From an uncultured Fodinibius sp. (lineage in GTDB: Bacteria > Bacteroidota > Rhodothermia > Balneolales > Balneolaceae): a DNA stretch of 64,000 bases. Location: positions 62,001 through 126,000 of the forward strand of contig CAJXMW010000002.1 in NCBI GenBank assembly GCA_913056235.1, read 5' to 3'. Shown one piece after another: positions 1 through 64,000 of the stretch; positions within the stretch are counted from its first letter, which is position 1, and each line of letters starts with the position of its first letter. Both the position numbers and the translations under genes were made by a program. The notes beneath the pieces were generated by a model. That model saw only the letters and a program-made list of their open reading frames with translations, was not told the DNA's origin and did no database searches.

Positions 1-1284
1 GTTGGGCCGGAGGATGAACGCCCCAATCGCATGGAACTGGCATGGAGTCGACTGGAATCCAATCACTTTGGAACCAACGAGTTTATGGAGTTTACCCGGG
101 CGGTTGATGCCAAGCCATACTTTACTGTTAATATGGGCACCGGCAGCATGACCGAAGCACAGCAATGGGTAGAATATACCAATGTGGAATCTGGTCCCTA
201 CTATGCCGAGCTTCGCAAGAAGCATGGTTACGAAGAGCCCTGGAATATCAAATATTGGAGCTTGGGCAATGAGATGGATGGTTTCTGGCAGATCGGGCAT
301 CTTAACGCTACGGACTACGCTAAAAAAGCGCGCGAAACGGCCAAAGTGATGCGTTTGACTGATCCCAGTATTGAGTTAATCGCGGCAGGTGCCTCCAACT
401 TTCGTCCCGATGCCAACCCTATGCACTGGAATCGCGTGGTGCTCGAAGAGCTGAAAAATGTGGTCGATTACCTGGCCTTGCATATTTATGTGGGCAATCC
501 TGATGACAATTATTACAACTTTATGTCCACGCCGCTGGTGCTCGAGGAGCGCACTAAAATTGTGGAAGGCATGATTCGTGATGTGATGAGCCGTGCCGAC
601 CGTGGTGATCGTCCGCCTGTTAAAATTGCCTGGGACGAATGGAATGTATGGTATCGAGCTCGTGCTGGCGATTCCATGACCGGTGACCGGGCGCTGGAAG
701 AAAAGTATAACCTGGAAGATGCGCTGGTTGTGGCTGGATTTTTGAACGCTTTTGTCCGCAATGCGGATGTCGTGAAGATGGCCAATATGGCGCAGCTGGT
801 AAATGTGATTGCGCCTATTTTTACTAACGGAGACGATATGTATAAGCAGACGACCTATTATCCGCTTCAGCTGTTCTCTGAGTACACCTACGGCACAGCG
901 CTGGATGTGTATGTGGATTCGGAAACCTATGATACTGACCAGTTTTTTATTGGACTGGGCGAATCACAGACCCAGCAGGATAACGTGCCGTATCTTGATG
1001 TTTCGGCATCCTACAAGGATAATGGCGAAGTAATTATCAACGTGGTGAACCGGCATAAGGACCAAGCGATTACTACCGATATTATATCGCAGAAAGGAGA
1101 ATTTAGTGGTGAGTTCGAGGTATATGAAGTAAACGGACCGGATGTAAAAGCCAACAACAATTTTAAGGAAACGAAGGTGAAAACTGAGAAGAAATCCTCC
1201 ATTCAGGCTGATGGTTCTGAAATTACATATTCCTTCCCAGCTCACTCGTACACGTTGATTAAAGGAAAAATTAAAACAGAGTAA
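1..1284 (+). CDS. GH51 alpha-L-arabinofuranosidase, 5'-truncated by window edge
   Basis: The reading frame is open from base 1, so the N-terminus lies outside the window. The first residues (VGPEDERPNRMELAW) match the internal GH51 segment that normally follows the conserved RWPGG..DWRDGIGP region. The first internal Met, at 31, is therefore not the start. The catalytic acid/base is the Glu of GNEMDG (codon 271-273). The nucleophile is the Glu of WDEWNVWY (codon 637-639). The C-terminal part is the beta-sandwich usual for GH51. Family members release terminal alpha-L-arabinofuranose from arabinan or arabinoxylan side chains with retention. The gene opens an arabinan block (GH43, GH97, mutarotase, a second GH51, araR, araBDA). 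Whether it has a signal peptide cannot be seen. It is only distantly similar to the second GH51 at 6206, so the two are not a recent duplication. Confidence 0.93.
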   Translation, partial: VGPEDERPNRMELAWSRLESNHFGTNEFMEFTRAVDAKPYFTVNMGTGSMTEAQQWVEYTNVESGPYYAELRKKHGYEEPWNIKYWSLGNEMDGFWQIGHLNATDYAKKARETAKVMRLTDPSIELIAAGASNFRPDANPMHWNRVVLEELKNVVDYLALHIYVGNPDDNYYNFMSTPLVLEERTKIVEGMIRDVMSRADRGDRPPVKIAWDEWNVWYRARAGDSMTGDRALEEKYNLEDALVVAGFLNAFVRNADVVKMANMAQLVNVIAPIFTNGDDMYKQTTYYPLQLFSEYTYGTALDVYVDSETYDTDQFFIGLGESQTQQDNVPYLDVSASYKDNGEVIINVVNRHKDQAITTDIISQKGEFSGEFEVYEVNGPDVKANNNFKETKVKTEKKSSIQADGSEITYSFPAHSYTLIKGKIKTE

Positions 1285-1386
1285 CTTCCCTCATATGACG
1301 GTGGACACGTCTACATTGGTCTTGGCTTTGAGCCGGGATCAGTGTAGGCGCTACTACTCAACTGGAGTTACGATAATGTAATAGAC

Positions 1387-2991
1387 ATGAAATTTCTCAA
1401 GCTGACATGTATTGGGATTTTTGCTCTGGCCGTTCTTGGCAGTTGTGGCGGCTCTACGGCCGTTGATGATGACGGTGAGGAGGAAGAACAGCAGGAAGAA
1501 GTTGAAAACTTTGACGGTCCCACTTATGACGATGATTACACCGATATTTCGGCCTGGGAGGATCGTTCGGAATGGAATATGGCCAATGTACACGATCCCA
1601 CCGTCGTAAAAGACGGGGAATACTATTATATGTATCAGACCAATGCCTCGTATGGAAACGTACATGTCGGACATGGCTTTTATCCGTATCGCCGATCCAA
1701 AGATTTGGTTAACTGGGATTTTCAGGGCGCAGCTTTTTCGCAAGTGCCGTCTTGGGTCAAAGATTCGCTAAATAGCAAGCGGGCTTCCATGGATCCGCCG
1801 TTGGATCCCATAGAAGATCCCGATTATGGCTTTTGGGCCCCTCATATTACAAAGGTAAATGGGACCTACAGGTTGTATTACAGCGTTGTAGTTCAGAATC
1901 CCATTAAGGGGTCTGATCCCAATGAATACTGGACTGAACGGGCCTTTATTGGGTTAGCTGAAACCGACGATCTTTCGTCAAATGACTGGGAAGACAAGGG
2001 TATGGTCCTAAGCTCGATTGCTGACGGTGAGGAAACCTACAAGCGCGACGGCGGTAATGACTGGAGTGCGTACTTTAAGTACAATGCCATTGATCCTTCA
2101 TACGTCGTGACGCCGGGGGGAGAGCACTGGCTGTTTTATGGATCTTGGCATTCGGGACTGGCAGCGGTTCAGCTTGATCCCGAAACGGGAAAGCCGTTTG
2201 AGTTAAAGAATTTAGAAGATTACGGAACACGAATAGCAGGACGAGGTGATGTAACCTCCAATAGATGGCAAGCACTCGAGGCTCCCGAAATTATTTATAA
2301 TGGAGAAACCGATTATTACTACCTCTTTGTGGCCTATGATGAACTTTCGGTAGCCTATAATACGCGTGTGGTCCGCTCCAAAAATATTACGGGACCATAT
2401 CGCGGCATCAACGGGAACAATGTTACCCAAGGGGCGGAGGCTTGGCCTATGATCACGCATCCTTACAAATTCAATAACCACTATGGCTGGGTTGGGTTTT
2501 CGCATCCCAGCGTTTTTCAGAATCCGGATACGGGACAATGGTTTTATTCTTCGCAGGGACGCTTGCCCCGAAATGTGCAGGGCATTAACGCATCCAACGC
2601 CGTTATGATGGGGCATATGCGCAAGGTATACTGGACCGACGATGGATGGCCCGTTGTGGCGCCAGAACGCTATGCAGCCGTGCCCGATACGACGACCATT
2701 ACCAAAGAAGAGATTACCGGGACCTGGGAAGAAATCACGCTGGAATATGAGTACCAGACGATGCAGAATTCCTACCGAGTAATTTTTAATGAGGATAACA
2801 CCCTCGGTGGAGCACTGGACGGAACTTGGTCGTATGATCAGGAATCCAACACGCTTACGGTGAATGGGAAAAAGCTAATTGTGGATAATGCCTGGGACTG
2901 GGAAGCGTCGCCCCGCGAGCGGACGTTTACCTATGTTGGATTGAACGCCTCCGGCCGGTCGATCTGGGGTAAAAAGGTAGAGGATAATTAA
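1387..2991 (+). CDS. GH43 endo-arabinanase-type lipoprotein
   Basis: This is a 534-residue lipoprotein. The signal peptide ends in the lipobox LGSC (Cys20), followed by an acidic Asp/Glu-rich linker that in Bacteroidota often directs lipoproteins to the cell surface. A five-bladed GH43 propeller follows from about residue 65 to 430. The three family carboxylates are present: Asp in HDPTVV (base), Asp in AIDPSYV (pKa modulator) and Glu in EAPEII (acid). The last ~90 residues (from GTWEEITLEY) form a separate beta domain like the C-terminal domain of two-domain endo-alpha-1,5-arabinanases. The likely role is cleavage of the arabinan backbone at the surface. It lies between GH51 and GH97 on the same strand, only 9 nt before the GH97 start, so it is probably cotranscribed. 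Substrate is inferred from family and context. Confidence 0.9.
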   Translation: MKFLKLTCIGIFALAVLGSCGGSTAVDDDGEEEEQQEEVENFDGPTYDDDYTDISAWEDRSEWNMANVHDPTVVKDGEYYYMYQTNASYGNVHVGHGFYPYRRSKDLVNWDFQGAAFSQVPSWVKDSLNSKRASMDPPLDPIEDPDYGFWAPHITKVNGTYRLYYSVVVQNPIKGSDPNEYWTERAFIGLAETDDLSSNDWEDKGMVLSSIADGEETYKRDGGNDWSAYFKYNAIDPSYVVTPGGEHWLFYGSWHSGLAAVQLDPETGKPFELKNLEDYGTRIAGRGDVTSNRWQALEAPEIIYNGETDYYYLFVAYDELSVAYNTRVVRSKNITGPYRGINGNNVTQGAEAWPMITHPYKFNNHYGWVGFSHPSVFQNPDTGQWFYSSQGRLPRNVQGINASNAVMMGHMRKVYWTDDGWPVVAPERYAAVPDTTTITKEEITGTWEEITLEYEYQTMQNSYRVIFNEDNTLGGALDGTWSYDQESNTLTVNGKKLIVDNAWDWEASPRERTFTYVGLNASGRSIWGKKVEDN

Positions 2992-3000
2992 GGATAGCAA

Positions 3001-4959
3001 ATGAGAAGTACCGATCTAAATATTCTGACAACACTATTGGGTATCCTGCTTGCAGGTGTGATGCTGTGGGGCTGCTCGGTCTTTTCTGGACAACAGGTTC
3101 AGAGTCCGGACGGGAATATCGTGCTTCACTTTGATTTGTCTGACGGTCAGCCGTATTACACGGTTTCTCGCAATGGAGCCAAGGTGATGGATCGTTCAAG
3201 TCTAGGGCTGGTGCGGGATGACATCGACTTTTCACAAAATATGCGGCTGGATTCCGTTTCGGGTCCTACAAAAATTGAGGACTCCTATCGCTTGCAACAT
3301 GGAAAGAAGCAACAAATAGATTACAACGCCAGGGAAAACATATATCACCTGAGTCATCAATCTGGGCAGGATTTAGATATCCAGGTACGAGTCTCAAACG
3401 ATGGTGTTGGGATCCGATACCATTTCCTGGGGCAAAGTGATGAAACACATCATATTATCGCGGAGAAGACCTCGTTCAACTTTCCGGAGGATGCGCGGGC
3501 TTGGCTGGAGCCGCTTGCCAATGTGAACACCGGCTATGCGCAGACGAATCCTTCTTATGAAGAGCATTATAAGCAGCATATCAAGGTAGGTGCGCCGGCG
3601 CCTGACAGTGCGGGATGGGCCTATCCAGCACTGTTTAAATCGGAGGATACTTGGCTGCTGGTCTCAGAGACTGGCATGGATGGCACGTATCCGGCGACAC
3701 GGCTTCGGCCGGATTCACAGAATGGCAATTACCAGATTGGGTTTCCGCAGCAGGGTGAGCAGTTTCCCGGCCGTGCACTTAATCCCCAGTCGACCTTGCC
3801 GTGGGCTACGCCGTGGCGGATTATTGCACTTGGCAGTTTGAAGACTATCACGGAATCGACGCTGGGTACGGATTTGGCAGCTCCGGCTAAGCTACAGGAT
3901 ACGTCGTGGATTGATCCGGGGAGTGCTTCGTGGAGCTGGGCCAAGCTGAAGGATCAGTCCATTAACTATGAGACCCAAAAACAATTTATTGACTATGCAG
4001 CCGAAATGGGCTGGGAATATACGCTGGTGGATGTGAACTGGGATCAAAATATGGGCTACGACCGGATGGCCCAGCTAGCTGACTATGCCGAAGATAAAGG
4101 GGTAGGATTACTGCTGTGGTACAATTCCTCGGGCAGCTGGAATAGCACTGAATACACCCCCAAAAGCGAGCTTTTGACGCATAAAGATCGGGTTGAAGAA
4201 TTTAGCAGAATTGCTGAGATGGGCATTGCGGGTATCAAGGTTGACTTTTTTGCCGGCGATGGTCAGTCGATGATTCAATACTATCGAGATATTTTTAAGG
4301 ATGCTGCCGATCATCATCTGATGGTGAACACGCACGGCACCACCCTTCCCCGCGGATGGCACCGTACCTGGCCCAACCTGATGACAATGGAATCAGTCAA
4401 GGGATTTGAGTACATCACTTTTGAGCAGGTCAATGCCGACCGGGCAGCGAATCACAATACGATGCTGCCGTTTACGCGCAACGTGTTTAGTCCCATGGAT
4501 TATACGCCCATGAGCCTGACGGAACTGTTTAATGTGGAGCGAAAGACGACCAACGCACACGAGTTGGCACTGCCGGTGTTGTTTACGTCCGGCATCCAGC
4601 ATTATGCTGAGACGCCAAGCGGTATGGAGGAAATCCCGACTTATGTGCAAGACCTTGTGAAAAAGATCCCCGTTCAGTGGGATGATATGGAATTTATGCA
4701 GGGGTATCCCGGCAAGTATGTTGTGCTGGCACGCCGTTCGGGTGACCGGTGGTTTGTAGCTGGAATTAACGGTGAAAAGAAAACCAAAGAACTTAGCCTG
4801 GATCTGTCGTTTATTCCCAACGATGCTGAGGGACTGATGATTGGAGATGGAGAATCCCAATTTGCATTTTCTCAGCAGCAAATAACAGCTTCAAGTGCAG
4901 TGGATGTGACGATGAAAGAGAATGGAGGATTTATTATTCTGTTTGAGACAAAAACGTAA
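3001..4959 (+). CDS. GH97 lipoprotein, retaining type (alpha-galactosidase or beta-L-arabinopyranosidase)
   Basis: This is a 652-residue protein with a lipobox at LWGC (Cys25). It has an N-terminal beta-sandwich (VQSPDGNIVLHFDL), a TIM barrel from about residue 300, and a C-terminal beta domain. GH97 splits into inverting enzymes that use Glu as base and retaining enzymes that use an Asp nucleophile. Here GIKVDFF supplies Asp415 and TMESVKGFEY supplies Glu464, which fits the retaining branch. That branch contains alpha-galactosidases and beta-L-arabinopyranosidases. In an arabinan locus the second activity is attractive, because plant arabinogalactans can carry beta-L-arabinopyranose caps. 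That assignment is inference from context; alpha-galactosidase is the alternative. It is probably cotranscribed with the GH43 9 nt upstream, and an AAGGA motif stands a few bases before the ATG. Confidence 0.87.
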   Translation: MRSTDLNILTTLLGILLAGVMLWGCSVFSGQQVQSPDGNIVLHFDLSDGQPYYTVSRNGAKVMDRSSLGLVRDDIDFSQNMRLDSVSGPTKIEDSYRLQHGKKQQIDYNARENIYHLSHQSGQDLDIQVRVSNDGVGIRYHFLGQSDETHHIIAEKTSFNFPEDARAWLEPLANVNTGYAQTNPSYEEHYKQHIKVGAPAPDSAGWAYPALFKSEDTWLLVSETGMDGTYPATRLRPDSQNGNYQIGFPQQGEQFPGRALNPQSTLPWATPWRIIALGSLKTITESTLGTDLAAPAKLQDTSWIDPGSASWSWAKLKDQSINYETQKQFIDYAAEMGWEYTLVDVNWDQNMGYDRMAQLADYAEDKGVGLLLWYNSSGSWNSTEYTPKSELLTHKDRVEEFSRIAEMGIAGIKVDFFAGDGQSMIQYYRDIFKDAADHHLMVNTHGTTLPRGWHRTWPNLMTMESVKGFEYITFEQVNADRAANHNTMLPFTRNVFSPMDYTPMSLTELFNVERKTTNAHELALPVLFTSGIQHYAETPSGMEEIPTYVQDLVKKIPVQWDDMEFMQGYPGKYVVLARRSGDRWFVAGINGEKKTKELSLDLSFIPNDAEGLMIGDGESQFAFSQQQITASSAVDVTMKENGGFIILFETKT

Positions 4960-4993
4960 TATGGAAACAAGAATCTGAATTAACGATAAAAAA

Positions 4994-6154
4994 ATGTCAT
5001 TAATTTTTTACCAACAAGACATACGAAGATTAATTAATTGGGCTGTTGCTGTAAGTTTGATATTTACCACATTAATTGGTTGTGCTGAACAGAAAACGCA
5101 ACAGAACGAAAATCAAATGGCAGCAGTCAAAAAAGAGTCATTTGGAACTTTGGAGGACGGGCGCGAAGTCTCATTATTTACTCTTAGCAACGAAGATGGT
5201 ATTGAAGTTGAAATCACCAATTATGGGGGAACAGTTACCTCCATTCGTACGCCTGACAAAAATGGCAATTTTGAAAACGTCGTGCTCGGTTTCGACTCGC
5301 TGGAAAAATATACGGCGGGTGTTCCTTATTTTGGAGCGCTGATCGGTCGCTATGGCAATCGCATCGAAGACGGTACGTTTTCGATTGATGGCAAGCAGTA
5401 CCAATTGGCTACCAACGACGGTGACAACCACCTCCATGGCGGCGAACAGGGGTTCGACAAGGTACTCTGGGATGCTGCTGCCCAGGATGATGGATCGCTG
5501 AAGTTAACTTACCTGAGCAACGACGGGGAAGAGGGCTATCCTGGTAACCTGGAGGTTACGGTCGTCTATACGCTGACCAACGAGAATGAGTTAAAAATTG
5601 AGTACGAAGCTACCACCGATAAGGCAACGCCTGTCAACCTGACTAATCACAGCTATTTCAATCTCAGCGGACATCCCGACAGTACGATCCTGGATCACCA
5701 GCTGAAGATTAGGGCGGACCAATATACCCCGGTCAACGATGAGCTTATTCCCACCGGAGAGCTGGCCAGCGTTGCGGGTACTCCTTTTGATTTTACTGAA
5801 TTTCACAAGATCGGAGGGCGTATCGACCAGGTGGAAGGTGGTTACGACCATAACTGGGTACTGAATCAACCCGAAGGTGACTCGCTGTTTCATGCTGCAA
5901 CGTTGTACGATCCCGGCAGTGGCCGTCAGATGAAGGTATTTACGGAAGAGCCCGGCCTGCAGTTCTACTCGGGCAACTTTTTAGATGGCAGTTTGAAAGG
6001 GCCGAACGGCACGCCTTTTGTACAGCATGCTGCTCTTTGTCTTGAGACCCAGCATTTTCCGAATTCTCCCAATGAGCCGGATTTTCCATCCACGATACTG
6101 CGTCCCGGCCAAACCTATCAGACAACAACTATTTACAAATTTGAAACCCGCTAA
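4994..6154 (+). CDS. secreted aldose 1-epimerase (mutarotase), lipoprotein
   Basis: This 386-residue GalM-family protein interconverts the alpha and beta anomers of released aldoses. The first ~30 residues are a signal sequence ending in a lipobox-like LIGC, so the enzyme acts outside the cytoplasm. The mature part begins near residue 45 (SFGTLEDGREVSLFTL). The family features are visible: ITNYGGTV, the GNRI segment after the substrate-binding region, NDGDNHLHGG, the catalytic His in NLTNHSYFNLSG, and the C-terminal Glu in FVQHAALCLETQHFP. It sits 34 nt after GH97 and before the second GH51, so its likely substrate is L-arabinose freed by the surrounding glycosidases. The family cannot be used to choose between L-arabinose, D-galactose and D-glucose. 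Confidence 0.9.
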   Translation: MSLIFYQQDIRRLINWAVAVSLIFTTLIGCAEQKTQQNENQMAAVKKESFGTLEDGREVSLFTLSNEDGIEVEITNYGGTVTSIRTPDKNGNFENVVLGFDSLEKYTAGVPYFGALIGRYGNRIEDGTFSIDGKQYQLATNDGDNHLHGGEQGFDKVLWDAAAQDDGSLKLTYLSNDGEEGYPGNLEVTVVYTLTNENELKIEYEATTDKATPVNLTNHSYFNLSGHPDSTILDHQLKIRADQYTPVNDELIPTGELASVAGTPFDFTEFHKIGGRIDQVEGGYDHNWVLNQPEGDSLFHAATLYDPGSGRQMKVFTEEPGLQFYSGNFLDGSLKGPNGTPFVQHAALCLETQHFPNSPNEPDFPSTILRPGQTYQTTTIYKFETR

Positions 6155-6205
6155 ATCTAAATATTAGTCAATATGTTAGCATCCGAATTTTTTAGGTCGC
6201 TTGAT

Positions 6206-7750
6206 ATGAAAAAGTTTTTATTAACTCCACTACTTGTACTGTTGCTGGGTTGCTCTGCGATAATGGCGCAAAATAGTATGGTAATAACGGCTGATCAGCC
6301 CCAGAACAAGATCAGCGAGCATATATACGGACAGTTTTCGGAGCATCTTGGTACAGGAATGTACGGTGGGCTCTGGGTAGGGCCAGACTCCGATATCCCC
6401 AATACCGACGGTTTTCGAAATGATGTGGTGAAAGCGCTAAAAGAACTAAAAATTCCTAACCTACGCTGGCCGGGCGGCTGTTTTGCGGATGAATATCACT
6501 GGCGGGACGGGATCGGACCGCGTGATGAGCGTCCCGTTCGAATCAATACTCACTGGGGGATGGTAGAGGAGAAAAATCAGGTAGGTACACACGAGTTTAT
6601 GCGTCTGACCGAATTGATTGACACCGAGCCCTATATCTCTGCCAATGTTGGTAGTGGTACGGTCGAAGAAATGGCCAACTGGGTTGAATATATGACTTTT
6701 GACGGCAACAGCACGCTGGCCAATCTGCGACGAGAAAACGGGCAGGATGAGGCCTGGAAAGTGAAGTTCTGGGGTATTGGTAACGAAAGCTGGGGCTGTG
6801 GTGGTAACATGCAAGCCGATTATTATGCGGATCTTTTTCGCCAGTATGCGACCTATGCTAAAGATTTTAGCGGCAACGAACTCTATAAAATTGCCAGTGG
6901 CTTTTCGGATGAGAACTACTGGTGGACCGAAACTGTGGTAGAAGAAGCTGGAAATCAGATGGATGCTATTTCGTTGCATTATTATACATTGGCAACGGGT
7001 AATTGGGGCAATAAGGGGCCTTCCAAAGATTTTAGCGAAGACATGTATTTCGCCGGATTGAGCCAGGGACTCAAAATGGATGAACTGGTCACTCGTCACT
7101 CGACGCGGATGGATAAATATGATCCTGAAAAACGTATTGCGCTTGCCGTGGATGAGTGGGGCATCTGGACCGATCCGCTGGAGGGGACCAATCCCGGATT
7201 TTTGCAGCAACAAAACTCCATTCGGGATGCACTTATTGCTTCTACAACACTCGACATCCTGAATGCTCACAGTGACCGCGTGCGTATTGCCAATATTGCG
7301 CAAACTGTGAATGTATTACAGGCCATGATTTTAACGGATGGCAAGCAGATGCTTAAAACGCCCACGTACCATGTGTTTGATTTTTATACGGTACATCACA
7401 ATGCTATGCTGTTGCCTATGCACTTGGATGCCGGCACCTACGAACATAATGGCAAGAGCATCCCCGCTGTGAGCGCTACGGCATCCAAAAAGGATGGGTC
7501 GGTTCGTTTAACCGTAACAAACCTGCATGCGACAGAAGCACAGGAGGTAACGGCCGATATTCGTGGTGTGGATCTTGGGTCAGTAACGAATGCAAGAATT
7601 TTGACGGCGGATGAAGTGGATGCCATCAACACCTTTGATAACCCGAATAATATATCACCTGAGGAATATGAGGACTACAGTTTGGAGGGCAATGAGTTAA
7701 CATTGCGCTTACCCTCAAAATCCGTTATAGTTTTACGAATCACGAACTAA
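6206..7750 (+). CDS. GH51 alpha-L-arabinofuranosidase, secreted
   Basis: I place the start at the ATG at 6206, which gives a standard signal peptide (MKKFLLTPLLVLLLGCSAIMAQ). An in-frame ATG at 6173 would add 11 residues in front of it. The lipobox-like LLGC suggests either a lipoprotein or cleavage after IMAQ. The mature enzyme has the GH51 TIM barrel (LRWPGGCFADEYHWRDGIGP, split here only for reference) with acid/base Glu194 in GNESWGCGG and nucleophile Glu317 in AVDEWGIW, then a C-terminal beta-sandwich. Length (514 residues) is typical of complete GH51 proteins. It follows the mutarotase and precedes araR, closing the extracellular part of the arabinan block. It is only moderately similar to the GH51 at the left edge, so the pair may differ in linkage or chain-length preference. 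Confidence 0.93.
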   Translation: MKKFLLTPLLVLLLGCSAIMAQNSMVITADQPQNKISEHIYGQFSEHLGTGMYGGLWVGPDSDIPNTDGFRNDVVKALKELKIPNLRWPGGCFADEYHWRDGIGPRDERPVRINTHWGMVEEKNQVGTHEFMRLTELIDTEPYISANVGSGTVEEMANWVEYMTFDGNSTLANLRRENGQDEAWKVKFWGIGNESWGCGGNMQADYYADLFRQYATYAKDFSGNELYKIASGFSDENYWWTETVVEEAGNQMDAISLHYYTLATGNWGNKGPSKDFSEDMYFAGLSQGLKMDELVTRHSTRMDKYDPEKRIALAVDEWGIWTDPLEGTNPGFLQQQNSIRDALIASTTLDILNAHSDRVRIANIAQTVNVLQAMILTDGKQMLKTPTYHVFDFYTVHHNAMLLPMHLDAGTYEHNGKSIPAVSATASKKDGSVRLTVTNLHATEAQEVTADIRGVDLGSVTNARILTADEVDAINTFDNPNNISPEEYEDYSLEGNELTLRLPSKSVIVLRITN

Positions 7751-7809
7751 AGTAGCACCTGAGCGCTGCAGGCAGCGAGTTTGCAGCGTCACTTAAAAGT
7801 TATTTGAAC

Positions 7810-8514
7810 ATGTTAGACCAATACAAAGATCACGACCGAATACTTGTAGCAGTGGACTCTATTATATTCGGTTTTGATCGCAGTGGATTAAAATTATTGC
7901 TCATCAAGAGAGATTTTGAACCGGAGAAGGGTAACTGGTCGCTGATGGGGGGATTCCTGAATAAGGATGAAAGTCTGGACGAGGCGGCCGACCGAGTGTT
8001 GCAAAAGCTTACGGGTCTTAAGAATGTGTACCTGGAACAACTGTATGGATTTGGTGAAGTAGATCGTGATCCGGTGGAGCGTACAGTATCCATTGCCTAC
8101 TATGCGCTCATTAATATCCGGCAACACGACAAAGAACTAATGGATAAATACAGTGCCCGGTGGTTTCCGATCGATGATCTGCCGGATCTCATTTTTGACC
8201 ACAAAGATATGGTAGAGGCTGCTAAGGAGCGCTTGAAATATCGTGCTTCACACGAACCGGTTGGATTTGAGTTGCTGCCCGAAAAATTCACGATGCCTGA
8301 GCTACAGATTCTCTATGAAGGAATTTATGAGACCCAGTTGGATAAACGAAATTTTCGCCGCCGTATCCTGTCGATGGATATCCTGACAAAGACCAACGAG
8401 AAGCAGAAAAAATATTCTAAAAAAGGTGCGTATTTCTACAAGTTCAACGAGGATAAATACGAGGATAAGGTAGACAAAGGAGAGAGCTTGACGTTTAAGC
8501 CCATTAATCTATAA
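7810..8514 (+). CDS. araR: NUDIX-domain transcriptional regulator of arabinose use (AraR/NrtR family)
   Basis: This 234-residue protein has an N-terminal NUDIX fold (about residues 10-145) and a C-terminal winged-helix DNA-binding domain (about 150-234, PEKFTMPELQILYEGIY onward). The canonical NUDIX box GX5EX7REUXEEXGU is retained in spacing but not in chemistry: the REUXEE part reads RVLQKL, so the metal-binding glutamates are lost. That is expected for a sensor rather than a hydrolase. Bacteroidota AraR regulators of this family bind L-arabinose through the NUDIX domain and repress arabinose genes. The gene lies directly before araB. I chose the ATG at 7810; a TTG at 7804 is also in frame. 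The palindrome at 8572-8592 is a plausible operator for this protein. Confidence 0.88.
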   Translation: MLDQYKDHDRILVAVDSIIFGFDRSGLKLLLIKRDFEPEKGNWSLMGGFLNKDESLDEAADRVLQKLTGLKNVYLEQLYGFGEVDRDPVERTVSIAYYALINIRQHDKELMDKYSARWFPIDDLPDLIFDHKDMVEAAKERLKYRASHEPVGFELLPEKFTMPELQILYEGIYETQLDKRNFRRRILSMDILTKTNEKQKKYSKKGAYFYKFNEDKYEDKVDKGESLTFKPINL

Positions 8515-8571
8515 CAGTGTAATGTGATTTTTCGAATGAAGGATGGAATAAATTATAGTGCCTTAAAATAT

Positions 8572-8592
8572 AAAGTGTATTGTGTACAACTA
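8572..8592 (+). promoter_or_regulatory. candidate AraR operator upstream of araB
   Basis: This imperfect palindrome has half-sites AAGTGT and ACAACT. It shares the nine-mer AAGTGTATT and the following ACA..TA with the cleaner palindrome at 33290-33310 upstream of the tandem GH43 genes, read on that operon's strand. It ends at the TAtTTTTG element at 8591-8598, which resembles the Bacteroidota -7 box, so a bound repressor would cover the promoter. The function is inferred from position and sharing, not known. Confidence 0.45.
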
Positions 8593-8598
8593 TTTTTG
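8591..8598 (+). promoter_or_regulatory. possible -7 promoter element for araBDA
   Basis: TATTTTTG fits the Bacteroidota TAnnTTTG consensus and lies 60 nt before the araB start, next to the candidate AraR site. No TTTG is found at the usual distance upstream, so this remains weak. The same octamer occurs at 14573-14580, just before the ECF sigma gene. Confidence 0.3.
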
Positions 8599-8657
8599 AA
8601 GTAGGCTCTCAACAGTTTAAGTAAAGAATTGAAGCAAAGGACAGAAAGCATAAAACA

Positions 8658-10355
8658 ATGAATTCTCAGAACAAGTGTGTAATTGGTATTGATTATGGCA
8701 CCGACTCGGTACGTTCAGTTCTGGTGGATGTAGAAGGAAATCAGCTTGCCGAAGCAGTCCATAACTACAGCCGCTGGAGTGACCGGTTATATTGCGACAG
8801 CACCGAAAATAGATTTAGGCACCATCCGAAGGATTATCTCGAAGGACTTGAAGCAACACTCCAGGCAGTCTTGGATCAGGTGTCTGATGAGGTGGTCCAA
8901 CAGGTGCAGGGCATTGCCGTGGATACCACCGGATCAACGCCGGTGGCGGTGGATAAAACAGGCACACCTCTGGCCCTGATCGATGAGTATGCCGAGAATC
9001 CCAACGCTATGTTTATTCTCTGGAAAGATCATACGGCGGTGCAGGAGGCCAAGGAAATCACTGATTTGTCCAAGTCGTGGGATGGTCCCGACTACACGAA
9101 GTATGTAGGGGGGATTTATTCCTCGGAGTGGTTTTGGGCAAAGATGTTGCATACCATCCGTAACGATGAGGAAATTCGCGATGCCGCCTACTCATGGGTA
9201 GAACTGTGCGATTGGGTTCCCTACGAGCTTACGGGCAAGCAGGATGTCCACGAGATGAAACGAAGCCGCTGCGCTGCGGGACACAAGGCGCTCTGGCACG
9301 ACGAGTTTGATGGCTTGCCAAGTGAAGAGTTTTTGACGCAACTGGATCCCAAACTGGCCGGCATACGTGATCGCCTTTTTACCGAGAGTTATACCTCGGA
9401 TGTGCCGGCTGGGACTATCTCTGAGGAATGGGCCCAAAAGCTGGGTTTGACTGAAGATGTTACTATTGGCGTTGGCGCTTTTGATGCCCATATGGGCGCC
9501 GTTGGCGGCGAAATTGAGCCCTATTACTTGAGCAGGGTGATGGGGACTTCCACCTGCGATATTTTGGTGGCGCCTTACGAAGATGTGGAGGACAATTTGG
9601 TACAGGGCATTTGTGGTCAGGTCGACGGGTCAGTGATTCCCGGAATGATTGGCCTCGAAGCTGGGCAGTCGGCGTTTGGCGACGTCTATGCCTGGTTTAA
9701 GAATGTGATTTTAGAGCCTTTTGCCCAGGTTATTGAAGAATCTGACTTGCTAACCGAGGACCAGAAGCAGAAGCTAATTCAAGAAGCTGATGATAAACTT
9801 ATTGGTCAACTATCTGATCAGGCAGCGGCCATCGAAGACGTAGATACAGGAATTGTTGCCCTGGATTGGCTGAACGGTCGGCGTACCCCTGATGCGAATC
9901 AGTTGCTGAAGGGGGCTATTGAAGGTTTGGACTTAGGCAGCGATGCCGGACGTATTTTCAAAGCGCTGGCTGAAGCAACCTGTTTTGGGGCCAAAGCCAT
10001 TGTCGAGCGATTTCAGGACGAAGGTATTAAGATTAACGGCATTATTGGTCTTGGAGGAGTCGCCAAAAAATCGCCCTACATTATGCAAACGCTGGCCAAT
10101 GTCCTGGGGATGCCCATCAAGATTGCCAAGTCGGATCAGGTTTGTGCTACAGGAGCGGCGATGTTTGCTGCCACGGCGGCCGGCATTTTCGAGGATGTAT
10201 CGGAGGCCAAGAACGCAATGGGCAAAGGATTTGGGGAAATCTATAAACCGGAGTCCAGCAAAGTTGAGCGATACGAAGAGCTGTATCAGCAGTACAAGTC
10301 TTTTGGAGATATTATTGAAGAGCGAATTGAAAGCAAGTATAAGGTATCACAATGA
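8658..10355 (+). CDS. araB: ribulokinase
   Basis: This 565-residue FGGY-family kinase phosphorylates L-ribulose to L-ribulose 5-phosphate with ATP in the cytoplasm. The N-terminal phosphate-binding motif is IGIDYGTDSVRSVLVD (about residues 9-24). DTTGSTPVAVD follows near residue 92. The catalytic Asp lies in GVGAFDAHMGAVGGE. The C-terminal ATPase half contains GLGGVAKKSPYIMQ and the adenosine motif CATGAAMFAA. Length matches bacterial AraB (about 550-570). The stop overlaps the araD start by 4 nt (ATGA), so the two are translationally coupled. The upstream 143-nt region contains the candidate AraR operator. Confidence 0.97.
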   Translation: MNSQNKCVIGIDYGTDSVRSVLVDVEGNQLAEAVHNYSRWSDRLYCDSTENRFRHHPKDYLEGLEATLQAVLDQVSDEVVQQVQGIAVDTTGSTPVAVDKTGTPLALIDEYAENPNAMFILWKDHTAVQEAKEITDLSKSWDGPDYTKYVGGIYSSEWFWAKMLHTIRNDEEIRDAAYSWVELCDWVPYELTGKQDVHEMKRSRCAAGHKALWHDEFDGLPSEEFLTQLDPKLAGIRDRLFTESYTSDVPAGTISEEWAQKLGLTEDVTIGVGAFDAHMGAVGGEIEPYYLSRVMGTSTCDILVAPYEDVEDNLVQGICGQVDGSVIPGMIGLEAGQSAFGDVYAWFKNVILEPFAQVIEESDLLTEDQKQKLIQEADDKLIGQLSDQAAAIEDVDTGIVALDWLNGRRTPDANQLLKGAIEGLDLGSDAGRIFKALAEATCFGAKAIVERFQDEGIKINGIIGLGGVAKKSPYIMQTLANVLGMPIKIAKSDQVCATGAAMFAATAAGIFEDVSEAKNAMGKGFGEIYKPESSKVERYEELYQQYKSFGDIIEERIESKYKVSQ

Positions 10356-11056
10356 GTAAATTTAGAGAACTAAAAGAAGTTGCCTATCGTAGCAATATGC
10401 GGCTTCCAGAACTGGATCTGGTGCTTTTTACCTTTGGCAATGCCAGTGTGGTGGATCGCGATCGAGAGGTTTTTGCGATCAAGCCCAGCGGCGTACCCTA
10501 CGATGAGATGAGCCCGGATGATATCGTAATTGTCGATTTTGATGCCAAAGTGGTGGAGGGTAATATGCGTCCCTCATCCGATACCGAAACCCATGCCGTT
10601 TTGTACCGGGAGTGGGAGAACATAGGTGGCATCGTACACACCCATTCGACGTACGGGACCGCCTGGGCGCAGACCCAGCAGGATGTGCCCATCATGGGTA
10701 CTACCCACGCCGATCACCTCACGGTAGACATTCCCTGCACGCAGCCCATGAGTGATGAAATGATCAAAGGGGATTACGAAGAGCAAACGGGCTATCAGAT
10801 TATTGAGGCATTTAAGGATCGCGGGTTATCCTATGAGGAGGTCGAAATGATCTTGGTGGGGAATCACGCTCCTTTTACTTGGGGCAAGACGGCAGAAAAA
10901 GCAGTGTATAATAGTGCCGTGCTCGAAGAAGTCGCCAAAATGGCGTATATCTCGCTGCAGATTCGTCCCGATGCTCCGCGGTTGAAAGATACGCTTATCG
11001 AAAAGCACTGGCAACGAAAGCATGGCGATGATGCATATTATGGACAAGAAAATTAA
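10352..11056 (+). CDS. araD: L-ribulose-5-phosphate 4-epimerase
   Basis: This 234-residue class II aldolase-family zinc enzyme converts L-ribulose 5-phosphate to D-xylulose 5-phosphate, the entry point to the pentose phosphate pathway. It shows the phosphate-binding GNASVVDRD and KPSGVPYDEM segments. SSDTETH carries Asp77, and HTHST gives zinc ligands His96 and His98. The third histidine is in GNHAPFTWG. Length matches E. coli AraD (231). The ATG overlaps the araB stop by 4 nt, and araA follows after 30 nt, so the three form one operon in the order B-D-A. Confidence 0.97.
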   Translation: MSKFRELKEVAYRSNMRLPELDLVLFTFGNASVVDRDREVFAIKPSGVPYDEMSPDDIVIVDFDAKVVEGNMRPSSDTETHAVLYREWENIGGIVHTHSTYGTAWAQTQQDVPIMGTTHADHLTVDIPCTQPMSDEMIKGDYEEQTGYQIIEAFKDRGLSYEEVEMILVGNHAPFTWGKTAEKAVYNSAVLEEVAKMAYISLQIRPDAPRLKDTLIEKHWQRKHGDDAYYGQEN

Positions 11057-11086
11057 CTGAAACTTACATTTTACACATTTGATAAG

Positions 11087-12487
11087 ATGATAGAACAGCG
11101 CAAACCAAAAATCGGTCTGTTAGGCATAATGCAGGAATTGTATGACGATGATATTCCTGGGATTACTGAACATCAGGAGGAATATGCCCGGGAGGTTTGC
11201 AACCAACTGGATGATGTAGCCAACTGGTACTTTCCGAGAGCCGCCCGTAACCGTGCCGACATCGAAGAAATTTTGGGTGATTTTAACCATCAAAATCTGG
11301 ACGGCGTGATGATCGTAATGCTGACCTATGGACCGGCGATGAGAACGGTACGCGCCTTGCAAAAGAATAATCTGCCGTTGTTGCTGGCTAATATTCAGCC
11401 GGTGCCCGAAGTGACTACAGACTGGGATATGGATGATTTGACCTATAATCAGGGCATCCACGGCGCGCAGGATATGGCTAATGCAATGCTACGTACTATA
11501 GGAGATAATTTTGAAGTCATTTCAGCCGACTGGAAAAGTGATGAGTTTAAAGAATATGTCGGTGACTGGGCCAGTGCTGCACAGACTGCCTCAGCTTTGA
11601 AAGAGATGAAGATTGCCTCGATTGGGAAAATGCACGGCATGGGCGATACGCTTTCTGACGAAGCGGCTTTTACCCGTATTGTTGGTCCCGAAGTGAATCG
11701 GGAGTATATCGGCCAGGTGTTCCGCAATATGGAGACTATTTCCACTGAAGAGGTTGAACAGCAGATGGCGGTAGAACAGGAGCGCTTTGATGTGGATGAT
11801 GATATGCCGGACAAGAATTTCCGTTATGCCGTGCGTATGCACCTTGGATTCAAAAAGTTTTTAGAGGATGGTGAATACGACGGTTTTTCGGCCCATTTCG
11901 ATACGTTTAAGGGTGATGGACGTTTTGATCAGATCAACATGCTGGCGGCCTCGAACCTGATGGCCGAAGGATATGGCTATGCCGCAGAAGGGGATACTAA
12001 CACGGCTAGCATGGTTGCGGCGGGACATGTTCTTGACGGCGATGCCCACTTTACCGAAATGTACGCCATGGATTTCAAACGCGAATCAATGTTGATGAGT
12101 CACATGGGCGAAGGTAACTGGAAGGTGGCACGTAACGATGAGCCGATACGTCTGGCAAACCGTGAGCTCGGTATTGGCGACTTGAACAACCCACCCACCA
12201 CGGTTTTCCGTGTTGAGCCCGGGCCTGCTACAATTGTCTCGCTGGTGCATCTCGTAGGCGAAGAGTTCCGGCTGGTGGTGGCTCAGGGTGAAGTCCTGGA
12301 TTCCCAAAAATATCCAACAATCGAGATGCCGTACTTCCATTTTAAACCTGACAGTGGATTGCGCGAATGCAATGACGCGTGGCTTAAAGCCGGCGGTACG
12401 CATCACCAAACACTGCTACAGGGTGATCAGCGACGGAAATGGAAAATGCTTTGCCAAATGCTCAACATCGAATATCTAGAAGTGTGA
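11087..12487 (+). CDS. araA: L-arabinose isomerase, short divergent type
   Basis: This 466-residue protein interconverts L-arabinose and L-ribulose. It is about 35 residues shorter than E. coli AraA (500), mostly at the two ends, and the N-terminal half is divergent. The metal site is conserved: Glu in GYGYAAEGDT, Glu in FTEMYAMDF, His in LMSHMGEG and His in KAGGTHHQTL, equivalent to E. coli Glu306, Glu333, His350 and His450. Context with araB and araD supports the assignment over the related L-fucose isomerases. It is the last gene of the araBDA operon; the SSS symporter follows after 140 nt. Confidence 0.93.
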   Translation: MIEQRKPKIGLLGIMQELYDDDIPGITEHQEEYAREVCNQLDDVANWYFPRAARNRADIEEILGDFNHQNLDGVMIVMLTYGPAMRTVRALQKNNLPLLLANIQPVPEVTTDWDMDDLTYNQGIHGAQDMANAMLRTIGDNFEVISADWKSDEFKEYVGDWASAAQTASALKEMKIASIGKMHGMGDTLSDEAAFTRIVGPEVNREYIGQVFRNMETISTEEVEQQMAVEQERFDVDDDMPDKNFRYAVRMHLGFKKFLEDGEYDGFSAHFDTFKGDGRFDQINMLAASNLMAEGYGYAAEGDTNTASMVAAGHVLDGDAHFTEMYAMDFKRESMLMSHMGEGNWKVARNDEPIRLANRELGIGDLNNPPTTVFRVEPGPATIVSLVHLVGEEFRLVVAQGEVLDSQKYPTIEMPYFHFKPDSGLRECNDAWLKAGGTHHQTLLQGDQRRKWKMLCQMLNIEYLEV

Positions 12488-12627
12488 TGATAAGCTGTTC
12501 GGCAACATCAACTTGTAAGGGCATCGCAATATTGGTAAATAATTTTTTCCATCGATATGAAGGCACCCCTTCGGGTATTAGGGCTTAAATATTAAATAGT
12601 AATTAAAAAAATATACACAGGAGATCT

Positions 12628-14376
12628 ATGGGAACGTTAGCGGTAATTGACTGGATCGTAATCCTCATATACTTTTTGCTTATCGCCGGGTTGGCTTGGT
12701 GGGTAATTAATCAAAAGACTGATACTACAGCTGATTATTTTCTAGCGGGTCGTCACCTGGGCTGGATTATCGTCGGTACATCTATTTTTGCATCCAATAT
12801 TGGGTCGGAACACCTGGTTGGACTTACCGGAACCGGGGCCACGGATGGGGTGGCTATGGCACATTACGAGTTGCATGCTTGGTGTCTGTTGATATTAGGT
12901 TGGATTATGCTGCCATTTTATATCCGTTCCCGCGTATTCACCATGCCTGAGTTTCTGGAGAAGCGATTTTCACCGCTGGCGCGAACTGTATTGTCAGGAG
13001 TCTCGCTGCTGGCATATGTGCTTACGAAGATTGCAGTCGGTATTTTTGCCGGGGGTATTGTTTTTAGTGTACTCATGCCCGAAGTTTCATTTTTAGGGAT
13101 GAATAGTTTTTGGATTGGGTCGATACTCGTAATTGTTTTTACGGGGCTTTATACTGCATTAGGTGGCTTGCGGGCCGTTGCTTATACCGAGGCCGTTCAG
13201 ACATTGGTCCTTATTTTCGGTTCCGTGATGGTGTTGTATTACGGACTAGATGCCATTGGCGGCTGGGATCGCCTGGTGCAAGTAGCTGGTCCCGAAATGT
13301 TTGATCTCTGGAAACCCATTGTGCCCGAAGGTATGAAAGCGACATGGGCGCCGGTAATGGGGGAGGATCAAATGGCGTGGTATTTTAACGGTAACTATCC
13401 ATGGCTGGGGATGCTGTTTGCAGCCCCCATTGTTGGCCTATGGTACTGGACAACTGATCAGTATATCGTGCAGCGTGCCCTGGGAGCGCCCAACGAAAAG
13501 CAGGGACGTCGTGGAACGATTGCTGCTGCTTTCCTTAAGCTGTTGCCGGTATTTCTATTTATTATCCCGGGAATTATTGCTTTTGCCATTGCAAAGTCAG
13601 GCGAAGTGGCGGTAATTCAGCAAGAGCTTATTGGTCCCAGTGGGGAAATTATCAATCAAAATGCACAGGCTTCCTTTCCCTTGCTGGTAGCTCATATCTT
13701 GCCGGTAGGTGTGCGTGGTATTGTGGTTGCCGGATTACTGGCAGCCCTTATGAGTTCGCTGGCTGGAGTCTTTAATGCTTCTTCTACACTCTTTACTATG
13801 GACTTTTACCGTAAGTTCAAGCCCGAGGCTTCAGAAGAACACCTGGTATGGATGGGGCGTTTGGCGACCGTTGTAATGGTACTTATTGGGTTATTGTGGA
13901 TACCGGTAATTCAGGGAAGTCGTGGGTTATACGACTACTTGCAGGGCGTACAAGCTTACTTGGCGCCCCCAATTTTTGTGGTGTTTTTCTTCGGTATTTT
14001 CTTCAAAAGACTGAATAAACAAGGCGCACTGTCAGCTTTATTTGTGGGATTATTCCTCGGCGTCTTCCGACTGGCCATTGACACACCCGTTATGCTGGGA
14101 GAATTCACCTACACCGAAGGCACATTTTTCTGGTTTATCAATAATGTGTTCTTCCAGTATTACAGCTTGTTTATTTTTCTTGTATGCATTGGTGTGATGT
14201 TTGGTGTCAGCTATATGACAGCACCGCCCAGCTATGAGAAGATTTCAGGTCTTACCTACGGTACGTTAACCGAACAAGACAAGGCAGAGTCACGCGCAAG
14301 CTGGAATTGGGTTGACGTGACGCTTTCCATTTTACTGGTCGCGATTATTGGATTTATATATATTTATTTCAGTTAA
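12628..14376 (+). CDS. sodium/solute symporter (SSS/SLC5 family), probable arabinose importer
   Basis: This 582-residue integral membrane protein has about 13-14 hydrophobic helices spread over its whole length. The family signature regions are visible: DYFLAGRHLGW after helix 1, IFASNIGSEHLVGL in helix 2, and LYTALGGLRAVAYTE in the middle. SSS proteins of this SGLT-like group import sugars with Na+. Its position between araA and a terminator suggests L-arabinose uptake across the inner membrane; that substrate is inference. An AGGAG ribosome-binding site stands just before the ATG. The 140-nt gap after araA shows no clear terminator, so it could be cotranscribed with araBDA or have its own promoter. 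Confidence 0.9.
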   Translation: MGTLAVIDWIVILIYFLLIAGLAWWVINQKTDTTADYFLAGRHLGWIIVGTSIFASNIGSEHLVGLTGTGATDGVAMAHYELHAWCLLILGWIMLPFYIRSRVFTMPEFLEKRFSPLARTVLSGVSLLAYVLTKIAVGIFAGGIVFSVLMPEVSFLGMNSFWIGSILVIVFTGLYTALGGLRAVAYTEAVQTLVLIFGSVMVLYYGLDAIGGWDRLVQVAGPEMFDLWKPIVPEGMKATWAPVMGEDQMAWYFNGNYPWLGMLFAAPIVGLWYWTTDQYIVQRALGAPNEKQGRRGTIAAAFLKLLPVFLFIIPGIIAFAIAKSGEVAVIQQELIGPSGEIINQNAQASFPLLVAHILPVGVRGIVVAGLLAALMSSLAGVFNASSTLFTMDFYRKFKPEASEEHLVWMGRLATVVMVLIGLLWIPVIQGSRGLYDYLQGVQAYLAPPIFVVFFFGIFFKRLNKQGALSALFVGLFLGVFRLAIDTPVMLGEFTYTEGTFFWFINNVFFQYYSLFIFLVCIGVMFGVSYMTAPPSYEKISGLTYGTLTEQDKAESRASWNWVDVTLSILLVAIIGFIYIYFS

Positions 14377-14397
14377 AAAATAATAGTGATTACTTTC

Positions 14398-14436
14398 AAG
14401 GCTTACGGGAGATATGTTCCTGTAAGCCTTTTTTAT
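14398..14436 (+). terminator. rho-independent terminator after the symporter gene
   Basis: A 13-bp stem with one G-U wobble (AAGGCTTACGGGA / TCCTGTAAGCCTT) with a 7-nt loop is followed directly by TTTTAT. It ends the arabinose block and separates it from the ECF sigma gene. Confidence 0.9.
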
Positions 14437-14572
14437 TTCAAAGGTCATTCCAGTGATTGAGACCTCAAATGACAATTTCTGGAGTAAGAATTTGACCTTC
14501 CGGCAAATTTTTCTAGCTTAGAAAAGAGTTTAAAGCTTCTATTTTCTACTAGGAAGAGGCTTTTTACGTATC

Positions 14573-14580
14573 TATTTTTG
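14573..14580 (+). promoter_or_regulatory. possible -7 element before the ECF sigma gene
   Basis: TATTTTTG matches TAnnTTTG but lies only 17 nt before the ATG and lacks an upstream TTTG at the usual spacing. It is the same octamer as at 8591. Weak candidate. Confidence 0.25.
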
Positions 14581-14597
14581 TCAATCTTTGGGGATAT

Positions 14598-15218
14598 ATG
14601 GACTCTAACGTTACAAATAAAGAACATTCAGTCGACAAAGAAGAGGCGTGGCAGCAATTTGTCGATGGAGACGAGTCCTGTTTCAAGCATGTATTCCAAG
14701 CCTACTTTGAAGATCTCTATGGATACGGGATTAAGTTGAGCCGGCGCCCTGAGCTGGTTAGAGACTGTATCCAAGAACTCTTCAGAAGTATTTGGGAGCG
14801 AAGAGAAAGTCTCCTCCACATCGAGTCGCCAAATGTTTATTTATTTGTTTCACTGCGCCGAAAAATCCTCAAGAAGGTTAAGAGACGCAGGAAAACTAAC
14901 GGTGCTCTTGATAACATTTATGAAACCGGTTACATACAGTTTGCTAAAGAAGATCTGATCATCAGAGATGAAGTAAAACTTCAACAAAAGGAGGAAATAA
15001 GTGCTGCTCTTAACCAGCTATCCGATCGGCAAAAAGAAGTGGTTTACCTGCATTTCTACAATGGCATGAGCTATGGTGAAATCGAGAGCATCTTGTCGAT
15101 CAACAGGCAATCGGTTCGCAATCACATGTATCGGGCTATGGAGACGTTGCGATCTTTGCTGGATACAAAGATTATGAAGCTGGTTGTGTCCTTCCTGATC
15201 ATCTTTTTTATCAGCTAG
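14598..15218 (+). CDS. ECF RNA polymerase sigma factor of the SusC/FecR type
   Basis: This 206-residue sigma-70 family protein has sigma region 2 at about residues 25-95 (AYFEDLYGYGIKLSRR, CIQELFRSIWERRE) and region 4 at about 135-190 (LNQLSDRQKEVVYLHFYNGMS onward, with the helix-turn-helix YGEIESILSINRQSVRNH). A charged linker rich in Lys/Arg lies between them. The protein ends in a hydrophobic tail (MKLVVSFLIIFFIS) that could touch the membrane. It stands before a FecR anti-sigma gene and an STN-containing SusC, the standard trans-envelope signalling trio. It should activate the SusCD operon when SusC binds its glycan. Confidence 0.92.
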   Translation: MDSNVTNKEHSVDKEEAWQQFVDGDESCFKHVFQAYFEDLYGYGIKLSRRPELVRDCIQELFRSIWERRESLLHIESPNVYLFVSLRRKILKKVKRRRKTNGALDNIYETGYIQFAKEDLIIRDEVKLQQKEEISAALNQLSDRQKEVVYLHFYNGMSYGEIESILSINRQSVRNHMYRAMETLRSLLDTKIMKLVVSFLIIFFIS

Positions 15219-15459
15219 TAGTTTACTTTTGGTCAAGTCGTTTTGCTAACGGTTGTATTACTATGCACAGAAACGCGGAATTTGGGGCACTCTTTTTCAG
15301 ATGTGACATCCTTGTTGCTGATAAAAAGATGTTAATGTGCCATTTTAAGCGTTTATAGGCCTTTCTAAAGAAGTTTAGATAATTTGAGTATGCTGGGCGG
15401 TTTCGCCACTCTCCTATACTGAACTTCAGAAATTATTATCACTAAAAAAGTCAAGCTAA
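15219..15459. other. 240-nt intergenic region before fecR, no gene seen
   Basis: The stretch is AT-rich and has no convincing open frame, tRNA or terminator. It probably holds the promoter recognised by the ECF sigma factor for the fecR-susC-susD unit, but no match to a known ECF motif can be named from sequence alone. Confidence 0.4.
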
Positions 15460-16536
15460 GTGAACGAAAACGAATATACCGTTCAAGATCTTATACACAA
15501 CCAGTCATTTCGTTGTATGGTTAAAGGTACGGCCAGTGCTGAAGAGGTCGAACGATGGAATGTCTGGATTGAGAAGAGCGCACAAAACAGAGCAAAAGCA
15601 AAGGAAGCTATTGCCGAAATAGCTGGGTTTACATTCAGCGATCCCGACACGCCCGATGTTGAACAGGAATGGAAGCGTTTACAAAAAGGGGTTTCGCAAA
15701 AAAAGGAGAGTGAGTCTCAATCCGCCGCCCACCGGAGATCAAGTACCACAGAGACGTTGACTTGGATTTATCGCATAGCGGCAATTTTATTGTTGGGAGC
15801 TACGATTGGAGTGGGCTTTTACGTCTATTCACCTACGGATACTACCTCTACACGTGTTGAAAAGATTACCGAAGAAAAAACGGTACGTACGGGTAACAAC
15901 GAGCATAAGACCGTTACCTTTTCTGATGATTCCAGAATTGTACTCAATAGTAACTCAACGGTAACCTACACCTTGGGCGGAGAATCAGGTCAGACCATTA
16001 AGGTGGTAATGGAAGGTGAAGCTTTCTTCGAAGCCGAGAGCTCATCAGAAAATCAGGAGCCCGTTTTTGCGATACGTACTCCTGATGGGCTGATTAAAGA
16101 TATTGGGACCAAGTTTTTAGTAACCGTCGAACGGGATCGGTCTCGCGTGGTACTGCAAGAAGGGCGTGTTCAGGTAAGTACCGATGGCCAGACCAAGACT
16201 GATAAAAATATTACTGTCGCAGATGGAGAGATGGTTGAGTTTAATAGTACTGAAGTTTTAACAGAGAAGGAGGTTAACACCACCTTCTTTACTTCTTGGG
16301 CAACAGGCTTTATGCAGTTTGACCAAACAAATATTCAAGAGTTTGCCGGTTTTGTGGAAGACAGATTCGATGTTCGGGTAAAAGTTGTAGACCCGGCATT
16401 AGCCAACATCAAACTTGATGGGGGTATTTATTTTCGATCACTGGAAGAGTTGGTTCGTTCCGTTTCTGAAGTAGCTGATATACCTGTATATCAGTCCAGA
16501 GATCGCGAGACAGTGTTTATCGGAAATAAGCAGTAA
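15460..16536 (+). CDS. FecR-type anti-sigma factor
   Basis: This 358-residue inner-membrane protein begins at a GTG; no ATG precedes the conserved N-terminus in frame. Residues 1-100 are cytoplasmic and should bind the sigma factor. A single transmembrane helix spans about 103-123 (IYRIAAILLLGATIGVGFYV). The periplasmic FecR domain follows (KTVTFSDDSRIVLNSNSTVTY, then EGEAFFEAE and VLQEGRVQVS). The last ~80 residues (FDQTNIQEFAGFVEDRFDV onward) are the DUF4974/STN-like C-terminal domain. It transmits the signal from the SusC STN domain to the sigma factor encoded just upstream. susC follows after about 48 nt. Confidence 0.92.
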   Translation: MNENEYTVQDLIHNQSFRCMVKGTASAEEVERWNVWIEKSAQNRAKAKEAIAEIAGFTFSDPDTPDVEQEWKRLQKGVSQKKESESQSAAHRRSSTTETLTWIYRIAAILLLGATIGVGFYVYSPTDTTSTRVEKITEEKTVRTGNNEHKTVTFSDDSRIVLNSNSTVTYTLGGESGQTIKVVMEGEAFFEAESSSENQEPVFAIRTPDGLIKDIGTKFLVTVERDRSRVVLQEGRVQVSTDGQTKTDKNITVADGEMVEFNSTEVLTEKEVNTTFFTSWATGFMQFDQTNIQEFAGFVEDRFDVRVKVVDPALANIKLDGGIYFRSLEELVRSVSEVADIPVYQSRDRETVFIGNKQ

Positions 16537-16584
16537 ATAATAACGCTCATTATAATCTGAAGCCTTTAAGGGAATGTGAATGAG

Positions 16585-19500
16585 ATGAATAAATACAGAT
16601 ATAACATACGTTTAAAATTTTTCTTAACGTTTTTTTCAATTTTTCTAGCCTGCAATTTTGTAAATGGCCAAACCCTGGGCTCGTTGCATACGTCTTCTTA
16701 TCAAGACCAGCAGCTCGTAATCGATGAGGGGACGGACCTAAGCAAAGCCCTGAAAAACGTAGAGGATAAATTCCAGATTGTGTTTTTGTATCGCACGGGA
16801 ATTTTGGAGGGCAAGAAAGTTAAAAAGCGAATGACCTTGTCGAGCGACATAGAAAGCTCACTGGATATTTTGCTTGCTAATCAGGAATTGCGTTATAAGC
16901 ATATTAATCCCAAGACATATGGGATCTATGCTAAAGAGTCTCCAAAGAAGGACCCCATACCTGCAGCTGAAGTGTCCGGGACCGTAACTGATGCACAAAG
17001 CGGTGAAACATTGCCAGGGGTTAATATTATAGTAAAAAATACTCCAAACAGAGGAACATCGACCGGGGCAGACGGGCAGTATAATCTTACGGTTCCATCG
17101 CTACAGGATACGTTGATATTTTCATATATCGGCTATCAGACTCGGGAAATTGCCATTAATGGGCGTGCCAATTTGGATATTTCGATGACTCCAACAGCCG
17201 TTATGGGCGAAGAAATTGTGGTTGTTGGATATGGAACCCAACAGAAGAAAAATGTGAGCGGTTCGATATCATCTGTAAACTCTGAAGATTTGGATGAGGC
17301 TCCAGTTCAGCGATTAGATGATGCTTTGCAAGGGCGCCTTTCTGGGGTCCGCGTAACTTCAAGTTCCGGTGCACCTGGTGCTGAATCATCAGTTCGCATC
17401 CGGGGTACAACTTCTATTAATAATAGTGATCCACTGTATATTGTAGATGGTGTTCCTATTGAAAATGGTGGTATTGGCTATCTGAATCCCAGTGATATTG
17501 AATCGATACAGGTATTAAAGGATGCAGCTTCGGCAGCAATATATGGTACACGTGCTGCCAGTGGAGTTGTGCTTGTTACCACGAAAAGTGGTGGTGGGCG
17601 CTCAGATTTTGAAGTAAGCTACAGCAGTTATTATGGTGTCCAAGGGCCCGAAACAAGACTCGATCTGTTGAATGCCCGGGAATATGCTACACTACGCAAT
17701 GAATCTTCCGTAGCGGCAGGCAATGGAGTGATATTTCCCAATCCGCAGTCATACGGCGAAGGTACCGACTGGCAGGAAACGATTTTTAACAATTCTGCTG
17801 CGGTGATGAATCAGAATCTTAGTTTTAGTGGCGGCAACGAAACTGCTTCATACTTTGCTTCTTTGGGATATTACGATGAGCAGGGTATTGTAGCTACACC
17901 GATTTCTCATAACAGGAAGTTATCGTTTCGAATAAATTCTACCGTTGATGTTACCGAGTGGTTAACCTTTAGTGAAAATCTCAGTTATACATACGAGCGA
18001 AATCGAGGTAGCTTAGCTACCAATACGGAATATGGTGGGCCATTGAGTTCGGCCATCAACCTCGATCCTATTACACCGGTATTGATTACGGACGAAGCAA
18101 CAATGAACAGTAGTCCATACAGTAATAATCCGGTTGTTCGCAACGAGGAGGGATATCCCTATGGTATCTCTAAGTATGTTGGACAAGAGATGTCGAACCC
18201 GCTGGCTTACATCGAAACACGTCGCGGCAATTACGGATTTTCCCACAATATTGTTGGTAACGCGAGCCTCCAAATTGAACCCATCGATAATCTGTTGATT
18301 AAGACGGATATCGGGGTTAAGCCTGCATTCTATGGTTACGAGTCTTTTACTCCGATCTACTACTTAAGCTCCGTTTCTCAGAATACTGGGAACAACAGCT
18401 TTTCTCGAGAGAATAGTCGTAACTTAATTTGGAGTTGGGATAACACCATTAACTATACTACCAGTTTCAATGCACATAATTTTGATTTCTTGGTGGGTAC
18501 CAGTACGCGTGAAAGTAGTTCTACTACTGTTGGTGGAACGTTTCAGGCTATTCCGGCAGATAAATTCGGGAATGCCTCAATGAACTTTTCGGTGCCAAAT
18601 GATCAGCGTATCGCCTATGGTGGCGAAGCCCAGCCATATGCACTTAACTCATACTTCGGTCGGGTCAATTACGATTATGACGGACGGTATTTACTTACTG
18701 CGGTGCTTCGGGTTGATGGTTCTTCACGATTTGGTAGTGACAACCAGTATGGAACCTTCCCCGCTGTTTCGGTGGGTTGGGTGCCAACTTCTGAAGACTT
18801 CTTCCCGGATACGTTCCTTGATTATCTGAAGGTTCGTGGATCATACGGAATCAATGGGAATGATCGCTCATTGGGTGATTTCCAATATCAGTCAACAGTT
18901 TCTGGTGGACGCAACTATGTGTTTGGGAACGGAACTATTTATACCGGTGCAAGTCCCAACGCCCCAGCCAATCCTAGTCTGGAATGGGAAGAAACCAGTC
19001 AGATTAATGTTGGTTTTGACGCAACGTTGCTGAGTGATTTCTCTGTAACGTTCGATTACTACCACAAAAAGACATCAGGAATGCTGCTCCAGGTTGAAAT
19101 ACCCTCCTACGTAGGAGCAAGTGGTGATCCTTTTGGTAATGTAGCAAGTTTGACGAACGATGGTGTTGAACTTGAGCTGGGTTACGATAAACAGTTTAAC
19201 GACTATGGATTCAATATTACCGCCAACGGTTCGTATAATAAAAACGAGGTGACGGATATTGGTGAAAATGATTTCCTGACGGGATCTATTCCACTGCAGG
19301 CTAGTGCGTATGAGCTCACCCGAACCGAAGTCGGCCATCCTATTGGATCGTTTTATGGTTTCGAGACGCAAGGTATTTTCCAGACGCAAGAAGAGGTAAA
19401 CAACTACACGAATTCTGACGGAAACCCCATCCAACCGAATGCACAACCGGGTGATTTTCGCTGGAAAGATATTGATGGAGACGGTCAGATTACGAGCGAA

Positions 19501-20007
19501 GATCGTACCTTCATCGGTAATCCTACTGCGCCTTGGACATTTGGTATCAATCTTTCTGCAAACTGGAAGCAGTTTGATATCAAGATGTTTGGACAAGGTG
19601 TTTATGGAAATGAAATTTTCCAGGGACTGCGACGCCTCGATATTGCTTCGGCCAACTACACGACAAGGGCACTAAACCGCTGGACCGGGCCGGGCACGTC
19701 AGATTCTTATCCGCGTCTTTCCGACGATGATCCAAATAATAACTTTACGAATCCATCTGAATTTTATTTGTCTGATGGAAGCTATTTCAGGATTAAAACC
19801 CTGCAGCTTGGCTACACCTTGCCAGTTGAGCTGGCCTCGAATTTTGGTGTTCAGCGTGCACGTTTTTACGTGCGTGCCGAGAACCTGGCGACGATAACCG
19901 GATATTCCGGTTTCGATCCTGAGGTAGGTGGAGATAGCTATGGTATCGATCGTGGGATTTACCCACAAGCTCGATCTTTCCAAGTTGGCGTAAATGTCAC
20001 ATTCTAA
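16585..20007 (+). CDS. SusC-type TonB-dependent outer membrane receptor with STN signalling domain
   Basis: I start at the ATG at 16585; an in-frame GTG at 16576 would add three residues. The protein has about 1,140 residues: a signal peptide to about 28, an STN domain (about 45-115, LSKALKNVEDKFQIVFLYRTG), a carboxypeptidase-regulatory-like beta domain (about 130-205, VSGTVTDAQSGETLPGVNI), a plug (about 215-340, EEIVVVGYGTQQKKNVSGS and DPLYIVDGVPIENGG), and a 22-strand barrel to the C-terminus, which ends in aromatic-rich FQVGVNVTF. It imports oligosaccharides handed over by SusD, powered by TonB. The STN domain marks it as a transducer that contacts FecR. The neighbouring GH30, GH16, GH5 and GH3 suggest a beta-glucan ligand. 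Confidence 0.95.
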   Translation: MNKYRYNIRLKFFLTFFSIFLACNFVNGQTLGSLHTSSYQDQQLVIDEGTDLSKALKNVEDKFQIVFLYRTGILEGKKVKKRMTLSSDIESSLDILLANQELRYKHINPKTYGIYAKESPKKDPIPAAEVSGTVTDAQSGETLPGVNIIVKNTPNRGTSTGADGQYNLTVPSLQDTLIFSYIGYQTREIAINGRANLDISMTPTAVMGEEIVVVGYGTQQKKNVSGSISSVNSEDLDEAPVQRLDDALQGRLSGVRVTSSSGAPGAESSVRIRGTTSINNSDPLYIVDGVPIENGGIGYLNPSDIESIQVLKDAASAAIYGTRAASGVVLVTTKSGGGRSDFEVSYSSYYGVQGPETRLDLLNAREYATLRNESSVAAGNGVIFPNPQSYGEGTDWQETIFNNSAAVMNQNLSFSGGNETASYFASLGYYDEQGIVATPISHNRKLSFRINSTVDVTEWLTFSENLSYTYERNRGSLATNTEYGGPLSSAINLDPITPVLITDEATMNSSPYSNNPVVRNEEGYPYGISKYVGQEMSNPLAYIETRRGNYGFSHNIVGNASLQIEPIDNLLIKTDIGVKPAFYGYESFTPIYYLSSVSQNTGNNSFSRENSRNLIWSWDNTINYTTSFNAHNFDFLVGTSTRESSSTTVGGTFQAIPADKFGNASMNFSVPNDQRIAYGGEAQPYALNSYFGRVNYDYDGRYLLTAVLRVDGSSRFGSDNQYGTFPAVSVGWVPTSEDFFPDTFLDYLKVRGSYGINGNDRSLGDFQYQSTVSGGRNYVFGNGTIYTGASPNAPANPSLEWEETSQINVGFDATLLSDFSVTFDYYHKKTSGMLLQVEIPSYVGASGDPFGNVASLTNDGVELELGYDKQFNDYGFNITANGSYNKNEVTDIGENDFLTGSIPLQASAYELTRTEVGHPIGSFYGFETQGIFQTQEEVNNYTNSDGNPIQPNAQPGDFRWKDIDGDGQITSEDRTFIGNPTAPWTFGINLSANWKQFDIKMFGQGVYGNEIFQGLRRLDIASANYTTRALNRWTGPGTSDSYPRLSDDDPNNNFTNPSEFYLSDGSYFRIKTLQLGYTLPVELASNFGVQRARFYVRAENLATITGYSGFDPEVGGDSYGIDRGIYPQARSFQVGVNVTF

Positions 20008-20043
20008 ATCAGACAAATTTCAACTACTCAATAATTGGTGATA

Positions 20044-21564
20044 ATGATGAAACGTTTTCTTACATATCTAATGTGTTTGGCTGTAATCGTTTCCTTTGCC
20101 TCCTGTGATAGCGTCTTGGACGTGGAGCCCAAAGGACAACAGCTGGAGTCTAATTATTATAAGACTCCAGACCAGGCATTTGCCGCATTGGTTGCTGCGT
20201 ATAATCCTATTTCGTGGCAAACAGGCGGGCCTGATGGTACCTATGTACCTGTTTTGGGTCCTCTCAACAGTGCTACCGCTGGTATGAATGCCGGTGGTGG
20301 TGGTCCGAACGATGTAACAAGTTGGCAGGCTTGGAATTCGTATGATCTGAGTGGTGCCGTGGGGCCGCAAGCAGGCTACTGGAGCCGAAGCTATGCCGGT
20401 ATTAACAGGGCAAACCTTTTACTTCAAAGAATTGAAGGAATTGAAGGAATGGATTCAGCAAAAAAAGCACGATATGTTGCTGAAGCCCGATTCTTACGCG
20501 GCTACTATTACCTCTGGTTGGTTCGTCTATTTCGTAATGTCCCGTTAATTACGAGTCCGCTTGAGACAAGTGAAATTTACCAGCAAGAACAGGCACCACC
20601 TGCAGATGTATATGCACAGATTGATGAGGATCTTTCTGCTGCGATTCCAGATTTGCCATCAGCTCCGCTACCGGCCAATGAACAAGGGCGTGCTACCAAA
20701 GGCGCTGCTCGGGCATTTCTGGCGAAATCACTGATGTGGGAAGTTGGAGATGGTCAAGATCAGGCCAAAATGCAGCGTGCTGCTGATCTTTTAAACCAGG
20801 TAAATACATCGTCGGCCTATGAATTGGTAGATAACTATCCTGATATCTTTAGTCCGGATAACAAATTTAATTCGGAGTCAATTTTTGAAATCACCCACAC
20901 ATCGCAACAACAGGCTGATTGGGGATTTTTCGGCAGCGGCAATATTCAAGGTAATGTGTATGTGCAAATGGTTGGCCCTCGTGGTTATAGCGGCCCCAAG
21001 TACAGTAGTGGGTACGGTTTTAATCCTATAACACAGGTACTAGTTGATGCCCTGCAAGGTGATCCCCGGTTCGATTACACCATTGCAGATATTGGAAGCA
21101 TGCAAGATAATGGAACAGCCAGCTACGAGGAGGGTTACGACGGTAGCGGATACTTTATTGAGAAATTTGCGCCGCTACAAGAATATACGGCTGCAAATGG
21201 AGTCGTTGCTCTCAACTATCCCAACGACTATATAGAGGTTCGCCTGGCGGGTACCTACCTGCTTGAGGCCGAAGCCCAAGTACGGTTGAATGGTTCAGGT
21301 GATGCCCGGGCAGAAGCCTTACTTACCGAAGTTCGGGACCGAGTGGGCCTGGGACCTGTGGCTGCGACGCTCGACAATATTTATCGTGAAATGCATTTGG
21401 AGCTCGCTACCGAGGGTCACCGATGGTTCAACTTGGTGCGCACCGGTCGTGCAGCGGATGTGTTAGCCGATGAAGGATTTGTGGAAGGCGTGCACGAAGT
21501 GCTGCCGATACCGCTGGAGTCTCTTAACAATTCGGCGCTCGAACAAAATGAGGGTTACCAGTAA
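20044..21564 (+). CDS. SusD/RagB-type glycan-binding lipoprotein
   Basis: This surface lipoprotein has about 506 residues. The start is the ATG at 20044 (20047 also possible); a TTG at 20035 is in frame but precedes a weaker signal. The lipobox SFASC is followed by the family signature DSVLDVEPKGQQL. SusD hallmarks include YWSRSYAGINRANLLLQRI, RFLRGYYYLWLVRLFRNVPLI and the C-terminal HLELATEGHRWFNLVRTGRA and LPIPLESLNN. SusD forms the lid of the SusC barrel and binds the incoming oligosaccharide. It lies 36 nt downstream of susC. Confidence 0.95.
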   Translation: MMKRFLTYLMCLAVIVSFASCDSVLDVEPKGQQLESNYYKTPDQAFAALVAAYNPISWQTGGPDGTYVPVLGPLNSATAGMNAGGGGPNDVTSWQAWNSYDLSGAVGPQAGYWSRSYAGINRANLLLQRIEGIEGMDSAKKARYVAEARFLRGYYYLWLVRLFRNVPLITSPLETSEIYQQEQAPPADVYAQIDEDLSAAIPDLPSAPLPANEQGRATKGAARAFLAKSLMWEVGDGQDQAKMQRAADLLNQVNTSSAYELVDNYPDIFSPDNKFNSESIFEITHTSQQQADWGFFGSGNIQGNVYVQMVGPRGYSGPKYSSGYGFNPITQVLVDALQGDPRFDYTIADIGSMQDNGTASYEEGYDGSGYFIEKFAPLQEYTAANGVVALNYPNDYIEVRLAGTYLLEAEAQVRLNGSGDARAEALLTEVRDRVGLGPVAATLDNIYREMHLELATEGHRWFNLVRTGRAADVLADEGFVEGVHEVLPIPLESLNNSALEQNEGYQ

Positions 21565-21680
21565 TTGGCAATCTTAATCGCTATCCCGGTGGTCATACAT
21601 ATCATATTTAAGAATTATGATGTCAATATGATGTGGAAGACCATCGGTATATAAATCTAAACTGAAAGATATTTACCATT

Positions 21681-22595
21681 ATGGATAATTTTAACAATGC
21701 AACAAATACGAAAAATCGACTTTCGCTGATAGTAGTACTTTTTGTGAGCCTGTTGATGTCGGCCTGTAGCGATAGTTCGACGAGCGGAGAATTGGGATCT
21801 ACCCCTCCTGATGCATCATTTACAGTTACAGAGGTATCTGGTGAGGAAAATACGTATGTGTTGGAGAGCACCACTGAAGGGGCTTTCATGTGGCAATGGG
21901 ACCTTGGTACTGGAAATGGTTGGCAGAAAGGTAATGAAGTTGATACTGCCTTCTACTCCCAGGCAGGTGATTACAATATCAAGCTGAGGGCTTTCGGAGA
22001 AGCTGGCTCTGATACGGCTAGCAGTACCCTGAATGTAGCTCAAAATGCTTGTGTTGGTGATTTGAAAATACTAACGGGCTGTGATGGCAAGACATGGGTG
22101 CTGAATCCTGAACCTGGAGCCGTTTGGATTGGAACAGCTGACTTTGGTACCCAGTATTACGCTTATACAGCAGCAGATGTTGACGGGCGCAGTTGCCAAT
22201 TCAACGATGAATATACATTTAACCTTGACGGAACGATGAACAGAAATCTTCAGGGAGATATCTGGGTTGATAGTGAACCGGATCAAAATCCGTTTCCAGG
22301 TGATATTATAGCCAACGGCCAAGCTGGTTGTTATGATTGGGGTACGATAAATTCCAATTATTCTGCCTGGGGATCAGGAATGTTTAATTATTCAATTTCT
22401 GGGAATCAATTGAAAATTAATGGTGAAGGGGCCTACATGGCTGTTTACAAAGCGGGAGACAGTGGTGTAACTGCTACTCCTGAAAGTAATATATCGTATA
22501 AAATCCAGGAATTAACACAAGATAAACTGGTTGTTGCTGCGATTTACAGTGACATTAACTTGGCATTTCAATATACCTTTACACCTAAAGAGTAA
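21681..22595 (+). CDS. PKD-domain surface lipoprotein, probable surface glycan-binding protein
   Basis: This 304-residue lipoprotein has lipobox LMSAC. A PKD/Ig-like domain follows (about residues 50-115: FMWQWDLGTGNGW, YSQAGDYNIKLRAFGEAG). The C-terminal part (about 120-304) is rich in aromatic residues and Gly, contains paired cysteines (CVGDLKILTGCDGKTWVL) and looks like a beta-sandwich. No catalytic motif is recognised. The gene position directly after susD is where SusE/SusF-like surface glycan-binding proteins are encoded, so binding of the same polysaccharide is the best guess. It is followed by a hairpin. Confidence 0.75.
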   Translation: MDNFNNATNTKNRLSLIVVLFVSLLMSACSDSSTSGELGSTPPDASFTVTEVSGEENTYVLESTTEGAFMWQWDLGTGNGWQKGNEVDTAFYSQAGDYNIKLRAFGEAGSDTASSTLNVAQNACVGDLKILTGCDGKTWVLNPEPGAVWIGTADFGTQYYAYTAADVDGRSCQFNDEYTFNLDGTMNRNLQGDIWVDSEPDQNPFPGDIIANGQAGCYDWGTINSNYSAWGSGMFNYSISGNQLKINGEGAYMAVYKAGDSGVTATPESNISYKIQELTQDKLVVAAIYSDINLAFQYTFTPKE

Positions 22596-22607
22596 AATTG
22601 ATATCCC

Positions 22608-22650
22608 GAGCCCAGTAGCAGTGTAATGCTGGCTACCGGGCTCATTTTAA
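22608..22650 (+). terminator. hairpin after the PKD lipoprotein gene
   Basis: GAGCCCaGTAGC pairs with GCTACcGGGCTC around a short loop and is followed by ATTTTAAG. It is a likely full or partial terminator between the susCD part and the enzyme genes of the locus. Confidence 0.7.
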
Positions 22651-22689
22651 GTGCTTAATGTAGGTCAGCGATCTTTTTTGTGAGATGAT

Positions 22690-24162
22690 ATGTTTTCTTA
22701 TTTAAGTAGAAAAACTTTCTTTTTAATCCTCAGCATTATGACGGTCGTAACGTTATATGCTTGTGCCGACGATAAAGGTATTACGACCTCGGGGGGAGAG
22801 GAAGATTCGGATACCCACACACCGTCTTCCAACGAGACGGATGTCAACTTCTGGCTGACCCGGGCCGACAAAAGTGTTCGTTTTGAAAGGCAAAATGTAA
22901 GCCTGCAGTTTTCGAGCACTAACAATGGGAATCCTACTATCAGCGTTGATACCACGCAAACTTATCAAAAGATGGATGGGTTTGGATTTGCGCTGACGGG
23001 GGGTAGTGCTTACCTGATCAACAATTTGCCGGACGACCAGCAGAGTGAACTTTTGCATGAGCTGTTTGGTACCGACAGCACACAAATTGGTGTCAGTTAC
23101 TTGCGCGTAAGCATCGGCTCATCGGATTTGAATCGTCGTCCCTTTTCATATAACGATTTGGGGGAAGGGCAGACCGATCCCGACCTGAGTGAATTCGATC
23201 TGGGTCCTGATAAGTTTACCGTATTACCGGTTTTACAGCAGATCCTGGAGATTAATCCAGATATCAAGATTCTGGGGTCACCGTGGTCGGCCCCCGTCTG
23301 GATGAAGACGAATAACAGTACCATCGGTGGTAGTCTCAATCCCGAATATTATGATGTTTACGCTCGATATTTTGTGAAATATATTGAGACCATGCAGGAG
23401 AAAGGGATTCACATTGACGCGGTTACCCCACAGAATGAGCCGCTCCATGGGGGCAACAATCCCAGTATGGTAATGCAAGCCGAAGAGCAGCAGACCTTTG
23501 TTCGTGATCACCTGGGACCAGCTTTTGAGAAGGCCGACCTCGATACCAAGATCATTGTTTGGGATCACAATGCAGACAATCCCGGATATCCGATACAGGT
23601 TTTATCGGATCCCGAAGCCAGGAAATATATTGCCGGTTCGGCTTTTCATCTCTATGGAGGAGATATTTCGGCTCTTTCGGAAGTACATAACAGGTATCCA
23701 GAAAAAAACCTGTATTTCACCGAACAGTACACTCCGGCATCCGCTAGCTTTAGCGATGATCTGAGTTGGCACGTGCGCAATCTTATTGTGGGCGCGACGC
23801 GGAACTGGAGCAAGAATGTCATTGAATGGAATCTGGCATCCGATCCGAATTACGATCCGCATACCGATGGTGGCTGCGATGTCTGCAAAGGTGCACTAAC
23901 CATCGGCAATTCTATCGAGCGAAATGCCTCTTATTACATAATTGCTTCGGCATCAAAATTTGTACGCCCAGGCTCAAAGCGTATTGCCAGCAATATGACG
24001 GCCAACCTCAAGAACGTTGCTTTTAAAACGCCCAGTGGAAACAAAGTCTTGATTGTGTTGAACGACGGTGAGTCTTCGGAAACGTTCAATATTAGCTTTG
24101 ACGGTGAATCGGTATCGCCTACGCTCAAGAGCGGGTCGGTGGGCACCTTTGTATGGAAATAA
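22690..24162 (+). CDS. GH30 endo-beta-glucanase lipoprotein (probable beta-1,6-glucanase)
   Basis: This 490-residue lipoprotein (lipobox LYAC) has a linker CADDKGITTSGGEEDSD that is almost shared with the GH16 downstream. The GH30 barrel shows the family start MDGFGFALTGGSAY, acid/base Glu250 in TPQNEPLH and nucleophile Glu345 in YFTEQYTP, followed by the small beta-sandwich completed by the C-terminus. Bacterial GH30 enzymes of the glucosylceramidase-like subfamilies include beta-1,6-glucanases and beta-glucosidases; subfamilies acting on xylan have a different architecture. With GH16, GH5 and GH3 beside it, cleavage of beta-1,6 branches of a beta-1,3-glucan is the likely role. The acidic residues after the lipid Cys suggest surface display. 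Confidence 0.88.
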   Translation: MFSYLSRKTFFLILSIMTVVTLYACADDKGITTSGGEEDSDTHTPSSNETDVNFWLTRADKSVRFERQNVSLQFSSTNNGNPTISVDTTQTYQKMDGFGFALTGGSAYLINNLPDDQQSELLHELFGTDSTQIGVSYLRVSIGSSDLNRRPFSYNDLGEGQTDPDLSEFDLGPDKFTVLPVLQQILEINPDIKILGSPWSAPVWMKTNNSTIGGSLNPEYYDVYARYFVKYIETMQEKGIHIDAVTPQNEPLHGGNNPSMVMQAEEQQTFVRDHLGPAFEKADLDTKIIVWDHNADNPGYPIQVLSDPEARKYIAGSAFHLYGGDISALSEVHNRYPEKNLYFTEQYTPASASFSDDLSWHVRNLIVGATRNWSKNVIEWNLASDPNYDPHTDGGCDVCKGALTIGNSIERNASYYIIASASKFVRPGSKRIASNMTANLKNVAFKTPSGNKVLIVLNDGESSETFNISFDGESVSPTLKSGSVGTFVWK

Positions 24163-24188
24163 TTTTAGAACGGTTTAACATTTTTGCT

Positions 24189-25052
24189 ATGCTCTCTACT
24201 TCAATCAAAAAAATACTCCTTTTCTCTTTTGTCATCAGCTTGGTTCTAACCTTGAATGCCTGTGGCGATGATAAAGGTATTACGACCTCCGGCGGCGGAG
24301 AGGAAGAGCAGGATACAACAACGACGAGTGATGAATATGAATTGGTGTGGAGCGATGAATTTAACTACGAAGGGGCGCCAGATCCTGATAAATGGAATTT
24401 TGAAATAGGCGCAAGCGGCTGGGGCAATAATGAGCTGCAGTATTATACCGATCGCCTCGATAATGCGCAGGTGGCCGACAGCGTGCTGACGATTACGGCG
24501 CGTGAAGAAAATTACGAGGGCGCCAACTATACCTCGGCCCGCATGATCACCTATGAGAATGATCATTATTGGCAATACGGCCGTGTAGAAGCGCGGATCA
24601 AGATGCCTGAAGGACAAGGTATATGGCCTGCTTTCTGGATGTTAGGCAAAAATATTTTTGAAGGTACCACCTGGCCGGCTACCGGCGAAATTGATATTTT
24701 GGAAATGATCGGCGGCGGCGAAAATGATAGCATTTTGCATGGTACCGCCCACTGGCAAGATAGTGATGGTAACCACACCTACCAGGGAGGTTCGTTGACC
24801 CATTCGGAAAAGCTTTCGCAGGATTTCCACACCTATGCTATTGAATGGAATGAGGAGCAAATTAAGTGGTTTTTTGACGGGGAGCAATACTACTCACTAA
24901 ATATCCAGTCGACAGCGATGAGTGAATTTGACGCCCCTTTTTTCATTCTCCTGAATATTGCCGTTGGAGGCGACTGGCCTGGGAATCCCGATGAAACAAC
25001 CGAATTTCCACAGACAATGAAGATCGATTATGTACGTGTCTATCAAAAGTAG
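24189..25052 (+). CDS. GH16 laminarinase-type endo-beta-1,3-glucanase lipoprotein
   Basis: I start at the ATG at 24189, which gives a clean lipoprotein signal (lipobox LNAC). An in-frame ATG at 24153 would overlap the GH30 gene and add a non-signal stretch. The mature linker CGDDKGITTSGGGEEEQ repeats that of the GH30 gene. The GH16 jelly roll follows, with the catalytic motif GEIDILEMIG: nucleophile Glu167, Asp169 and acid/base Glu172. The EIDILE form without the extra residue of lichenases, together with WGNNELQYYT and YHWQ-like segments, fits laminarinases of the GH16_3 type. It should cut internal beta-1,3 bonds at the cell surface. Confidence 0.93.
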   Translation: MLSTSIKKILLFSFVISLVLTLNACGDDKGITTSGGGEEEQDTTTTSDEYELVWSDEFNYEGAPDPDKWNFEIGASGWGNNELQYYTDRLDNAQVADSVLTITAREENYEGANYTSARMITYENDHYWQYGRVEARIKMPEGQGIWPAFWMLGKNIFEGTTWPATGEIDILEMIGGGENDSILHGTAHWQDSDGNHTYQGGSLTHSEKLSQDFHTYAIEWNEEQIKWFFDGEQYYSLNIQSTAMSEFDAPFFILLNIAVGGDWPGNPDETTEFPQTMKIDYVRVYQK

Positions 25053-25098
25053 GGCAGATGATAGCCACCTTTTATCTTTGAACCTAATAACTGTTATT

Positions 25099-26667
25099 AT
25101 GAAAAAACTGCTTGGTCTACTGTCGATTGTTGTCCTATTAGTTCCCGCAGCTCATGCCCAGTTGAATGCTGAAGTGCCACAAGTCGAAGTTGAACAAGGT
25201 AAGTTGCAAGGCGTTGACGATTCCGGCGTTAAGATTTTTAAGGGAATTCCTTTCGCCCAGCCACCTACTGGTAACCTTCGATGGAAAGCACCGCAGCCGG
25301 CCAAAGATTGGGAGGGCGTACGACAAGCCAACCAATTTGGTCCCCGTTGCATGCAGCGTAGCATTTTCGGCGATATGGTATTTCGTTCTGATGGGATGAG
25401 CGAAGATTGCCTGTATCTGAATGTATGGACTCCCGCGAAATCCCAGGATGCCGATCTGCCGGTACTGGTCTATTTTTATGGCGGCGGATTTATCGCAGGC
25501 GATGGGACGGAGCCACGATATGAGGGCGAAAGTATGGCCCGTAATAAAGGCATCGTAACCATTACAATTAATTATAGGCTGGGTGTATTTGGATTTTTGT
25601 CCCACCCCGAATTGACGGCTGAATCATCCAATAGTGCTTCTGGCAACTACGGCCTACTTGATCAGGCACAAGCCCTTAAGTGGGTGAAAGAAAACGTCGT
25701 AGCCTTTGGCGGGGATCCGGACAAGATTACGATTGCTGGTGAGTCGGCGGGTTCTATTTCAGTAAGTGCGTTGATGGCTTCGCCGCTGTCGCGGGATCTG
25801 TTTCGTGGCGCTATTGGAGAAAGTGGATCGATCTTGGGTGCGCTGTCGGCCACGTCTCTGGATCAAGGGGAAAAGGTGGGCGAAAAGTTTGCTTCTATTC
25901 TTGGAGCCCAATCGCTGTCTGAGATGAGGAAACTTTCAGCCGATAGCCTGCTGGCCACCACAGCACAGCAGAATGTGCCACGGTTTCCGATCACCATAGA
26001 CGGGCACTTCTTACCGAAATCCCCTTACAAGATTTTTGAAAACGGCCAGCAGTCACAGGTACCGCTCTTGGTGGGATGGAATTCAGGTGAATCCAACTAC
26101 CAGGCCATTTTGCGCGGCCAGAAACCGACACCACAAAATTACAAAAATGCCGTGCGCCAGCTATATGATGACAAGGCCGATCAAATTTTGAGCTATTATC
26201 CTGCATCCAACAAAAAAGAAGTTATCGAATCGGCAACCGCATTGGCCAGTGATCGGTTTATCGCTTTTAGTACGTGGAAGTGGAGTAACATGCAGAGCAA
26301 GACCAGCGATCAGCCGGTTTATCGTTATTATTACAGCCATCCGCGCCCGGCAGCTAAAGCATCGGATGATACGTCCCGTGCAGAATTTGCTGTACACTCC
26401 GCAGAGATTGAATACGCGATGGGCAACCTGCCAACCAATAAGGTCTATAAATGGACACCAGCGGATTACAAGGTTTCCAATATTATGCAGAACTATTTTG
26501 CCCAGTTTATTAAAACTGGTGATCCCAATGGCTTGGGGGTGCCTACCTGGGTACCGTTGACACAGGGTAATACCCCGCATTTTATGCAGATTGATGTAAA
26601 CACGCGCTTGCGTCGCGTGCAGCATCGTGAACGCTATCAGTTTCTGGATCAACTTTCATCGAATTAA
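25099..26667 (+). CDS. secreted type B carboxylesterase
   Basis: I start at the ATG at 25099 (MKKLLGLLSIVVLLVPAAHAQ); an earlier ATG at 25030 overlaps the GH16 gene and spoils the signal peptide. The 522-residue protein has the carboxylesterase fold: GIPFAQPPTGNLRWKAPQP near the N-terminus, oxyanion-hole motif YFYGGGF, EDCLYLNVWTP, and nucleophile Ser216 in AGESAGS. The catalytic His is probably in FAVHSAEIEYAMG. It is exported without an obvious lipobox. In this locus it might remove acyl groups (acetyl, feruloyl) from the polysaccharide, but the family is broad and the substrate is not determined by sequence. Confidence 0.88.
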   Translation: MKKLLGLLSIVVLLVPAAHAQLNAEVPQVEVEQGKLQGVDDSGVKIFKGIPFAQPPTGNLRWKAPQPAKDWEGVRQANQFGPRCMQRSIFGDMVFRSDGMSEDCLYLNVWTPAKSQDADLPVLVYFYGGGFIAGDGTEPRYEGESMARNKGIVTITINYRLGVFGFLSHPELTAESSNSASGNYGLLDQAQALKWVKENVVAFGGDPDKITIAGESAGSISVSALMASPLSRDLFRGAIGESGSILGALSATSLDQGEKVGEKFASILGAQSLSEMRKLSADSLLATTAQQNVPRFPITIDGHFLPKSPYKIFENGQQSQVPLLVGWNSGESNYQAILRGQKPTPQNYKNAVRQLYDDKADQILSYYPASNKKEVIESATALASDRFIAFSTWKWSNMQSKTSDQPVYRYYYSHPRPAAKASDDTSRAEFAVHSAEIEYAMGNLPTNKVYKWTPADYKVSNIMQNYFAQFIKTGDPNGLGVPTWVPLTQGNTPHFMQIDVNTRLRRVQHRERYQFLDQLSSN

Positions 26668-26697
26668 TTTTCTTAATCCAAGAATCCCATTTGCAGT

Positions 26698-27969
26698 ATG
26701 AAGCAGAGAAAACTAAATGTCCACTCAGTTACTAAGGGCTTAGCAGCTTGTATTGTAGTAGCGCTATGGCTGTTGCCAATGCTGGGGAAGGCACAGGATT
26801 CTTCGGTATCTACGGACGATTTTGTGACGGTTCGGGGAGATGAGCTAATCAAACCAAATGGGGATACGCTTTTTCTAAAAGGCATTGGGTTGGGCAACTG
26901 GCTGCTGCCCGAGGGATATATGTGGAAATTTGACAAGGCAACTTCACCACGTCAGATTAACGAGGTTATCTCTCAGTTGATCGGACCGGCCGCAGCGCGT
27001 GACTTCTGGGAGCAGTATCGCGATAACTATATTACCCAAGAGGATATCGCCTATATCAAAGATATTGGGATGAATAGTGCGCGCGTAGCTATCGATTACC
27101 GTATTCTGACACCCGAACGCCATCCCGATGTGTGGTTGGAGTCAGGTTTCAAGCGTCTGGATCAATTAGTTAAGTGGTGCAAACAGGAGGGACTGTATCT
27201 TATTCTGGATATGCATGCGGCCCCCGGTGGACAGACGGGCGAAAATATTGACAATGGATGGGGATATCCTTTCTTGTTCAAAAGTGAGGCTAGCCAGCAG
27301 CGCGTTATTGAAATATGGAAAAAGTTGGCCCACCGCTATAAGGATGAACCCACTGTATTGGGATACGATCTTTTGAATGAGGCTATACCCACATTTGAAG
27401 GATATGACAAACTGAATAAGTATTTGGTGCCGTTGTACAAACAAATCACTGAAGCCATACGTGTTGTTGATCCCAATCATATCATTATTGTTGAAGGAGC
27501 GCAGTGGTCAACAAATTTTGATGTTTTCGGGAAGCCGTTTGCCGACAATATGATCTACTCTTTTCATAAGTACTGGATGCCTCCTGAGCAGGAGCAAATT
27601 CAGGCCTATGTGGATTTCCGGAAGAAATATAATGTACCACTCTGGCTTGGCGAATCCGGCGAAAACGATAACAAATGGATCGCGAGCTTTCGCACTTTAC
27701 TGGAGAAAAATGACATTGGCTGGTCGTTTTGGCCGTACAAGAAAATGGCCGACAGTAGCGGGGTGATATCTATCCCCAAGCCCGAAGGCTGGGATAAGAT
27801 TGTGACTTTTCAGAAGCACTGGGGATCGGATTTTGAAACGCTCCGAAAATATCGGCCGAAGATGGAAGAAAGCAAAGCGATTTTAAATCAGTTTTTGCAA
27901 AATATGAAGTTTGAAAATAGCCGTCCTAATCCCGGCTATATCAAAGCAATGGGATTAACACCAAAATAG
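26698..27969 (+). CDS. GH5 glycosidase (beta-glucanase), secreted
   Basis: This 423-residue protein has an N-terminal signal peptide with a rather long n-region, ending near GKAQ. The TIM barrel shows LKGIGLGNWLLPEGY at the start, LILDMHAAPGGQ, acid/base Glu228 in DLLNEAIP, HKYW, and nucleophile Glu319 in LWLGESGEN. The GLGNWL opening resembles exo-beta-1,3-glucanase and beta-1,6-glucanase relatives of GH5. It probably trims laminarin-type oligosaccharides in the periplasm. The gene lies 30 nt after the esterase and 54 nt before GH3 on the same strand. Confidence 0.88.
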   Translation: MKQRKLNVHSVTKGLAACIVVALWLLPMLGKAQDSSVSTDDFVTVRGDELIKPNGDTLFLKGIGLGNWLLPEGYMWKFDKATSPRQINEVISQLIGPAAARDFWEQYRDNYITQEDIAYIKDIGMNSARVAIDYRILTPERHPDVWLESGFKRLDQLVKWCKQEGLYLILDMHAAPGGQTGENIDNGWGYPFLFKSEASQQRVIEIWKKLAHRYKDEPTVLGYDLLNEAIPTFEGYDKLNKYLVPLYKQITEAIRVVDPNHIIIVEGAQWSTNFDVFGKPFADNMIYSFHKYWMPPEQEQIQAYVDFRKKYNVPLWLGESGENDNKWIASFRTLLEKNDIGWSFWPYKKMADSSGVISIPKPEGWDKIVTFQKHWGSDFETLRKYRPKMEESKAILNQFLQNMKFENSRPNPGYIKAMGLTPK

Positions 27970-28023
27970 AAATCAGACCATTAACCTTTCAGTAAGACAA
28001 CTGTCCAATTTAAACCTATCATT

Positions 28024-30405
28024 ATGAAGCAGTATATCAGTACGATAGTTAAAAGAGCATTTTGTGTCCTCATTTTCGTCGCTATGGGGACTTCAACCGT
28101 AAAAGCTCAAGAACAGCAATCTGCTGGAGGTGCCGATCTTTTCTCTAAAGCTGTTGAGCAACGTGCTTCTCAGCTTTTGGAGAAAATGACGCTGGAAGAG
28201 AAAGTAGGTCAGATGACACAAATTACGCTGGATGTAATTGGCAAAGGGGAATCCCGGTACGCCAGCAAGCGTCCCCTGGAGCTGGATGAAAAGGCCCTGG
28301 AAAAAGCAGTTGTGGATCATCATGTTGGCTCGGTCTTGAATACGGCCAACAACCGGGCGCTGTCACGTCAGAAATGGTACCAGGTGATCAATAAAATCCA
28401 GCAGGTGGCAACCAAAGATAGCCGTTTGGGGATTCCTATTCTTTATGGCATCGATTCTATTCACGGAGCAACTTACACGGCCGGTGCTACCATGTTTCCG
28501 CAGCAAATAGGGCAGGCTGCAAGTCGCAATCGTGATCTAGTGCGCAAAGCTGCTGAAATTACTGCTTATGAAACCCGCGGCAGTAGCATTCCATGGACCT
28601 TTTCACCAGTGCTTGATTTAGGGGATGATCCGCGATTTCCACGACTTTTTGAAACCTTTGGCGCCGACCCGTACCTGATTTCCGAGTTAGGAAAGGAGAT
28701 GGTCGACGGTTATGAAGGGGCACAAAATAATGTTGGTGACGCGGAGCACGTAGCATCGACAATGAAACACTACCTGGGATACCAAACGCCGGCATCCGGC
28801 AAAGATCGTACACCATCAAATATTTCTGATCATGCAATGCACGAATACCATTTGCCATCCTTTAAAGCTGCCGTGGAAGCTGGTGCTCATACGGTGATGG
28901 TGAATAGTGGTATTATCAATGGTGTGCCCATGCATGCCAACAAGGAGCTCTTAACTGGCTTGTTAAAAGAGCAACTGGGATTTGAAGGATTGGTTGTTAC
29001 CGACTGGGCTGATATTGAGAATCTTCATAACCGTGATAAGGTGGCTACAAGCAATAAAGAAGCGATTAAGATAGCTATCAATGCGGGTATCGATATGTCA
29101 ATGGTGCCGTATCAATATGAGGCGTTTACCAATGGACTGATCGAGCTCGTCAAGGAAGGGGAAGTCCCGGAATCTCGTATTAATGATGCTGTGAGTCGCA
29201 TCCTGAAGGTGAAGATGGCACTGAATCTCTTTGAACGGCCGGTAACAAATTATGAAGATTATCCTCAATTTGGTAGCGACCAGTTTGAGCAGGCGTCATA
29301 CGATATGGCAGCGGAGTCTATCACCCTGCTGAAAAACAAAGATGAGATTCTGCCGCTGTCGAAGCAGACCAAAGTACTGGTAACGGGTCCCAATGCTAAC
29401 AGCATGCGCACGCTAAACGGCGCGTGGACCTATTCTTGGCAGGGAGACAAGGTCGAGGAGTTTGCCGGAGCGTACAATACGATTTTAGAAGCGATCAAGA
29501 ATGCTATTGGCGATCAAAACGTGCGTTATGTCCCCGGCGTACAGTACGATAACGATGGCAATTATTATGCGCAGCATTTCGAGCAGCTTGATGAGGCGGT
29601 GAGGCAGGCCAAGGAGGCAAATGTTGTTGTAATGTGTCTGGGTGAAAATTCGAAGACTGAAACTCCAGGTAATCTCAGCGACCTCTACATTTCTAGCAAG
29701 CAGACTGAGCTGGCTCAAAAAGTGGCCGCAACGGGCACTCCTGTTGTATTGGTACTTAATGAAGGGCGCCCCCGGATTATCAGTAAGTTTGAGCAGCAAA
29801 TGGACGGTATTATTCAGATTTATCAGCCGGGTAATTTCGGCGGAGATGCGCTGGCTGATATCCTTTTTGGGGAGATAAATCCCTCCGGCAAGTTGCCGTA
29901 CAATTATCCTCGCTACCCGAACTCGTTGGTGGGATACATACATAAACCCTCCGAAGATCAGGAAAGCACGGAAGGAGTCTACAACTACTCTGCCAGCTAC
30001 AATCCTCAGTTCGAGTTTGGTGATGGGTTGAGTTACACGACCTTCAGCTACGATAACTTTTCCATTAGCGATGATACGCTGCGTAGTGGAGGACAGCTGA
30101 CGGTTTCAATTGAGGTAACCAACAGTGGGGACCGATCTGGTAAGGAGACGGTCGAACTCTATACTTCTGATTTATATGCTTCGAGCGTAACGCCGGATGT
30201 AAAACGGCTGCGGCGTTTCCGGAAGATCAAGTTGAAGCCGGGCGAAAGTAAAAATGTGGAATTTCAGCTTGCGCCATCGGATTTGGCCTATGCCGACCGA
30301 AACGGCAAAATGATCATCGAGAATGGCAGTTTTAAGGTCATGATCGAAGACAAGGCGAAGCAGTTCGAGTATCTCGGTTCCGGGGATGTTACAGAAACAA
30401 ACTGA
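28024..30405 (+). CDS. GH3 beta-glucosidase, periplasmic
   Basis: This 793-residue protein has a signal peptide (MKQYISTIVKRAFCVLIFVAMGTSTVKAQ, cleaved after KAQ). The GH3 barrel begins with LEKMTLEEKVGQMTQ and contains PILYGIDSIHGA, KHYLGYQ and nucleophile Asp327 in VVTDWADIE. The alpha/beta C-terminal domain starts near residue 430 (SITLLKNKDEILPLSK), with GENSKTETPGNLSDL supplying the likely acid/base region. A fibronectin-III-like domain closes the protein (TVSIEVTNSGDRSGKETVELY). It would release glucose from beta-glucan oligosaccharides imported by SusCD. It is the last + strand gene of the locus and converges with the HAD gene 11 nt further on. Confidence 0.95.
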   Translation: MKQYISTIVKRAFCVLIFVAMGTSTVKAQEQQSAGGADLFSKAVEQRASQLLEKMTLEEKVGQMTQITLDVIGKGESRYASKRPLELDEKALEKAVVDHHVGSVLNTANNRALSRQKWYQVINKIQQVATKDSRLGIPILYGIDSIHGATYTAGATMFPQQIGQAASRNRDLVRKAAEITAYETRGSSIPWTFSPVLDLGDDPRFPRLFETFGADPYLISELGKEMVDGYEGAQNNVGDAEHVASTMKHYLGYQTPASGKDRTPSNISDHAMHEYHLPSFKAAVEAGAHTVMVNSGIINGVPMHANKELLTGLLKEQLGFEGLVVTDWADIENLHNRDKVATSNKEAIKIAINAGIDMSMVPYQYEAFTNGLIELVKEGEVPESRINDAVSRILKVKMALNLFERPVTNYEDYPQFGSDQFEQASYDMAAESITLLKNKDEILPLSKQTKVLVTGPNANSMRTLNGAWTYSWQGDKVEEFAGAYNTILEAIKNAIGDQNVRYVPGVQYDNDGNYYAQHFEQLDEAVRQAKEANVVVMCLGENSKTETPGNLSDLYISSKQTELAQKVAATGTPVVLVLNEGRPRIISKFEQQMDGIIQIYQPGNFGGDALADILFGEINPSGKLPYNYPRYPNSLVGYIHKPSEDQESTEGVYNYSASYNPQFEFGDGLSYTTFSYDNFSISDDTLRSGGQLTVSIEVTNSGDRSGKETVELYTSDLYASSVTPDVKRLRRFRKIKLKPGESKNVEFQLAPSDLAYADRNGKMIIENGSFKVMIEDKAKQFEYLGSGDVTETN

Positions 30406-30416
30406 TGTAATATTTT

Positions 30417-31076
30417 TTAGGCTGATGCCAAGGAAAGTACTTCGGAGAGGGATAGCCCCTTGAAATCACTGATCATCAGTGAGCAGGGGGGCAGCTCTTC
30501 TTCGCTATGCGTAGTCGTTACGCCAATTACCTTGGCGCCGGCGTTGCGTCCGGCCTCGACACCTGAAACCGAATCCTCAAAAACCAAACATTGCTCGGGC
30601 TTCTTGTTCAGTGCTTCGGATGTTTTGAGATACACTTCCGGATCGGGTTTGCCCTTGGTGACATGCGAGGAGTCGAGCACCGTTTGGAAATATTTTTCTA
30701 TTGAAAGCCGAGATAAAATATAATCAGCATTTTCGCGGGGTGCCGACGTAGCCACTGCCATTGGGATATCCTGCTCGCTCAGCGTTTCGAGAAACTGGTG
30801 GATCCCATCGACAATATTATCCTCGGGTGTAAACATATCCCGGAACATCTGTTCCTTTTCATCGGCCAGCTCTTTGAGTTTATCAGCACTGATATCCCCA
30901 AAAAGTTCGGGAATCCATTCTTTATTTGTGCGGCCATAGAGACGATTTTCAAGGAACGTCTGGGAGACATCCTGGTTATGTTTTTTGCAAAAAATTTGGA
31001 TGGCTTTTTTGTGTGCGGGGTTGCTGTGGACGATCACGCCGTCCATATCAAAAATTATACCTGGGGTGAAAATCAT
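30417..31076 (-). CDS. HAD phosphatase/phosphomutase of the beta-phosphoglucomutase type
   Basis: This 219-residue cytoplasmic protein has all HAD motifs: DMDGVIVHSNP (Asp10 nucleophile and Asp12 acid/base), the TSAPR segment of motif II, the Lys in KGKPDPEVY (motif III), and FEDSVSGVEAGRNAGA (motif IV). The four-helix cap lies between residues 15 and 85. The family includes beta-phosphoglucomutase and sugar-phosphate phosphatases. Beside a beta-glucan and arabinan locus a role in hexose phosphate conversion or detoxification is plausible, but the substrate cannot be read from sequence. Two GH43 genes are encoded upstream on the same strand. Confidence 0.85.
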   Translation of the reverse strand: MIFTPGIIFDMDGVIVHSNPAHKKAIQIFCKKHNQDVSQTFLENRLYGRTNKEWIPELFGDISADKLKELADEKEQMFRDMFTPEDNIVDGIHQFLETLSEQDIPMAVATSAPRENADYILSRLSIEKYFQTVLDSSHVTKGKPDPEVYLKTSEALNKKPEQCLVFEDSVSGVEAGRNAGAKVIGVTTTHSEEELPPCSLMISDFKGLSLSEVLSLASA

Positions 31077-31158
31077 CTTGCTAGATTTGAAAAATTGGAG
31101 GATAAATTAGCCACAGATAATAACCAATGCACTGCAATACCAAAAGTTCCATCGCAGG

Positions 31159-32232
31159 TTACAGCGAAATGCTGGGCCATCCGTCATTCCAATTTATTTT
31201 TCTGATAACCAGCTTGGCTTTACCTTCATCAGATTTGTCATAGCCGTGGAAGATCAGGTAGTCGGTTCCATCGAAAGTATATGCTGCCTGATGACCTACG
31301 GCCGCCCAGTCTTCATTTTCTGATGCGATGAGCGTGCCACCGCCGTGAATCATCTTTTCACCGGACTTATCAAGATAGGGACCGGTAATATTTTTCGAGC
31401 GGCCTACCTTTATTTTGTAACTACTGTCCAGGCCGCGGCAACAGCGATCCATCGATACAAACAGGTAGTAATAATTGTTTTTCTTGAAGATGAAAGGTGC
31501 TTCCACGGCTCCATATTCCATGTTTTTAGCTGCTTCGAGCATGTCTTCCGAATAGAGTTTCTCGTAATCCAACTCGGGATTGGCAGCATCACCGGCGTCG
31601 CGCTCATCCAGCTTCCAGTTACGATACCGCTTGGCAAGGGTATGCCATTGTTGTGGCGATCGGGCGATTTCGGTGAGGTTATCCTGCAGCTTCACAATTT
31701 TGAGCCCCCGCCAGAAGGAGCCGAATGTCAGCCAGGGTGTACCGTTATCATCAAACGCCAGGTTGGGGTCGATTGCATTCCACATATCGCGGCCTGGTAC
31801 CGATTGTACCACGGGACCGTGATCCGTCCATTCGTAATTTGGGGCATCGGGATCAAGCGTTTCGTTGGTTGCCACACCAATGGCCGAATTATTTCGTCCA
31901 AACTGTGAGACTGAATAGTACAGGTAAAATGTACCGTTGTGTTCGACGATATCCGGAGCCCACTCGACATTGTCGAAGTTAGGGACAAGATCGAACGTCC
32001 ATTCTGGAGCCTCGTCAAAAACAGGCTTCTCAGCCGTCCACTCTTTCATATCCGGTGACGACCAAATGGCGATGCCGTTACCCGTGGCAAAAGCATAGTA
32101 GCTGCCGTCGTGCTTAATCATAACAGGGTCATGAATCGGGATTTGATCATGTTCAAACTGGGCCAGCGCCGAACTTACAGTTAGGCACAAAAGTAGCGTT
32201 GCAGTAAACACAAAAGTGGTTAGTGACTTCAT
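31159..32232 (-). CDS. GH43 endo-arabinanase-type enzyme, secreted (copy 1)
   Basis: This 357-residue protein has a cleavable signal peptide ending SSALAQ and a single five-bladed GH43 domain. The catalytic carboxylates are the Asp in IHDPVMI, the Asp in AIDPNLAF and the Glu in VEAPFIF. It is clearly paralogous to the gene upstream at 32254-33276 over the full length. It differs by about 25 extra residues (NPELDYEKLYSEDMLEAAK region) just before the acid Glu loop, which could reshape the substrate cleft. It lacks the C-terminal beta domain found in the GH43 at 1387. The two genes are 21 nt apart and share an operon. Confidence 0.9.
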   Translation of the reverse strand: MKSLTTFVFTATLLLCLTVSSALAQFEHDQIPIHDPVMIKHDGSYYAFATGNGIAIWSSPDMKEWTAEKPVFDEAPEWTFDLVPNFDNVEWAPDIVEHNGTFYLYYSVSQFGRNNSAIGVATNETLDPDAPNYEWTDHGPVVQSVPGRDMWNAIDPNLAFDDNGTPWLTFGSFWRGLKIVKLQDNLTEIARSPQQWHTLAKRYRNWKLDERDAGDAANPELDYEKLYSEDMLEAAKNMEYGAVEAPFIFKKNNYYYLFVSMDRCCRGLDSSYKIKVGRSKNITGPYLDKSGEKMIHGGGTLIASENEDWAAVGHQAAYTFDGTDYLIFHGYDKSDEGKAKLVIRKINWNDGWPSISL

Positions 32233-32253
32233 AATCTGTTTATTGATGATTAG

Positions 32254-33276
32254 TTAGGATTCATCCAGCGAAATAGTGGGCCAACCATTTTGCCAGGTAA
32301 TTTTTCGGATGATGAGCTTCGAATCGCCTTCGTCAGAATTGTCATAGCCATGGAAAATGAGGTAATCGATGCCGTCAAAAGTATAGACTGCCTGATGCCC
32401 GACAGCTACCCATTCATCATTGCCTTTGGCCACCAGGCTACCGCCGCCGTGGATCATCTTTTCGTTTTCTTTATCGATGTAGGGACCGGTAATATCTTTC
32501 GATCGTCCGACTACAATTTTGTACGTACTTTCTTTGCCCGAGCAGCACTGATCCCAAGATGCAAACAGATAGTAGTATCCATTCTTTTTAAAGATAAAGG
32601 GTGCTTCGATATCACTGGACATGCTGTTACCGGCGTCGCGGGGCTCCATTTTCCAGTCACGATGTCGTTTGGCAATGGTGTGCCAGGTCTGTGGATTTTC
32701 AGCGATCTCAATTAAGTTATCCTTCAGCCTCACAAGTTTTAGCCCTAGCCAGTACGAGCCAAACGAAAGCCATGGCGTTCCGTTTTCGTCGAATGTCAGA
32801 TTAGGATCGATGGCATTCCAAAGGTCACGGCCGGGCACCGATTGCACCACGGGACCATGATCAGTCCATTGGTAATTAGAATCATCGGGATCAAGCGTTT
32901 TGTTGGTAGCCACTCCGATAGCTGAGTTGTTTTTACCAAACTCGGAGACTGAGTAATACAGGTAGTAGGTATCTTCGTGCTTCGTGATATCGGGTGCCCA
33001 TTCCACGTTGTTAAAATCCGGGACGACCTCCGAGGTCCATTCGGGCGCTTTTGCAAAAACAGGTTTCTGACGAGACCATTTTTCCATATCCGTGGATGAT
33101 TTAACAGAAATGCCCCACCCCGTGGCAAACACGTAATAGGTGCTGTCCTGCTTGATCATTACCGGGTCATGGATGTCTGTACTACTGCGTTGGGCCAACG
33201 CTGAAGAGGCAAAGGCCATTAGCAAAAACAGTCCAACTAATTTTAGCATTATCGATCTTAACCCTGAAGATACCAT
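32254..33276 (-). CDS. GH43 endo-arabinanase-type enzyme, secreted (copy 2)
   Basis: This 340-residue protein is the tandem paralogue of the downstream GH43. The signal peptide ends ASSALAQ. A second in-frame ATG at 33249 (MLKLVGLFLLMAF) would also give a good signal, and no clear ribosome-binding site decides between them. Catalytic residues are the Asp in IHDPVMI, the Asp in AIDPNLTF and the Glu in IEAPFIF. A paired CC (WDQCCSG) is shared with its neighbour (MDRCCRG). It is the first gene of a minus-strand unit (GH43-GH43-HAD) whose upstream region carries the palindrome at 33290-33310. Confidence 0.9.
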   Translation of the reverse strand: MVSSGLRSIMLKLVGLFLLMAFASSALAQRSSTDIHDPVMIKQDSTYYVFATGWGISVKSSTDMEKWSRQKPVFAKAPEWTSEVVPDFNNVEWAPDITKHEDTYYLYYSVSEFGKNNSAIGVATNKTLDPDDSNYQWTDHGPVVQSVPGRDLWNAIDPNLTFDENGTPWLSFGSYWLGLKLVRLKDNLIEIAENPQTWHTIAKRHRDWKMEPRDAGNSMSSDIEAPFIFKKNGYYYLFASWDQCCSGKESTYKIVVGRSKDITGPYIDKENEKMIHGGGSLVAKGNDEWVAVGHQAVYTFDGIDYLIFHGYDNSDEGDSKLIIRKITWQNGWPTISLDES

Positions 33277-33289
33277 AAGTTAATATCTC

Positions 33290-33310
33290 TAAGTGTTATA
33301 AATACACTTA
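33290..33310 (-). promoter_or_regulatory. candidate AraR operator upstream of the GH43 pair
   Basis: A perfect inverted repeat, TAAGTGT and ACACTTA separated by 7 nt, lies 14 nt before the first GH43 start. On the operon strand it shares AAGTGTATT and the ACA..TA right part with the araB site at 8572-8592 (15 of 21 positions identical). The assignment to AraR is inference from sharing between two arabinose transcription units. Confidence 0.5.
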
Positions 33311-33401
33311 TTAATAGGCAATTTCCCAGAACATTGCAACACACCCTTAATTGAAAACTGGTGTAAAGGAAAAGTAATAGTGCAACCGGTGAATAAATAC
33401 T

Positions 33402-33418
33402 TACTATAGCTTATAGTA
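33402..33418. promoter_or_regulatory. AT-rich palindrome in divergent intergenic region
   Basis: TACTATA and TATAGTA are separated by 3 nt in the region between the GH43 operon and the broken secreted-protein gene. It may be an operator or only part of the AT-rich promoter region. Confidence 0.25.
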
Positions 33419-33514
33419 TTGATTTCTATTGACTTAGGTGCTAATCGAATTATACTATAGGATTTAAAAATAATTCATCAGTAAAAGTTGAATAACGAAT
33501 AAATGGAGTGGGTG

Positions 33515-33969
33515 ATGAAAACAATATTGATGGGCTTGATACTAATACACTTCTCAGGAACAGCTTTTGCGCAACTAGAGCGGTATGAATATTTTGACAC
33601 CAGTGGTGAAGTTACTGTTGGAACCTATGTAAAAGTAGCCGAAAATATGGTTCCCTACTATCTGGAAGGTATTTCAAAACATGGGTACCAGCTATGAAAT
33701 ACAGCCAGTAACAAGGCTATATAAAGGGCTGGAATGTAATGGTCAGTGATCTTCCGGAGAGTGGTGATTTTAATGTTGCTTTAATAATCACTTATAAAAC
33801 CGTTTCGGCTGTTCGTGGGAGTGAAGCACAGTACAAAAAAATTGATAAATATGTCCGTAACAATATAATTTCGGAAGGAGAAAGTGACAAAATTGTACAA
33901 AATAAATATCCGAATATGCGCAAGATTGTGGGAGAATATCAGGGGTGGACGGTTACATTTACAAACTAG
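33515..33969 (+). pseudogene. frameshifted gene for a small secreted protein
   Basis: The first part (33515-33697) encodes a good signal peptide (MKTILMGLILIHFSGTAFAQ) followed by LERYEYFDTSGEVTVGTYV and VPYYLEGISK. It then hits a stop. The continuation is readable in a second frame (MGTSYEIQPVTRLYKG, about 33681-33728) and then a third (GWNVMVSDLPESGDFNVALI onward, to the stop at 33969). Joined, the pieces form one plausible ~150-residue secreted protein. Two net single-base shifts therefore break the gene, near 33678 and near 33728. A sequencing error is possible; two separate small genes are less likely because the second piece starts in the middle of a fold. I recognise no function. Confidence 0.6.
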
Positions 33970-34112
33970 CTGACACTTAACGTTAAAATTCATATTGAAA
34001 TCTCAGTCTTTAAGTGGGCTGAGGTTTTTGTTTACATTTGACTTGAATATCCGGAATGGCGTCTATTTGTTTGCTGTTGGAGAGGCCGAAGTAATTGCAA
34101 TTAATTTTTGCT

Positions 34113-35594
34113 ATGAAAAACATCAATGGCAAGCGTGTTTTTGAACGAAATGACAAAGAACCCAATCCCGATGGAGACTATGTGTTGTACTGGATGCAGA
34201 CGAACCGCCGCTTTCAGTACAATTATGCGCTAGAGTACGCCGTGGGATGGGCCAACAAGCTGGGCAAACCGCTGTTGATCTATGAAGGGTTAAATTGCGA
34301 TTATCCCTGGGCGGCTGATCGCTTTCACCATTTCATCATGGAAGGTATGGAGGAGAACTTTGAGTATGCCAGGGAACATGATCTGAACTATTATCCATAT
34401 CTGGAGGACGAGCACGATGCCGGTCGCGGCTTGCTTTACGAACTTGCCGAAAATGCGGCTGCGGTCATTTCCGATGAGTATCCTGTCTATATTATCCGAG
34501 ATCACAATAAAAAAGTGGGTCCCAAATTGGAGGTGCCCTACATCACCGTGGATTCGAACGGACTGATCCCGCTGGGACTTACCGACAAGGCGCCATACAA
34601 TGCCTACTTTTTCCGGAAGATCATGCAGCGTAATTTTATTGATTGCTTCACGCATCCGCCGAAAAAAGATCCTCTTGATGAGCTTGAAAACCAACAAACA
34701 ATTGAGCTAAGTGATGATTTCTTAGCGAAATATCCTTCTGCTGAGTCGCATCTTTCAAATAAAGAGTCATTTATCAGTTCGCTGCCGATTAATCACGATG
34801 TGGGCAAAATTGAGCTACAGGGTACGCGTCAGGCCGCACTTGGCAAGCTGGGACAGTTTATTCAGTATGGACTTTCGAAGTATGATGAGCACCGTAATGA
34901 TCCTGATATTAACGCTTCAAGCGGGTTGAGTCCATGGCTGCATTTTGGCAAGATATCAGAATATGAAATCGTGGATGCAGTGCTCGATCACCAGCCAGAG
35001 GAATGGGACCTTGATGATATCACTTTTAATAAGGGATCGACCGGCGGCTTTTTTAATGGCGATCCCAATGTGGATGGCTTTCTGGACGAGGTAATTACAT
35101 GGCGCGAAGTGGGATTTCATTTTGCGCATCACGAGCCCAACTACGACCAGTACGATTCGCTGCCAGACTGGGCACTGGAGTCGCTGGAGGAGCACAAAGA
35201 CGATCCGCGGGAATATATCTACGAGCTTGAAGAGTTTGCCCAGTCACAGACGCACGACGAGATCTGGAATGCCGCACAAACCCAGCTTCGTGAGGAGGGC
35301 ATCATCCACAATTACCTGCGCATGCTATGGGGAAAAAAGGTGCTGGAGTGGACCCCCAACCCCGAGACAGCGTTAGCTTATTTGATTGAGCTCAACAATC
35401 GGTATGCCATCGATGGGCGCGATCCCAACAGCTACTCGGGCATCTTCTGGATTTTTGGTCGCTTCGATCGCGCTTGGCAAGAGCGTCCCATTTATGGAAA
35501 GACACGCTACATGACCAGCGACAGCACCCGCCGCAAATTAAAGCTACAGCAATACCTGGAAAAATACGGTGACCAACAATCACTGGATATGTAA
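34113..35594 (+). CDS. phr: class II CPD DNA photolyase
   Basis: I start at the ATG at 34113; an in-frame TTG at 34095 would add six residues. The ~493-residue protein uses FAD and blue light to split cyclobutane pyrimidine dimers. The N-terminal antenna domain begins YVLYWMQTNRRFQYNYALEYA. The C-terminal FAD/DNA-binding domain shows class II signatures: SGLSPWLHFGKIS, VITWREVGFHFAHHEPNYD, WNAAQTQLREEGIIHNYLRM, WGKKVLEWT, NRYAIDGRDPNSYSGIFWIFGRFDRAW and ERPIYGKTRYM. These distinguish it from class I photolyases and cryptochromes. It is a single gene with its own 143-nt upstream region and a palindrome just after the stop. Confidence 0.93.
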   Translation: MKNINGKRVFERNDKEPNPDGDYVLYWMQTNRRFQYNYALEYAVGWANKLGKPLLIYEGLNCDYPWAADRFHHFIMEGMEENFEYAREHDLNYYPYLEDEHDAGRGLLYELAENAAAVISDEYPVYIIRDHNKKVGPKLEVPYITVDSNGLIPLGLTDKAPYNAYFFRKIMQRNFIDCFTHPPKKDPLDELENQQTIELSDDFLAKYPSAESHLSNKESFISSLPINHDVGKIELQGTRQAALGKLGQFIQYGLSKYDEHRNDPDINASSGLSPWLHFGKISEYEIVDAVLDHQPEEWDLDDITFNKGSTGGFFNGDPNVDGFLDEVITWREVGFHFAHHEPNYDQYDSLPDWALESLEEHKDDPREYIYELEEFAQSQTHDEIWNAAQTQLREEGIIHNYLRMLWGKKVLEWTPNPETALAYLIELNNRYAIDGRDPNSYSGIFWIFGRFDRAWQERPIYGKTRYMTSDSTRRKLKLQQYLEKYGDQQSLDM

Positions 35595-35600
35595 AACTGA

Positions 35601-35627
35601 TGTAGCACACTTTCAAAGTGTACTACA
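35601..35627. repeat. palindrome after the photolyase gene, related to the one at 36146
   Basis: TGTAGcACACTTT pairs with AAAGTGTaCTACA around a single C, with one mismatch. The right arm plus flank AAGTGTACTAcACCTT recurs at 36171-36186 with one difference. It lies 7 nt after the photolyase stop and has no T-run, so it is more like a dispersed intergenic palindrome than a classic terminator. Confidence 0.7.
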
Positions 35628-35704
35628 CCTTAAATCCGAAAGTAGTTATTGAAGTTTTGCACGGGTAGTATAGGGTGAGAACTCGTGTTCATAAACTGCT
35701 CGTT

Positions 35705-36118
35705 ATGTTACCAGTAAACCGCTTATTTATCATCGCTGCTTTCGGAATCATTGTGTTGACTTTGTACAGCTGCTCCTCGACAGGGAGTAATATGGATCGC
35801 CAAATTCATATTGAAAACGTTTCTTTAAATGATGTGACCATTGAGATATGGGATAAAGAAAGCAGCAACAGTATGGACGTTAATCCCACTATCGCAATTG
35901 ATAAGGAAAAGTTTCAACGGATCGATGTAGGCGAATCCATTGAGTTTTCTGCTGGGGATATTAAAGGCAATTACCGGGCCAATAAGCCAGATCGACTGTT
36001 TTTGTATGAGATTGAGAGAGATTCGGCTTACTATCGACAATCCTTTGATATTGCACCCGGCACCGACGAATTGACGATTCAACAAAAGGGGAGTGTCTAT
36101 TCACTGCAGCAGAATTAG
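35705..36118 (+). CDS. small lipoprotein of unknown function
   Basis: I start at the ATG at 35705, which gives a lipoprotein signal (MLPVNRLFIIAAFGIIVLTLYSC, lipobox LYSC). A GTG at 35675 is in frame but adds a charged stretch. The mature ~115 residues look like a small beta-sandwich (IHIENVSLNDVTIEIWDKE, then IDVGESIEFSAGDIKGNYRANK). I recognise no family. The gene stands alone between two related palindromes. Confidence 0.65.
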   Translation: MLPVNRLFIIAAFGIIVLTLYSCSSTGSNMDRQIHIENVSLNDVTIEIWDKESSNSMDVNPTIAIDKEKFQRIDVGESIEFSAGDIKGNYRANKPDRLFLYEIERDSAYYRQSFDIAPGTDELTIQQKGSVYSLQQN

Positions 36119-36145
36119 CGGTTGATTGAAGCTTTGAATGAGAAT

Positions 36146-36190
36146 TTTACAAGGTTTAGTACACTTTTGAAGTGTACTAAACCTTGTAAA
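36146..36190. terminator. perfect 21-bp palindrome, probable bidirectional terminator
   Basis: The arms are TTTACAAGGTTTAGTACACTT and its exact reverse complement, with a 3-nt loop (TTG). It lies between two convergent genes (lipoprotein + strand, PNP - strand). It shares AAGTGTACTAaACCTT with the palindrome at 35601-35627. Confidence 0.8.
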
Positions 36191-36237
36191 GGCCATTCGT
36201 TGAAGCGAGAACATTTCAAACAGCACAATGTTTCGAA

Positions 36238-37029
36238 TTATAGCTCGGCAACTAGCTTCTTTACTAACTTGGCAAAATCCTCCTTACGCGAATCAGCTGC
36301 TGCCTTCACCTCATCGTGATTGAGCTTGCCCTTGGTAACGCCGGCCGCCATGTTGCTGATCAGTGATATAGCCACGGACTTTAGCTCTAGTCTGGCCGCT
36401 TCTGAGAGCTCGGGGGCTGTGGACATTCCTACGGCATCAGCGCCCATACGACGAAATGATCGGATTTCCGCCTTGGTCTCATAATTGGGGCCCTTGGAAT
36501 AGATATACGTACCCTGCTGAGTTACCAGTCCAAAATCAGCAGCCATTTGACGCACGTCATCGACCCATTGGTGGTGTCGGTACCGATATTTTTGATGGCC
36601 TTGTGGTGTGATAGTCATGTTATTACGGATCACATCTTTGATTACCATCAGATCGCCTACCGAAAAAGAGGTGTTGATAGCGCCAGCTGCGTTTGAAATA
36701 ATAAGCTTGTCAGCGCCAAGGGCATGAGATAGATAGACCGGAGTTGCTGCCTGCTCAAACGAAAAACCCTCGTAATGATGAAATCGACCTGAAAAAGCCA
36801 TAACCGAGTGGTTGTCAATATCCCCGAAAATAAGTTGACCGGCATGCCCCTGCACCGAGGAGACCGGCATACCAGGGATATCCTCATAGGCAATAGTATG
36901 GGGATTATCGATATGTTCAGTAAATCCGCCCAGTCCAGAGCCGAGGATTACCGCTGCATCGATATGAGCAGGCATATTCTGCTCATTCAAAAAAGTGATT
37001 ATTTTATCTGTAAAATCAGGTAATGACAT
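36238..37029 (-). CDS. purine nucleoside phosphorylase
   Basis: This 263-residue trimeric-type PNP phosphorolyses inosine and guanosine to free base and ribose 1-phosphate. Visible motifs are VILGSGLGGF (phosphate binding), SVQGHAGQLIFG, FSGRFHHYEGF, ISNAAGAINTSF, and the purine-binding Glu/Asn region near MGADAVGMSTAPE. Length is typical (about 270). It is the last gene of the long minus-strand run; the MBL hydrolase gene upstream ends 96 nt before it. Confidence 0.93.
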   Translation of the reverse strand: MSLPDFTDKIITFLNEQNMPAHIDAAVILGSGLGGFTEHIDNPHTIAYEDIPGMPVSSVQGHAGQLIFGDIDNHSVMAFSGRFHHYEGFSFEQAATPVYLSHALGADKLIISNAAGAINTSFSVGDLMVIKDVIRNNMTITPQGHQKYRYRHHQWVDDVRQMAADFGLVTQQGTYIYSKGPNYETKAEIRSFRRMGADAVGMSTAPELSEAARLELKSVAISLISNMAAGVTKGKLNHDEVKAAADSRKEDFAKLVKKLVAEL

Positions 37030-37125
37030 TTTTAAAAAAGTTCTTGTTAACTAAAGATGCCTGACTGTCAGTAAGTTGAAGTATATCGATTTTGAACTGC
37101 ATCTTAGCACTGCAGCACGCAAAGT

Positions 37126-37920
37126 CTAAACTGCTTCAATTTTGTATCCCTGCTGCTCATCATATTCCGTAAGATTAAACAGGGGATGATGGGAGTCGTG
37201 ATACCCCATCACCGTGTACTGCTCTTCATAGGCTTTTTGAGTGAGTTCTTTACGGGCTTTCATACTCTGATCGGCGTCAAAATCGTATTTGGCCGCGAAC
37301 TTGCGATTGACCTCGCCGCGTGTGGCCAGCACATCGCCCGCCATCATATATTTCTGTTTACCATCATCAAAAAGAAGAACTTGCGAAAACTCAGTGTGTC
37401 CGCCAATCTTTTTGACGGCAATTTCGGGATAGGGCTGATCCTCATCATCGAGAAACTGTAGATCTGCTTTGGCATCGAGGAAATGAACAAATTCCGTCTT
37501 TTCATCATCGTAGTACTCGTCCATTTCTATCACTTTATGCCACTCATTACCCGAAACCCAGATCTGGGCATCGGGAAAAGTGAGTTCCCAGAACCCATTG
37601 GAACGGCCGGCCAGCCCGCCAATATGATCGTAATGTAGGTGACTGGCAAAGATATCGGTGATGTCGTATTCCGTAAGACCCAATTGATCAAGATTCTCCT
37701 TAATCGTATCAGTGCTGGTATCTTCACCAAAGTCGCCGATGCCTACATCAAATAGGATATTTTTGTCGCCGGATTGAATCAGGAAAGGATTCAGTGAAAT
37801 TTTAAGGGCTCCTTCGGCTGGTGGGTCGTCACGGTCTATGCGATTAAATTTTTTGTCTAGGCCAACGCTGAATGTCCCTTCGTACAAGGGATGGGCAATA
37901 GTATCAGTTTGGATCTTCAT
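37126..37920 (-). CDS. MBL-fold metallohydrolase
   Basis: This 264-residue metallo-beta-lactamase-fold protein carries the metal motif HLHYDHIGG (HxHxDH), preceded by ILFDVGIGDFGED. Later metal ligands are the His in KIGGHTEFSQV and the Asp in MMAGDVLAT, with a final His in YHDSHHPLF. No signal peptide is seen, so it is cytoplasmic. The arrangement resembles AHL-lactonase-like and general lactonase/hydrolase members; the substrate is not determined. It lies downstream of phoH on the same strand. Confidence 0.85.
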   Translation of the reverse strand: MKIQTDTIAHPLYEGTFSVGLDKKFNRIDRDDPPAEGALKISLNPFLIQSGDKNILFDVGIGDFGEDTSTDTIKENLDQLGLTEYDITDIFASHLHYDHIGGLAGRSNGFWELTFPDAQIWVSGNEWHKVIEMDEYYDDEKTEFVHFLDAKADLQFLDDEDQPYPEIAVKKIGGHTEFSQVLLFDDGKQKYMMAGDVLATRGEVNRKFAAKYDFDADQSMKARKELTQKAYEEQYTVMGYHDSHHPLFNLTEYDEQQGYKIEAV

Positions 37921-37996
37921 AGTTATAACGTATCAAGTTTAGTGCTGGGAGACAACAGTAAGGAGTTCGTGAATAGAACATGAGAACTCCTTAAAA

Positions 37997-38929
37997 TTAT
38001 TTCTCATTTTTGTTCTCGTACTTGTCGTAGGCCTCAATAATATCGCGTACCAGTTTGTGGCGAACAACATCGTTTTCATCGAGATACACAAACGAAATGC
38101 CATCAATTCCTTTAAGGATATCCTGAATGGAAATAAGACCTGATTTATGTCTGCGTGGGAGGTCAGTCTGGGTGATATCACCCGTAATAATAGCTCGACT
38201 GTTATAGCCAATACGTGTCAAAAACATCTTCATCTGCATGTTGGTGGTATTCTGCGCCTCATCCAGAATTACAAATGCATTATTGAGTGTGCGTCCACGC
38301 ATGTAGGCTAAGGGCGCAATCTCAATGATGTTTTTGGCAATATTGAGTTCCAGTCGATCGTGTTCAATCATATCCTCAAGTGCATCATAAAGCGGACGAA
38401 GGTAGGGATCAATCTTTTCGCGCAGGTCGCCGGGCAGAAAACCGAGCGTTTCACCGGCTTCTACAGCGGGACGAGCCAGTACAATTTTTTTCACTTTTTG
38501 TTCCTTGAGAGCCTTCACAGCCAGTGCAACAGAGGTGTAGGTTTTTCCAGTTCCTGCCGGACCAATGGTAAAGACAATATCGTTGACTGCTGATTCCTTG
38601 ACAATCTGCTTTTGACCCGGGGTTTTGGCTTTGATCGCATCGCCGGTATGTGTATTCAGGATAAAGTCACCAGACACATTGATATCGCGAAGCGGATTAT
38701 GTTGCTCCGGTTCCCGATCGCTTTTTTTGAGGGCCAGTACGGTATCTACATCGCTGTCGGTAAGATCTCCGTTACGTTTTGCCATGCTTTCGAGCTCTGA
38801 AAAAATTTCGATAAGCTCGTTACAATCTTCTTCGGCACCCTCCATTTTGATGCTGCTGCCCCGGGCGGTAAGCTTGGTCTCAGGGTAGGCCTCATCCAGC
38901 TTTTTGAGATGTTCATCGCCAAATCCCAA
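37997..38929 (-). CDS. phoH: PhoH-family ATPase
   Basis: This PhoH-like P-loop protein has an N-terminal KH-like region, Walker A GPAGTGKTYT, the VEAGETLGFLPGDLREK segment and Walker B FVILDEAQNTT, then the GDITQTDLP motif. PhoH proteins are RNA-associated ATPases of uncertain cellular role. The first conventional start codon in frame is the TTG at 38929, used here. Homology clearly continues upstream of it: the frame encodes TYQIEDVEPVLI before GFGDEHL, matching the N-terminus of Bacteroidota PhoH proteins. A non-AUG start, best the ATC at 38995-38993 with GAGG six bases before it, would add 22 residues (see findings). Confidence 0.92.
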   Translation of the reverse strand: MGFGDEHLKKLDEAYPETKLTARGSSIKMEGAEEDCNELIEIFSELESMAKRNGDLTDSDVDTVLALKKSDREPEQHNPLRDINVSGDFILNTHTGDAIKAKTPGQKQIVKESAVNDIVFTIGPAGTGKTYTSVALAVKALKEQKVKKIVLARPAVEAGETLGFLPGDLREKIDPYLRPLYDALEDMIEHDRLELNIAKNIIEIAPLAYMRGRTLNNAFVILDEAQNTTNMQMKMFLTRIGYNSRAIITGDITQTDLPRRHKSGLISIQDILKGIDGISFVYLDENDVVRHKLVRDIIEAYDKYENKNEK

Positions 38930-39065
38930 AATGAGAACAGGTTCAACATCCTCAATTTGGTAGGTCTCGTTAGTGATAGTAGATTGGTCTGCGATAGACT
39001 TCCTCGTTTTTTTAGTTAATTATGAATCTAAAAATAAGGAAATTCTATGAAGATTTCGTAAAGCG

Positions 39066-39752
39066 TTATACCATTGTGCCTTTGCCAGCCTGGGCTTTTT
39101 CCCTGAGGTTTTCAATGCGTTTAGGGATGTTCTTGGCGTTAAAAACGGCACTTCCTGCAACCAGTACATCGGCTCCGCTACTGACAACCTTAGAAATATT
39201 ATCGAGATTTACGCCGCCATCAACTTCGATGAGGAAGCCGGCCCCCAGTTCATCGCGCATTTTGCGGAGTTTTTGCAGCCGCCCATAGGTGTGCTCAATA
39301 AAAGATTGTCCTCCAAAACCGGGATTGACGCTCATTACCAGCACTAAATCCACGATATCTAAAACGGGTTCAATGGCCTGCAAAGAGGTAGCAGGATTAA
39401 GCGCAACGCCGGCGGTAATGCCTTGCTGATGAATATTCTGAATAGTGCGGTGCAGGTGGGGGCAGGTTTCCTGGTGCACGGTGATCTGGTTCGCCCCCAC
39501 ATCGGCAAATGCTTCAATATATTGATCGGGTTTTTCGATCATCAAATGGACATCTAAAAATGCCTCAGTGCAGCTACCGGCCGCTTCCACAAACTTGGGT
39601 CCAAAACTGATATTAGGTACAAAATGGCCGTCCATAATGTCACAGTGCAGCCATTTGGTATCAGCTTGGTTACATTTTTCAATTTCTTCGCCGAGCTTGG
39701 TATAGTCGGATGCCAGCAGCGAAGGTGCTAAAATTGGTAGTTTAAAATCCAT
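39066..39752 (-). CDS. rpe: ribulose-phosphate 3-epimerase
   Basis: This 228-residue TIM-barrel enzyme interconverts D-ribulose 5-phosphate and D-xylulose 5-phosphate in the pentose phosphate pathway. Motifs: APSLLASDYTKLGEEI, HCDIMDGHFVPNISFG (metal His/Asp), DVHLMIEKP (metal His), VMSVNPGFGGQSF (phosphate loop), and EVDGGVN (catalytic Asp). Length is typical. It follows the PASTA gene by 6 nt and is probably cotranscribed. Functionally it also links AraD product to ribulose 5-phosphate, but it is a housekeeping copy by context. Confidence 0.96.
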   Translation of the reverse strand: MDFKLPILAPSLLASDYTKLGEEIEKCNQADTKWLHCDIMDGHFVPNISFGPKFVEAAGSCTEAFLDVHLMIEKPDQYIEAFADVGANQITVHQETCPHLHRTIQNIHQQGITAGVALNPATSLQAIEPVLDIVDLVLVMSVNPGFGGQSFIEHTYGRLQKLRKMRDELGAGFLIEVDGGVNLDNISKVVSSGADVLVAGSAVFNAKNIPKRIENLREKAQAGKGTMV

Positions 39753-39758
39753 GTTTGA

Positions 39759-40580
39759 TTAGTTGTTCGTAGTGTCAGGACTTGCAACGTTTGCGGTGTC
39801 GATAATAGCCCCGGATTCAACTTCTTCCTTTACTTCAAAGCGTTCAGAGATAATAAGCTTCAGTGTGGTTCCTTCTACAACCTGATCTTTGTCGGGCTCA
39901 TAATTTAGAATCACATTTGGTGGCACATCTTTGCTGGGTTCATACCGAAAACCGCCGATTCGGAGACCCGCCTTTTGTAATTTCTGCTGTGCCTCAGCCA
40001 GCCGTAGTCCTTTGATGTTGGGAATATCAACCATCTTTTCGCCCAGTCCATCGCTGACGGCTAGATCCACAGCGGTACCCTTGGGAACTTCTTTGCCGGG
40101 CGGTATCGATTGACGTAGCACCCGACTTTTAAAACGGGCCGATACGAAACTGACGGTGCCCACATGCAGGCCATAGTTCTGCAACTGTATTTGGGCGTTC
40201 CGTTTCGACAGGTCTATCACTTTAGGCACTTTTACTGTGGGGTTTGAAACCGTGTTTACCGTTAAATATACCTTGCGATTTGGCTTCACAATTTCTGCCG
40301 GCGCCGGTGTTTGATCAATCACATAATCAGCGGGATAAGCAGAGTTGGAGCGGCGTTCGGCCACTTTATAGCGCAGACCGTAAGTAGTGAGACGCTGCTG
40401 GGCCTCCTCTAGCGAAACCTGGGAAATATCCGGGACAGTCACGCCTTCATCGTAGTTGGTATAGGCTGGCATAACGACGAAATCGAGCAACATCAGCACA
40501 ACGCCCACCAGCACGCCCAGGCCAACCAGGGTGTAATAAAATTTTCTATTGGTAAGTAAGGCTTTTATCTGATTCCACAT
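39759..40580 (-). CDS. membrane-anchored PASTA-domain protein
   Basis: This 273-residue protein has one N-terminal transmembrane helix (about residues 14-36, YYTLVGLGVLVGVVLMLLDFV) and three PASTA repeats in the periplasm: VTVPDISQVSLEEAQQRL, VKVPKVIDLSKRNAQIQL and VDIPNIKGLRLAEAQQKL. No kinase or penicillin-binding domain is attached. PASTA domains bind peptidoglycan fragments or act as spacers. In Bacteroidota such stand-alone PASTA proteins are common but poorly understood. The gene lies between the DUF5683-like gene and rpe. Confidence 0.9.
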   Translation of the reverse strand: MWNQIKALLTNRKFYYTLVGLGVLVGVVLMLLDFVVMPAYTNYDEGVTVPDISQVSLEEAQQRLTTYGLRYKVAERRSNSAYPADYVIDQTPAPAEIVKPNRKVYLTVNTVSNPTVKVPKVIDLSKRNAQIQLQNYGLHVGTVSFVSARFKSRVLRQSIPPGKEVPKGTAVDLAVSDGLGEKMVDIPNIKGLRLAEAQQKLQKAGLRIGGFRYEPSKDVPPNVILNYEPDKDQVVEGTTLKLIISERFEVKEEVESGAIIDTANVASPDTTNN

Positions 40581-40610
40581 AAGCTAAAAATACAGTTCTT
40601 GGACGAGTTC

Positions 40611-41534
40611 TTAAAAATGAAATTTCAGCGAAAAGGTGCGTTCGGGATTCAGCAAGCTGGTTTCAGCTTCCAGGCGGTTGTTTTTAATTCTGACCGTGAG
40701 GAATGCATCAAACGCTGACACAATATGGTTTAGTATAATAAGCGACACCATGTTCCCGGCTAAGCGGTAACTGTCGTTAAATTTCTCAGCCAAGTTGGAA
40801 CCTCGCAAAAAATTGAACGGCATGTCGGAGCCGTCCCAACTAAGTTGATACCGGCTGTCCAGCGTGTTGCCATCGCGATCCTGTCCGAAATCATTCCACC
40901 CTGCACCATACTGGTAGTACTTGCTGATCAGCTCATAGTACTGTTGAGAACCATAATCCGGCATCTCATGCGAAAACTCGTTGACAATTCCACGATCGGC
41001 ATAGACAAAAGGGGTGTTGCGTTCCACTTTACGCAGCAATTCGATATCGACTTTATTCCAGTCCTCTTCGGGATTATAGGCAGCTGTTGCCCCGCTAACT
41101 TCGTTTCGCAGCTCATCAATATACTGGTTCGATAAGTTGTTCTGCTCGTGATAATCGACCAGCCACTGGGCATAGTTTACGACACTCCAGTTATTATTGG
41201 CAAACTGTTCATAGCGGCGCTGTTCGGCCTCCGCATCTCGATAACTTTTGATATGAACTCCAAGCAGTACGGCTTCAGCAACAAAGTATAGACCGGCGCG
41301 CAGCCATTTGTTGTTAGCTGCTTGGCCGCTGCCCGGAATGATTGCTGAACTCAGTAGCGCATATCCTGATTTTTCTCGCAATGGCTGATAAAAAGGCTCA
41401 GATTGTGCGTAGTTTATTTTGGGTTTTAAATCCTCAAGGCTGATTTCATCAGCTACAGGCTGCCCAGTCTGAGCAATCGCTGTAGTCAACAGGGCGACCA
41501 GCAAAATGATTGTTGTAATTCCTTTTTTAATCAT
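40611..41534 (-). CDS. DUF5683-like envelope protein of unknown function
   Basis: I start at the ATG at 41534 (MIKKGITTIILLVALLTTAIAQ); ATGs at 41546 and 41555 are also in frame but lengthen the n-region. The ~307-residue exported protein has a hydrophobic segment typical of DUF5683 (SSAIIPGSGQAANNKWLRAGLYFVAEAVLLG, quoted in part: IIPGSGQ..AGLYF), a charged middle (YRDAEAEQRRYEQFANNNW), a second hydrophobic stretch (LAGNMVSLIILNHIVSAFDAF) and a beta-rich C-terminus ending FSLKFHF. It may form a small envelope assembly. The start overlaps the end of the barrel-peptidase gene by 8 nt, which ties it to that unit. Confidence 0.8.
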   Translation of the reverse strand: MIKKGITTIILLVALLTTAIAQTGQPVADEISLEDLKPKINYAQSEPFYQPLREKSGYALLSSAIIPGSGQAANNKWLRAGLYFVAEAVLLGVHIKSYRDAEAEQRRYEQFANNNWSVVNYAQWLVDYHEQNNLSNQYIDELRNEVSGATAAYNPEEDWNKVDIELLRKVERNTPFVYADRGIVNEFSHEMPDYGSQQYYELISKYYQYGAGWNDFGQDRDGNTLDSRYQLSWDGSDMPFNFLRGSNLAEKFNDSYRLAGNMVSLIILNHIVSAFDAFLTVRIKNNRLEAETSLLNPERTFSLKFHF

Positions 41535-44500
41535 TGTTGAGGACATCAAAGTCAAAGGTTAAGCCAAAGTGAAAAAGGAATTCGCGACCGTACTGTACGC
41601 TGCCACTTGAGGAGGTAATAAATTCATCCGGTAAATTAACATCAAATTTATTGAATCCATAAGAACCGCTTACGAATAGCTTGAGCGGGAAAAGATAGTA
41701 GCTGTTGAATGCAAAGCGCATCTCGGCGCCGGCTCCGGTCTTAAGATTGTCACCAATATTGAGCGGCCCATTCCAGCCGTTACCGGTTTCGGCAAAGAGG
41801 CGAAGATATAGTTTGTCCAGCGTGTGGCGGCCAATTTGCTGGTTGATGCGCGGTAGCAGGGGGAAAGTGTAGGAGAGCTGAGCCATGGCTGTGGTGTTAC
41901 CGCCAATAGCAAAATAGGGGTAGCTGCGCATGCCGGTAAAGCCACCAATATAATCAAGGTAAAAGAAATCTTCGGGGTTATTTAGGTAACTAAATCCGCG
42001 TCCATACAAGTTAAGAGCAGATTTCCCACCCAGTGGATAGCCCCAGCGTACACTTGTCTCTATCGACTGATTTTTTACTGATTCATAAACCGGCGATAGG
42101 GCACCATCTTCAATTTCGTATTCCTCGAGAAGTTTGTTGGGCTCATAGGTGTAGCGAAGCGATGTCCGCAGGCCGATGGGGGCTACATCGGAGTTGGGAT
42201 AGGGCAGAAAATTCTCATAAACGTAAGCAGCTGTTAACGTGGTACCGCGGAAATACTCAGATGAAGAAGAAGGAATAAACTGATCAAGTTCCCGAGAAAA
42301 GAAGCCGTCTGTTTGCACCCGATAGGGGCTGTATCCGGCGCCGAGCTCCACCATGGTGTTATCGTTGATTTTACTTCTCAGGAATAAGTCCGCCTCCCAG
42401 ATGGTATAGGCGATATCAGCGTTGGTGGTATCGGGCAAGCAGGAGGTGCAGGGAAATTCTTCGACAGACAGACCGTCGGAAACATTGCGGCGCAGGTTGT
42501 AGAGCTCAAGCGATATTGTGGGCGACCACCGTTTTTCAATAAAAGGCAGTCCCTGGTATTCCATTGTCAAAAAGAGATCACGGTCGAGATCGGTCAACCG
42601 GCTGGGAGAAAAGAAATCGCCGATACCGTTGCTCGGCTTGGAAGCAAGCCCAAACATGGCCCCGCCAAAAATATTGAGTCGTCCCGTTACTTCGCGGGAG
42701 GTAAAGTAGGTACCAAGTTTCATATCCCGCAACAGGTTTTCGCCCAGCTGTCCAAACTTGCCGGCTGTCAACAGCCGTCCATTGCCACCATTTTTGCGGG
42801 TATAATTGTCAAAACGAACGACCGGATAGAAACTAAAACTGGTGTATGTATTTTCGTGGGGACGTAATGTGGTATTTGAGTTGTTATCACCTGGATAGTG
42901 TAACACCAGCGAATCAGCGCGGCCCAGGTTTTGGATTCGGGATTCTGAAATAGTATCGATATTATCGAACGCCGGGTGGGAGCCAAGTGCCTGCTGGTTT
43001 GGCACCTTAAATATTTGCAACTGCTCTCGCTGGTAACGTGAACTCGTCCCTGACATGGGCTCTGTTTTTAAAATATCAATGGAAGATATTTTATAGCCAC
43101 TGGCCTTGAACTCAGCGAAATAAAGCGTATTGCCTTGTTTGTGAGGCATAAAAGCTCCGCCAAGCACACTTGTGAGCTTTTGCGGCCTGGGATCCTGCTG
43201 CCGGAGCGAGAGCCGGTAGATGTTGAAAATACCATCGGGATCGGATGCATAATACAAATAGTCTCCTTGCTGATCGATATAAGGGTCACGGTAATCAGTC
43301 AACGAGTCTTTTAATACGGCTTCCACTTCGCCAGAGTTATAATTGTACCGGTAGATATTGCGAGTGTTGGCATCCGACTGTGAAAAGTAAATCACTTGTC
43401 CGCTGGGATGCCAAGCAGGCGTATAGACCTGTTGGCCATCGGCAAAATTCGTTAGTTTCGTTATTTCCGAAGTCTTGGGATTGACTGCCACAAGGTTTGT
43501 TGTGCCTTGTGATTCCTTTATAGCTACAAGCTTATCAGCAGATGGGTGCCAAGCAGGAGACGACAATCGCTGGCTATTAGTAAGTCGACGTTCATTTTCA
43601 CTTTTTAGATCATAAATAAATAGATCATTGTATTGCTCCCCGTATTTGTTGAGCTTCTGCCGGCTGAAGGCAATAGCTTGCTCGTCAGGCGCAAAGGAGT
43701 ATGTTGATTGAATACGTTTAATAATTGGATCCTGCCCATACGCTGCTCCCATATTAAGGCCGGAGGTGTGGATTTTACCGAGATCTATGCTTTGTGCTAT
43801 GGTGCTGTCTCCGCGATCTTCAACAAAAAGCTGTGTTTGGGCTGACCGGTATTTTTTGTTTGATAGATAGGCCAGTTTGCCGCCAGAGGGGGACGTCTTG
43901 GGATAAAAGTTAAAAAATCCGGCTGACTGAACGGGATTTGTTTTGGTGAAATCCAGCGCCTCGGTAGCTTCTTGATAGGTAGATGTGGAACGTTGTAAAA
44001 ACGCATCAAACAGTTGTTTCCCGGAGCTCCCGGTTGTTTCCTCGAGTGCTTCATCAACTGTAAAAGTTCCTGATTGTCCCAGTGCTTTAGAAAGTTCAGG
44101 CAAGATTCCTTCTCCAAACTTATCCACTAAAAAGGAGGTAAAGGCAAAGCCCTGGTTGTATATTTGTTCACGCTGCAGGGCATTTTTCGAGCCGAATATG
44201 CCCATCTCTTCAAAGCCAATTGGAGAGCCGGAAAGCATCGCCGTTCGCAGTAGCATATCGCGGTGCGAATCCCAGTAGTCGTGATATATGTTGCTTCGCT
44301 GGTATTGGGATACTCCCTCGGCCAGCCATGCCGGCACGTTGATGGAGGCAAAGGGATAGGTAATAAGTCCCTTGGGATAGCCGTACAGCACATCGGGTCG
44401 CCGTACATCTGAATAGGAGAGCCATTGAAAATAAATAGCTGGAATTCGCCGGTTTTTCTTCATAGCCACCTGCAACTGCACGATATGTATAAATTCGTGG

Positions 44501-44901
44501 GTGATGACATCCCAAAGCCAATCATGGGTTCCGCGGAGGGAGGTGTTGAGCGAGGGCACCCAGATCTCAATCTGATTATCGAAGAAATAGGCGGCGCCAT
44601 TTGAGTAGTCTTGGCGGTCGTTGAGTACGATGTTGGTTTTGGTATCCGGTTCGTGGTTATAGAGGTTCGTAATCTGCGGATATATTTGCTCGGCAATACG
44701 GCTGGTGAGCTGGGCAGACCGGTTGTTACCTTTTTGAAAGTGCACGTTGAAATGTTCACTCTCGATGGTGTACCATGGGATATGATTCTGCGGATAACTA
44801 TAGAGCGAGGGTGAGAGTTGTCCATAGCTAAACAGGGGCAGACAGAGTAATCCCCACAGGATTAACAAGAGGCCGATATATCGGTTTGGCTTTAAGATCA
44901 A
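41527..44901 (-). CDS. metallopeptidase / PD40 propeller / outer-membrane barrel fusion
   Basis: This 1,124-residue exported protein starts at TTG (44901), inside the TTGA that holds the stop of the upstream gene; no other start precedes the signal peptide. Residues ~40-260 form a gluzincin-like peptidase (peptidase-MA type): H135-E-F-I-H139 and a downstream AWLAEGVSQY Glu. Residues ~330-640 contain TolB-like PD40 repeats (FSPDEQAIAFSRQ-like, SSPAWHPSADKLV, YTPAWHPSGQVIYFS, DPYIDQQGDYLYYAS). The C-terminal ~420 residues are a beta-barrel resembling the Omp85/surface-antigen type (LSYTFPLLPRINQQ, GAGAEMRF, ending FGLTFDFD). It would therefore expose a peptidase and propeller from an outer-membrane anchor. 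Substrate unknown. Confidence 0.82.
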   Translation of the reverse strand: MILKPNRYIGLLLILWGLLCLPLFSYGQLSPSLYSYPQNHIPWYTIESEHFNVHFQKGNNRSAQLTSRIAEQIYPQITNLYNHEPDTKTNIVLNDRQDYSNGAAYFFDNQIEIWVPSLNTSLRGTHDWLWDVITHEFIHIVQLQVAMKKNRRIPAIYFQWLSYSDVRRPDVLYGYPKGLITYPFASINVPAWLAEGVSQYQRSNIYHDYWDSHRDMLLRTAMLSGSPIGFEEMGIFGSKNALQREQIYNQGFAFTSFLVDKFGEGILPELSKALGQSGTFTVDEALEETTGSSGKQLFDAFLQRSTSTYQEATEALDFTKTNPVQSAGFFNFYPKTSPSGGKLAYLSNKKYRSAQTQLFVEDRGDSTIAQSIDLGKIHTSGLNMGAAYGQDPIIKRIQSTYSFAPDEQAIAFSRQKLNKYGEQYNDLFIYDLKSENERRLTNSQRLSSPAWHPSADKLVAIKESQGTTNLVAVNPKTSEITKLTNFADGQQVYTPAWHPSGQVIYFSQSDANTRNIYRYNYNSGEVEAVLKDSLTDYRDPYIDQQGDYLYYASDPDGIFNIYRLSLRQQDPRPQKLTSVLGGAFMPHKQGNTLYFAEFKASGYKISSIDILKTEPMSGTSSRYQREQLQIFKVPNQQALGSHPAFDNIDTISESRIQNLGRADSLVLHYPGDNNSNTTLRPHENTYTSFSFYPVVRFDNYTRKNGGNGRLLTAGKFGQLGENLLRDMKLGTYFTSREVTGRLNIFGGAMFGLASKPSNGIGDFFSPSRLTDLDRDLFLTMEYQGLPFIEKRWSPTISLELYNLRRNVSDGLSVEEFPCTSCLPDTTNADIAYTIWEADLFLRSKINDNTMVELGAGYSPYRVQTDGFFSRELDQFIPSSSSEYFRGTTLTAAYVYENFLPYPNSDVAPIGLRTSLRYTYEPNKLLEEYEIEDGALSPVYESVKNQSIETSVRWGYPLGGKSALNLYGRGFSYLNNPEDFFYLDYIGGFTGMRSYPYFAIGGNTTAMAQLSYTFPLLPRINQQIGRHTLDKLYLRLFAETGNGWNGPLNIGDNLKTGAGAEMRFAFNSYYLFPLKLFVSGSYGFNKFDVNLPDEFITSSSGSVQYGREFLFHFGLTFDFDVLNND

Positions 44902-47900
44902 TGAATGACTACAATTTTAATCATTTTGCGTGCCATTTCGCCGTCAATGCGGGCTGTTACCATAGCAAAATATACGCCGTTACTCCAATCCTGCGTAGAA
45001 ATGCGGTGCTCTTCCGGGGTAGTTCCACTGGACTGGTATCGTTTGTCGAACACGATTTTACCACCGGGAGTGATAATCTTGATATCCACCGATCCTGCAC
45101 TCCGGGTTTGGAAACGCAGGTGCGTAAAGTCCTCAGCGGGATTTGGCCAGTTGTAGGTCTCACTTTTGACTAACATTTGCTGGGATTTTGCCGGGGGTTC
45201 TAAATTACCTGTGTTTAGTTGTCCCGAAACTTTATTGTAAGGTGCATTACCATAGCGACCGCCCCATAATACGTTATTGATATCATCTAACTGCCATGCT
45301 TTCAGTTCTCCCAGGTGACTCACAGCATACAAGGTATTTCCACGAAGAATAGGATGAACCGGTTTATTTTCTGGTGATGAAAGGCTACCGACATAGAGCG
45401 GAAATCCGTCGATGGGGTCTCCTTTTGTAGTATAGGCGCCGACATTCATCGACAGACTGTCTTGAGTTGTAATATAAAGTTGAGGGGTATCAGACTGGCC
45501 TGAACGTGCAACTAATGGTGTACCTTTAAAAGCAGAACCTTTAGGTGGATCGATCGGGAAGTGGGACAGCATAGCGCCGTTAAGGTTGCGTGCTTCAAGC
45601 TGGTTAGTGGTTTTATTGACATACACAAAGTCTGTACGCCCGTCATCATTAATATCGGTCATCGCCGGCCAGCCCATTGGCGTATTGGTAACGATATGGC
45701 GCGGTTGGTTGAAGTTGTCGGGTTTAAAAACCATCAACTGATTGTCAGAGAGATAGTAAAAAGCCGGCTGATCTTGCGACAGGCGAACAGCCCCGGTATA
45801 GCTTCGTTCAGTGGACGCCGAAAGAGAGTAGGAGTTATTAGCAGGTTGTAGGGTAATATTATCTTGGGTAACACGGGTGTATTGTGCTAGGAGTGTAGCC
45901 GAGCGCTGCTGGGGAGTGGTCAGCGGCGACCGGAAGCTGCCATTATTTAGATTTATGCGCTGGTCAGTGAAATCCAGCAACAGGGTTTGGTCATTTTGGG
46001 AGCTAAGAAACGCATTGTTTGCCTGTGCTTGTGCACTCCAGGTGTTATTCCAGTTCGAACCATTCCACTGCCAGCTCATGATATCAATCTGCGAGCTCAA
46101 GGGGGCTTGACCGATTACCAGCGAGCTACCGAGGTAGGGTTGCTGGGGTTTGCCTGATTGAAAATCAAAAAGTGGAGTCGAAGAATTATTGAACTGTAGG
46201 GCATAGGTCGTTTGTTGGGAAGGCACAATCAAGAAAGAATCGGATTGGGCAGTGTACAACGATAGTCCAAGGGGATAAGACGAAAAATAATCAGCTGCTT
46301 GAGCGGTGAAGGTTGTTTGGTCGGGCAGAGAGTTTGTAGGCAGTGTAATAGGAGTGATACGTTCAGTGGATACAGAACGAATGCGAAAGGTGGCCGCTGG
46401 TTCGTTACCGGAGAAATCATAAAATTCAAAAAAGCTGGACGCGCCCGAATTACTTTCATTTGAAGGACGCGTGTTGGGTCCAAAGCGATTTTCATAAATG
46501 CTGAGCGTGTCGTTATCCAGTGTTATCACTGATGCATCGTTGCCATCCCACCAAAAGTCAAAAGCCGTGCCGCGGGCCTGCTGGCTGAAATCATCCGTTG
46601 CAGCACGTCCAATGTCTTGGGCACCGTCGGCTTCTTCGAGGTCAACGCCCCGCCGCTGTGGGTTTGCATTAACCGTTTGGGAGCTCAGCTCTTGTTGAAT
46701 GACAGATGCATCGATATGCCAGATAAGCATACCACCGTTGAGTTCTCGGTCGTCGGCTGTGCCCGCCGTCTCATCGGCCCCAATATCCAGTCCTCCGGGT
46801 AGGCTCCAGTCGAAATTACTGACATCCGTAACGACGCCGGGTTCCAGCACCTCCGTAAACTTATCGGTCTGATTGACAAAAGCTTCATCTTGATTCCTAA
46901 ATTGTTTGGTAACGCTACTGCCATTCGGCCGGCGAAAGGTTAGGGCAACACCATCATTATTTGGGTCGCGATGGCGGTTTTCAACTAAAAAATATTCCTG
47001 GCTGGAAAGGTTATATTTTGCTATCCGGTTGTTATGATGGGTACTTGCCGAGGGCAGAGAAATGGTGCCTGCAGTTTTTTTGGTAATAGTAAATGGTGAT
47101 TGCCATCCCAGAAATATTTTTTCCCAGGCCGAAGGTTCGGGCGGAAAAAGTCCTCGGTAGGAAAAAAAGCTTTCCCCATCCATCAGCCCAAAGCGCCCTA
47201 TACCGGAGTCACCGGTGCGAGTGTTAAACAGGTCGGGCAGGCCCAGGTAGCTACCAACCGAAGCGCAGAGCAGGCCGTTAAGAGAGAGTTGTAGCACAAA
47301 CTGTTCGCCCGAGACATTTTCTCCGGTTCGTGACAGGGTTCGTGGCAGTACCAGCGAATTGGTCACTTGGAATGCTCCATCATTGATGTCAAAGCCATTA
47401 AAGTTGGGATCGTCCAGCAGTTCCGACAGTGTTTCTTGTCCAAGGAACAGGGAGGGAATGTCCTGCGGTGTCTTATCCAGCGTAGTGCCGATAAGTTCAA
47501 TATCGCGGCCTACGCCGGCATGAAAAATGACAAAGGCTGTCTTTTGTGGATCGAGTCCGGAGGTCGAAAAGCCCCCTTGTTGCTCCACAGCCGCCCAGGT
47601 GTCTTTAGCTAGATTTGCTACTTTTTCGTTGGTGAAGTTCTGACCGGTTGGTGAATAGGCCTGCATTTTGTTGGGTAGTTGGTAAATGTCCGAGAGCAGG
47701 CGGTACCGAATGGTAATTTGCTGCCCAGATACCTGTTCAAAATAGTTTTTGGCAAACTGCAGGTGACTGGCAAAGTAAGAACTGTCATGCGGCAGGGGAT
47801 CAATTGTGATGTCAGCGCCATCCAAATAGGAGAGGTTCTCGGGATTAAACGTACCGTTGCCGGTGGTTAGACGGTTGTCATCCTGCTGAAATTCGACGCG

Positions 47901-48053
47901 CACCCCTACAAGCGTCAGAGTATCCGGTACATTTGGACGGAGTGCGGTTTGGACATTGATGGCGTGGCTACGCCTGGGGTTTACTTGTTGGCCTAGTGCC
48001 AAAGCCTGATAAAAAAATAAAAGCATGCTTAAAAAAAGCATGCTTTTGAACAT
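44898..48053 (-). CDS. pseudo-M6 peptidase with T9SS C-terminal sorting domain
   Basis: The ATG at 48053 is chosen because GGAGGA stands four bases before it; an ATG at 48077 is in frame but poorer. The 1,051-residue protein has a signal peptide, then an M6 (immune inhibitor A-like) fold. In M6 peptidases the motif AHEIGHALGLPDLYD carries the zinc site; here the aligned segment is CASVGSYLGLPDLFN (nt 47250-47264 for ASVGS). Both histidines and the catalytic Glu are gone, so it is almost certainly inactive. The middle is beta-rich with FG-GAP-like stretches (TDINDDGRTDFVYV). The last ~85 residues (NWPNPAEDFTHLRFQT to the end) are a type A T9SS sorting domain. It is encoded just after porV and overlaps the next gene by 4 nt. 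Confidence 0.82.
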   Translation of the reverse strand: MFKSMLFLSMLLFFYQALALGQQVNPRRSHAINVQTALRPNVPDTLTLVGVRVEFQQDDNRLTTGNGTFNPENLSYLDGADITIDPLPHDSSYFASHLQFAKNYFEQVSGQQITIRYRLLSDIYQLPNKMQAYSPTGQNFTNEKVANLAKDTWAAVEQQGGFSTSGLDPQKTAFVIFHAGVGRDIELIGTTLDKTPQDIPSLFLGQETLSELLDDPNFNGFDINDGAFQVTNSLVLPRTLSRTGENVSGEQFVLQLSLNGLLCASVGSYLGLPDLFNTRTGDSGIGRFGLMDGESFFSYRGLFPPEPSAWEKIFLGWQSPFTITKKTAGTISLPSASTHHNNRIAKYNLSSQEYFLVENRHRDPNNDGVALTFRRPNGSSVTKQFRNQDEAFVNQTDKFTEVLEPGVVTDVSNFDWSLPGGLDIGADETAGTADDRELNGGMLIWHIDASVIQQELSSQTVNANPQRRGVDLEEADGAQDIGRAATDDFSQQARGTAFDFWWDGNDASVITLDNDTLSIYENRFGPNTRPSNESNSGASSFFEFYDFSGNEPAATFRIRSVSTERITPITLPTNSLPDQTTFTAQAADYFSSYPLGLSLYTAQSDSFLIVPSQQTTYALQFNNSSTPLFDFQSGKPQQPYLGSSLVIGQAPLSSQIDIMSWQWNGSNWNNTWSAQAQANNAFLSSQNDQTLLLDFTDQRINLNNGSFRSPLTTPQQRSATLLAQYTRVTQDNITLQPANNSYSLSASTERSYTGAVRLSQDQPAFYYLSDNQLMVFKPDNFNQPRHIVTNTPMGWPAMTDINDDGRTDFVYVNKTTNQLEARNLNGAMLSHFPIDPPKGSAFKGTPLVARSGQSDTPQLYITTQDSLSMNVGAYTTKGDPIDGFPLYVGSLSSPENKPVHPILRGNTLYAVSHLGELKAWQLDDINNVLWGGRYGNAPYNKVSGQLNTGNLEPPAKSQQMLVKSETYNWPNPAEDFTHLRFQTRSAGSVDIKIITPGGKIVFDKRYQSSGTTPEEHRISTQDWSNGVYFAMVTARIDGEMARKMIKIVVIH

Positions 48054-48096
48054 TTTGTCCTCCAAATGAGAGATCATAAACCCACATTTGCTCGAC

Positions 48097-49200
48097 TTAG
48101 AAATTCAAGAGCAATCCAAAGCGAGTGGTGTTGGCCAAGGGATGGTTCTCATCACCGAGAGTATTGATATAGCTAAAATCTACGCCCAAAAACTTGTACC
48201 GGATACCTGCGCCCAAGGTCATGTATTGCCGGTCGCCGTTGTTGGGATTTTCGTAATAGTATCCGCCACGAACGGCAAACAGGTCGTTATACCAGTATTC
48301 AAGTCCACTGGCGACCATGAGTTGTTCTGGTAGTGAGAGCGTCACTTCGCCGGTGCCGGTATTGCGGGTGAAACTACTCCAGGATGTAAAAAGCGAACTG
48401 ATAACCCCTTTTGGCTTACCGTCAGAATCCAGACGAGCCATTACTTTTGAGATATCGTTGGCAATTGTCAGCTTGTGAATGCCGTCTTTGTCGAGTTCAG
48501 TGTTAAAAGCCCATCCAATGCGGAACATCGTAGGGAGGGGATCTTTCTGGGCATTGTCGGTGTAATGAACGCCCGGACCAATATTCGAGATATTAAGACC
48601 TGCGTCAAAATTGGCGTCATTTCCGATAAATGTAAAAGTATCGGATTTATATAACCCAGAAATGTCAACGCCAATACTTGAGCCTGGGTTAATACTCTGA
48701 CCGCCGACATCGCCCTCAGCCAAACTGCTGTAAATAAAACGAAATCCAGTGCCCAGCGACCAGTTGTCGTTCAGTTTCAATCCATATGAGAGACCGGCTG
48801 CAAGTTCATAACTGTTAAAGCGTCCCTGTTCCAGTCCTGACTCGTTGGTACGCAACTGTTCGCCAAGGTTCAAATAAGTAATATGCCCACCAAAGGTACC
48901 CAACCCTTCCATGTGATACTTGCCCACGAGATAGTCATAAAAAAGGTCGGCGTTAAACTGAGGCAACCATTCACTGTGGGTAATACTAACCTGGTTGCCT
49001 TTCTGAAATCCTAATCCTGCGGGATTCCAAAAAACAGCTGAGGCATTATCGGCAATGGCAACTCCCGTATTTCCCATTCCGGCAGCCCTAGAATCGGGTT
49101 CAATTTGGAGAAAGGGAACAGATGTGATTCCCACTTGGCCAAATGCCACAGTCGTTGACAAAAGCAGGAGTACCAGTAAAGATGATGCTTTCTTAATCAT
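48097..49200 (-). CDS. porV: PorV-like outer membrane protein of the type IX secretion system
   Basis: This 367-residue protein has a signal peptide ending VAFGQ and a FadL-like barrel. The family signature follows at once: PFLQIEPDSRAAGMGNTGVAIADNASAVFWNPAGLGF. It ends in ...TRFGLLLNF, a barrel C-terminus. PorV binds T9SS C-terminal sorting domains and carries cargo from the translocon to the PorU sortase. The next gene downstream encodes a protein with such a domain, which supports the assignment. PorQ, and other PorV/PorQ-family barrels, are the alternative; the neighbouring cargo favours PorV. Confidence 0.8.
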   Translation of the reverse strand: MIKKASSLLVLLLLSTTVAFGQVGITSVPFLQIEPDSRAAGMGNTGVAIADNASAVFWNPAGLGFQKGNQVSITHSEWLPQFNADLFYDYLVGKYHMEGLGTFGGHITYLNLGEQLRTNESGLEQGRFNSYELAAGLSYGLKLNDNWSLGTGFRFIYSSLAEGDVGGQSINPGSSIGVDISGLYKSDTFTFIGNDANFDAGLNISNIGPGVHYTDNAQKDPLPTMFRIGWAFNTELDKDGIHKLTIANDISKVMARLDSDGKPKGVISSLFTSWSSFTRNTGTGEVTLSLPEQLMVASGLEYWYNDLFAVRGGYYYENPNNGDRQYMTLGAGIRYKFLGVDFSYINTLGDENHPLANTTRFGLLLNF

Positions 49201-49317
49201 AGTAACAAGCAGTTATGAGAACATTCAGAGATAAGGGTAGCAAAGTTTCTAAAGCCTATATTTCTTATCTCCTTGATTATAAAAACTAGATATAAACTTA
49301 TCAGAAAATATCAAAAT

Positions 49318-49350
49318 AAAAAAGGCAAGATGGTTTCCACCACCTTGCCT
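49318..49350 (-). terminator. terminator after the thiolase gene
   Basis: On the minus strand AGGCAAGgTGGT pairs with ACCATcTTGCCT and is followed by TTTTTTATTTTG. It closes the thiolase transcript and lies before porV. Confidence 0.85.
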
Positions 49351-49357
49351 GAACGTG

Positions 49358-50539
49358 TTAATTAAGCATTTCAATAACCATTGAGGATGCACCGCCGCCA
49401 CCGTTACAGATTCCGGCACAGCCCCATTGACCTTTTGTGCGTTTAAGCGCATGAATCAAGGTAACCATGATACGCGCCCCGGAACATCCAATGGGGTGTC
49501 CAATGCTGACGGCCCCGCCGTGAATATTGACGTTCTTGGGGTCGAGTTCCAAAATTTGGTTGTTGGCTAATGATACAACGGAGAAGGCTTCGTTGATTTC
49601 AAACAAGTCCACATCTTCTTTGTCGATACCGGCTCGCTTCAGAGCAATAGGAATTGCATCGGCGGGTGCCGTTGTGAACCATTCAGGTTCTTTGGCGGCG
49701 CTAGCCTGACTGGCGACTCGTGCTATAGGAGTGAGTCCAAGTTCGTCGGCTTTTTCCTCGCTCATCAGCAGAACGGCCGCAGCCCCATCATTAATACTGC
49801 TTGCATTTGCTGGAGTTACCGTTCCTTCTTTGTCAAAAACGGGATTGAGCTTCGGCACCTTATCATAATTGATGCGTTTGAGCTCTTCATCCATCTTTAC
49901 CTTCGATACATTACCTTTGCGATCTTTGACCTTCATCTCAATTACTTCATCGTCAAAATAGCCCTCTTCATGGGCCTTGATGGCTCGTTTGTAGGATTCA
50001 ATCGCAAATTCATCCTGCTCTTCGCGGCTGATGTTACATTCTTTGGCGCAAATTTCGGCCGCATTGCCCATGTGAAAGTCATTGTAGACATCCCACAGGC
50101 CATCCTTGATAATTCCGTCTTCAGCCCGGGCGTGTCCCAGTTTGGATCCAAAGCGATGTTTGGGCAGGTAGTAGGGTACATTACTCATGCTTTCCGTACC
50201 ACCGGCAACAATTACATCGGCTTGGTCAAGTTGAATCTGGTTGGCGCCAATCATGATAGCTTTCATCCCCGAGGCACACACCTTGTTGACGGCTGTGGCT
50301 GGTGTTCGCTTGGAAAGTCCAGCTTTAAGAGCTGTCTGACGGGCCGGGGCTTGTCCAATACCGGCTGTCAGCACGTTTCCAAACACAACCTCCTGAATAT
50401 CATCGGCCTTGATACCGGTAGTTTTGATGATTTCTGTTATAGTTGCGGCTCCAAGCTCTGGGGCGGAATACGATGATAAACTTCCGCCAAACGAGCCCAC
50501 GGGTGTTCTTTTGGCTTCAACGATAACTACATTGCGCAT
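49358..50539 (-). CDS. acetyl-CoA acetyltransferase (thiolase)
   Basis: This 393-residue thiolase condenses or cleaves acetoacetyl-CoA. The acyl-accepting Cys88 lies in NKVCASGMKA. His and the second Cys occur in GGAVSIGHPIGCSGARI, and the closing CNGGGGASSMVIE motif is intact. Length (about 392) and the NEAF segment (FEINEAFSVV) fit biosynthetic thiolases better than degradative FadA. It stands as a single gene with its own terminator, 43 nt downstream of metB on the same strand order. Confidence 0.94.
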   Translation of the reverse strand: MRNVVIVEAKRTPVGSFGGSLSSYSAPELGAATITEIIKTTGIKADDIQEVVFGNVLTAGIGQAPARQTALKAGLSKRTPATAVNKVCASGMKAIMIGANQIQLDQADVIVAGGTESMSNVPYYLPKHRFGSKLGHARAEDGIIKDGLWDVYNDFHMGNAAEICAKECNISREEQDEFAIESYKRAIKAHEEGYFDDEVIEMKVKDRKGNVSKVKMDEELKRINYDKVPKLNPVFDKEGTVTPANASSINDGAAAVLLMSEEKADELGLTPIARVASQASAAKEPEWFTTAPADAIPIALKRAGIDKEDVDLFEINEAFSVVSLANNQILELDPKNVNIHGGAVSIGHPIGCSGARIMVTLIHALKRTKGQWGCAGICNGGGGASSMVIEMLN

Positions 50540-50582
50540 AGTTGTAGGTTTTGATAATTAAAATTATGTACGTCTCAAGCTA

Positions 50583-51722
50583 TTATTCAAAAGCTTGATC
50601 AAGATCTTCGATAAGATCATCGGCATCTTCAATGCCAACAGATAGTCGGATGAGTGAGTCTTTAAGTCCGGCTTTAAGTCGAACTTCTTTAGGGATTGAG
50701 CCGTGCGTCATCGAAGCCGGGTGGCTGATGAGTGATTCCACACCACCAAGGCTTTCGGCCAACGTAAAGACTTCAGTTCGGCTCATAAATTCCTGTGCCT
50801 TTTCCATAGAGTCGTCTTTTAGGGAGAATGATACCATACCCCCGAAGTCACTCATCTGTTTCTTGGCGATATCGTGTTGGTCATGACTTTCAAGTCCCGG
50901 GTAGATGACACGTTCAACTGCCGAATGATCGTCCAAAAATTCAGCCACTTTTTTGGCGTTATCCACCGATTGCTGCACGCGCACCGATAGCGTTTTGATG
51001 CCCCGGAGCGTCAAATAACAGTCCATTGGACCGGGAACAGCGCCACTTGTCTTAACCTGGAAGCGAAGCTGTTCCATAATATCGGAGTTAGAAGTAGCCA
51101 CGGCCCCGCCAATAATATCGGAATGGCCGCCCAGGTATTTGGTCGTTGAGTGGAGCACCATATCGGCTCCCAGCTCCAGCGGCTGCTGCAGATAGGGAGA
51201 GGCGAAGGTGTTGTCGACCAACGATAAAATATCATTGCTATTTGCAAAATCTGTCAGCAGCTCAATATCTACAACTCGGAGCATCGGGTTGGTCGGCGTT
51301 TCGATCCACAGGAGCTTGGCATCGTCGGTAGCGGCCTCTTTCACTTCCTGAATATCAGTCATATCCACAAAGGTGAAGTTAATACCGAACGGCTCGAATA
51401 CTTTGGTAAACAGCCGATAGGTGCCGCCGTAGAGATCGTTGGATGCAATAATCTGATCGCCGGGGCGGAACATTTTCAATACGGCGTCCATAGCTGCGCA
51501 TCCGCTGGCAAAACAAGCACATTCATCAGCACCCTCGAGACCGGCAATAAGTTTTTCCAGGGCCGTTCGCGTAGGATTGCCAACCCGGGCGTAATCATAG
51601 CCTTTGTTGACGTTTGGCGCCTCTTGTGCATAGGTGGATGTCTGGAAGATAGGGGGCATAACGGCTCCCGACGTCTCTTCCGGTTTCTGTCCTGCGTGAA
51701 TTGTTTTCGTATTGAACTTCAT
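50583..51722 (-). CDS. cystathionine gamma-synthase/lyase (PLP-dependent)
   Basis: This 379-residue Cys/Met metabolism enzyme carries PLP on Lys195 (LHSTTKYLGGHSD). Other hallmarks are YDYARVGNPTRTALE, FASGCAAMDAVL, SNDLYGGTYRLF, WIETPTNPMLRVVDI and SLVDNTFASPY, and the C-terminal SLGGVESLISHPA. The family covers cystathionine gamma-synthase (MetB), gamma-lyase and O-acylhomoserine sulfhydrylases. The motif set fits MetB/CGL best, but the exact reaction is not fixed by sequence. The thiolase follows 43 nt downstream. Confidence 0.9.
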   Translation of the reverse strand: MKFNTKTIHAGQKPEETSGAVMPPIFQTSTYAQEAPNVNKGYDYARVGNPTRTALEKLIAGLEGADECACFASGCAAMDAVLKMFRPGDQIIASNDLYGGTYRLFTKVFEPFGINFTFVDMTDIQEVKEAATDDAKLLWIETPTNPMLRVVDIELLTDFANSNDILSLVDNTFASPYLQQPLELGADMVLHSTTKYLGGHSDIIGGAVATSNSDIMEQLRFQVKTSGAVPGPMDCYLTLRGIKTLSVRVQQSVDNAKKVAEFLDDHSAVERVIYPGLESHDQHDIAKKQMSDFGGMVSFSLKDDSMEKAQEFMSRTEVFTLAESLGGVESLISHPASMTHGSIPKEVRLKAGLKDSLIRLSVGIEDADDLIEDLDQAFE

Positions 51723-51734
51723 TACAAAAAACGA

Positions 51735-52961
51735 TTAGAGGTTAGACTTTGCATTTTGAGCTTTTTCTTCCATCCCGAGAAATGAATAGGCCTGATAGAG
51801 ATTCTGCCAAATACGTTGCTCATCAGGGCGTTGGCCCACAACTTTTTCCAGCAGGGGAATGGAAGCACTTACATATTTCTTAATACTGCTCTCAATTGGA
51901 ACCTTGTTTTCCTGCTTCACAAATGGCAGTAATTGCTGATATTTCGATGCGCTATTTTGATAAAATCGCGCAAAGCTCAACATTAGCTCTTGGTCTTTGG
52001 GATTTTTGTCGAGGGTTTTCCTGAACTGTTTTTCGGCTCGGTTCAACAGGGAGTCTGCATTGCTGAAATCAGTTTCAGTGATGGTATTTCCCTCCCGCAT
52101 ATTTGGGATCACATTCTCCAACTCCTGTTTGGCGATAAAATAGAGTTCTGTCGCTAGACTTTCCCCATAAATAACATTTTCAGGTTTGCGTTCAACCAGT
52201 TGCGTGAGTAACGCAGCAGCCTTGCGGTGGTCACCAGCACTGATATAAGCATTGGAGAGACCGTGCAGCAGATTCAGGTTGACTGTTGAAAACGATTCCG
52301 TCTCTTCATATACCTGAACGGCTTTTTCAGTTTGATTACTCTCTAAATACAGAAAGGCCAACTGTTCCATGAGCATAGACGGCATGTCGTCTATTTTATT
52401 GCGCGCTTCTTCCAGTACCTTAATGGCTTTTCCTGGTTGCTGGTTTTTATAGAAGGTTTTAGCCTCCATTTTGTAGGAGATAGCACTGTCAGGAATAATT
52501 ATTGTCGCGTTGTTAAAGTGTGCCGCTGCGCGTTCAAAGTTGGGGTGTCCTTCTGTTGAGTCATGCTGTAGGGTTTGTACGCCTTGGTTGTGTTCGTTGC
52601 TCCAGGTGACTTTCAGTAGCTCTTGAGCCTTTTCGGTATCAGCTGCTGTAGAATTGCGATATAGCTGGGCCGCTTTAAAAAGTGATTGGTGCACTTCCGA
52701 ATAAAGGGAACTGCGTTGGGCGGGATCTTCCTGTTTGCGTGCAAGCTTTGTCAGCAGGTTGCCCTTTTGGTACAGAAGGTCGGGGGACTGTTGATTATCT
52801 TGGAGCTGTTTGTCAACCGAATCAATCTGTTCCCGAAGTTGTTTCTCCGAAAGATTGGAAGCGGTGTTGGTTTGCTTGGTTGAAGATTGTAATGAGGAGC
52901 AGCTAATAAAGAACCCGAATGCAAGCACAAGGCTTGCAATTCGGGTAAGACGATTAAACAT
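51735..52961 (-). CDS. TPR-repeat lipoprotein (copy 2)
   Basis: I start at the ATG at 52961 (MFNRLTRIASLVLAFGFFISC, lipobox FISC); a TTG at 52967 adds two residues. The ~408-residue protein is almost wholly helical with tetratricopeptide-like repeats (for example LAFLYLESNQTEKAVQVYEE and GLSNAYISAGDHRKAAALLTQL). It shares order and several segments with the TPR protein encoded just upstream (NEHNQGV against GEHNRAV; ATIIIPDSAISY against ATMIQPDSTLSW). The two are therefore ancient tandem paralogues. Function unknown, probably a periplasmic scaffold. Confidence 0.83.
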   Translation of the reverse strand: MFNRLTRIASLVLAFGFFISCSSLQSSTKQTNTASNLSEKQLREQIDSVDKQLQDNQQSPDLLYQKGNLLTKLARKQEDPAQRSSLYSEVHQSLFKAAQLYRNSTAADTEKAQELLKVTWSNEHNQGVQTLQHDSTEGHPNFERAAAHFNNATIIIPDSAISYKMEAKTFYKNQQPGKAIKVLEEARNKIDDMPSMLMEQLAFLYLESNQTEKAVQVYEETESFSTVNLNLLHGLSNAYISAGDHRKAAALLTQLVERKPENVIYGESLATELYFIAKQELENVIPNMREGNTITETDFSNADSLLNRAEKQFRKTLDKNPKDQELMLSFARFYQNSASKYQQLLPFVKQENKVPIESSIKKYVSASIPLLEKVVGQRPDEQRIWQNLYQAYSFLGMEEKAQNAKSNL

Positions 52962-52991
52962 AAACAAGTAGAGTTGGTTAAATATCGCTGA

Positions 52992-54320
52992 TTAGTTCAT
53001 GCCCGCTTTATTCATAGCTTCCTGAGCTTTCTTATCCATGCCCAAGGCGGTATAAATCTGGAAGAGACTTCTCCAGTAATCTTTGTTTTCAGGATTAATT
53101 TCAGCTGCTTTTTCGTAGTATTTCATCGCTTCTCGCAGCAGATCCTTGCCTTGTTTATCAAGTTTGGCAGCTTTGTCATTGTCAGCAGTACGATTTCGTT
53201 TGTCGAAAATCGCTTTTGCCTTATTCTGATAAATAATGCCCAGAGTGTTATATGCATCCGCATCCTCGGGACGATATTCGAGCGTCTTCTTAAGTTGATC
53301 TTCTGCTTGTGCTGTTAATTTATCGATGCGAGATTGCAGCTCCGAATTTTGCTTTTCAAGCTGATTAATTTGCTTTTTGATAGTAGCTTGTTCGGAGTCA
53401 CTGGCATTGTTCAACTTGCTGCGCAAGTTGATAATCTTGTCCGAATTGGTGGAGACCGTATCTCCAACCTTCATCGCCTGTTGATAGATCTGTGATCCAT
53501 ACACGAGATGATACTGGGGATTTTCGGGGTTTTGTTCCACAAGTTTCTTGACAGTATTAAGCGCCTTTTGCGGTTTGCCTACCCGGTTATAGGCGTCGGC
53601 CAGATTCGATATAATATCTTGGTTACTGGGATATTTCTCCCGAGCTTTTTCAAACACTTCAACGACTTTCTGCTGTTGGTCCAGATTGTAGTAGTAGCTG
53701 GCCAGCTGCATGTAGTCTTTTGCTTTCACCGCTGTATCAGGAGACATCGACATATACTTTTCTTTGGCATTGACAGCCTCTTCAAAGTTTTTGTCCATAG
53801 CGGCAACCTGCGACAATACGCCCCACGACAATGTACTGTCGGGTTGAATCATCGTGGCATTTTTGAGGTGCTGTACAGATTTTGAGAGATGATTATCAAC
53901 GGCCTGCTTTAAGCTGTCTTCGGTAGCAAGTTTAACTGCCCGATTATGTTCGCCCTGCCAGAGTACATTTCTGTAGGCGTCAATATTTTTAACCTGAGAG
54001 GGCACACTTTCAGCCGTATCAGCTACTTGCTTAGACGTCTCAAATGCTTCGTTCATCCGCTTGTAGTATTCGACGCGTTCAGCAGGATCATCAAGTGTTT
54101 CAGCCATACTTCCCAGTGCAACAGCTTTGTAATAATAGCCCAGGGGGTCGCCAGGGTGCTGCTTGATGGACTCTTCGGCTGAGTTTAGAGCGGCCTCATA
54201 ATTTTTGCTTTCAATGTTAGACTTAGCTTTGTCAGCCAATGGATTTGAACTTCCGCAACCAATCGCAATGGCTACGAGAAGCGTGATAAATACGTGTGGT
54301 AATTTTTTCATTAACATCAT
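52992..54320 (-). CDS. TPR-repeat lipoprotein (copy 1)
   Basis: This 442-residue lipoprotein has lipobox IGC (AIAIGCGSS). An AGGA lies eight bases before the ATG at 54320; ATGs at 54317 and 54311 are also possible. Tetratricopeptide repeats fill most of it (NYEAALNSAEESIKQHPGDPLGYYYKA; IISNLADAYNRVGKPQKALNTV; AYNTLGIIYQNKAKAIF, each quoted in part). A predicted coiled coil lies near residues 300-340 (LRSKLNNASDSEQATIKKQ). It is followed at 31 nt by its paralogue. Role unknown. Confidence 0.85.
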   Translation of the reverse strand: MMLMKKLPHVFITLLVAIAIGCGSSNPLADKAKSNIESKNYEAALNSAEESIKQHPGDPLGYYYKAVALGSMAETLDDPAERVEYYKRMNEAFETSKQVADTAESVPSQVKNIDAYRNVLWQGEHNRAVKLATEDSLKQAVDNHLSKSVQHLKNATMIQPDSTLSWGVLSQVAAMDKNFEEAVNAKEKYMSMSPDTAVKAKDYMQLASYYYNLDQQQKVVEVFEKAREKYPSNQDIISNLADAYNRVGKPQKALNTVKKLVEQNPENPQYHLVYGSQIYQQAMKVGDTVSTNSDKIINLRSKLNNASDSEQATIKKQINQLEKQNSELQSRIDKLTAQAEDQLKKTLEYRPEDADAYNTLGIIYQNKAKAIFDKRNRTADNDKAAKLDKQGKDLLREAMKYYEKAAEINPENKDYWRSLFQIYTALGMDKKAQEAMNKAGMN

Positions 54321-54468
54321 TTTAGATTCCTGTGGGATTCGATATTAGCATATCCATTTGTGAAGGCATGAAAGTAACTATATATAGGCCTTTCTGCAAT
54401 ATCATCACATAAAATTATTATATTGTAGAACCTTTGTTCAAATATTCATCAACCATGCAGCATCTACA

Positions 54469-55290
54469 ATGTTTGACAACAGTACTTTTAAAAAACGTTA
54501 TCAAAACGGCAATAAGTTCCTAATCATTTCAAAGGGACAACCAGCCCAAACATTGCTATGTCTGCACGGGATGTTCGGGGGATTAAGTAACTATGATGCC
54601 CTCATTAATAAACTAGAAAATTGTCGAGTTATTGTACCTTCCATTCCCATTCATGACCTGGGACCCCAACTTTCCATCGAAACCCTGACCCAATGGCTTA
54701 AAGGATTTATTGATGAATTGGAAATAGATCAACCAATTTTGTTGGGTAATTCGCTCGGTGGACATCTTGCACTAGATTATACAATTAAATACCCCGATAA
54801 CGTACAGGCATTAGTACTAACAGGCAGTTCTGGACTGCAAGAGAAAGATTTTGGGTCGAGCTGCCCACGCCGCAACGATCGGGAATATGTTCGCAAGCAG
54901 GCGGCACAGACGTTTTATCAGGATATGGTTGACGAGACTCTGCTCGACGATATTATGGATGTCATCACTGATCCGGCAAAGCTCAAAAATATATTGACGG
55001 TTGCCCGGGATACCCATGAGTACGATATCGAGCGGCATCTGCCTGAGATAACACAGAAAGTATTATTGGTTTGGGGTAAAAATGATGAAGTTACACCCCC
55101 TGAAGCAGCACGTAAATTCTATGAGAAGTTACCGAATGCCGATCTCCGGTGGATAGCCGAATGTGGGCATGCCCCGATGATGGAGCATCCGGAGACGTTT
55201 GCATTATTTTTGAATGAATTCTTAATTGAACTGCAAAATAAACGCAAAGACAAATCTACAGACTATGAAGAAGATTATTCACACCACTGA
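54469..55290 (+). CDS. alpha/beta hydrolase
   Basis: This 273-residue cytoplasmic protein has the alpha/beta-hydrolase fold. The oxyanion region is LCLHGMFGGLSNYDAL, the nucleophile Ser95 is in LGNSLGGHLALDY, the acid is the Asp in WGKNDEVTPP and the base is the His in ECGHAPMMEHPE. The substrate is not known; the sequence resembles small esterases and 2-hydroxymuconic semialdehyde hydrolase-like proteins. Its 3' end overlaps the start of ridA by 26 nt, so the two are cotranscribed. A 148-nt divergent region separates it from the TPR genes. Confidence 0.87.
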   Translation: MFDNSTFKKRYQNGNKFLIISKGQPAQTLLCLHGMFGGLSNYDALINKLENCRVIVPSIPIHDLGPQLSIETLTQWLKGFIDELEIDQPILLGNSLGGHLALDYTIKYPDNVQALVLTGSSGLQEKDFGSSCPRRNDREYVRKQAAQTFYQDMVDETLLDDIMDVITDPAKLKNILTVARDTHEYDIERHLPEITQKVLLVWGKNDEVTPPEAARKFYEKLPNADLRWIAECGHAPMMEHPETFALFLNEFLIELQNKRKDKSTDYEEDYSHH

Positions 55291-55642
55291 TGCCCCTGAT
55301 GCTATCGGTCCTTACAGCCAGGCCGTAGTTCATAACGATATAGTTTATTGTTCCGGCCAAATTGGATTAGATCCCGATACCAACGAATTTGTTGGTGATG
55401 ATGTTAGTTCGCAGGCCAAGCAGGTGATGCAGAACTTACAGGCCGTACTCGAAGAGGCCGGATCAGGTTTTGATAAAGTGATTAAGTGCGGTATTTATCT
55501 CGATGATATGGACAACTTCGGAATTGTTAACGAAATTTATGGCAGTTATTTTGGAGATGAACCTCCGGCCCGAGAAACAGTAGCCGTAAAGACACTGCCC
55601 AAAAACTGCAAAGTTGAAATAGGGTGCACGGCTTATATCTAG
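55265..55642 (+). CDS. ridA: RidA-family reactive intermediate deaminase
   Basis: I start at the ATG at 55265 (MKKIIHTTDAPDAIGPYSQAV), which gives the standard RidA length of 125 residues. An earlier start at 55226 would add an unrelated leader. Family motifs: GPYSQAVVHNDIVYCSGQIGLDP, ETVAVKTLPKNCKVEIGCTAYI with the active-site Arg in PPARETV. RidA hydrolyses reactive enamine/imine intermediates made by PLP enzymes. It overlaps the alpha/beta-hydrolase gene by 26 nt. Confidence 0.95.
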   Translation: MKKIIHTTDAPDAIGPYSQAVVHNDIVYCSGQIGLDPDTNEFVGDDVSSQAKQVMQNLQAVLEEAGSGFDKVIKCGIYLDDMDNFGIVNEIYGSYFGDEPPARETVAVKTLPKNCKVEIGCTAYI

Positions 55643-55690
55643 GATGATATAATGTTATTGGACAAAGGGAGGAGCGGGAACGTTTCTCCC

Positions 55691-57616
55691 TTATTTTTTT
55701 GCGGGATGTTCGAGCTGAAATGTCTTGTGCTGGCAGTTGCCCATCTTATCGTAGGCTGTGATCTCGACCTCCATGCTAGCGGCAGGTTCAAACTGCGGAT
55801 GATAATAGACAAAGCGATCGTCTTCGGGCTCAAATTCGGCAATACCGCGCACACCGTTCACCAATATTTTTGCGTGGTTGTAGTCAATGCCGGATAGATC
55901 ATCGGTGGCATTTATCATCACCAGCCACTGGCCATCCGGTCGCTGCGTCAGATGAGGATTATAAAGCTGAGGGGGCTTTGTATCACGTTTGAGAGCAAAT
56001 GATCCCAGCGATTCCGGATTTCCTACAATGTAATGCTCTTGAAAATCGGTAGGCACAAGATCCCATTCGTTATGTTTGCGATCATACTTATAAAACGAGC
56101 GCTTAGTAGTATCCTGCAGTATGGCATTTCGGTGGATGTAAAACTGGTATGCTCCTTTCAGGGGATAGGCTTCCGGCAGAATATCAAGGGTGATGCTATC
56201 CTGATCAGCATTTTTAACTGACATTGCCACAGAAATGGTATCGTGGACCGTACCTTTCGGAAAAGTGGCAAAGTTTTGGAAATTAGCTGACGAAATAACG
56301 CTCCAGGAGTAGGGCTGAATGCGACGAAAGGTAACGGGACTCATACCCGGGATGTCCATATAAAGATTATCGAGTGAAGCTAAATTTACCGCAATGCCGT
56401 CCCTGTGGCGGATGAAGTTAGTGGAATCCTGGGTGCCAATCGTCAGTTGGCCTAATTGTTCCTCCGAAAGCATGAACCAATCTCCAGGCCAGCTCCACTG
56501 ATGCGGGAGTATATTTTCGGTATTAATTGACTGATTGGATTTTGGCTTACTGGCGTGCAGGGTCCTGTTGTCATCTACTTTCAATGTCAGCGAAGCCGTG
56601 GTTGTATTTCCATAGTAATCGCTGGCTCTTATTGATACCTGATGGGTGCCCGGCTTCAAATTCAGTCTGCTATTATTTTTGGAATAAAATGACAGGGAGT
56701 TTCCGTCGGCAGTATAGAGTCGCTGATATCCATCACCTTTGTTCTCGAGGAGTGAATACACGCGGTCGATAAACATCTGGCCGGTTTCGTTATACGAGAA
56801 GCTATCAACCCGTGATTTGAATAATTCCTGCCCATCTACCGACATGCTCAGCTTGTAAACGGCATAGCTGTTGTGCACGTCATTGGATTGGTCAAAAGCA
56901 TTAATGCCCAATCCTATAGGGCCGGATACCTCAACAGTGCCAAAATCGTAGTGATCTTTTTTACCCCAGACGCGCTGTGTATAAATATCATTATTACCTT
57001 CAATAGATGATCGAGCAGATAGCGGTTCAATTGAAAGTCCCAGAATTTGTGGGGCAATGGTATCAGTGACTTTCAGATTGGTCAGCAGGGGATTGAATGG
57101 TTTATCGGAGGGTGTACGCAGTTCAAAATGCAGGTGGGGCGGACCAATACCGGATGCTCCGCTGTAACCAATCACATCGCCTTGTTTTACCTCCATGTTT
57201 TTCCAGCCCACATTGCGGTCGATTTCGAACTGGTAGTCTTGGGCAAAACGGATGGAGTCGGCCATCTGTTGCAGTTTATCATTAAAAGAGAGCAGGTGGG
57301 CATACACCGAGTACGAGCCGTCGGGATGTTTCAGGTAAATCACTTTGCCGTACCCGGTGGGACCAATGGCAATGCGATCTACGATGCCGTCACGAGTGGC
57401 ATAGACTTCGTAGCCCCGTTGTCCCCACGTTTTGATATCTAAAGCTGCGTGGAAATGGGCCGAGCGTGTTTCCCCAAACGTAGAGGTGAGGTAAGGACTG
57501 GCTTCGGTAGGCCAGATGTAATGGGCGTTCTTGGGATCAAAGCCACGTTCCTGTGGCCAGGCCAGGCTGGTGGCTAGTAGACTGTATAAAAAAACGAAAC
57601 CCAGTTTCTTTAGCAT
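55691..57616 (-). CDS. M23 (LytM-type) metallopeptidase, exported
   Basis: This 641-residue protein has a signal peptide ending SLAWPQ. The M23 domain lies near the N-terminus (about residues 40-175): HAALDI supplies His and Asp zinc ligands, YSVYAHLLSF follows and PHLHFELRT supplies the last His pair. The remaining ~450 residues are beta-rich, Ig-like segments (TIRASDYYGNTTTASLTL-like; MINATDDLSGIDYNHAKI). The intact zinc motif predicts a peptidoglycan hydrolase rather than a degenerate activator. It begins 2 nt after the stop of the FAH-family gene. Confidence 0.88.
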   Translation of the reverse strand: MLKKLGFVFLYSLLATSLAWPQERGFDPKNAHYIWPTEASPYLTSTFGETRSAHFHAALDIKTWGQRGYEVYATRDGIVDRIAIGPTGYGKVIYLKHPDGSYSVYAHLLSFNDKLQQMADSIRFAQDYQFEIDRNVGWKNMEVKQGDVIGYSGASGIGPPHLHFELRTPSDKPFNPLLTNLKVTDTIAPQILGLSIEPLSARSSIEGNNDIYTQRVWGKKDHYDFGTVEVSGPIGLGINAFDQSNDVHNSYAVYKLSMSVDGQELFKSRVDSFSYNETGQMFIDRVYSLLENKGDGYQRLYTADGNSLSFYSKNNSRLNLKPGTHQVSIRASDYYGNTTTASLTLKVDDNRTLHASKPKSNQSINTENILPHQWSWPGDWFMLSEEQLGQLTIGTQDSTNFIRHRDGIAVNLASLDNLYMDIPGMSPVTFRRIQPYSWSVISSANFQNFATFPKGTVHDTISVAMSVKNADQDSITLDILPEAYPLKGAYQFYIHRNAILQDTTKRSFYKYDRKHNEWDLVPTDFQEHYIVGNPESLGSFALKRDTKPPQLYNPHLTQRPDGQWLVMINATDDLSGIDYNHAKILVNGVRGIAEFEPEDDRFVYYHPQFEPAASMEVEITAYDKMGNCQHKTFQLEHPAKK

Positions 57617-57618
57617 GA

Positions 57619-58275
57619 TTATTTTACTGTTACCGACAAACTGGCCTGATCGTTATTCATGGAAGCTTTGATTTCATCCCCGGATTTTAACGGAGAGACA
57701 CCTTGTGGGGTACCGGTAAAAATAAGATCCCCAGGTTGCAAGGTAAAAATAGTTGATAAATAATGTATCAATTCAGCCACGGGAAAAATCATTAGTCGAG
57801 TACTTTCGGACTGTCTCGTAATCCCGTTCACCTTGATTTCGAGATCAACTTCTTGCGGATCGTTAATCTTGTCCCATCGCACAAATGAACTAATGGGGGC
57901 AAAGGTATCAAATCCCTTAGCAACAGTCCACGGATGAGATTTTTCTTTGGCTTTGGCTTGGATATCTCGTGCGGTAATGTCAATTCCCACGCCATAGCCG
58001 GCCACGTGGTCAAGTGCTTGCGTTTTTGAAATGTTTTTGCCTGTTTTGCCGATTGCAACTACAAATTCAACTTCGTGATGTACATTAGTGCTCTGTTTGG
58101 GCAGCCGCACGGTGTCGCCATCAAAAATAATAGTGCCTAGAGGTTTTAGGAATACCAGGGGTTTTTCGGGCAGATCGCTGCGAAGTTCATGGACATGGTC
58201 CACGTAATTGCGGCCGATGCAGTAGATGTTGCCAATTGATAGTTCGGGTAGACCAGGGAGATTTTGTGTAGACAT
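57619..58275 (-). CDS. fumarylacetoacetate hydrolase-family protein
   Basis: This 218-residue cytoplasmic enzyme has the FAH fold: IYCIGRNYVDHVHEL, PLVFLKPLGTII, metal-binding HHEVEFVVAIG, and the GYGVGIDITARDIQ segment, ending with GDLIFTGTPQGVSPLKSGDEI. Size and motifs match FAHD1-type acylpyruvase/oxaloacetate decarboxylases. The precise substrate is open. It lies just after the rpmA terminator and just before the M23 gene. Confidence 0.92.
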   Translation of the reverse strand: MSTQNLPGLPELSIGNIYCIGRNYVDHVHELRSDLPEKPLVFLKPLGTIIFDGDTVRLPKQSTNVHHEVEFVVAIGKTGKNISKTQALDHVAGYGVGIDITARDIQAKAKEKSHPWTVAKGFDTFAPISSFVRWDKINDPQEVDLEIKVNGITRQSESTRLMIFPVAELIHYLSTIFTLQPGDLIFTGTPQGVSPLKSGDEIKASMNNDQASLSVTVK

Positions 58276-58291
58276 AAGGTGTTAATATAGA

Positions 58292-58325
58292 AAAAGCCTT
58301 GGTTTCTTGAGAAACCAAGGCTTTT
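58292..58325 (-). terminator. terminator of the rplU-rpmA operon
   Basis: AAAAGCCTTGGTTTC pairs perfectly with GAAACCAAGGCTTTT around TTGA. On the minus strand it is followed by TCTATATT. It lies between rpmA and the FAH-family gene. Confidence 0.9.
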
Positions 58326-58345
58326 AAAATCTGGTAAAAAAGGAG

Positions 58346-58603
58346 TTACGAGACCGGCTCGACACTCACAAACTTGCGTCCACCTCTACGGGTGCGAAAT
58401 GTTACTTTGCCGGCTGCTTTAGCAAAGAGTGTATCGTCAGAGCCACGGCCTACATTTTCGCCGGGGTGGAACTTTGTGCCACGCTGACGAACAATAATGT
58501 GACCGGCTTTGACCATCTCTCCGCCGTATTCTTTAACACCTAGCCGCTTAGATATCGAATCGCGGCCATTCTTTGTTGAACCTTGTCCTTTCTTATGTGC
58601 CAT
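58346..58603 (-). CDS. rpmA: 50S ribosomal protein L27
   Basis: This 85-residue protein starts [15 protein letters not shown] after the initiator Met, as in most bacteria without the cleaved N-terminal extension. It carries the L27 core ([26 protein letters not shown], quoted in part: [13 protein letters not shown]). It lies 20 nt downstream of rplU in the standard L21-L27 operon and is followed by a strong terminator. Confidence 0.98.
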
Positions 58604-58623
58604 AACAACTTAAACTCTTTGGG

Positions 58624-59151
58624 TTATCCTTCTTGCTTACTGTTCCATGCATCCAATACTGTTACCCGATCTTCATCGTCGGGAACAAAGCCTTTAAGTT
58701 CTTCGAGATCAGTACCGCGAATATGACTGATTGCTTCTTTGGCGGTCATATCGGTAGATACTGTTGCTTCAGTTTCTTCAGCTTCTTCAGAAGCTGTTTC
58801 CTTTTTCTCGGTCTTCTTGGTTGATGTGCTTCCTCCACCGGAAGTAGAAATCTTATTGATCTCGATTTGTGACATCGGTTGACGGTGACCGCGCTTCACG
58901 CGATATCCTTTGCGACGCTTCTTCTTGAACACGATGACCTTATCAGATTTTACATTGTCGAGCAAGGTAGCTTCAACCGTGGCGCCTTCTACAACTGGCT
59001 TGCCGATGGTTACATCGCCATCATCGTTCGTCAGCAGAACACTATCGAACGTCAATGATTGGTCAGTTTCATCACTTTGCTTATCAACAAACAGGACATC
59101 GCCTTCTGAAACGCGATACTGATGTCCACCTATTTTTACTACTGCGTACAT
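58624..59151 (-). CDS. rplU: 50S ribosomal protein L21 with C-terminal extension
   Basis: This protein has 175 residues against about 103 in E. coli. The first ~102 are L21 (MYAVVKIGGHQYRVSEGD; KVIVFKKKRRKGYRVKRGHRQ). An acidic and Lys/Glu-rich linker follows (about 105-135), then a small helical domain (LEELKGFVPDDEDRVTVLDAW). Such extensions occur in Bacteroidota. It is the first gene of the rplU-rpmA operon. A clear Bacteroidota promoter lies at 59198-59228. Confidence 0.97.
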   Translation of the reverse strand: MYAVVKIGGHQYRVSEGDVLFVDKQSDETDQSLTFDSVLLTNDDGDVTIGKPVVEGATVEATLLDNVKSDKVIVFKKKRRKGYRVKRGHRQPMSQIEINKISTSGGGSTSTKKTEKKETASEEAEETEATVSTDMTAKEAISHIRGTDLEELKGFVPDDEDRVTVLDAWNSKQEG

Positions 59152-59197
59152 CTAATCGTATTATTTTGTGTTGTAAATTCTTTTGGCTACAGAATGC

Positions 59198-59228
59198 CAA
59201 ATATAAGCTTTTCGGTGCTGAAAGCAAA
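59198..59228 (-). promoter_or_regulatory. Bacteroidota-type promoter for rplU-rpmA
   Basis: On the minus strand TTTG (59228-59225) is followed after exactly 19 nt by TATATTTG (59205-59198). This matches the TTTG-N17-23-TAnnTTTG housekeeping consensus of Bacteroidota. The expected transcription start is about 40 nt before the rplU ATG. Confidence 0.78.
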
Positions 59229-59307
59229 GCCAAAAATGTTATGAATTATAGTCACTAAAATTGTATTATTGCAACGCATCACATCCCAAAAAGAAACTTT
59301 GTGTATT

Positions 59308-59514
59308 ATGGATAAGAAATTACCAGATCTTCATGAGCAGGCGTTTATGTTCAAGAACTCGAAGCGCTTTCAGCATGACGGAGGGCGTGCCTGGATCAAA
59401 GATTCGCAGCTACATGAGGCGCGTAAAGATGGCAACGGTAAACTAAAGACGGTACACCAAGAGAAAGAGGCCGATCGGGTCGAGGAAGCAGAAGATCACA
59501 AGCCCTCGTTATAA
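59308..59514 (+). CDS. small charged hypothetical protein
   Basis: This open frame encodes 68 residues starting at the ATG at 59308 (MDKKLPDLHEQAFMFKNSK). It is strongly hydrophilic, with alternating Lys, Arg, Glu and His and no signal peptide. The longer frame from a TTG at 59269 is less likely. It lies alone in the space between rplU and the HEAT-cyclophilin gene, which starts 25 nt later. I recognise no family; coding is supported by frame integrity and composition only. Confidence 0.5.
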   Translation: MDKKLPDLHEQAFMFKNSKRFQHDGGRAWIKDSQLHEARKDGNGKLKTVHQEKEADRVEEAEDHKPSL

Positions 59515-59539
59515 TTTTTCCAACCTTTAATTTCTGCTT

Positions 59540-61615
59540 ATGAAATTGCGATATACCCGACTTCGTGTCTGGGCAATTTTCACCATTGTAATTATTGGTG
59601 TGATTGTGGTATTGAACTACTCCACCGGACCGCGGGGACCGTATCAGAGCACATCACCCATCACCGATTCGCTGATTACCGCATCCTATCCTAATTTGTA
59701 CCAAACCATTACTAAACGGGATGCACAGCAACTAAAGCCATTTCTATCGCATGAACATCCGAAGTTGCGCCAACAGGCCTGGAGAGCATTGGCCAACACT
59801 CCGGTGGATTCACTCTCCTCCTTTTTGGATTTGGCCAAGCAGCAAAATACCGAGCATGCTTGGTTTGGCATCAGCAAGCATAGCCTAAGTGAGAGGCAGC
59901 TAAGACAACTCGAGCAGAGCTGGATCGAAAATCCCGCGTATCGATCGGGCATCGCCCGTGTGTTGGGGCAGCAGGGCGATGAGCAGTCTCTGGATTTTCT
60001 GCTACAGCAGTTGGATCGTCACGAGTTGGACAATGAGTATAACCTAGCCCTGGCTATAGGACGCTTGGTTCGCAACTTTGATACCAGTCAGCGGCAACAG
60101 ATTCGCATCATCCAAAACGCCTTTGACTCCAATAATTATAATGCCCGGCGCGCCTATTTGTACGGATGGTATCGCGGCGACGAATCGCGGCTGACTGCAA
60201 CCGCTCAAGATACACTATACAGCCGGTGGCAGGTGATGGGGACGGGCATCAGCCGGGACGTTGATCAGTATGTTAACAAGATTTTGCCGGCGCGAACCAC
60301 CTCTGATATGACTATCTATTACAATGGCGAACAGATGCTGGATAGTGAGGTACAGTTGTCATACGAACTGGCTACTTCGGTGGGCAAGATAGAGTTGACT
60401 GATCAGAATTCGTTGGCCGCTAAGATTTTGTTGACCAACGCTAATCCTCATGTGCAGGTGCGTGCCTTGCAGAGCCTGAGTGGTAATATATCCAAAGGAG
60501 ATGATCTGTTCGGATATATCAGCAAGACGATGATTCCTGATTCGATGCTGGCCGATAAAGTCTGGCTGCAGGCGGTACAGACGGCGCTTACGGTTGATCC
60601 TGGTATTGCAGATGAATACACAGATCGGCTTGCTAATATTCCCGATGAGAACGTTTATCTGATGCCGGAAGTGCTGGCGGTCTATGAAGAAATTGAGTCA
60701 ACGAGTAGCTACCTGGATCGGATTTCTGGTATTGTTAGCGAAGGTCAGGCGCGGCCAGTGATGTTTGCCCTGCAGAGTCTGAACAGGTATTGGAGCAATA
60801 TTTCGGGAGAGGAGCAGTCGGAGCCTCGCACAGAAAAAGTTCGCTCTATCGTATTTGATGCGCTGGAGCTGGGCGACCGCGGTGTGGCCTATATCGCGCA
60901 ATCGTTGCTACAGCGTGAAACGCTATTCAATGCCAGCGACTTTGATCGGATTAACCGCTCGCTTTCGTCTTTTTCACTGCCTGGCGATATTGAAGTATAT
61001 CAGACGTTTGGATCGCTGTATAAGGAGCGTTTTGAACAGCAGGCCAAGGTAGTCATTGATTCACTGGCTTCCCTGGAGTATGCACCGCTCAATCGCTCGC
61101 TGGCAGATGCTGGCTGGGAAGTTGAGGTGCCCGAGGAATCCGAAACCAAATTTCGGCTGCACGACTGGCAGCGGCTTTGGGAACTGGGACGCAAGCCGGT
61201 GTTAACACTCCGCACAGAGAAAGGTCCCATCAAGATGGAATTGAATACGCTGAGTGCTCCCGCTACCGTGGCGATGATTGACAGTCTAAATCAGGCTGAA
61301 TTATATCACGGCGTGCCGTTTCACCGGGTCGTTCCGAACTTTGTAATTCAGGGCGGTGATTATCAGCGCAAGGATGGCTTTGGCGGTCCTGATTTTGTGA
61401 TACCTACTGAAGCATCCGGCGAAGGATTTGTCCGCGGTGCTGTGGGCATTGCCAGTGCTGGGCCGGATACCGAGGGCAGCCAGTATTTTGTGATGCACCA
61501 ATGGAAACCGCATCTGAATGGAAATTATACTCGTTTTGGCCACGTGATCGAAGGCATGGATGTGGTCGATGCAATCGTCGAAGGCGACAAGGTGTTATCA
61601 ACCACTTGGTACTAG
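59540..61615 (+). CDS. HEAT-repeat / cyclophilin fusion peptidyl-prolyl isomerase
   Basis: This 691-residue protein has an N-terminal signal anchor (about 8-28, VWAIFTIVIIGVIVVLNY). Residues ~60-500 are helical and HEAT-like (HPKLRQQAWRALANTP; YRSGIARVLGQQGDEQSLDFLLQQL, quoted in part). A cyclophilin domain fills about 545-691: PVLTLRTEKGPIKMEL, YHGVPFHRVVPNFVIQGGD with the catalytic Arg, GAVGIASAG, GSQYFVMHQ and RFGHVIEGMDVVD. It probably catalyses prolyl isomerisation of envelope proteins in the periplasm, with the HEAT array as a binding scaffold. Confidence 0.9.
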   Translation: MKLRYTRLRVWAIFTIVIIGVIVVLNYSTGPRGPYQSTSPITDSLITASYPNLYQTITKRDAQQLKPFLSHEHPKLRQQAWRALANTPVDSLSSFLDLAKQQNTEHAWFGISKHSLSERQLRQLEQSWIENPAYRSGIARVLGQQGDEQSLDFLLQQLDRHELDNEYNLALAIGRLVRNFDTSQRQQIRIIQNAFDSNNYNARRAYLYGWYRGDESRLTATAQDTLYSRWQVMGTGISRDVDQYVNKILPARTTSDMTIYYNGEQMLDSEVQLSYELATSVGKIELTDQNSLAAKILLTNANPHVQVRALQSLSGNISKGDDLFGYISKTMIPDSMLADKVWLQAVQTALTVDPGIADEYTDRLANIPDENVYLMPEVLAVYEEIESTSSYLDRISGIVSEGQARPVMFALQSLNRYWSNISGEEQSEPRTEKVRSIVFDALELGDRGVAYIAQSLLQRETLFNASDFDRINRSLSSFSLPGDIEVYQTFGSLYKERFEQQAKVVIDSLASLEYAPLNRSLADAGWEVEVPEESETKFRLHDWQRLWELGRKPVLTLRTEKGPIKMELNTLSAPATVAMIDSLNQAELYHGVPFHRVVPNFVIQGGDYQRKDGFGGPDFVIPTEASGEGFVRGAVGIASAGPDTEGSQYFVMHQWKPHLNGNYTRFGHVIEGMDVVDAIVEGDKVLSTTWY

Positions 61616-61624
61616 CATCACATA

Positions 61625-61657
61625 AGACTTTCCAAGTTTTGAAAACTTGGAAAGTCT
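61625..61657. terminator. perfect 16-bp palindrome, probable bidirectional terminator
   Basis: AGACTTTCCAAGTTTT and its exact reverse complement surround a single G. It lies between two convergent genes and resembles in design the palindromes at 35601 and 36146. Confidence 0.75.
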
Positions 61658-61677
61658 ATTTACTTCTCACTTTTGAC

Positions 61678-62277
61678 CTACTCCACTTGCTCATCTAGAT
61701 CCTTGAAAATCACCTGGGTATGGAATTCGCCTTTTTCACCCATCGGGTCGATATCTTCAGGCAGGTGCTGAAGTTGCGTTATCAGTGATTGATCGAACGT
61801 TTCGCCCACGCGGATGAGTGACTGAAACTCCTCTTTGACCGCACTGATTTTTATTTCAACTGGTTTAAATAAAAGGATCGGCAGCAGGTCGTGAATACTT
61901 TTCTTCCAAATAGGGAAGAGGCAGTCATAGCCCATATCCCCAAACACTTTTTCGCGCCACTTGCGGATATCTTCCAGGTACCAATCTCCAAAGATGAGAT
62001 GATCGATTGGTTCGTCAACATTTTCAAAGGTTTCTTCCAGGCGTTTTAAGTATATATCATTTGGACAGTCCGGTGGTAAGGGCACTGTGATCAGTTCAAG
62101 TCCGAGGTGGTTCGCTTGCGTTTTGATATCCTTGAGAGGGATATTCTGATGCGGCACAAGGTCGGTGCTCTCATTATAGGTGGTGAGTAATTTGATGGTT
62201 GCTTTGGGATTCGACTCACGATAAAAATGATAGGCCAAGTATGCATCTTTACCGCCACTCCAAAATAAGATATCCAT
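61678..62277 (-). CDS. PP-loop ATP-pyrophosphatase-family protein (diphthine-ammonia ligase-like)
   Basis: I start at the ATG at 62277 (MDILFWSGGKDAYLAYHFY). An ATG at 62367 would add 30 residues that do not look like part of the family. The ~199-residue protein carries the PP-loop SGGKDAYLAY at its very start, then PLPPDCPNDIYLKRLEE and the HLIFGDWYLEDIRKWRE core, with YDCLFPIWKK. This is the fold of ATP_bind_4/diphthine-ammonia ligase relatives. Bacteria lack diphthamide, so the true substrate is another acid or thio-acceptor, unknown here. It converges with the HEAT-cyclophilin gene. Confidence 0.85.
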   Translation of the reverse strand: MDILFWSGGKDAYLAYHFYRESNPKATIKLLTTYNESTDLVPHQNIPLKDIKTQANHLGLELITVPLPPDCPNDIYLKRLEETFENVDEPIDHLIFGDWYLEDIRKWREKVFGDMGYDCLFPIWKKSIHDLLPILLFKPVEIKISAVKEEFQSLIRVGETFDQSLITQLQHLPEDIDPMGEKGEFHTQVIFKDLDEQVE

Positions 62278-62402
62278 ATCAGTAGAAATCAGGTAGAAAT
62301 CAGGAGCCAGGATCTTCTGTAATACGATTCTGAATTCTGACTTCTGAATTCCTATATTAAGGGGCAATTCAATGATAGTAAAGATATTAAAATTACGTAG
62401 CG

Positions 62403-62876
62403 ATGAGTAAACGAAATTATTGGTTAATGAAATCAGAGCCGGATGCCTACAGCATTGACGACCTTGAGCGCGACCAGGTGGAGCCGTGGGATGGTATTCG
62501 GAATTATGAGGCGAGAAACTATATGCGCGATGAAATGGAAGTTGGAGATGGTATTCTGTTTTATCACTCGAACGTTCGCCCGCCTGTGATCGTAGGCAAG
62601 ATGGAGGTAGCCAGTGAGCCCTATCCCGATCCCACCCAGTTCAATCCCGATTCCAAGTATTTTGATGAAAAAAGCAGCGAGGATGATCCTACCTGGAAAC
62701 TTGTTGACGTCAAGTTTGTGCAAAAATTTGATAATTCCGTAACGCGTGATGCTATTAAGGAAGAGCCGGCGCTAGAAGATATGGTGATTCTGAACCGCTA
62801 TCGGCTCTCGATTACCCCAGTGACTGAGGCCGAGTGGAAAAAGATCCATGAAATGGCCGGCGCCGAAATTAAATAG
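62403..62876 (+). CDS. EVE domain-containing protein
   Basis: This 157-residue protein is an EVE domain (PUA-like fold, formerly DUF55). Signatures: YWLMKSEPDAYSIDDL, PWDGIRNYEARNYMRDEM, GILFYHSNVRPPVIVGKMEV and DPTWKLVDVKFV. EVE domains resemble YTH domains and bind modified DNA or RNA bases. No partner nuclease is beside it, so it is probably a stand-alone RNA-related protein. The dcd gene follows after 36 nt. Confidence 0.93.
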   Translation: MSKRNYWLMKSEPDAYSIDDLERDQVEPWDGIRNYEARNYMRDEMEVGDGILFYHSNVRPPVIVGKMEVASEPYPDPTQFNPDSKYFDEKSSEDDPTWKLVDVKFVQKFDNSVTRDAIKEEPALEDMVILNRYRLSITPVTEAEWKKIHEMAGAEIK

Positions 62877-62912
62877 CATTATCAGATCACATTAAATTAT
62901 TTACCAACGCAA

Positions 62913-64000
62913 ATGAGCAGCGATATTAAGAAAGTACATCTTCGCACCAAGGGAATTTTGCCTATCCAAAAACTCCGCGTACTGGCGGAAGCGGGAATCA
63001 TTGACCATACGGAAGGATATCCGTTGAAAGAGGATCAGTTTCAGCCCAACTCTATTGACTTGCGTCTGGGCGAAAAAGCCTACCGGGTACGGTGCAGTTT
63101 TCTTCCTGAGGATGAATCGGTGGATGAAAAGCTGGATAAGCTGAGCCAGTACGACTTCTCGATTACCGACGGGGCGATCCTCGAACCCAACTGTGTATAC
63201 ATCATCCCGCTGCTTGAGGAACTGCATCTGCCGTCGCACATATCGCCACAAAAAACGTTGTTTAATGGCAATTCTAATGGCGTGGATTACCAGATTATTT
63301 CCGGTGAACATCTCTCTGCCAAGGCCAATCCCAAAAGCACCACAGGACGCCTGGATGTATTTACACGGGTGATTACCGATCATTCGCACCGCTTTGAAGA
63401 GATCCGTTCGGGATATGACGGGCGCATGTATCTGGAGGTTGTGCCCAAATCATTTCCTATTAAAGTGCGGACTGGGCAGCGGCTCAATCAGCTTCGCATA
63501 CGTCACGGCTACACGGTATTGTCGGATCAGGATATTTTGCGAACGCACAGCTCGGATCCGCTGCTTTTTGAAGAGGGCGGTGACCCGGTCCCGGTGGATG
63601 ATCTGAAGGTGAATAATGGTTTATTTTTGAGCGTAAACCTGCATGCCGAAGAAGATCAGATTGTAGGTTATAAGGCAAAAAAGCATCGCGATTACATCGA
63701 TCTGGATAACATTAATTACTATGAGGTATCGGAGTTTTGGGAGCCAATTTACTACCAGCACGATGATCACCTTATTTTAGAGCCGGAAGCTTTTTATATT
63801 TTTGCCTCCAAAGAGCGGTGTCGTATTCCAGAGTACCTGGCGGCCGAGATGATTGCCTATGATACCGGCTCCGGTGAGCTGCGAACACATTACGCCGGCT
63901 TCTTTGACAGCGGCTTCGGTGGTCGTGTGGAAGATAAAGGGGCCCGTGCTGTGCTGGAGGTTCGTTCGCACGACGTGCCGTTCTTGATTGAGGACGGCCA
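62913..64000 (+). CDS. dcd: bidomain dCTP deaminase, cut by right window edge
   Basis: The frame starts at the ATG at 62913 (MSSDIKKVHLRTKGILP) and is open to the last base (362 codons). The first half has the trimeric dCTP deaminase/dUTPase fold: PNSIDLRLGEKAYRVRCSFLP, EPNCVYIIPLLEELHLP and the catalytic AKANPKSTTGRLDVFTRVI, then GYDGRMYLEVVPKSFPI and RLNQLRIRHG. The second half repeats the fold, as in the long Dcd form of many alphaproteobacteria. The enzyme makes dUTP (or dUMP) from dCTP for thymidylate supply. An in-frame 72-nt insertion (63246-63317) separates LPSHIS from AKANPKS, where relatives have none (see findings). Confidence 0.9.
   Translation, partial: MSSDIKKVHLRTKGILPIQKLRVLAEAGIIDHTEGYPLKEDQFQPNSIDLRLGEKAYRVRCSFLPEDESVDEKLDKLSQYDFSITDGAILEPNCVYIIPLLEELHLPSHISPQKTLFNGNSNGVDYQIISGEHLSAKANPKSTTGRLDVFTRVITDHSHRFEEIRSGYDGRMYLEVVPKSFPIKVRTGQRLNQLRIRHGYTVLSDQDILRTHSSDPLLFEEGGDPVPVDDLKVNNGLFLSVNLHAEEDQIVGYKAKKHRDYIDLDNINYYEVSEFWEPIYYQHDDHLILEPEAFYIFASKERCRIPEYLAAEMIAYDTGSGELRTHYAGFFDSGFGGRVEDKGARAVLEVRSHDVPFLIEDG

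Follow-up and report, generated by a model that had tools for sequence, protein, structure and literature searches.

The present analysis concerns a window of 64,000 nucleotides from an uncultured Fodinibius sp. and two short sites in it that share the core AAGTGT-N7-ACACTT. With a probability of about 0.9 both are, judged from the sequence, operators of the arabinose repressor AraR that is encoded at 7804-8514. The strong predicted operator (33291-33309, minus strand) lies before tandem GH43 genes and the weak one (8573-8591, plus strand) before araB. This is a control system already described for gut Bacteroides, found here in a new, salt-loving lineage; the example is clean but expected. 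We infer that AraR binds and represses here, that arabinose is its inducer and where the operons end, and also that the GH43 enzymes act on arabinose-containing chains.

AraR and its known relatives

The first-pass annotation had placed a regulator of the NUDIX AraR type beside the araB site, and this is borne out by the protein (236 aa, plus strand), in which the domains NUDIX, NrtR_WHD and AraR_C (PF00293, PF21906 and PF19368) all score above the cut-off. It is encoded among arabinose catabolic and arabinoside-degrading genes. Its best solved relative is BtAraR (BT0354) from Bacteroides thetaiotaomicron (PDB 5bs6, 5dd4, 5ddg and 5deq; E 1.8e-78 to 5bs6 over residues 4-220), which is described as a repressor of the NrtR family with NUDIX-like and winged-helix domains (PMC4666351). 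The residues R34, R86 and H131, which form hydrogen bonds with L-arabinose in the pocket (PMC4666351), are kept in the window AraR and in 17 of 17 aligned family relatives; residue 131 is Q in 27 of 74 Bacteroidota AraR proteins taken from the best 80 of 295 matches. V92, which belongs to both pocket and dimer interface, is T in the window protein.

Six residues that contact DNA (K179, R180, N181, K184, K204, R205) are termed absolutely conserved in AraR (PMC4666351). Four of them, namely K179, R180, N181 and K204, are kept here. Unlike BtAraR the window protein, whose host belongs to the Balneolota, carries the conservative changes K184R and R205K at base contacts, and both occur in all 17 relatives; among the same 74 of the best 80 of 295 matches R184 is found in 20 and K205 in 26. 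Two van der Waals contacts are changed as well (S163P, A208Y).

XylR (BT0791), the xylose regulator of Bacteroides, is also of the NrtR type (PMC4666351; PMC3878776), shows 33% identity to BtAraR and is linked to xylose genes (PMC4666351). In contrast with XylR the window protein is found among arabinose genes, and a search of its own genome with AraR gave no second match at E<=1e-3. The AraR of Bacillus subtilis has the same name and also responds to arabinose, but it is a member of the unrelated GntR family and is not the type encoded in the window.

The two sites and their frequency in the genome

Both sites were found where they had been annotated, with AAAGTGTATTGTGTACAACTA at 8572-8592 on the plus strand and TAAGTGTATTTATAACACTTA at 33290-33310 on the minus strand, and both contain AAGTGTATT as claimed. 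Direct comparison yields agreement at 14 of 21 positions instead of the 15 reported. The proposed formula AAGTGTATT-N-ACA has to be written AAGTGTATT-N4-ACA because the gap before ACA is four nucleotides, and the ATT after AAGTGT, which had been counted as part of the motif, falls in the variable spacer. The GH43 site (AAGTGTATTTATAACACTT) is, read directly, the perfect TAAGTGT-N7-ACACTTA dyad that had been described, with 16 of 21 self-complementary letters (8 of 10 pairs). The araB site (AAGTGTATTGTGTACAACT), also called a palindrome, has only 10 such letters of 21 (5 of 10 pairs) and is no strict palindrome; it deviates from the core by two mismatches, both in the right half.

The layout of the GH43 site is that of BtAraR operators, which carry GTGT-N7-ACAC within a motif of 21 bp; purified BtAraR shifted operators in gel shifts, GTGT-N7-ACAC is present in all three, and that of BT0365 contains AAGTGT-N7-ACACTT (PMC4666351). 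The distance of 14 nt between the GH43 site and the gene start applies to the ATG at 33276 but becomes 41 nt if the second ATG at 33249 is used. The latter opens an apparent signal peptide, and the other 7 strong relatives align with this ORF from residues 13-21 onwards.

In the whole genome of 3,972,939 bp (3.97 Mb) the perfect AAGTGT-N7-ACACTT occurs twice. One copy precedes the GH43 pair; the other is located beyond the window, 75 nt upstream of susC, the first gene of the arabinose locus. From base composition about 0.32 copies are expected by chance and only about 0.024 of TAAGTGT-N7-ACACTTA, the form of both copies. Eight sites have at most one mismatch, and the three intergenic ones are located upstream of susC, of the GH43 pair and, with one mismatch and at a distance of 28 nt, of one more GH43 gene, which is on a different contig. 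The remaining five are inside ORFs and were rejected, i.e. a match in the window at 54093-54111 and the sites C1:825792, C1:1321733, C3:130127 and C7:85711, each with one mismatch. An exact AAGTGTATT-N4-ACA just past the window end (C2:126155) was also discarded, as it comprises the left half only and lies in an apparent small coding frame. C2:241873 and C2:396920 have one mismatch to this half motif, and neither is among the full dyads with at most one mismatch.

A scoring matrix was built from 46 sites of other genomes chosen by the same core. In about 76 kb its three highest scores are those of the GH43 site (28.7), the susC site (26.9) and the araB site (14.4); the next score, 7.7, falls in coding DNA. 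On the same matrix the published Bt sites reach 12.1, 17.2 and 24.5, so that the araB site falls inside their range.

Gene neighbourhood

The enzyme run before araR begins outside the window at the susC gene with the perfect site and continues on the plus strand from 31 to 7750 with genes that Pfam assigns to GH51-type, GH43, GH97, aldose epimerase and again GH51-type (Alpha-L-AF_C) proteins. A close susC orthologue is present only in G009 (76%) and G014 (75%); other site-bearing SusC genes are 31-51% alike. On the same strand araR is followed by the arabinose catabolic genes araB (8658-10355), araD (10352-11056) and araA (11087-12487), recognised by FGGY_N/C, Aldolase_II, Arabinose_Iso_C and other Pfam domains. 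The ara cluster ends with a sodium:solute symporter (12628-14376, Pfam SSF), likely the arabinose importer, which comes after araA also in G009, G011, G012, G014, G016 and G017.

A beta-glucan-type locus follows at 14598-30405 (plus strand; by Pfam sigma factor, FecR, SusC, SusD, PKD, GH30, GH16, esterase, GH5-type and GH3) and is not part of the AraR set. Behind it, on the minus strand, lie a HAD-type phosphatase (30417-31076, Pfam HAD_2), which holds the same place in G009, G012, G014 and G016, and the tandem GH43 genes (31159-32232 and 32254-33276; Glyco_hydro_43, E 2.4e-54 and 2.7e-49). In three close relatives (G009, G012, G014) only about 90-115 bp separate the symporter and HAD genes, and a search of the 11 other genus members for the GH30 of the beta-glucan locus gave no match at E<=1e-60. 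Because the locus is missing at that place in these three relatives, it was probably inserted, and a later insertion between ara cluster and GH43 block is the most likely reading of these gene orders. The GH43 pair had been described as a distant member under the same control as araB. Its place in the AraR set stands, but it is not specially distant, as in the three relatives it directly follows the ara cluster. As a regular part of the arabinose set, it would be controlled in the same way as araB.

Occurrence in related genomes

A search of related genomes recovers the motif at corresponding genes, and perfect copies go together with AraR. Within the family a perfect site is present in 14 of 20 AraR-bearing genomes (6 have none) and in 11 of the 72 others (Fisher p 5.7e-6), where AraR-bearing means at least 68% identity and takes in a match in G025 that is partial and one in G067 that is split between frames. 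For the genus the ratio is 7 of 7 versus 0 of 5 without AraR (p 0.0013). Altogether 45 perfect matches (32 AraR-bearing, 13 other) are opposed to 23 for the reversed pattern (6 and 17; one strand, counted by hand). All 30 of the 32 sites of AraR-bearing genomes that were checked lie outside ORFs (the check left out G021:C13 and G046:C373), while 9 of 11 checked among the 13 in genomes without AraR, one locus per genome, are inside. This rule is mechanical (it counts frames from 80 aa upwards and grants 30 nt of grace at their starts): the GH43 site of G009 is inside the first 30 nt of an ORF, and a site in G046 touches the end of a gene. The araR stretches of G050, where the contig ends nearby, and G025 contain no site with at most one mismatch.

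Among Bacteroidota araR loci, a heavily Mucilaginibacter set of 74 that remained from the best 80 of 295 matches after removal of six Balneolota loci, such a site is present in 34 and absent in 40. Five control patterns, including spacers 6 and 8, are found at 1-4 of the same 74 loci.

The perfect site precedes the same GH43 gene in G009, G012 and G014, and one with a single mismatch in G016. The GH43 site is kept, with one mismatch, even where the pair is about 245 kb from araR. Among the 8 strong relatives of GH43T1 no site with up to two mismatches was found in the stretch examined for G075 (AraR-bearing) and G044 (no AraR match), and none with up to three in the nearest 201 nt of G065, whose nearest perfect site is 467 nt off, beside araB. 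In a contrast set of 8 other GH43 loci of the genus, which leaves out L216 and L217, 7 have no site with up to two mismatches in the stretch examined and L211 has one with two.

The site before araB and alternative explanations

Only the GH43 site might be an AraR operator, with the araB site arising by chance and araBDA depending on transcripts that read through out of the susC-araR unit. We consider this improbable. Sites with up to two mismatches show no genome excess over the reversed pattern (108 versus 163), and at this level the araB site is therefore not significant by sequence alone. Only one of its halves is good, in G017 the 77 nt that precede araB contain no counterpart with up to three mismatches, and in G068, G061, G050 and G024 araB starts 4-24 nt after araR with no site between, a site being located farther upstream in all of these but G050. 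Against chance speak its third rank in about 76 kb on a matrix from other species, within the published Bt range, a shuffling p of 0.004 within its own 146-nt stretch and the finding that 11 of 12 araB upstream regions, its own included, contain a site with up to two mismatches at 10-82 nt from the gene. The significance of the araB site thus comes only from position, conservation and matrix rank.

That the motif belongs to another regulator sharing the AraR targets (Crp-like, a second NrtR protein such as XylR or a hybrid two-component system) appears very unlikely. Bacteroides arabinose operons are described as co-controlled by other regulators (PMC4666351; PMC3878776), and in G006 and G062, which have no AraR match, a perfect site lies outside ORFs. 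This is countered by the tracking of AraR by perfect sites across 92 genomes, by the lack of a second AraR match at E<=1e-3 in the own genome, by the layout of the BtAraR gel-shift sites (PMC4666351) and by the dissimilarity of the motif to wwwTATGTTnTAnAACATAwww, which is cited as the second motif, that of a putative global sugar regulator (PMC3878776). A mere resemblance of two AT-rich intergenic stretches is hardly conceivable: AAGTGTATT-N4-ACA with one mismatch is only mildly commoner in the genome than its reversed pattern (25 versus 16), but the genome-wide, cross-genome and control-pattern results and the conservation at orthologous genes contradict it.

The TATTTTTG box that had been noted next to the araB site is present at 8592-8599 but is not conserved beside other sites. 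The Bacteroidetes -7 box is TAnnTTTG. Within 80 nt of the sites it occurs on the sense strand in 2 of 43 cases and on the opposite strand in 8 of 43; this strand count does not support such a box beside the sites, and it was rejected. A scan of 8515-8700 for sigma-70 promoters found none. Nor is any promoter element conserved next to the sites.

Proposed mechanism and biological meaning

By analogy with the solved Bacteroides protein, an AraR dimer would sit on AAGTGT-N7-ACACTT just upstream of its targets when arabinose is absent and block transcription, whereas L-arabinose in the NUDIX-like pocket would make the DNA-binding domains swing and release AraR. The sites probably mark at least four units relieved by arabinose. 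These would be the run susC-susD-GH127-GH51-GH43-GH97-epimerase-GH51-araR, araBDA (weak site) perhaps together with the symporter, the tandem GH43-HAD block and the single GH43 gene on another contig. BtAraR similarly targets araA/B/D, an arabinose symporter, mutarotase, GH51, GH43, GH97 and SusC/SusD (PMC4666351). In contrast with Bacteroides, where the ara operon has a tandem pair, the sites here are single, araB has its own weak predicted operator, and a GH127 gene and the tandem GH43-HAD block are added to the targets.

Tentatively, the AraR regulon of the genus could be graded by operator strength, with near-perfect sites at the susC unit and GH43 pair and a site kept weak at araB, and the GH43 module could carry its own operator and so stay in the regulon wherever it is moved. 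In the genus araB sites score 12.0-22.6; its susC and GH43 sites reach 18.4-26.8 (Mann-Whitney p 0.003, 6 versus 13) and the araB sites from other genera 21.2-23.4 (p 0.017, 6 versus 5), in a comparison that omits G017 (no araB site) and uses sites not independent by descent. The GH43 module is found directly adjacent, 19 kb beyond the symporter gene, or at a distance of about 245 kb from araR. If the regulon were graded, catabolism would be partly on or the first to respond to arabinose, and the secreted degradation machinery would respond only at higher arabinose.

The known mechanism of AraR is unchanged by these results. They provide a predicted arabinose regulon for a Fodinibius-like bacterium of the Balneolota, a lineage separate from the species of Bacteroides and Prevotella for which the regulator was described, and the motif is precise enough to lead to one more GH43 gene, on a different contig. 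Such a regulon need not be disrupted when a polysaccharide locus comes to lie between its parts, and the AraR switch together with its operator would be common to lineages well beyond gut bacteria.

The AraR-type regulator and its probable operators in the genome

The first-pass annotation placed a NUDIX regulator of the AraR type beside the site at araB, and the product of araR (7804-8514, + strand) indeed possesses NUDIX, NrtR winged-helix and AraR_C domains. It matches AraR of Bacteroides thetaiotaomicron (BtAraR, BT0354; structure 5bs6) with an E-value of 1.8e-78, and no second AraR-type match at E ≤ 1e-3 is present in this genome. According to the residue roles in arabinose and DNA contact taken from the BtAraR structure paper (PMC4666351), all three arabinose hydrogen-bonding residues (R34, R86, H131) are kept together with the DNA contacts K179, R180, N181 and K204. 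Two further contacts are changed (K184 to R, R205 to K), identically in 17 aligned family relatives, and additional differences from BtAraR are found at S163, A208 and V92.

Re-reading of the sequence showed that both proposed sites had been located correctly, namely the araB site (8573-8591) and the GH43 site (33291-33309, minus strand) before the tandem GH43 genes (31159-33276). The latter is, as described, a perfect TAAGTGT-N7-ACACTTA dyad; their mutual agreement, formerly given as 15 of 21 positions, is 14 of 21. The useful core of the motif is AAGTGT-N7-ACACTT. It is contained in the BT0365 gel-shift site, and GTGT-N7-ACAC occurs in all three sites of the BtAraR gel-shift fragments (PMC4666351). 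The araB site, in which AAGTGT is intact but the other half (ACAACT) is degenerate, has two mismatches to this core, a level (≤2 mismatches) at which no genome-wide excess over the reversed pattern is seen (108 vs 163). Over the window together with its preceding 12 kb, a matrix built from 46 sites of other genomes, chosen by the same core, ranks the GH43 site (28.7), a susC site (26.9) and the araB site (14.4) highest, followed by a coding hit with 7.7. Since the published Bacteroides operators reach 12.1, 17.2 and 24.5 on this matrix, the araB site lies inside their range.

Across the assembly of 3,972,939 bases in 9 contigs the perfect core occurs twice, on contig C2 at 95291-95309 (the GH43 site) and, outside the window, at 54738-54756; about 0.32 copies are expected from base composition, or 0.024 if the outer T/A pair, which both copies have, is required. 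The second copy is located 75 nt upstream of susC, the head of susC-susD-GH127, after which follow, in the window, GH51-GH43-GH97-epimerase-GH51-araR. There are six more sites with one mismatch, five of them within ORFs, so that all three extra-ORF sites with at most one mismatch precede a SusC or GH43 gene. The sixth (C1:800379) lies far from the window, 28 nt upstream of a lone GH43 gene (C1:800426-801427; L168:3427-4431 in the fetched stretch), which is predicted from its site to be a further member of the AraR regulon. The relatives G009 and G014 share this site, its AATTGT half included; the nine remaining genomes of the genus have no close orthologue of the gene.

Conservation in Balneolaceae and other Bacteroidota

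Conservation in related genomes, on which the operator claim had been made to depend, is evident: the motif recurs before SusC-like, araB and GH43 genes. Among 92 family genomes perfect sites are present in 14 of 20 with AraR (a match at ≥68% identity) vs 11 of 72 without (Fisher p 5.7e-6), and within the genus in 7/7 vs 0/5 (p 0.0013), these p-values being optimistic because the genomes are related by descent. All 30 perfect sites checked (of 32) in AraR-bearing genomes are outside ORFs; 9 of the 11 checked (of 13) in genomes without AraR are inside them. Of 74 araR loci in other Bacteroidota, 34 contain a perfect or one-mismatch site, vs 1-4 for five control patterns, among which the half-sites were also set 6 and 8 nt apart.

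Upstream of SusC-like genes near araR a perfect site is present in 8/8 regions (seven genomes), the choice of regions having been guided by a site already noticed in each. Its distance to the start is 72-83 nt in seven of them and 118 nt in that of G065; close susC orthologues among these genes are known only from G009 and G014. Of 12 araB upstream regions, 11 contain a site with up to two mismatches, the exception being G017. Where araB follows araR after 4-24 nt, one-mismatch sites stand before the epimerase-GH51-araR-araB run (G068, G024) or before GH51 (G061); no such site was found on the short contig of G050.

Several relatives have a second AraR-like site with one mismatch ahead of the susC operator, at a distance of about 98-281 nt (L174:13862, L178:12790, L179:5639, L182:6058 and 11539), and in G012 two perfect sites stand 50 nt from each other; our own susC has no second site within three mismatches in the 450 nt upstream of it. 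Near the susC unit of G011, G016 and G012 there is a ThuA/DUF7133-type gene (L179:2188-5196, L182:11854-14853, L175:1-1429; both complete copies also encode a cupredoxin domain), each with a one-mismatch AraR-like site 39-56 nt upstream, which suggests AraR control of a non-glycosidase.

The distant GH43 pair and the intervening locus

The first GH43 gene was compared with its strong relatives, eight genes with our own counted. Their upstream site is perfect in our genome, G009, G012 and G014, and in G016 it carries one mismatch. No site within two mismatches was seen in G075 or G044, and G065 has its nearest perfect site 467 nt off, beside the divergent araB. A perfect site also precedes a GH43 gene of lower similarity in G021. 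In G009, G012 and G014 the block of both GH43 genes and a HAD phosphatase gene immediately follows the SSF symporter gene that ends the ara cluster. In G016 it lies at 148 kb of contig C22, with araR at 394 kb, and its one-mismatch site is retained.

In the window a beta-glucan-type locus of 16 kb (14598-30405; sigma factor, FecR, SusC/D, GH30, GH16, GH5-type and GH3) separates two parts of the arabinose set. Of its genes, GH30 alone was searched for in the other 11 genomes of the genus, which gave no match at E ≤ 1e-60, and insertion of the locus in this lineage would be the simplest history. A different sigma-FecR-SusC set adjoins the symporter gene of G016, so this edge may be a favoured insertion place. 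Between the GH43 operator and a photolyase-like gene two small ORFs are found (33503-33969), the first with a signal-peptide-like start; this gap is 819 nt in the window vs 95-177 nt in G009, G012 and G014.

Proposed mechanism

Most likely, an AraR dimer bound at sites 10-118 nt upstream of start codons would repress the target genes and L-arabinose would relieve this repression, as it was demonstrated in vitro for BtAraR binding (PMC4666351); for this organism we infer binding, repression and inducer. No conserved promoter box was found beside the sites. The published AraR regulon comprises ara operons and GH51, GH43, GH97 and SusC/SusD genes (PMC4666351). Among the open-licence papers searched, none joins Fodinibius with AraR, and those naming both Balneola and AraR are by title on other subjects; the relevant papers on this regulator are PMC4666351 and PMC3878776. 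The mechanism is already known, and it is the lineage that is new.
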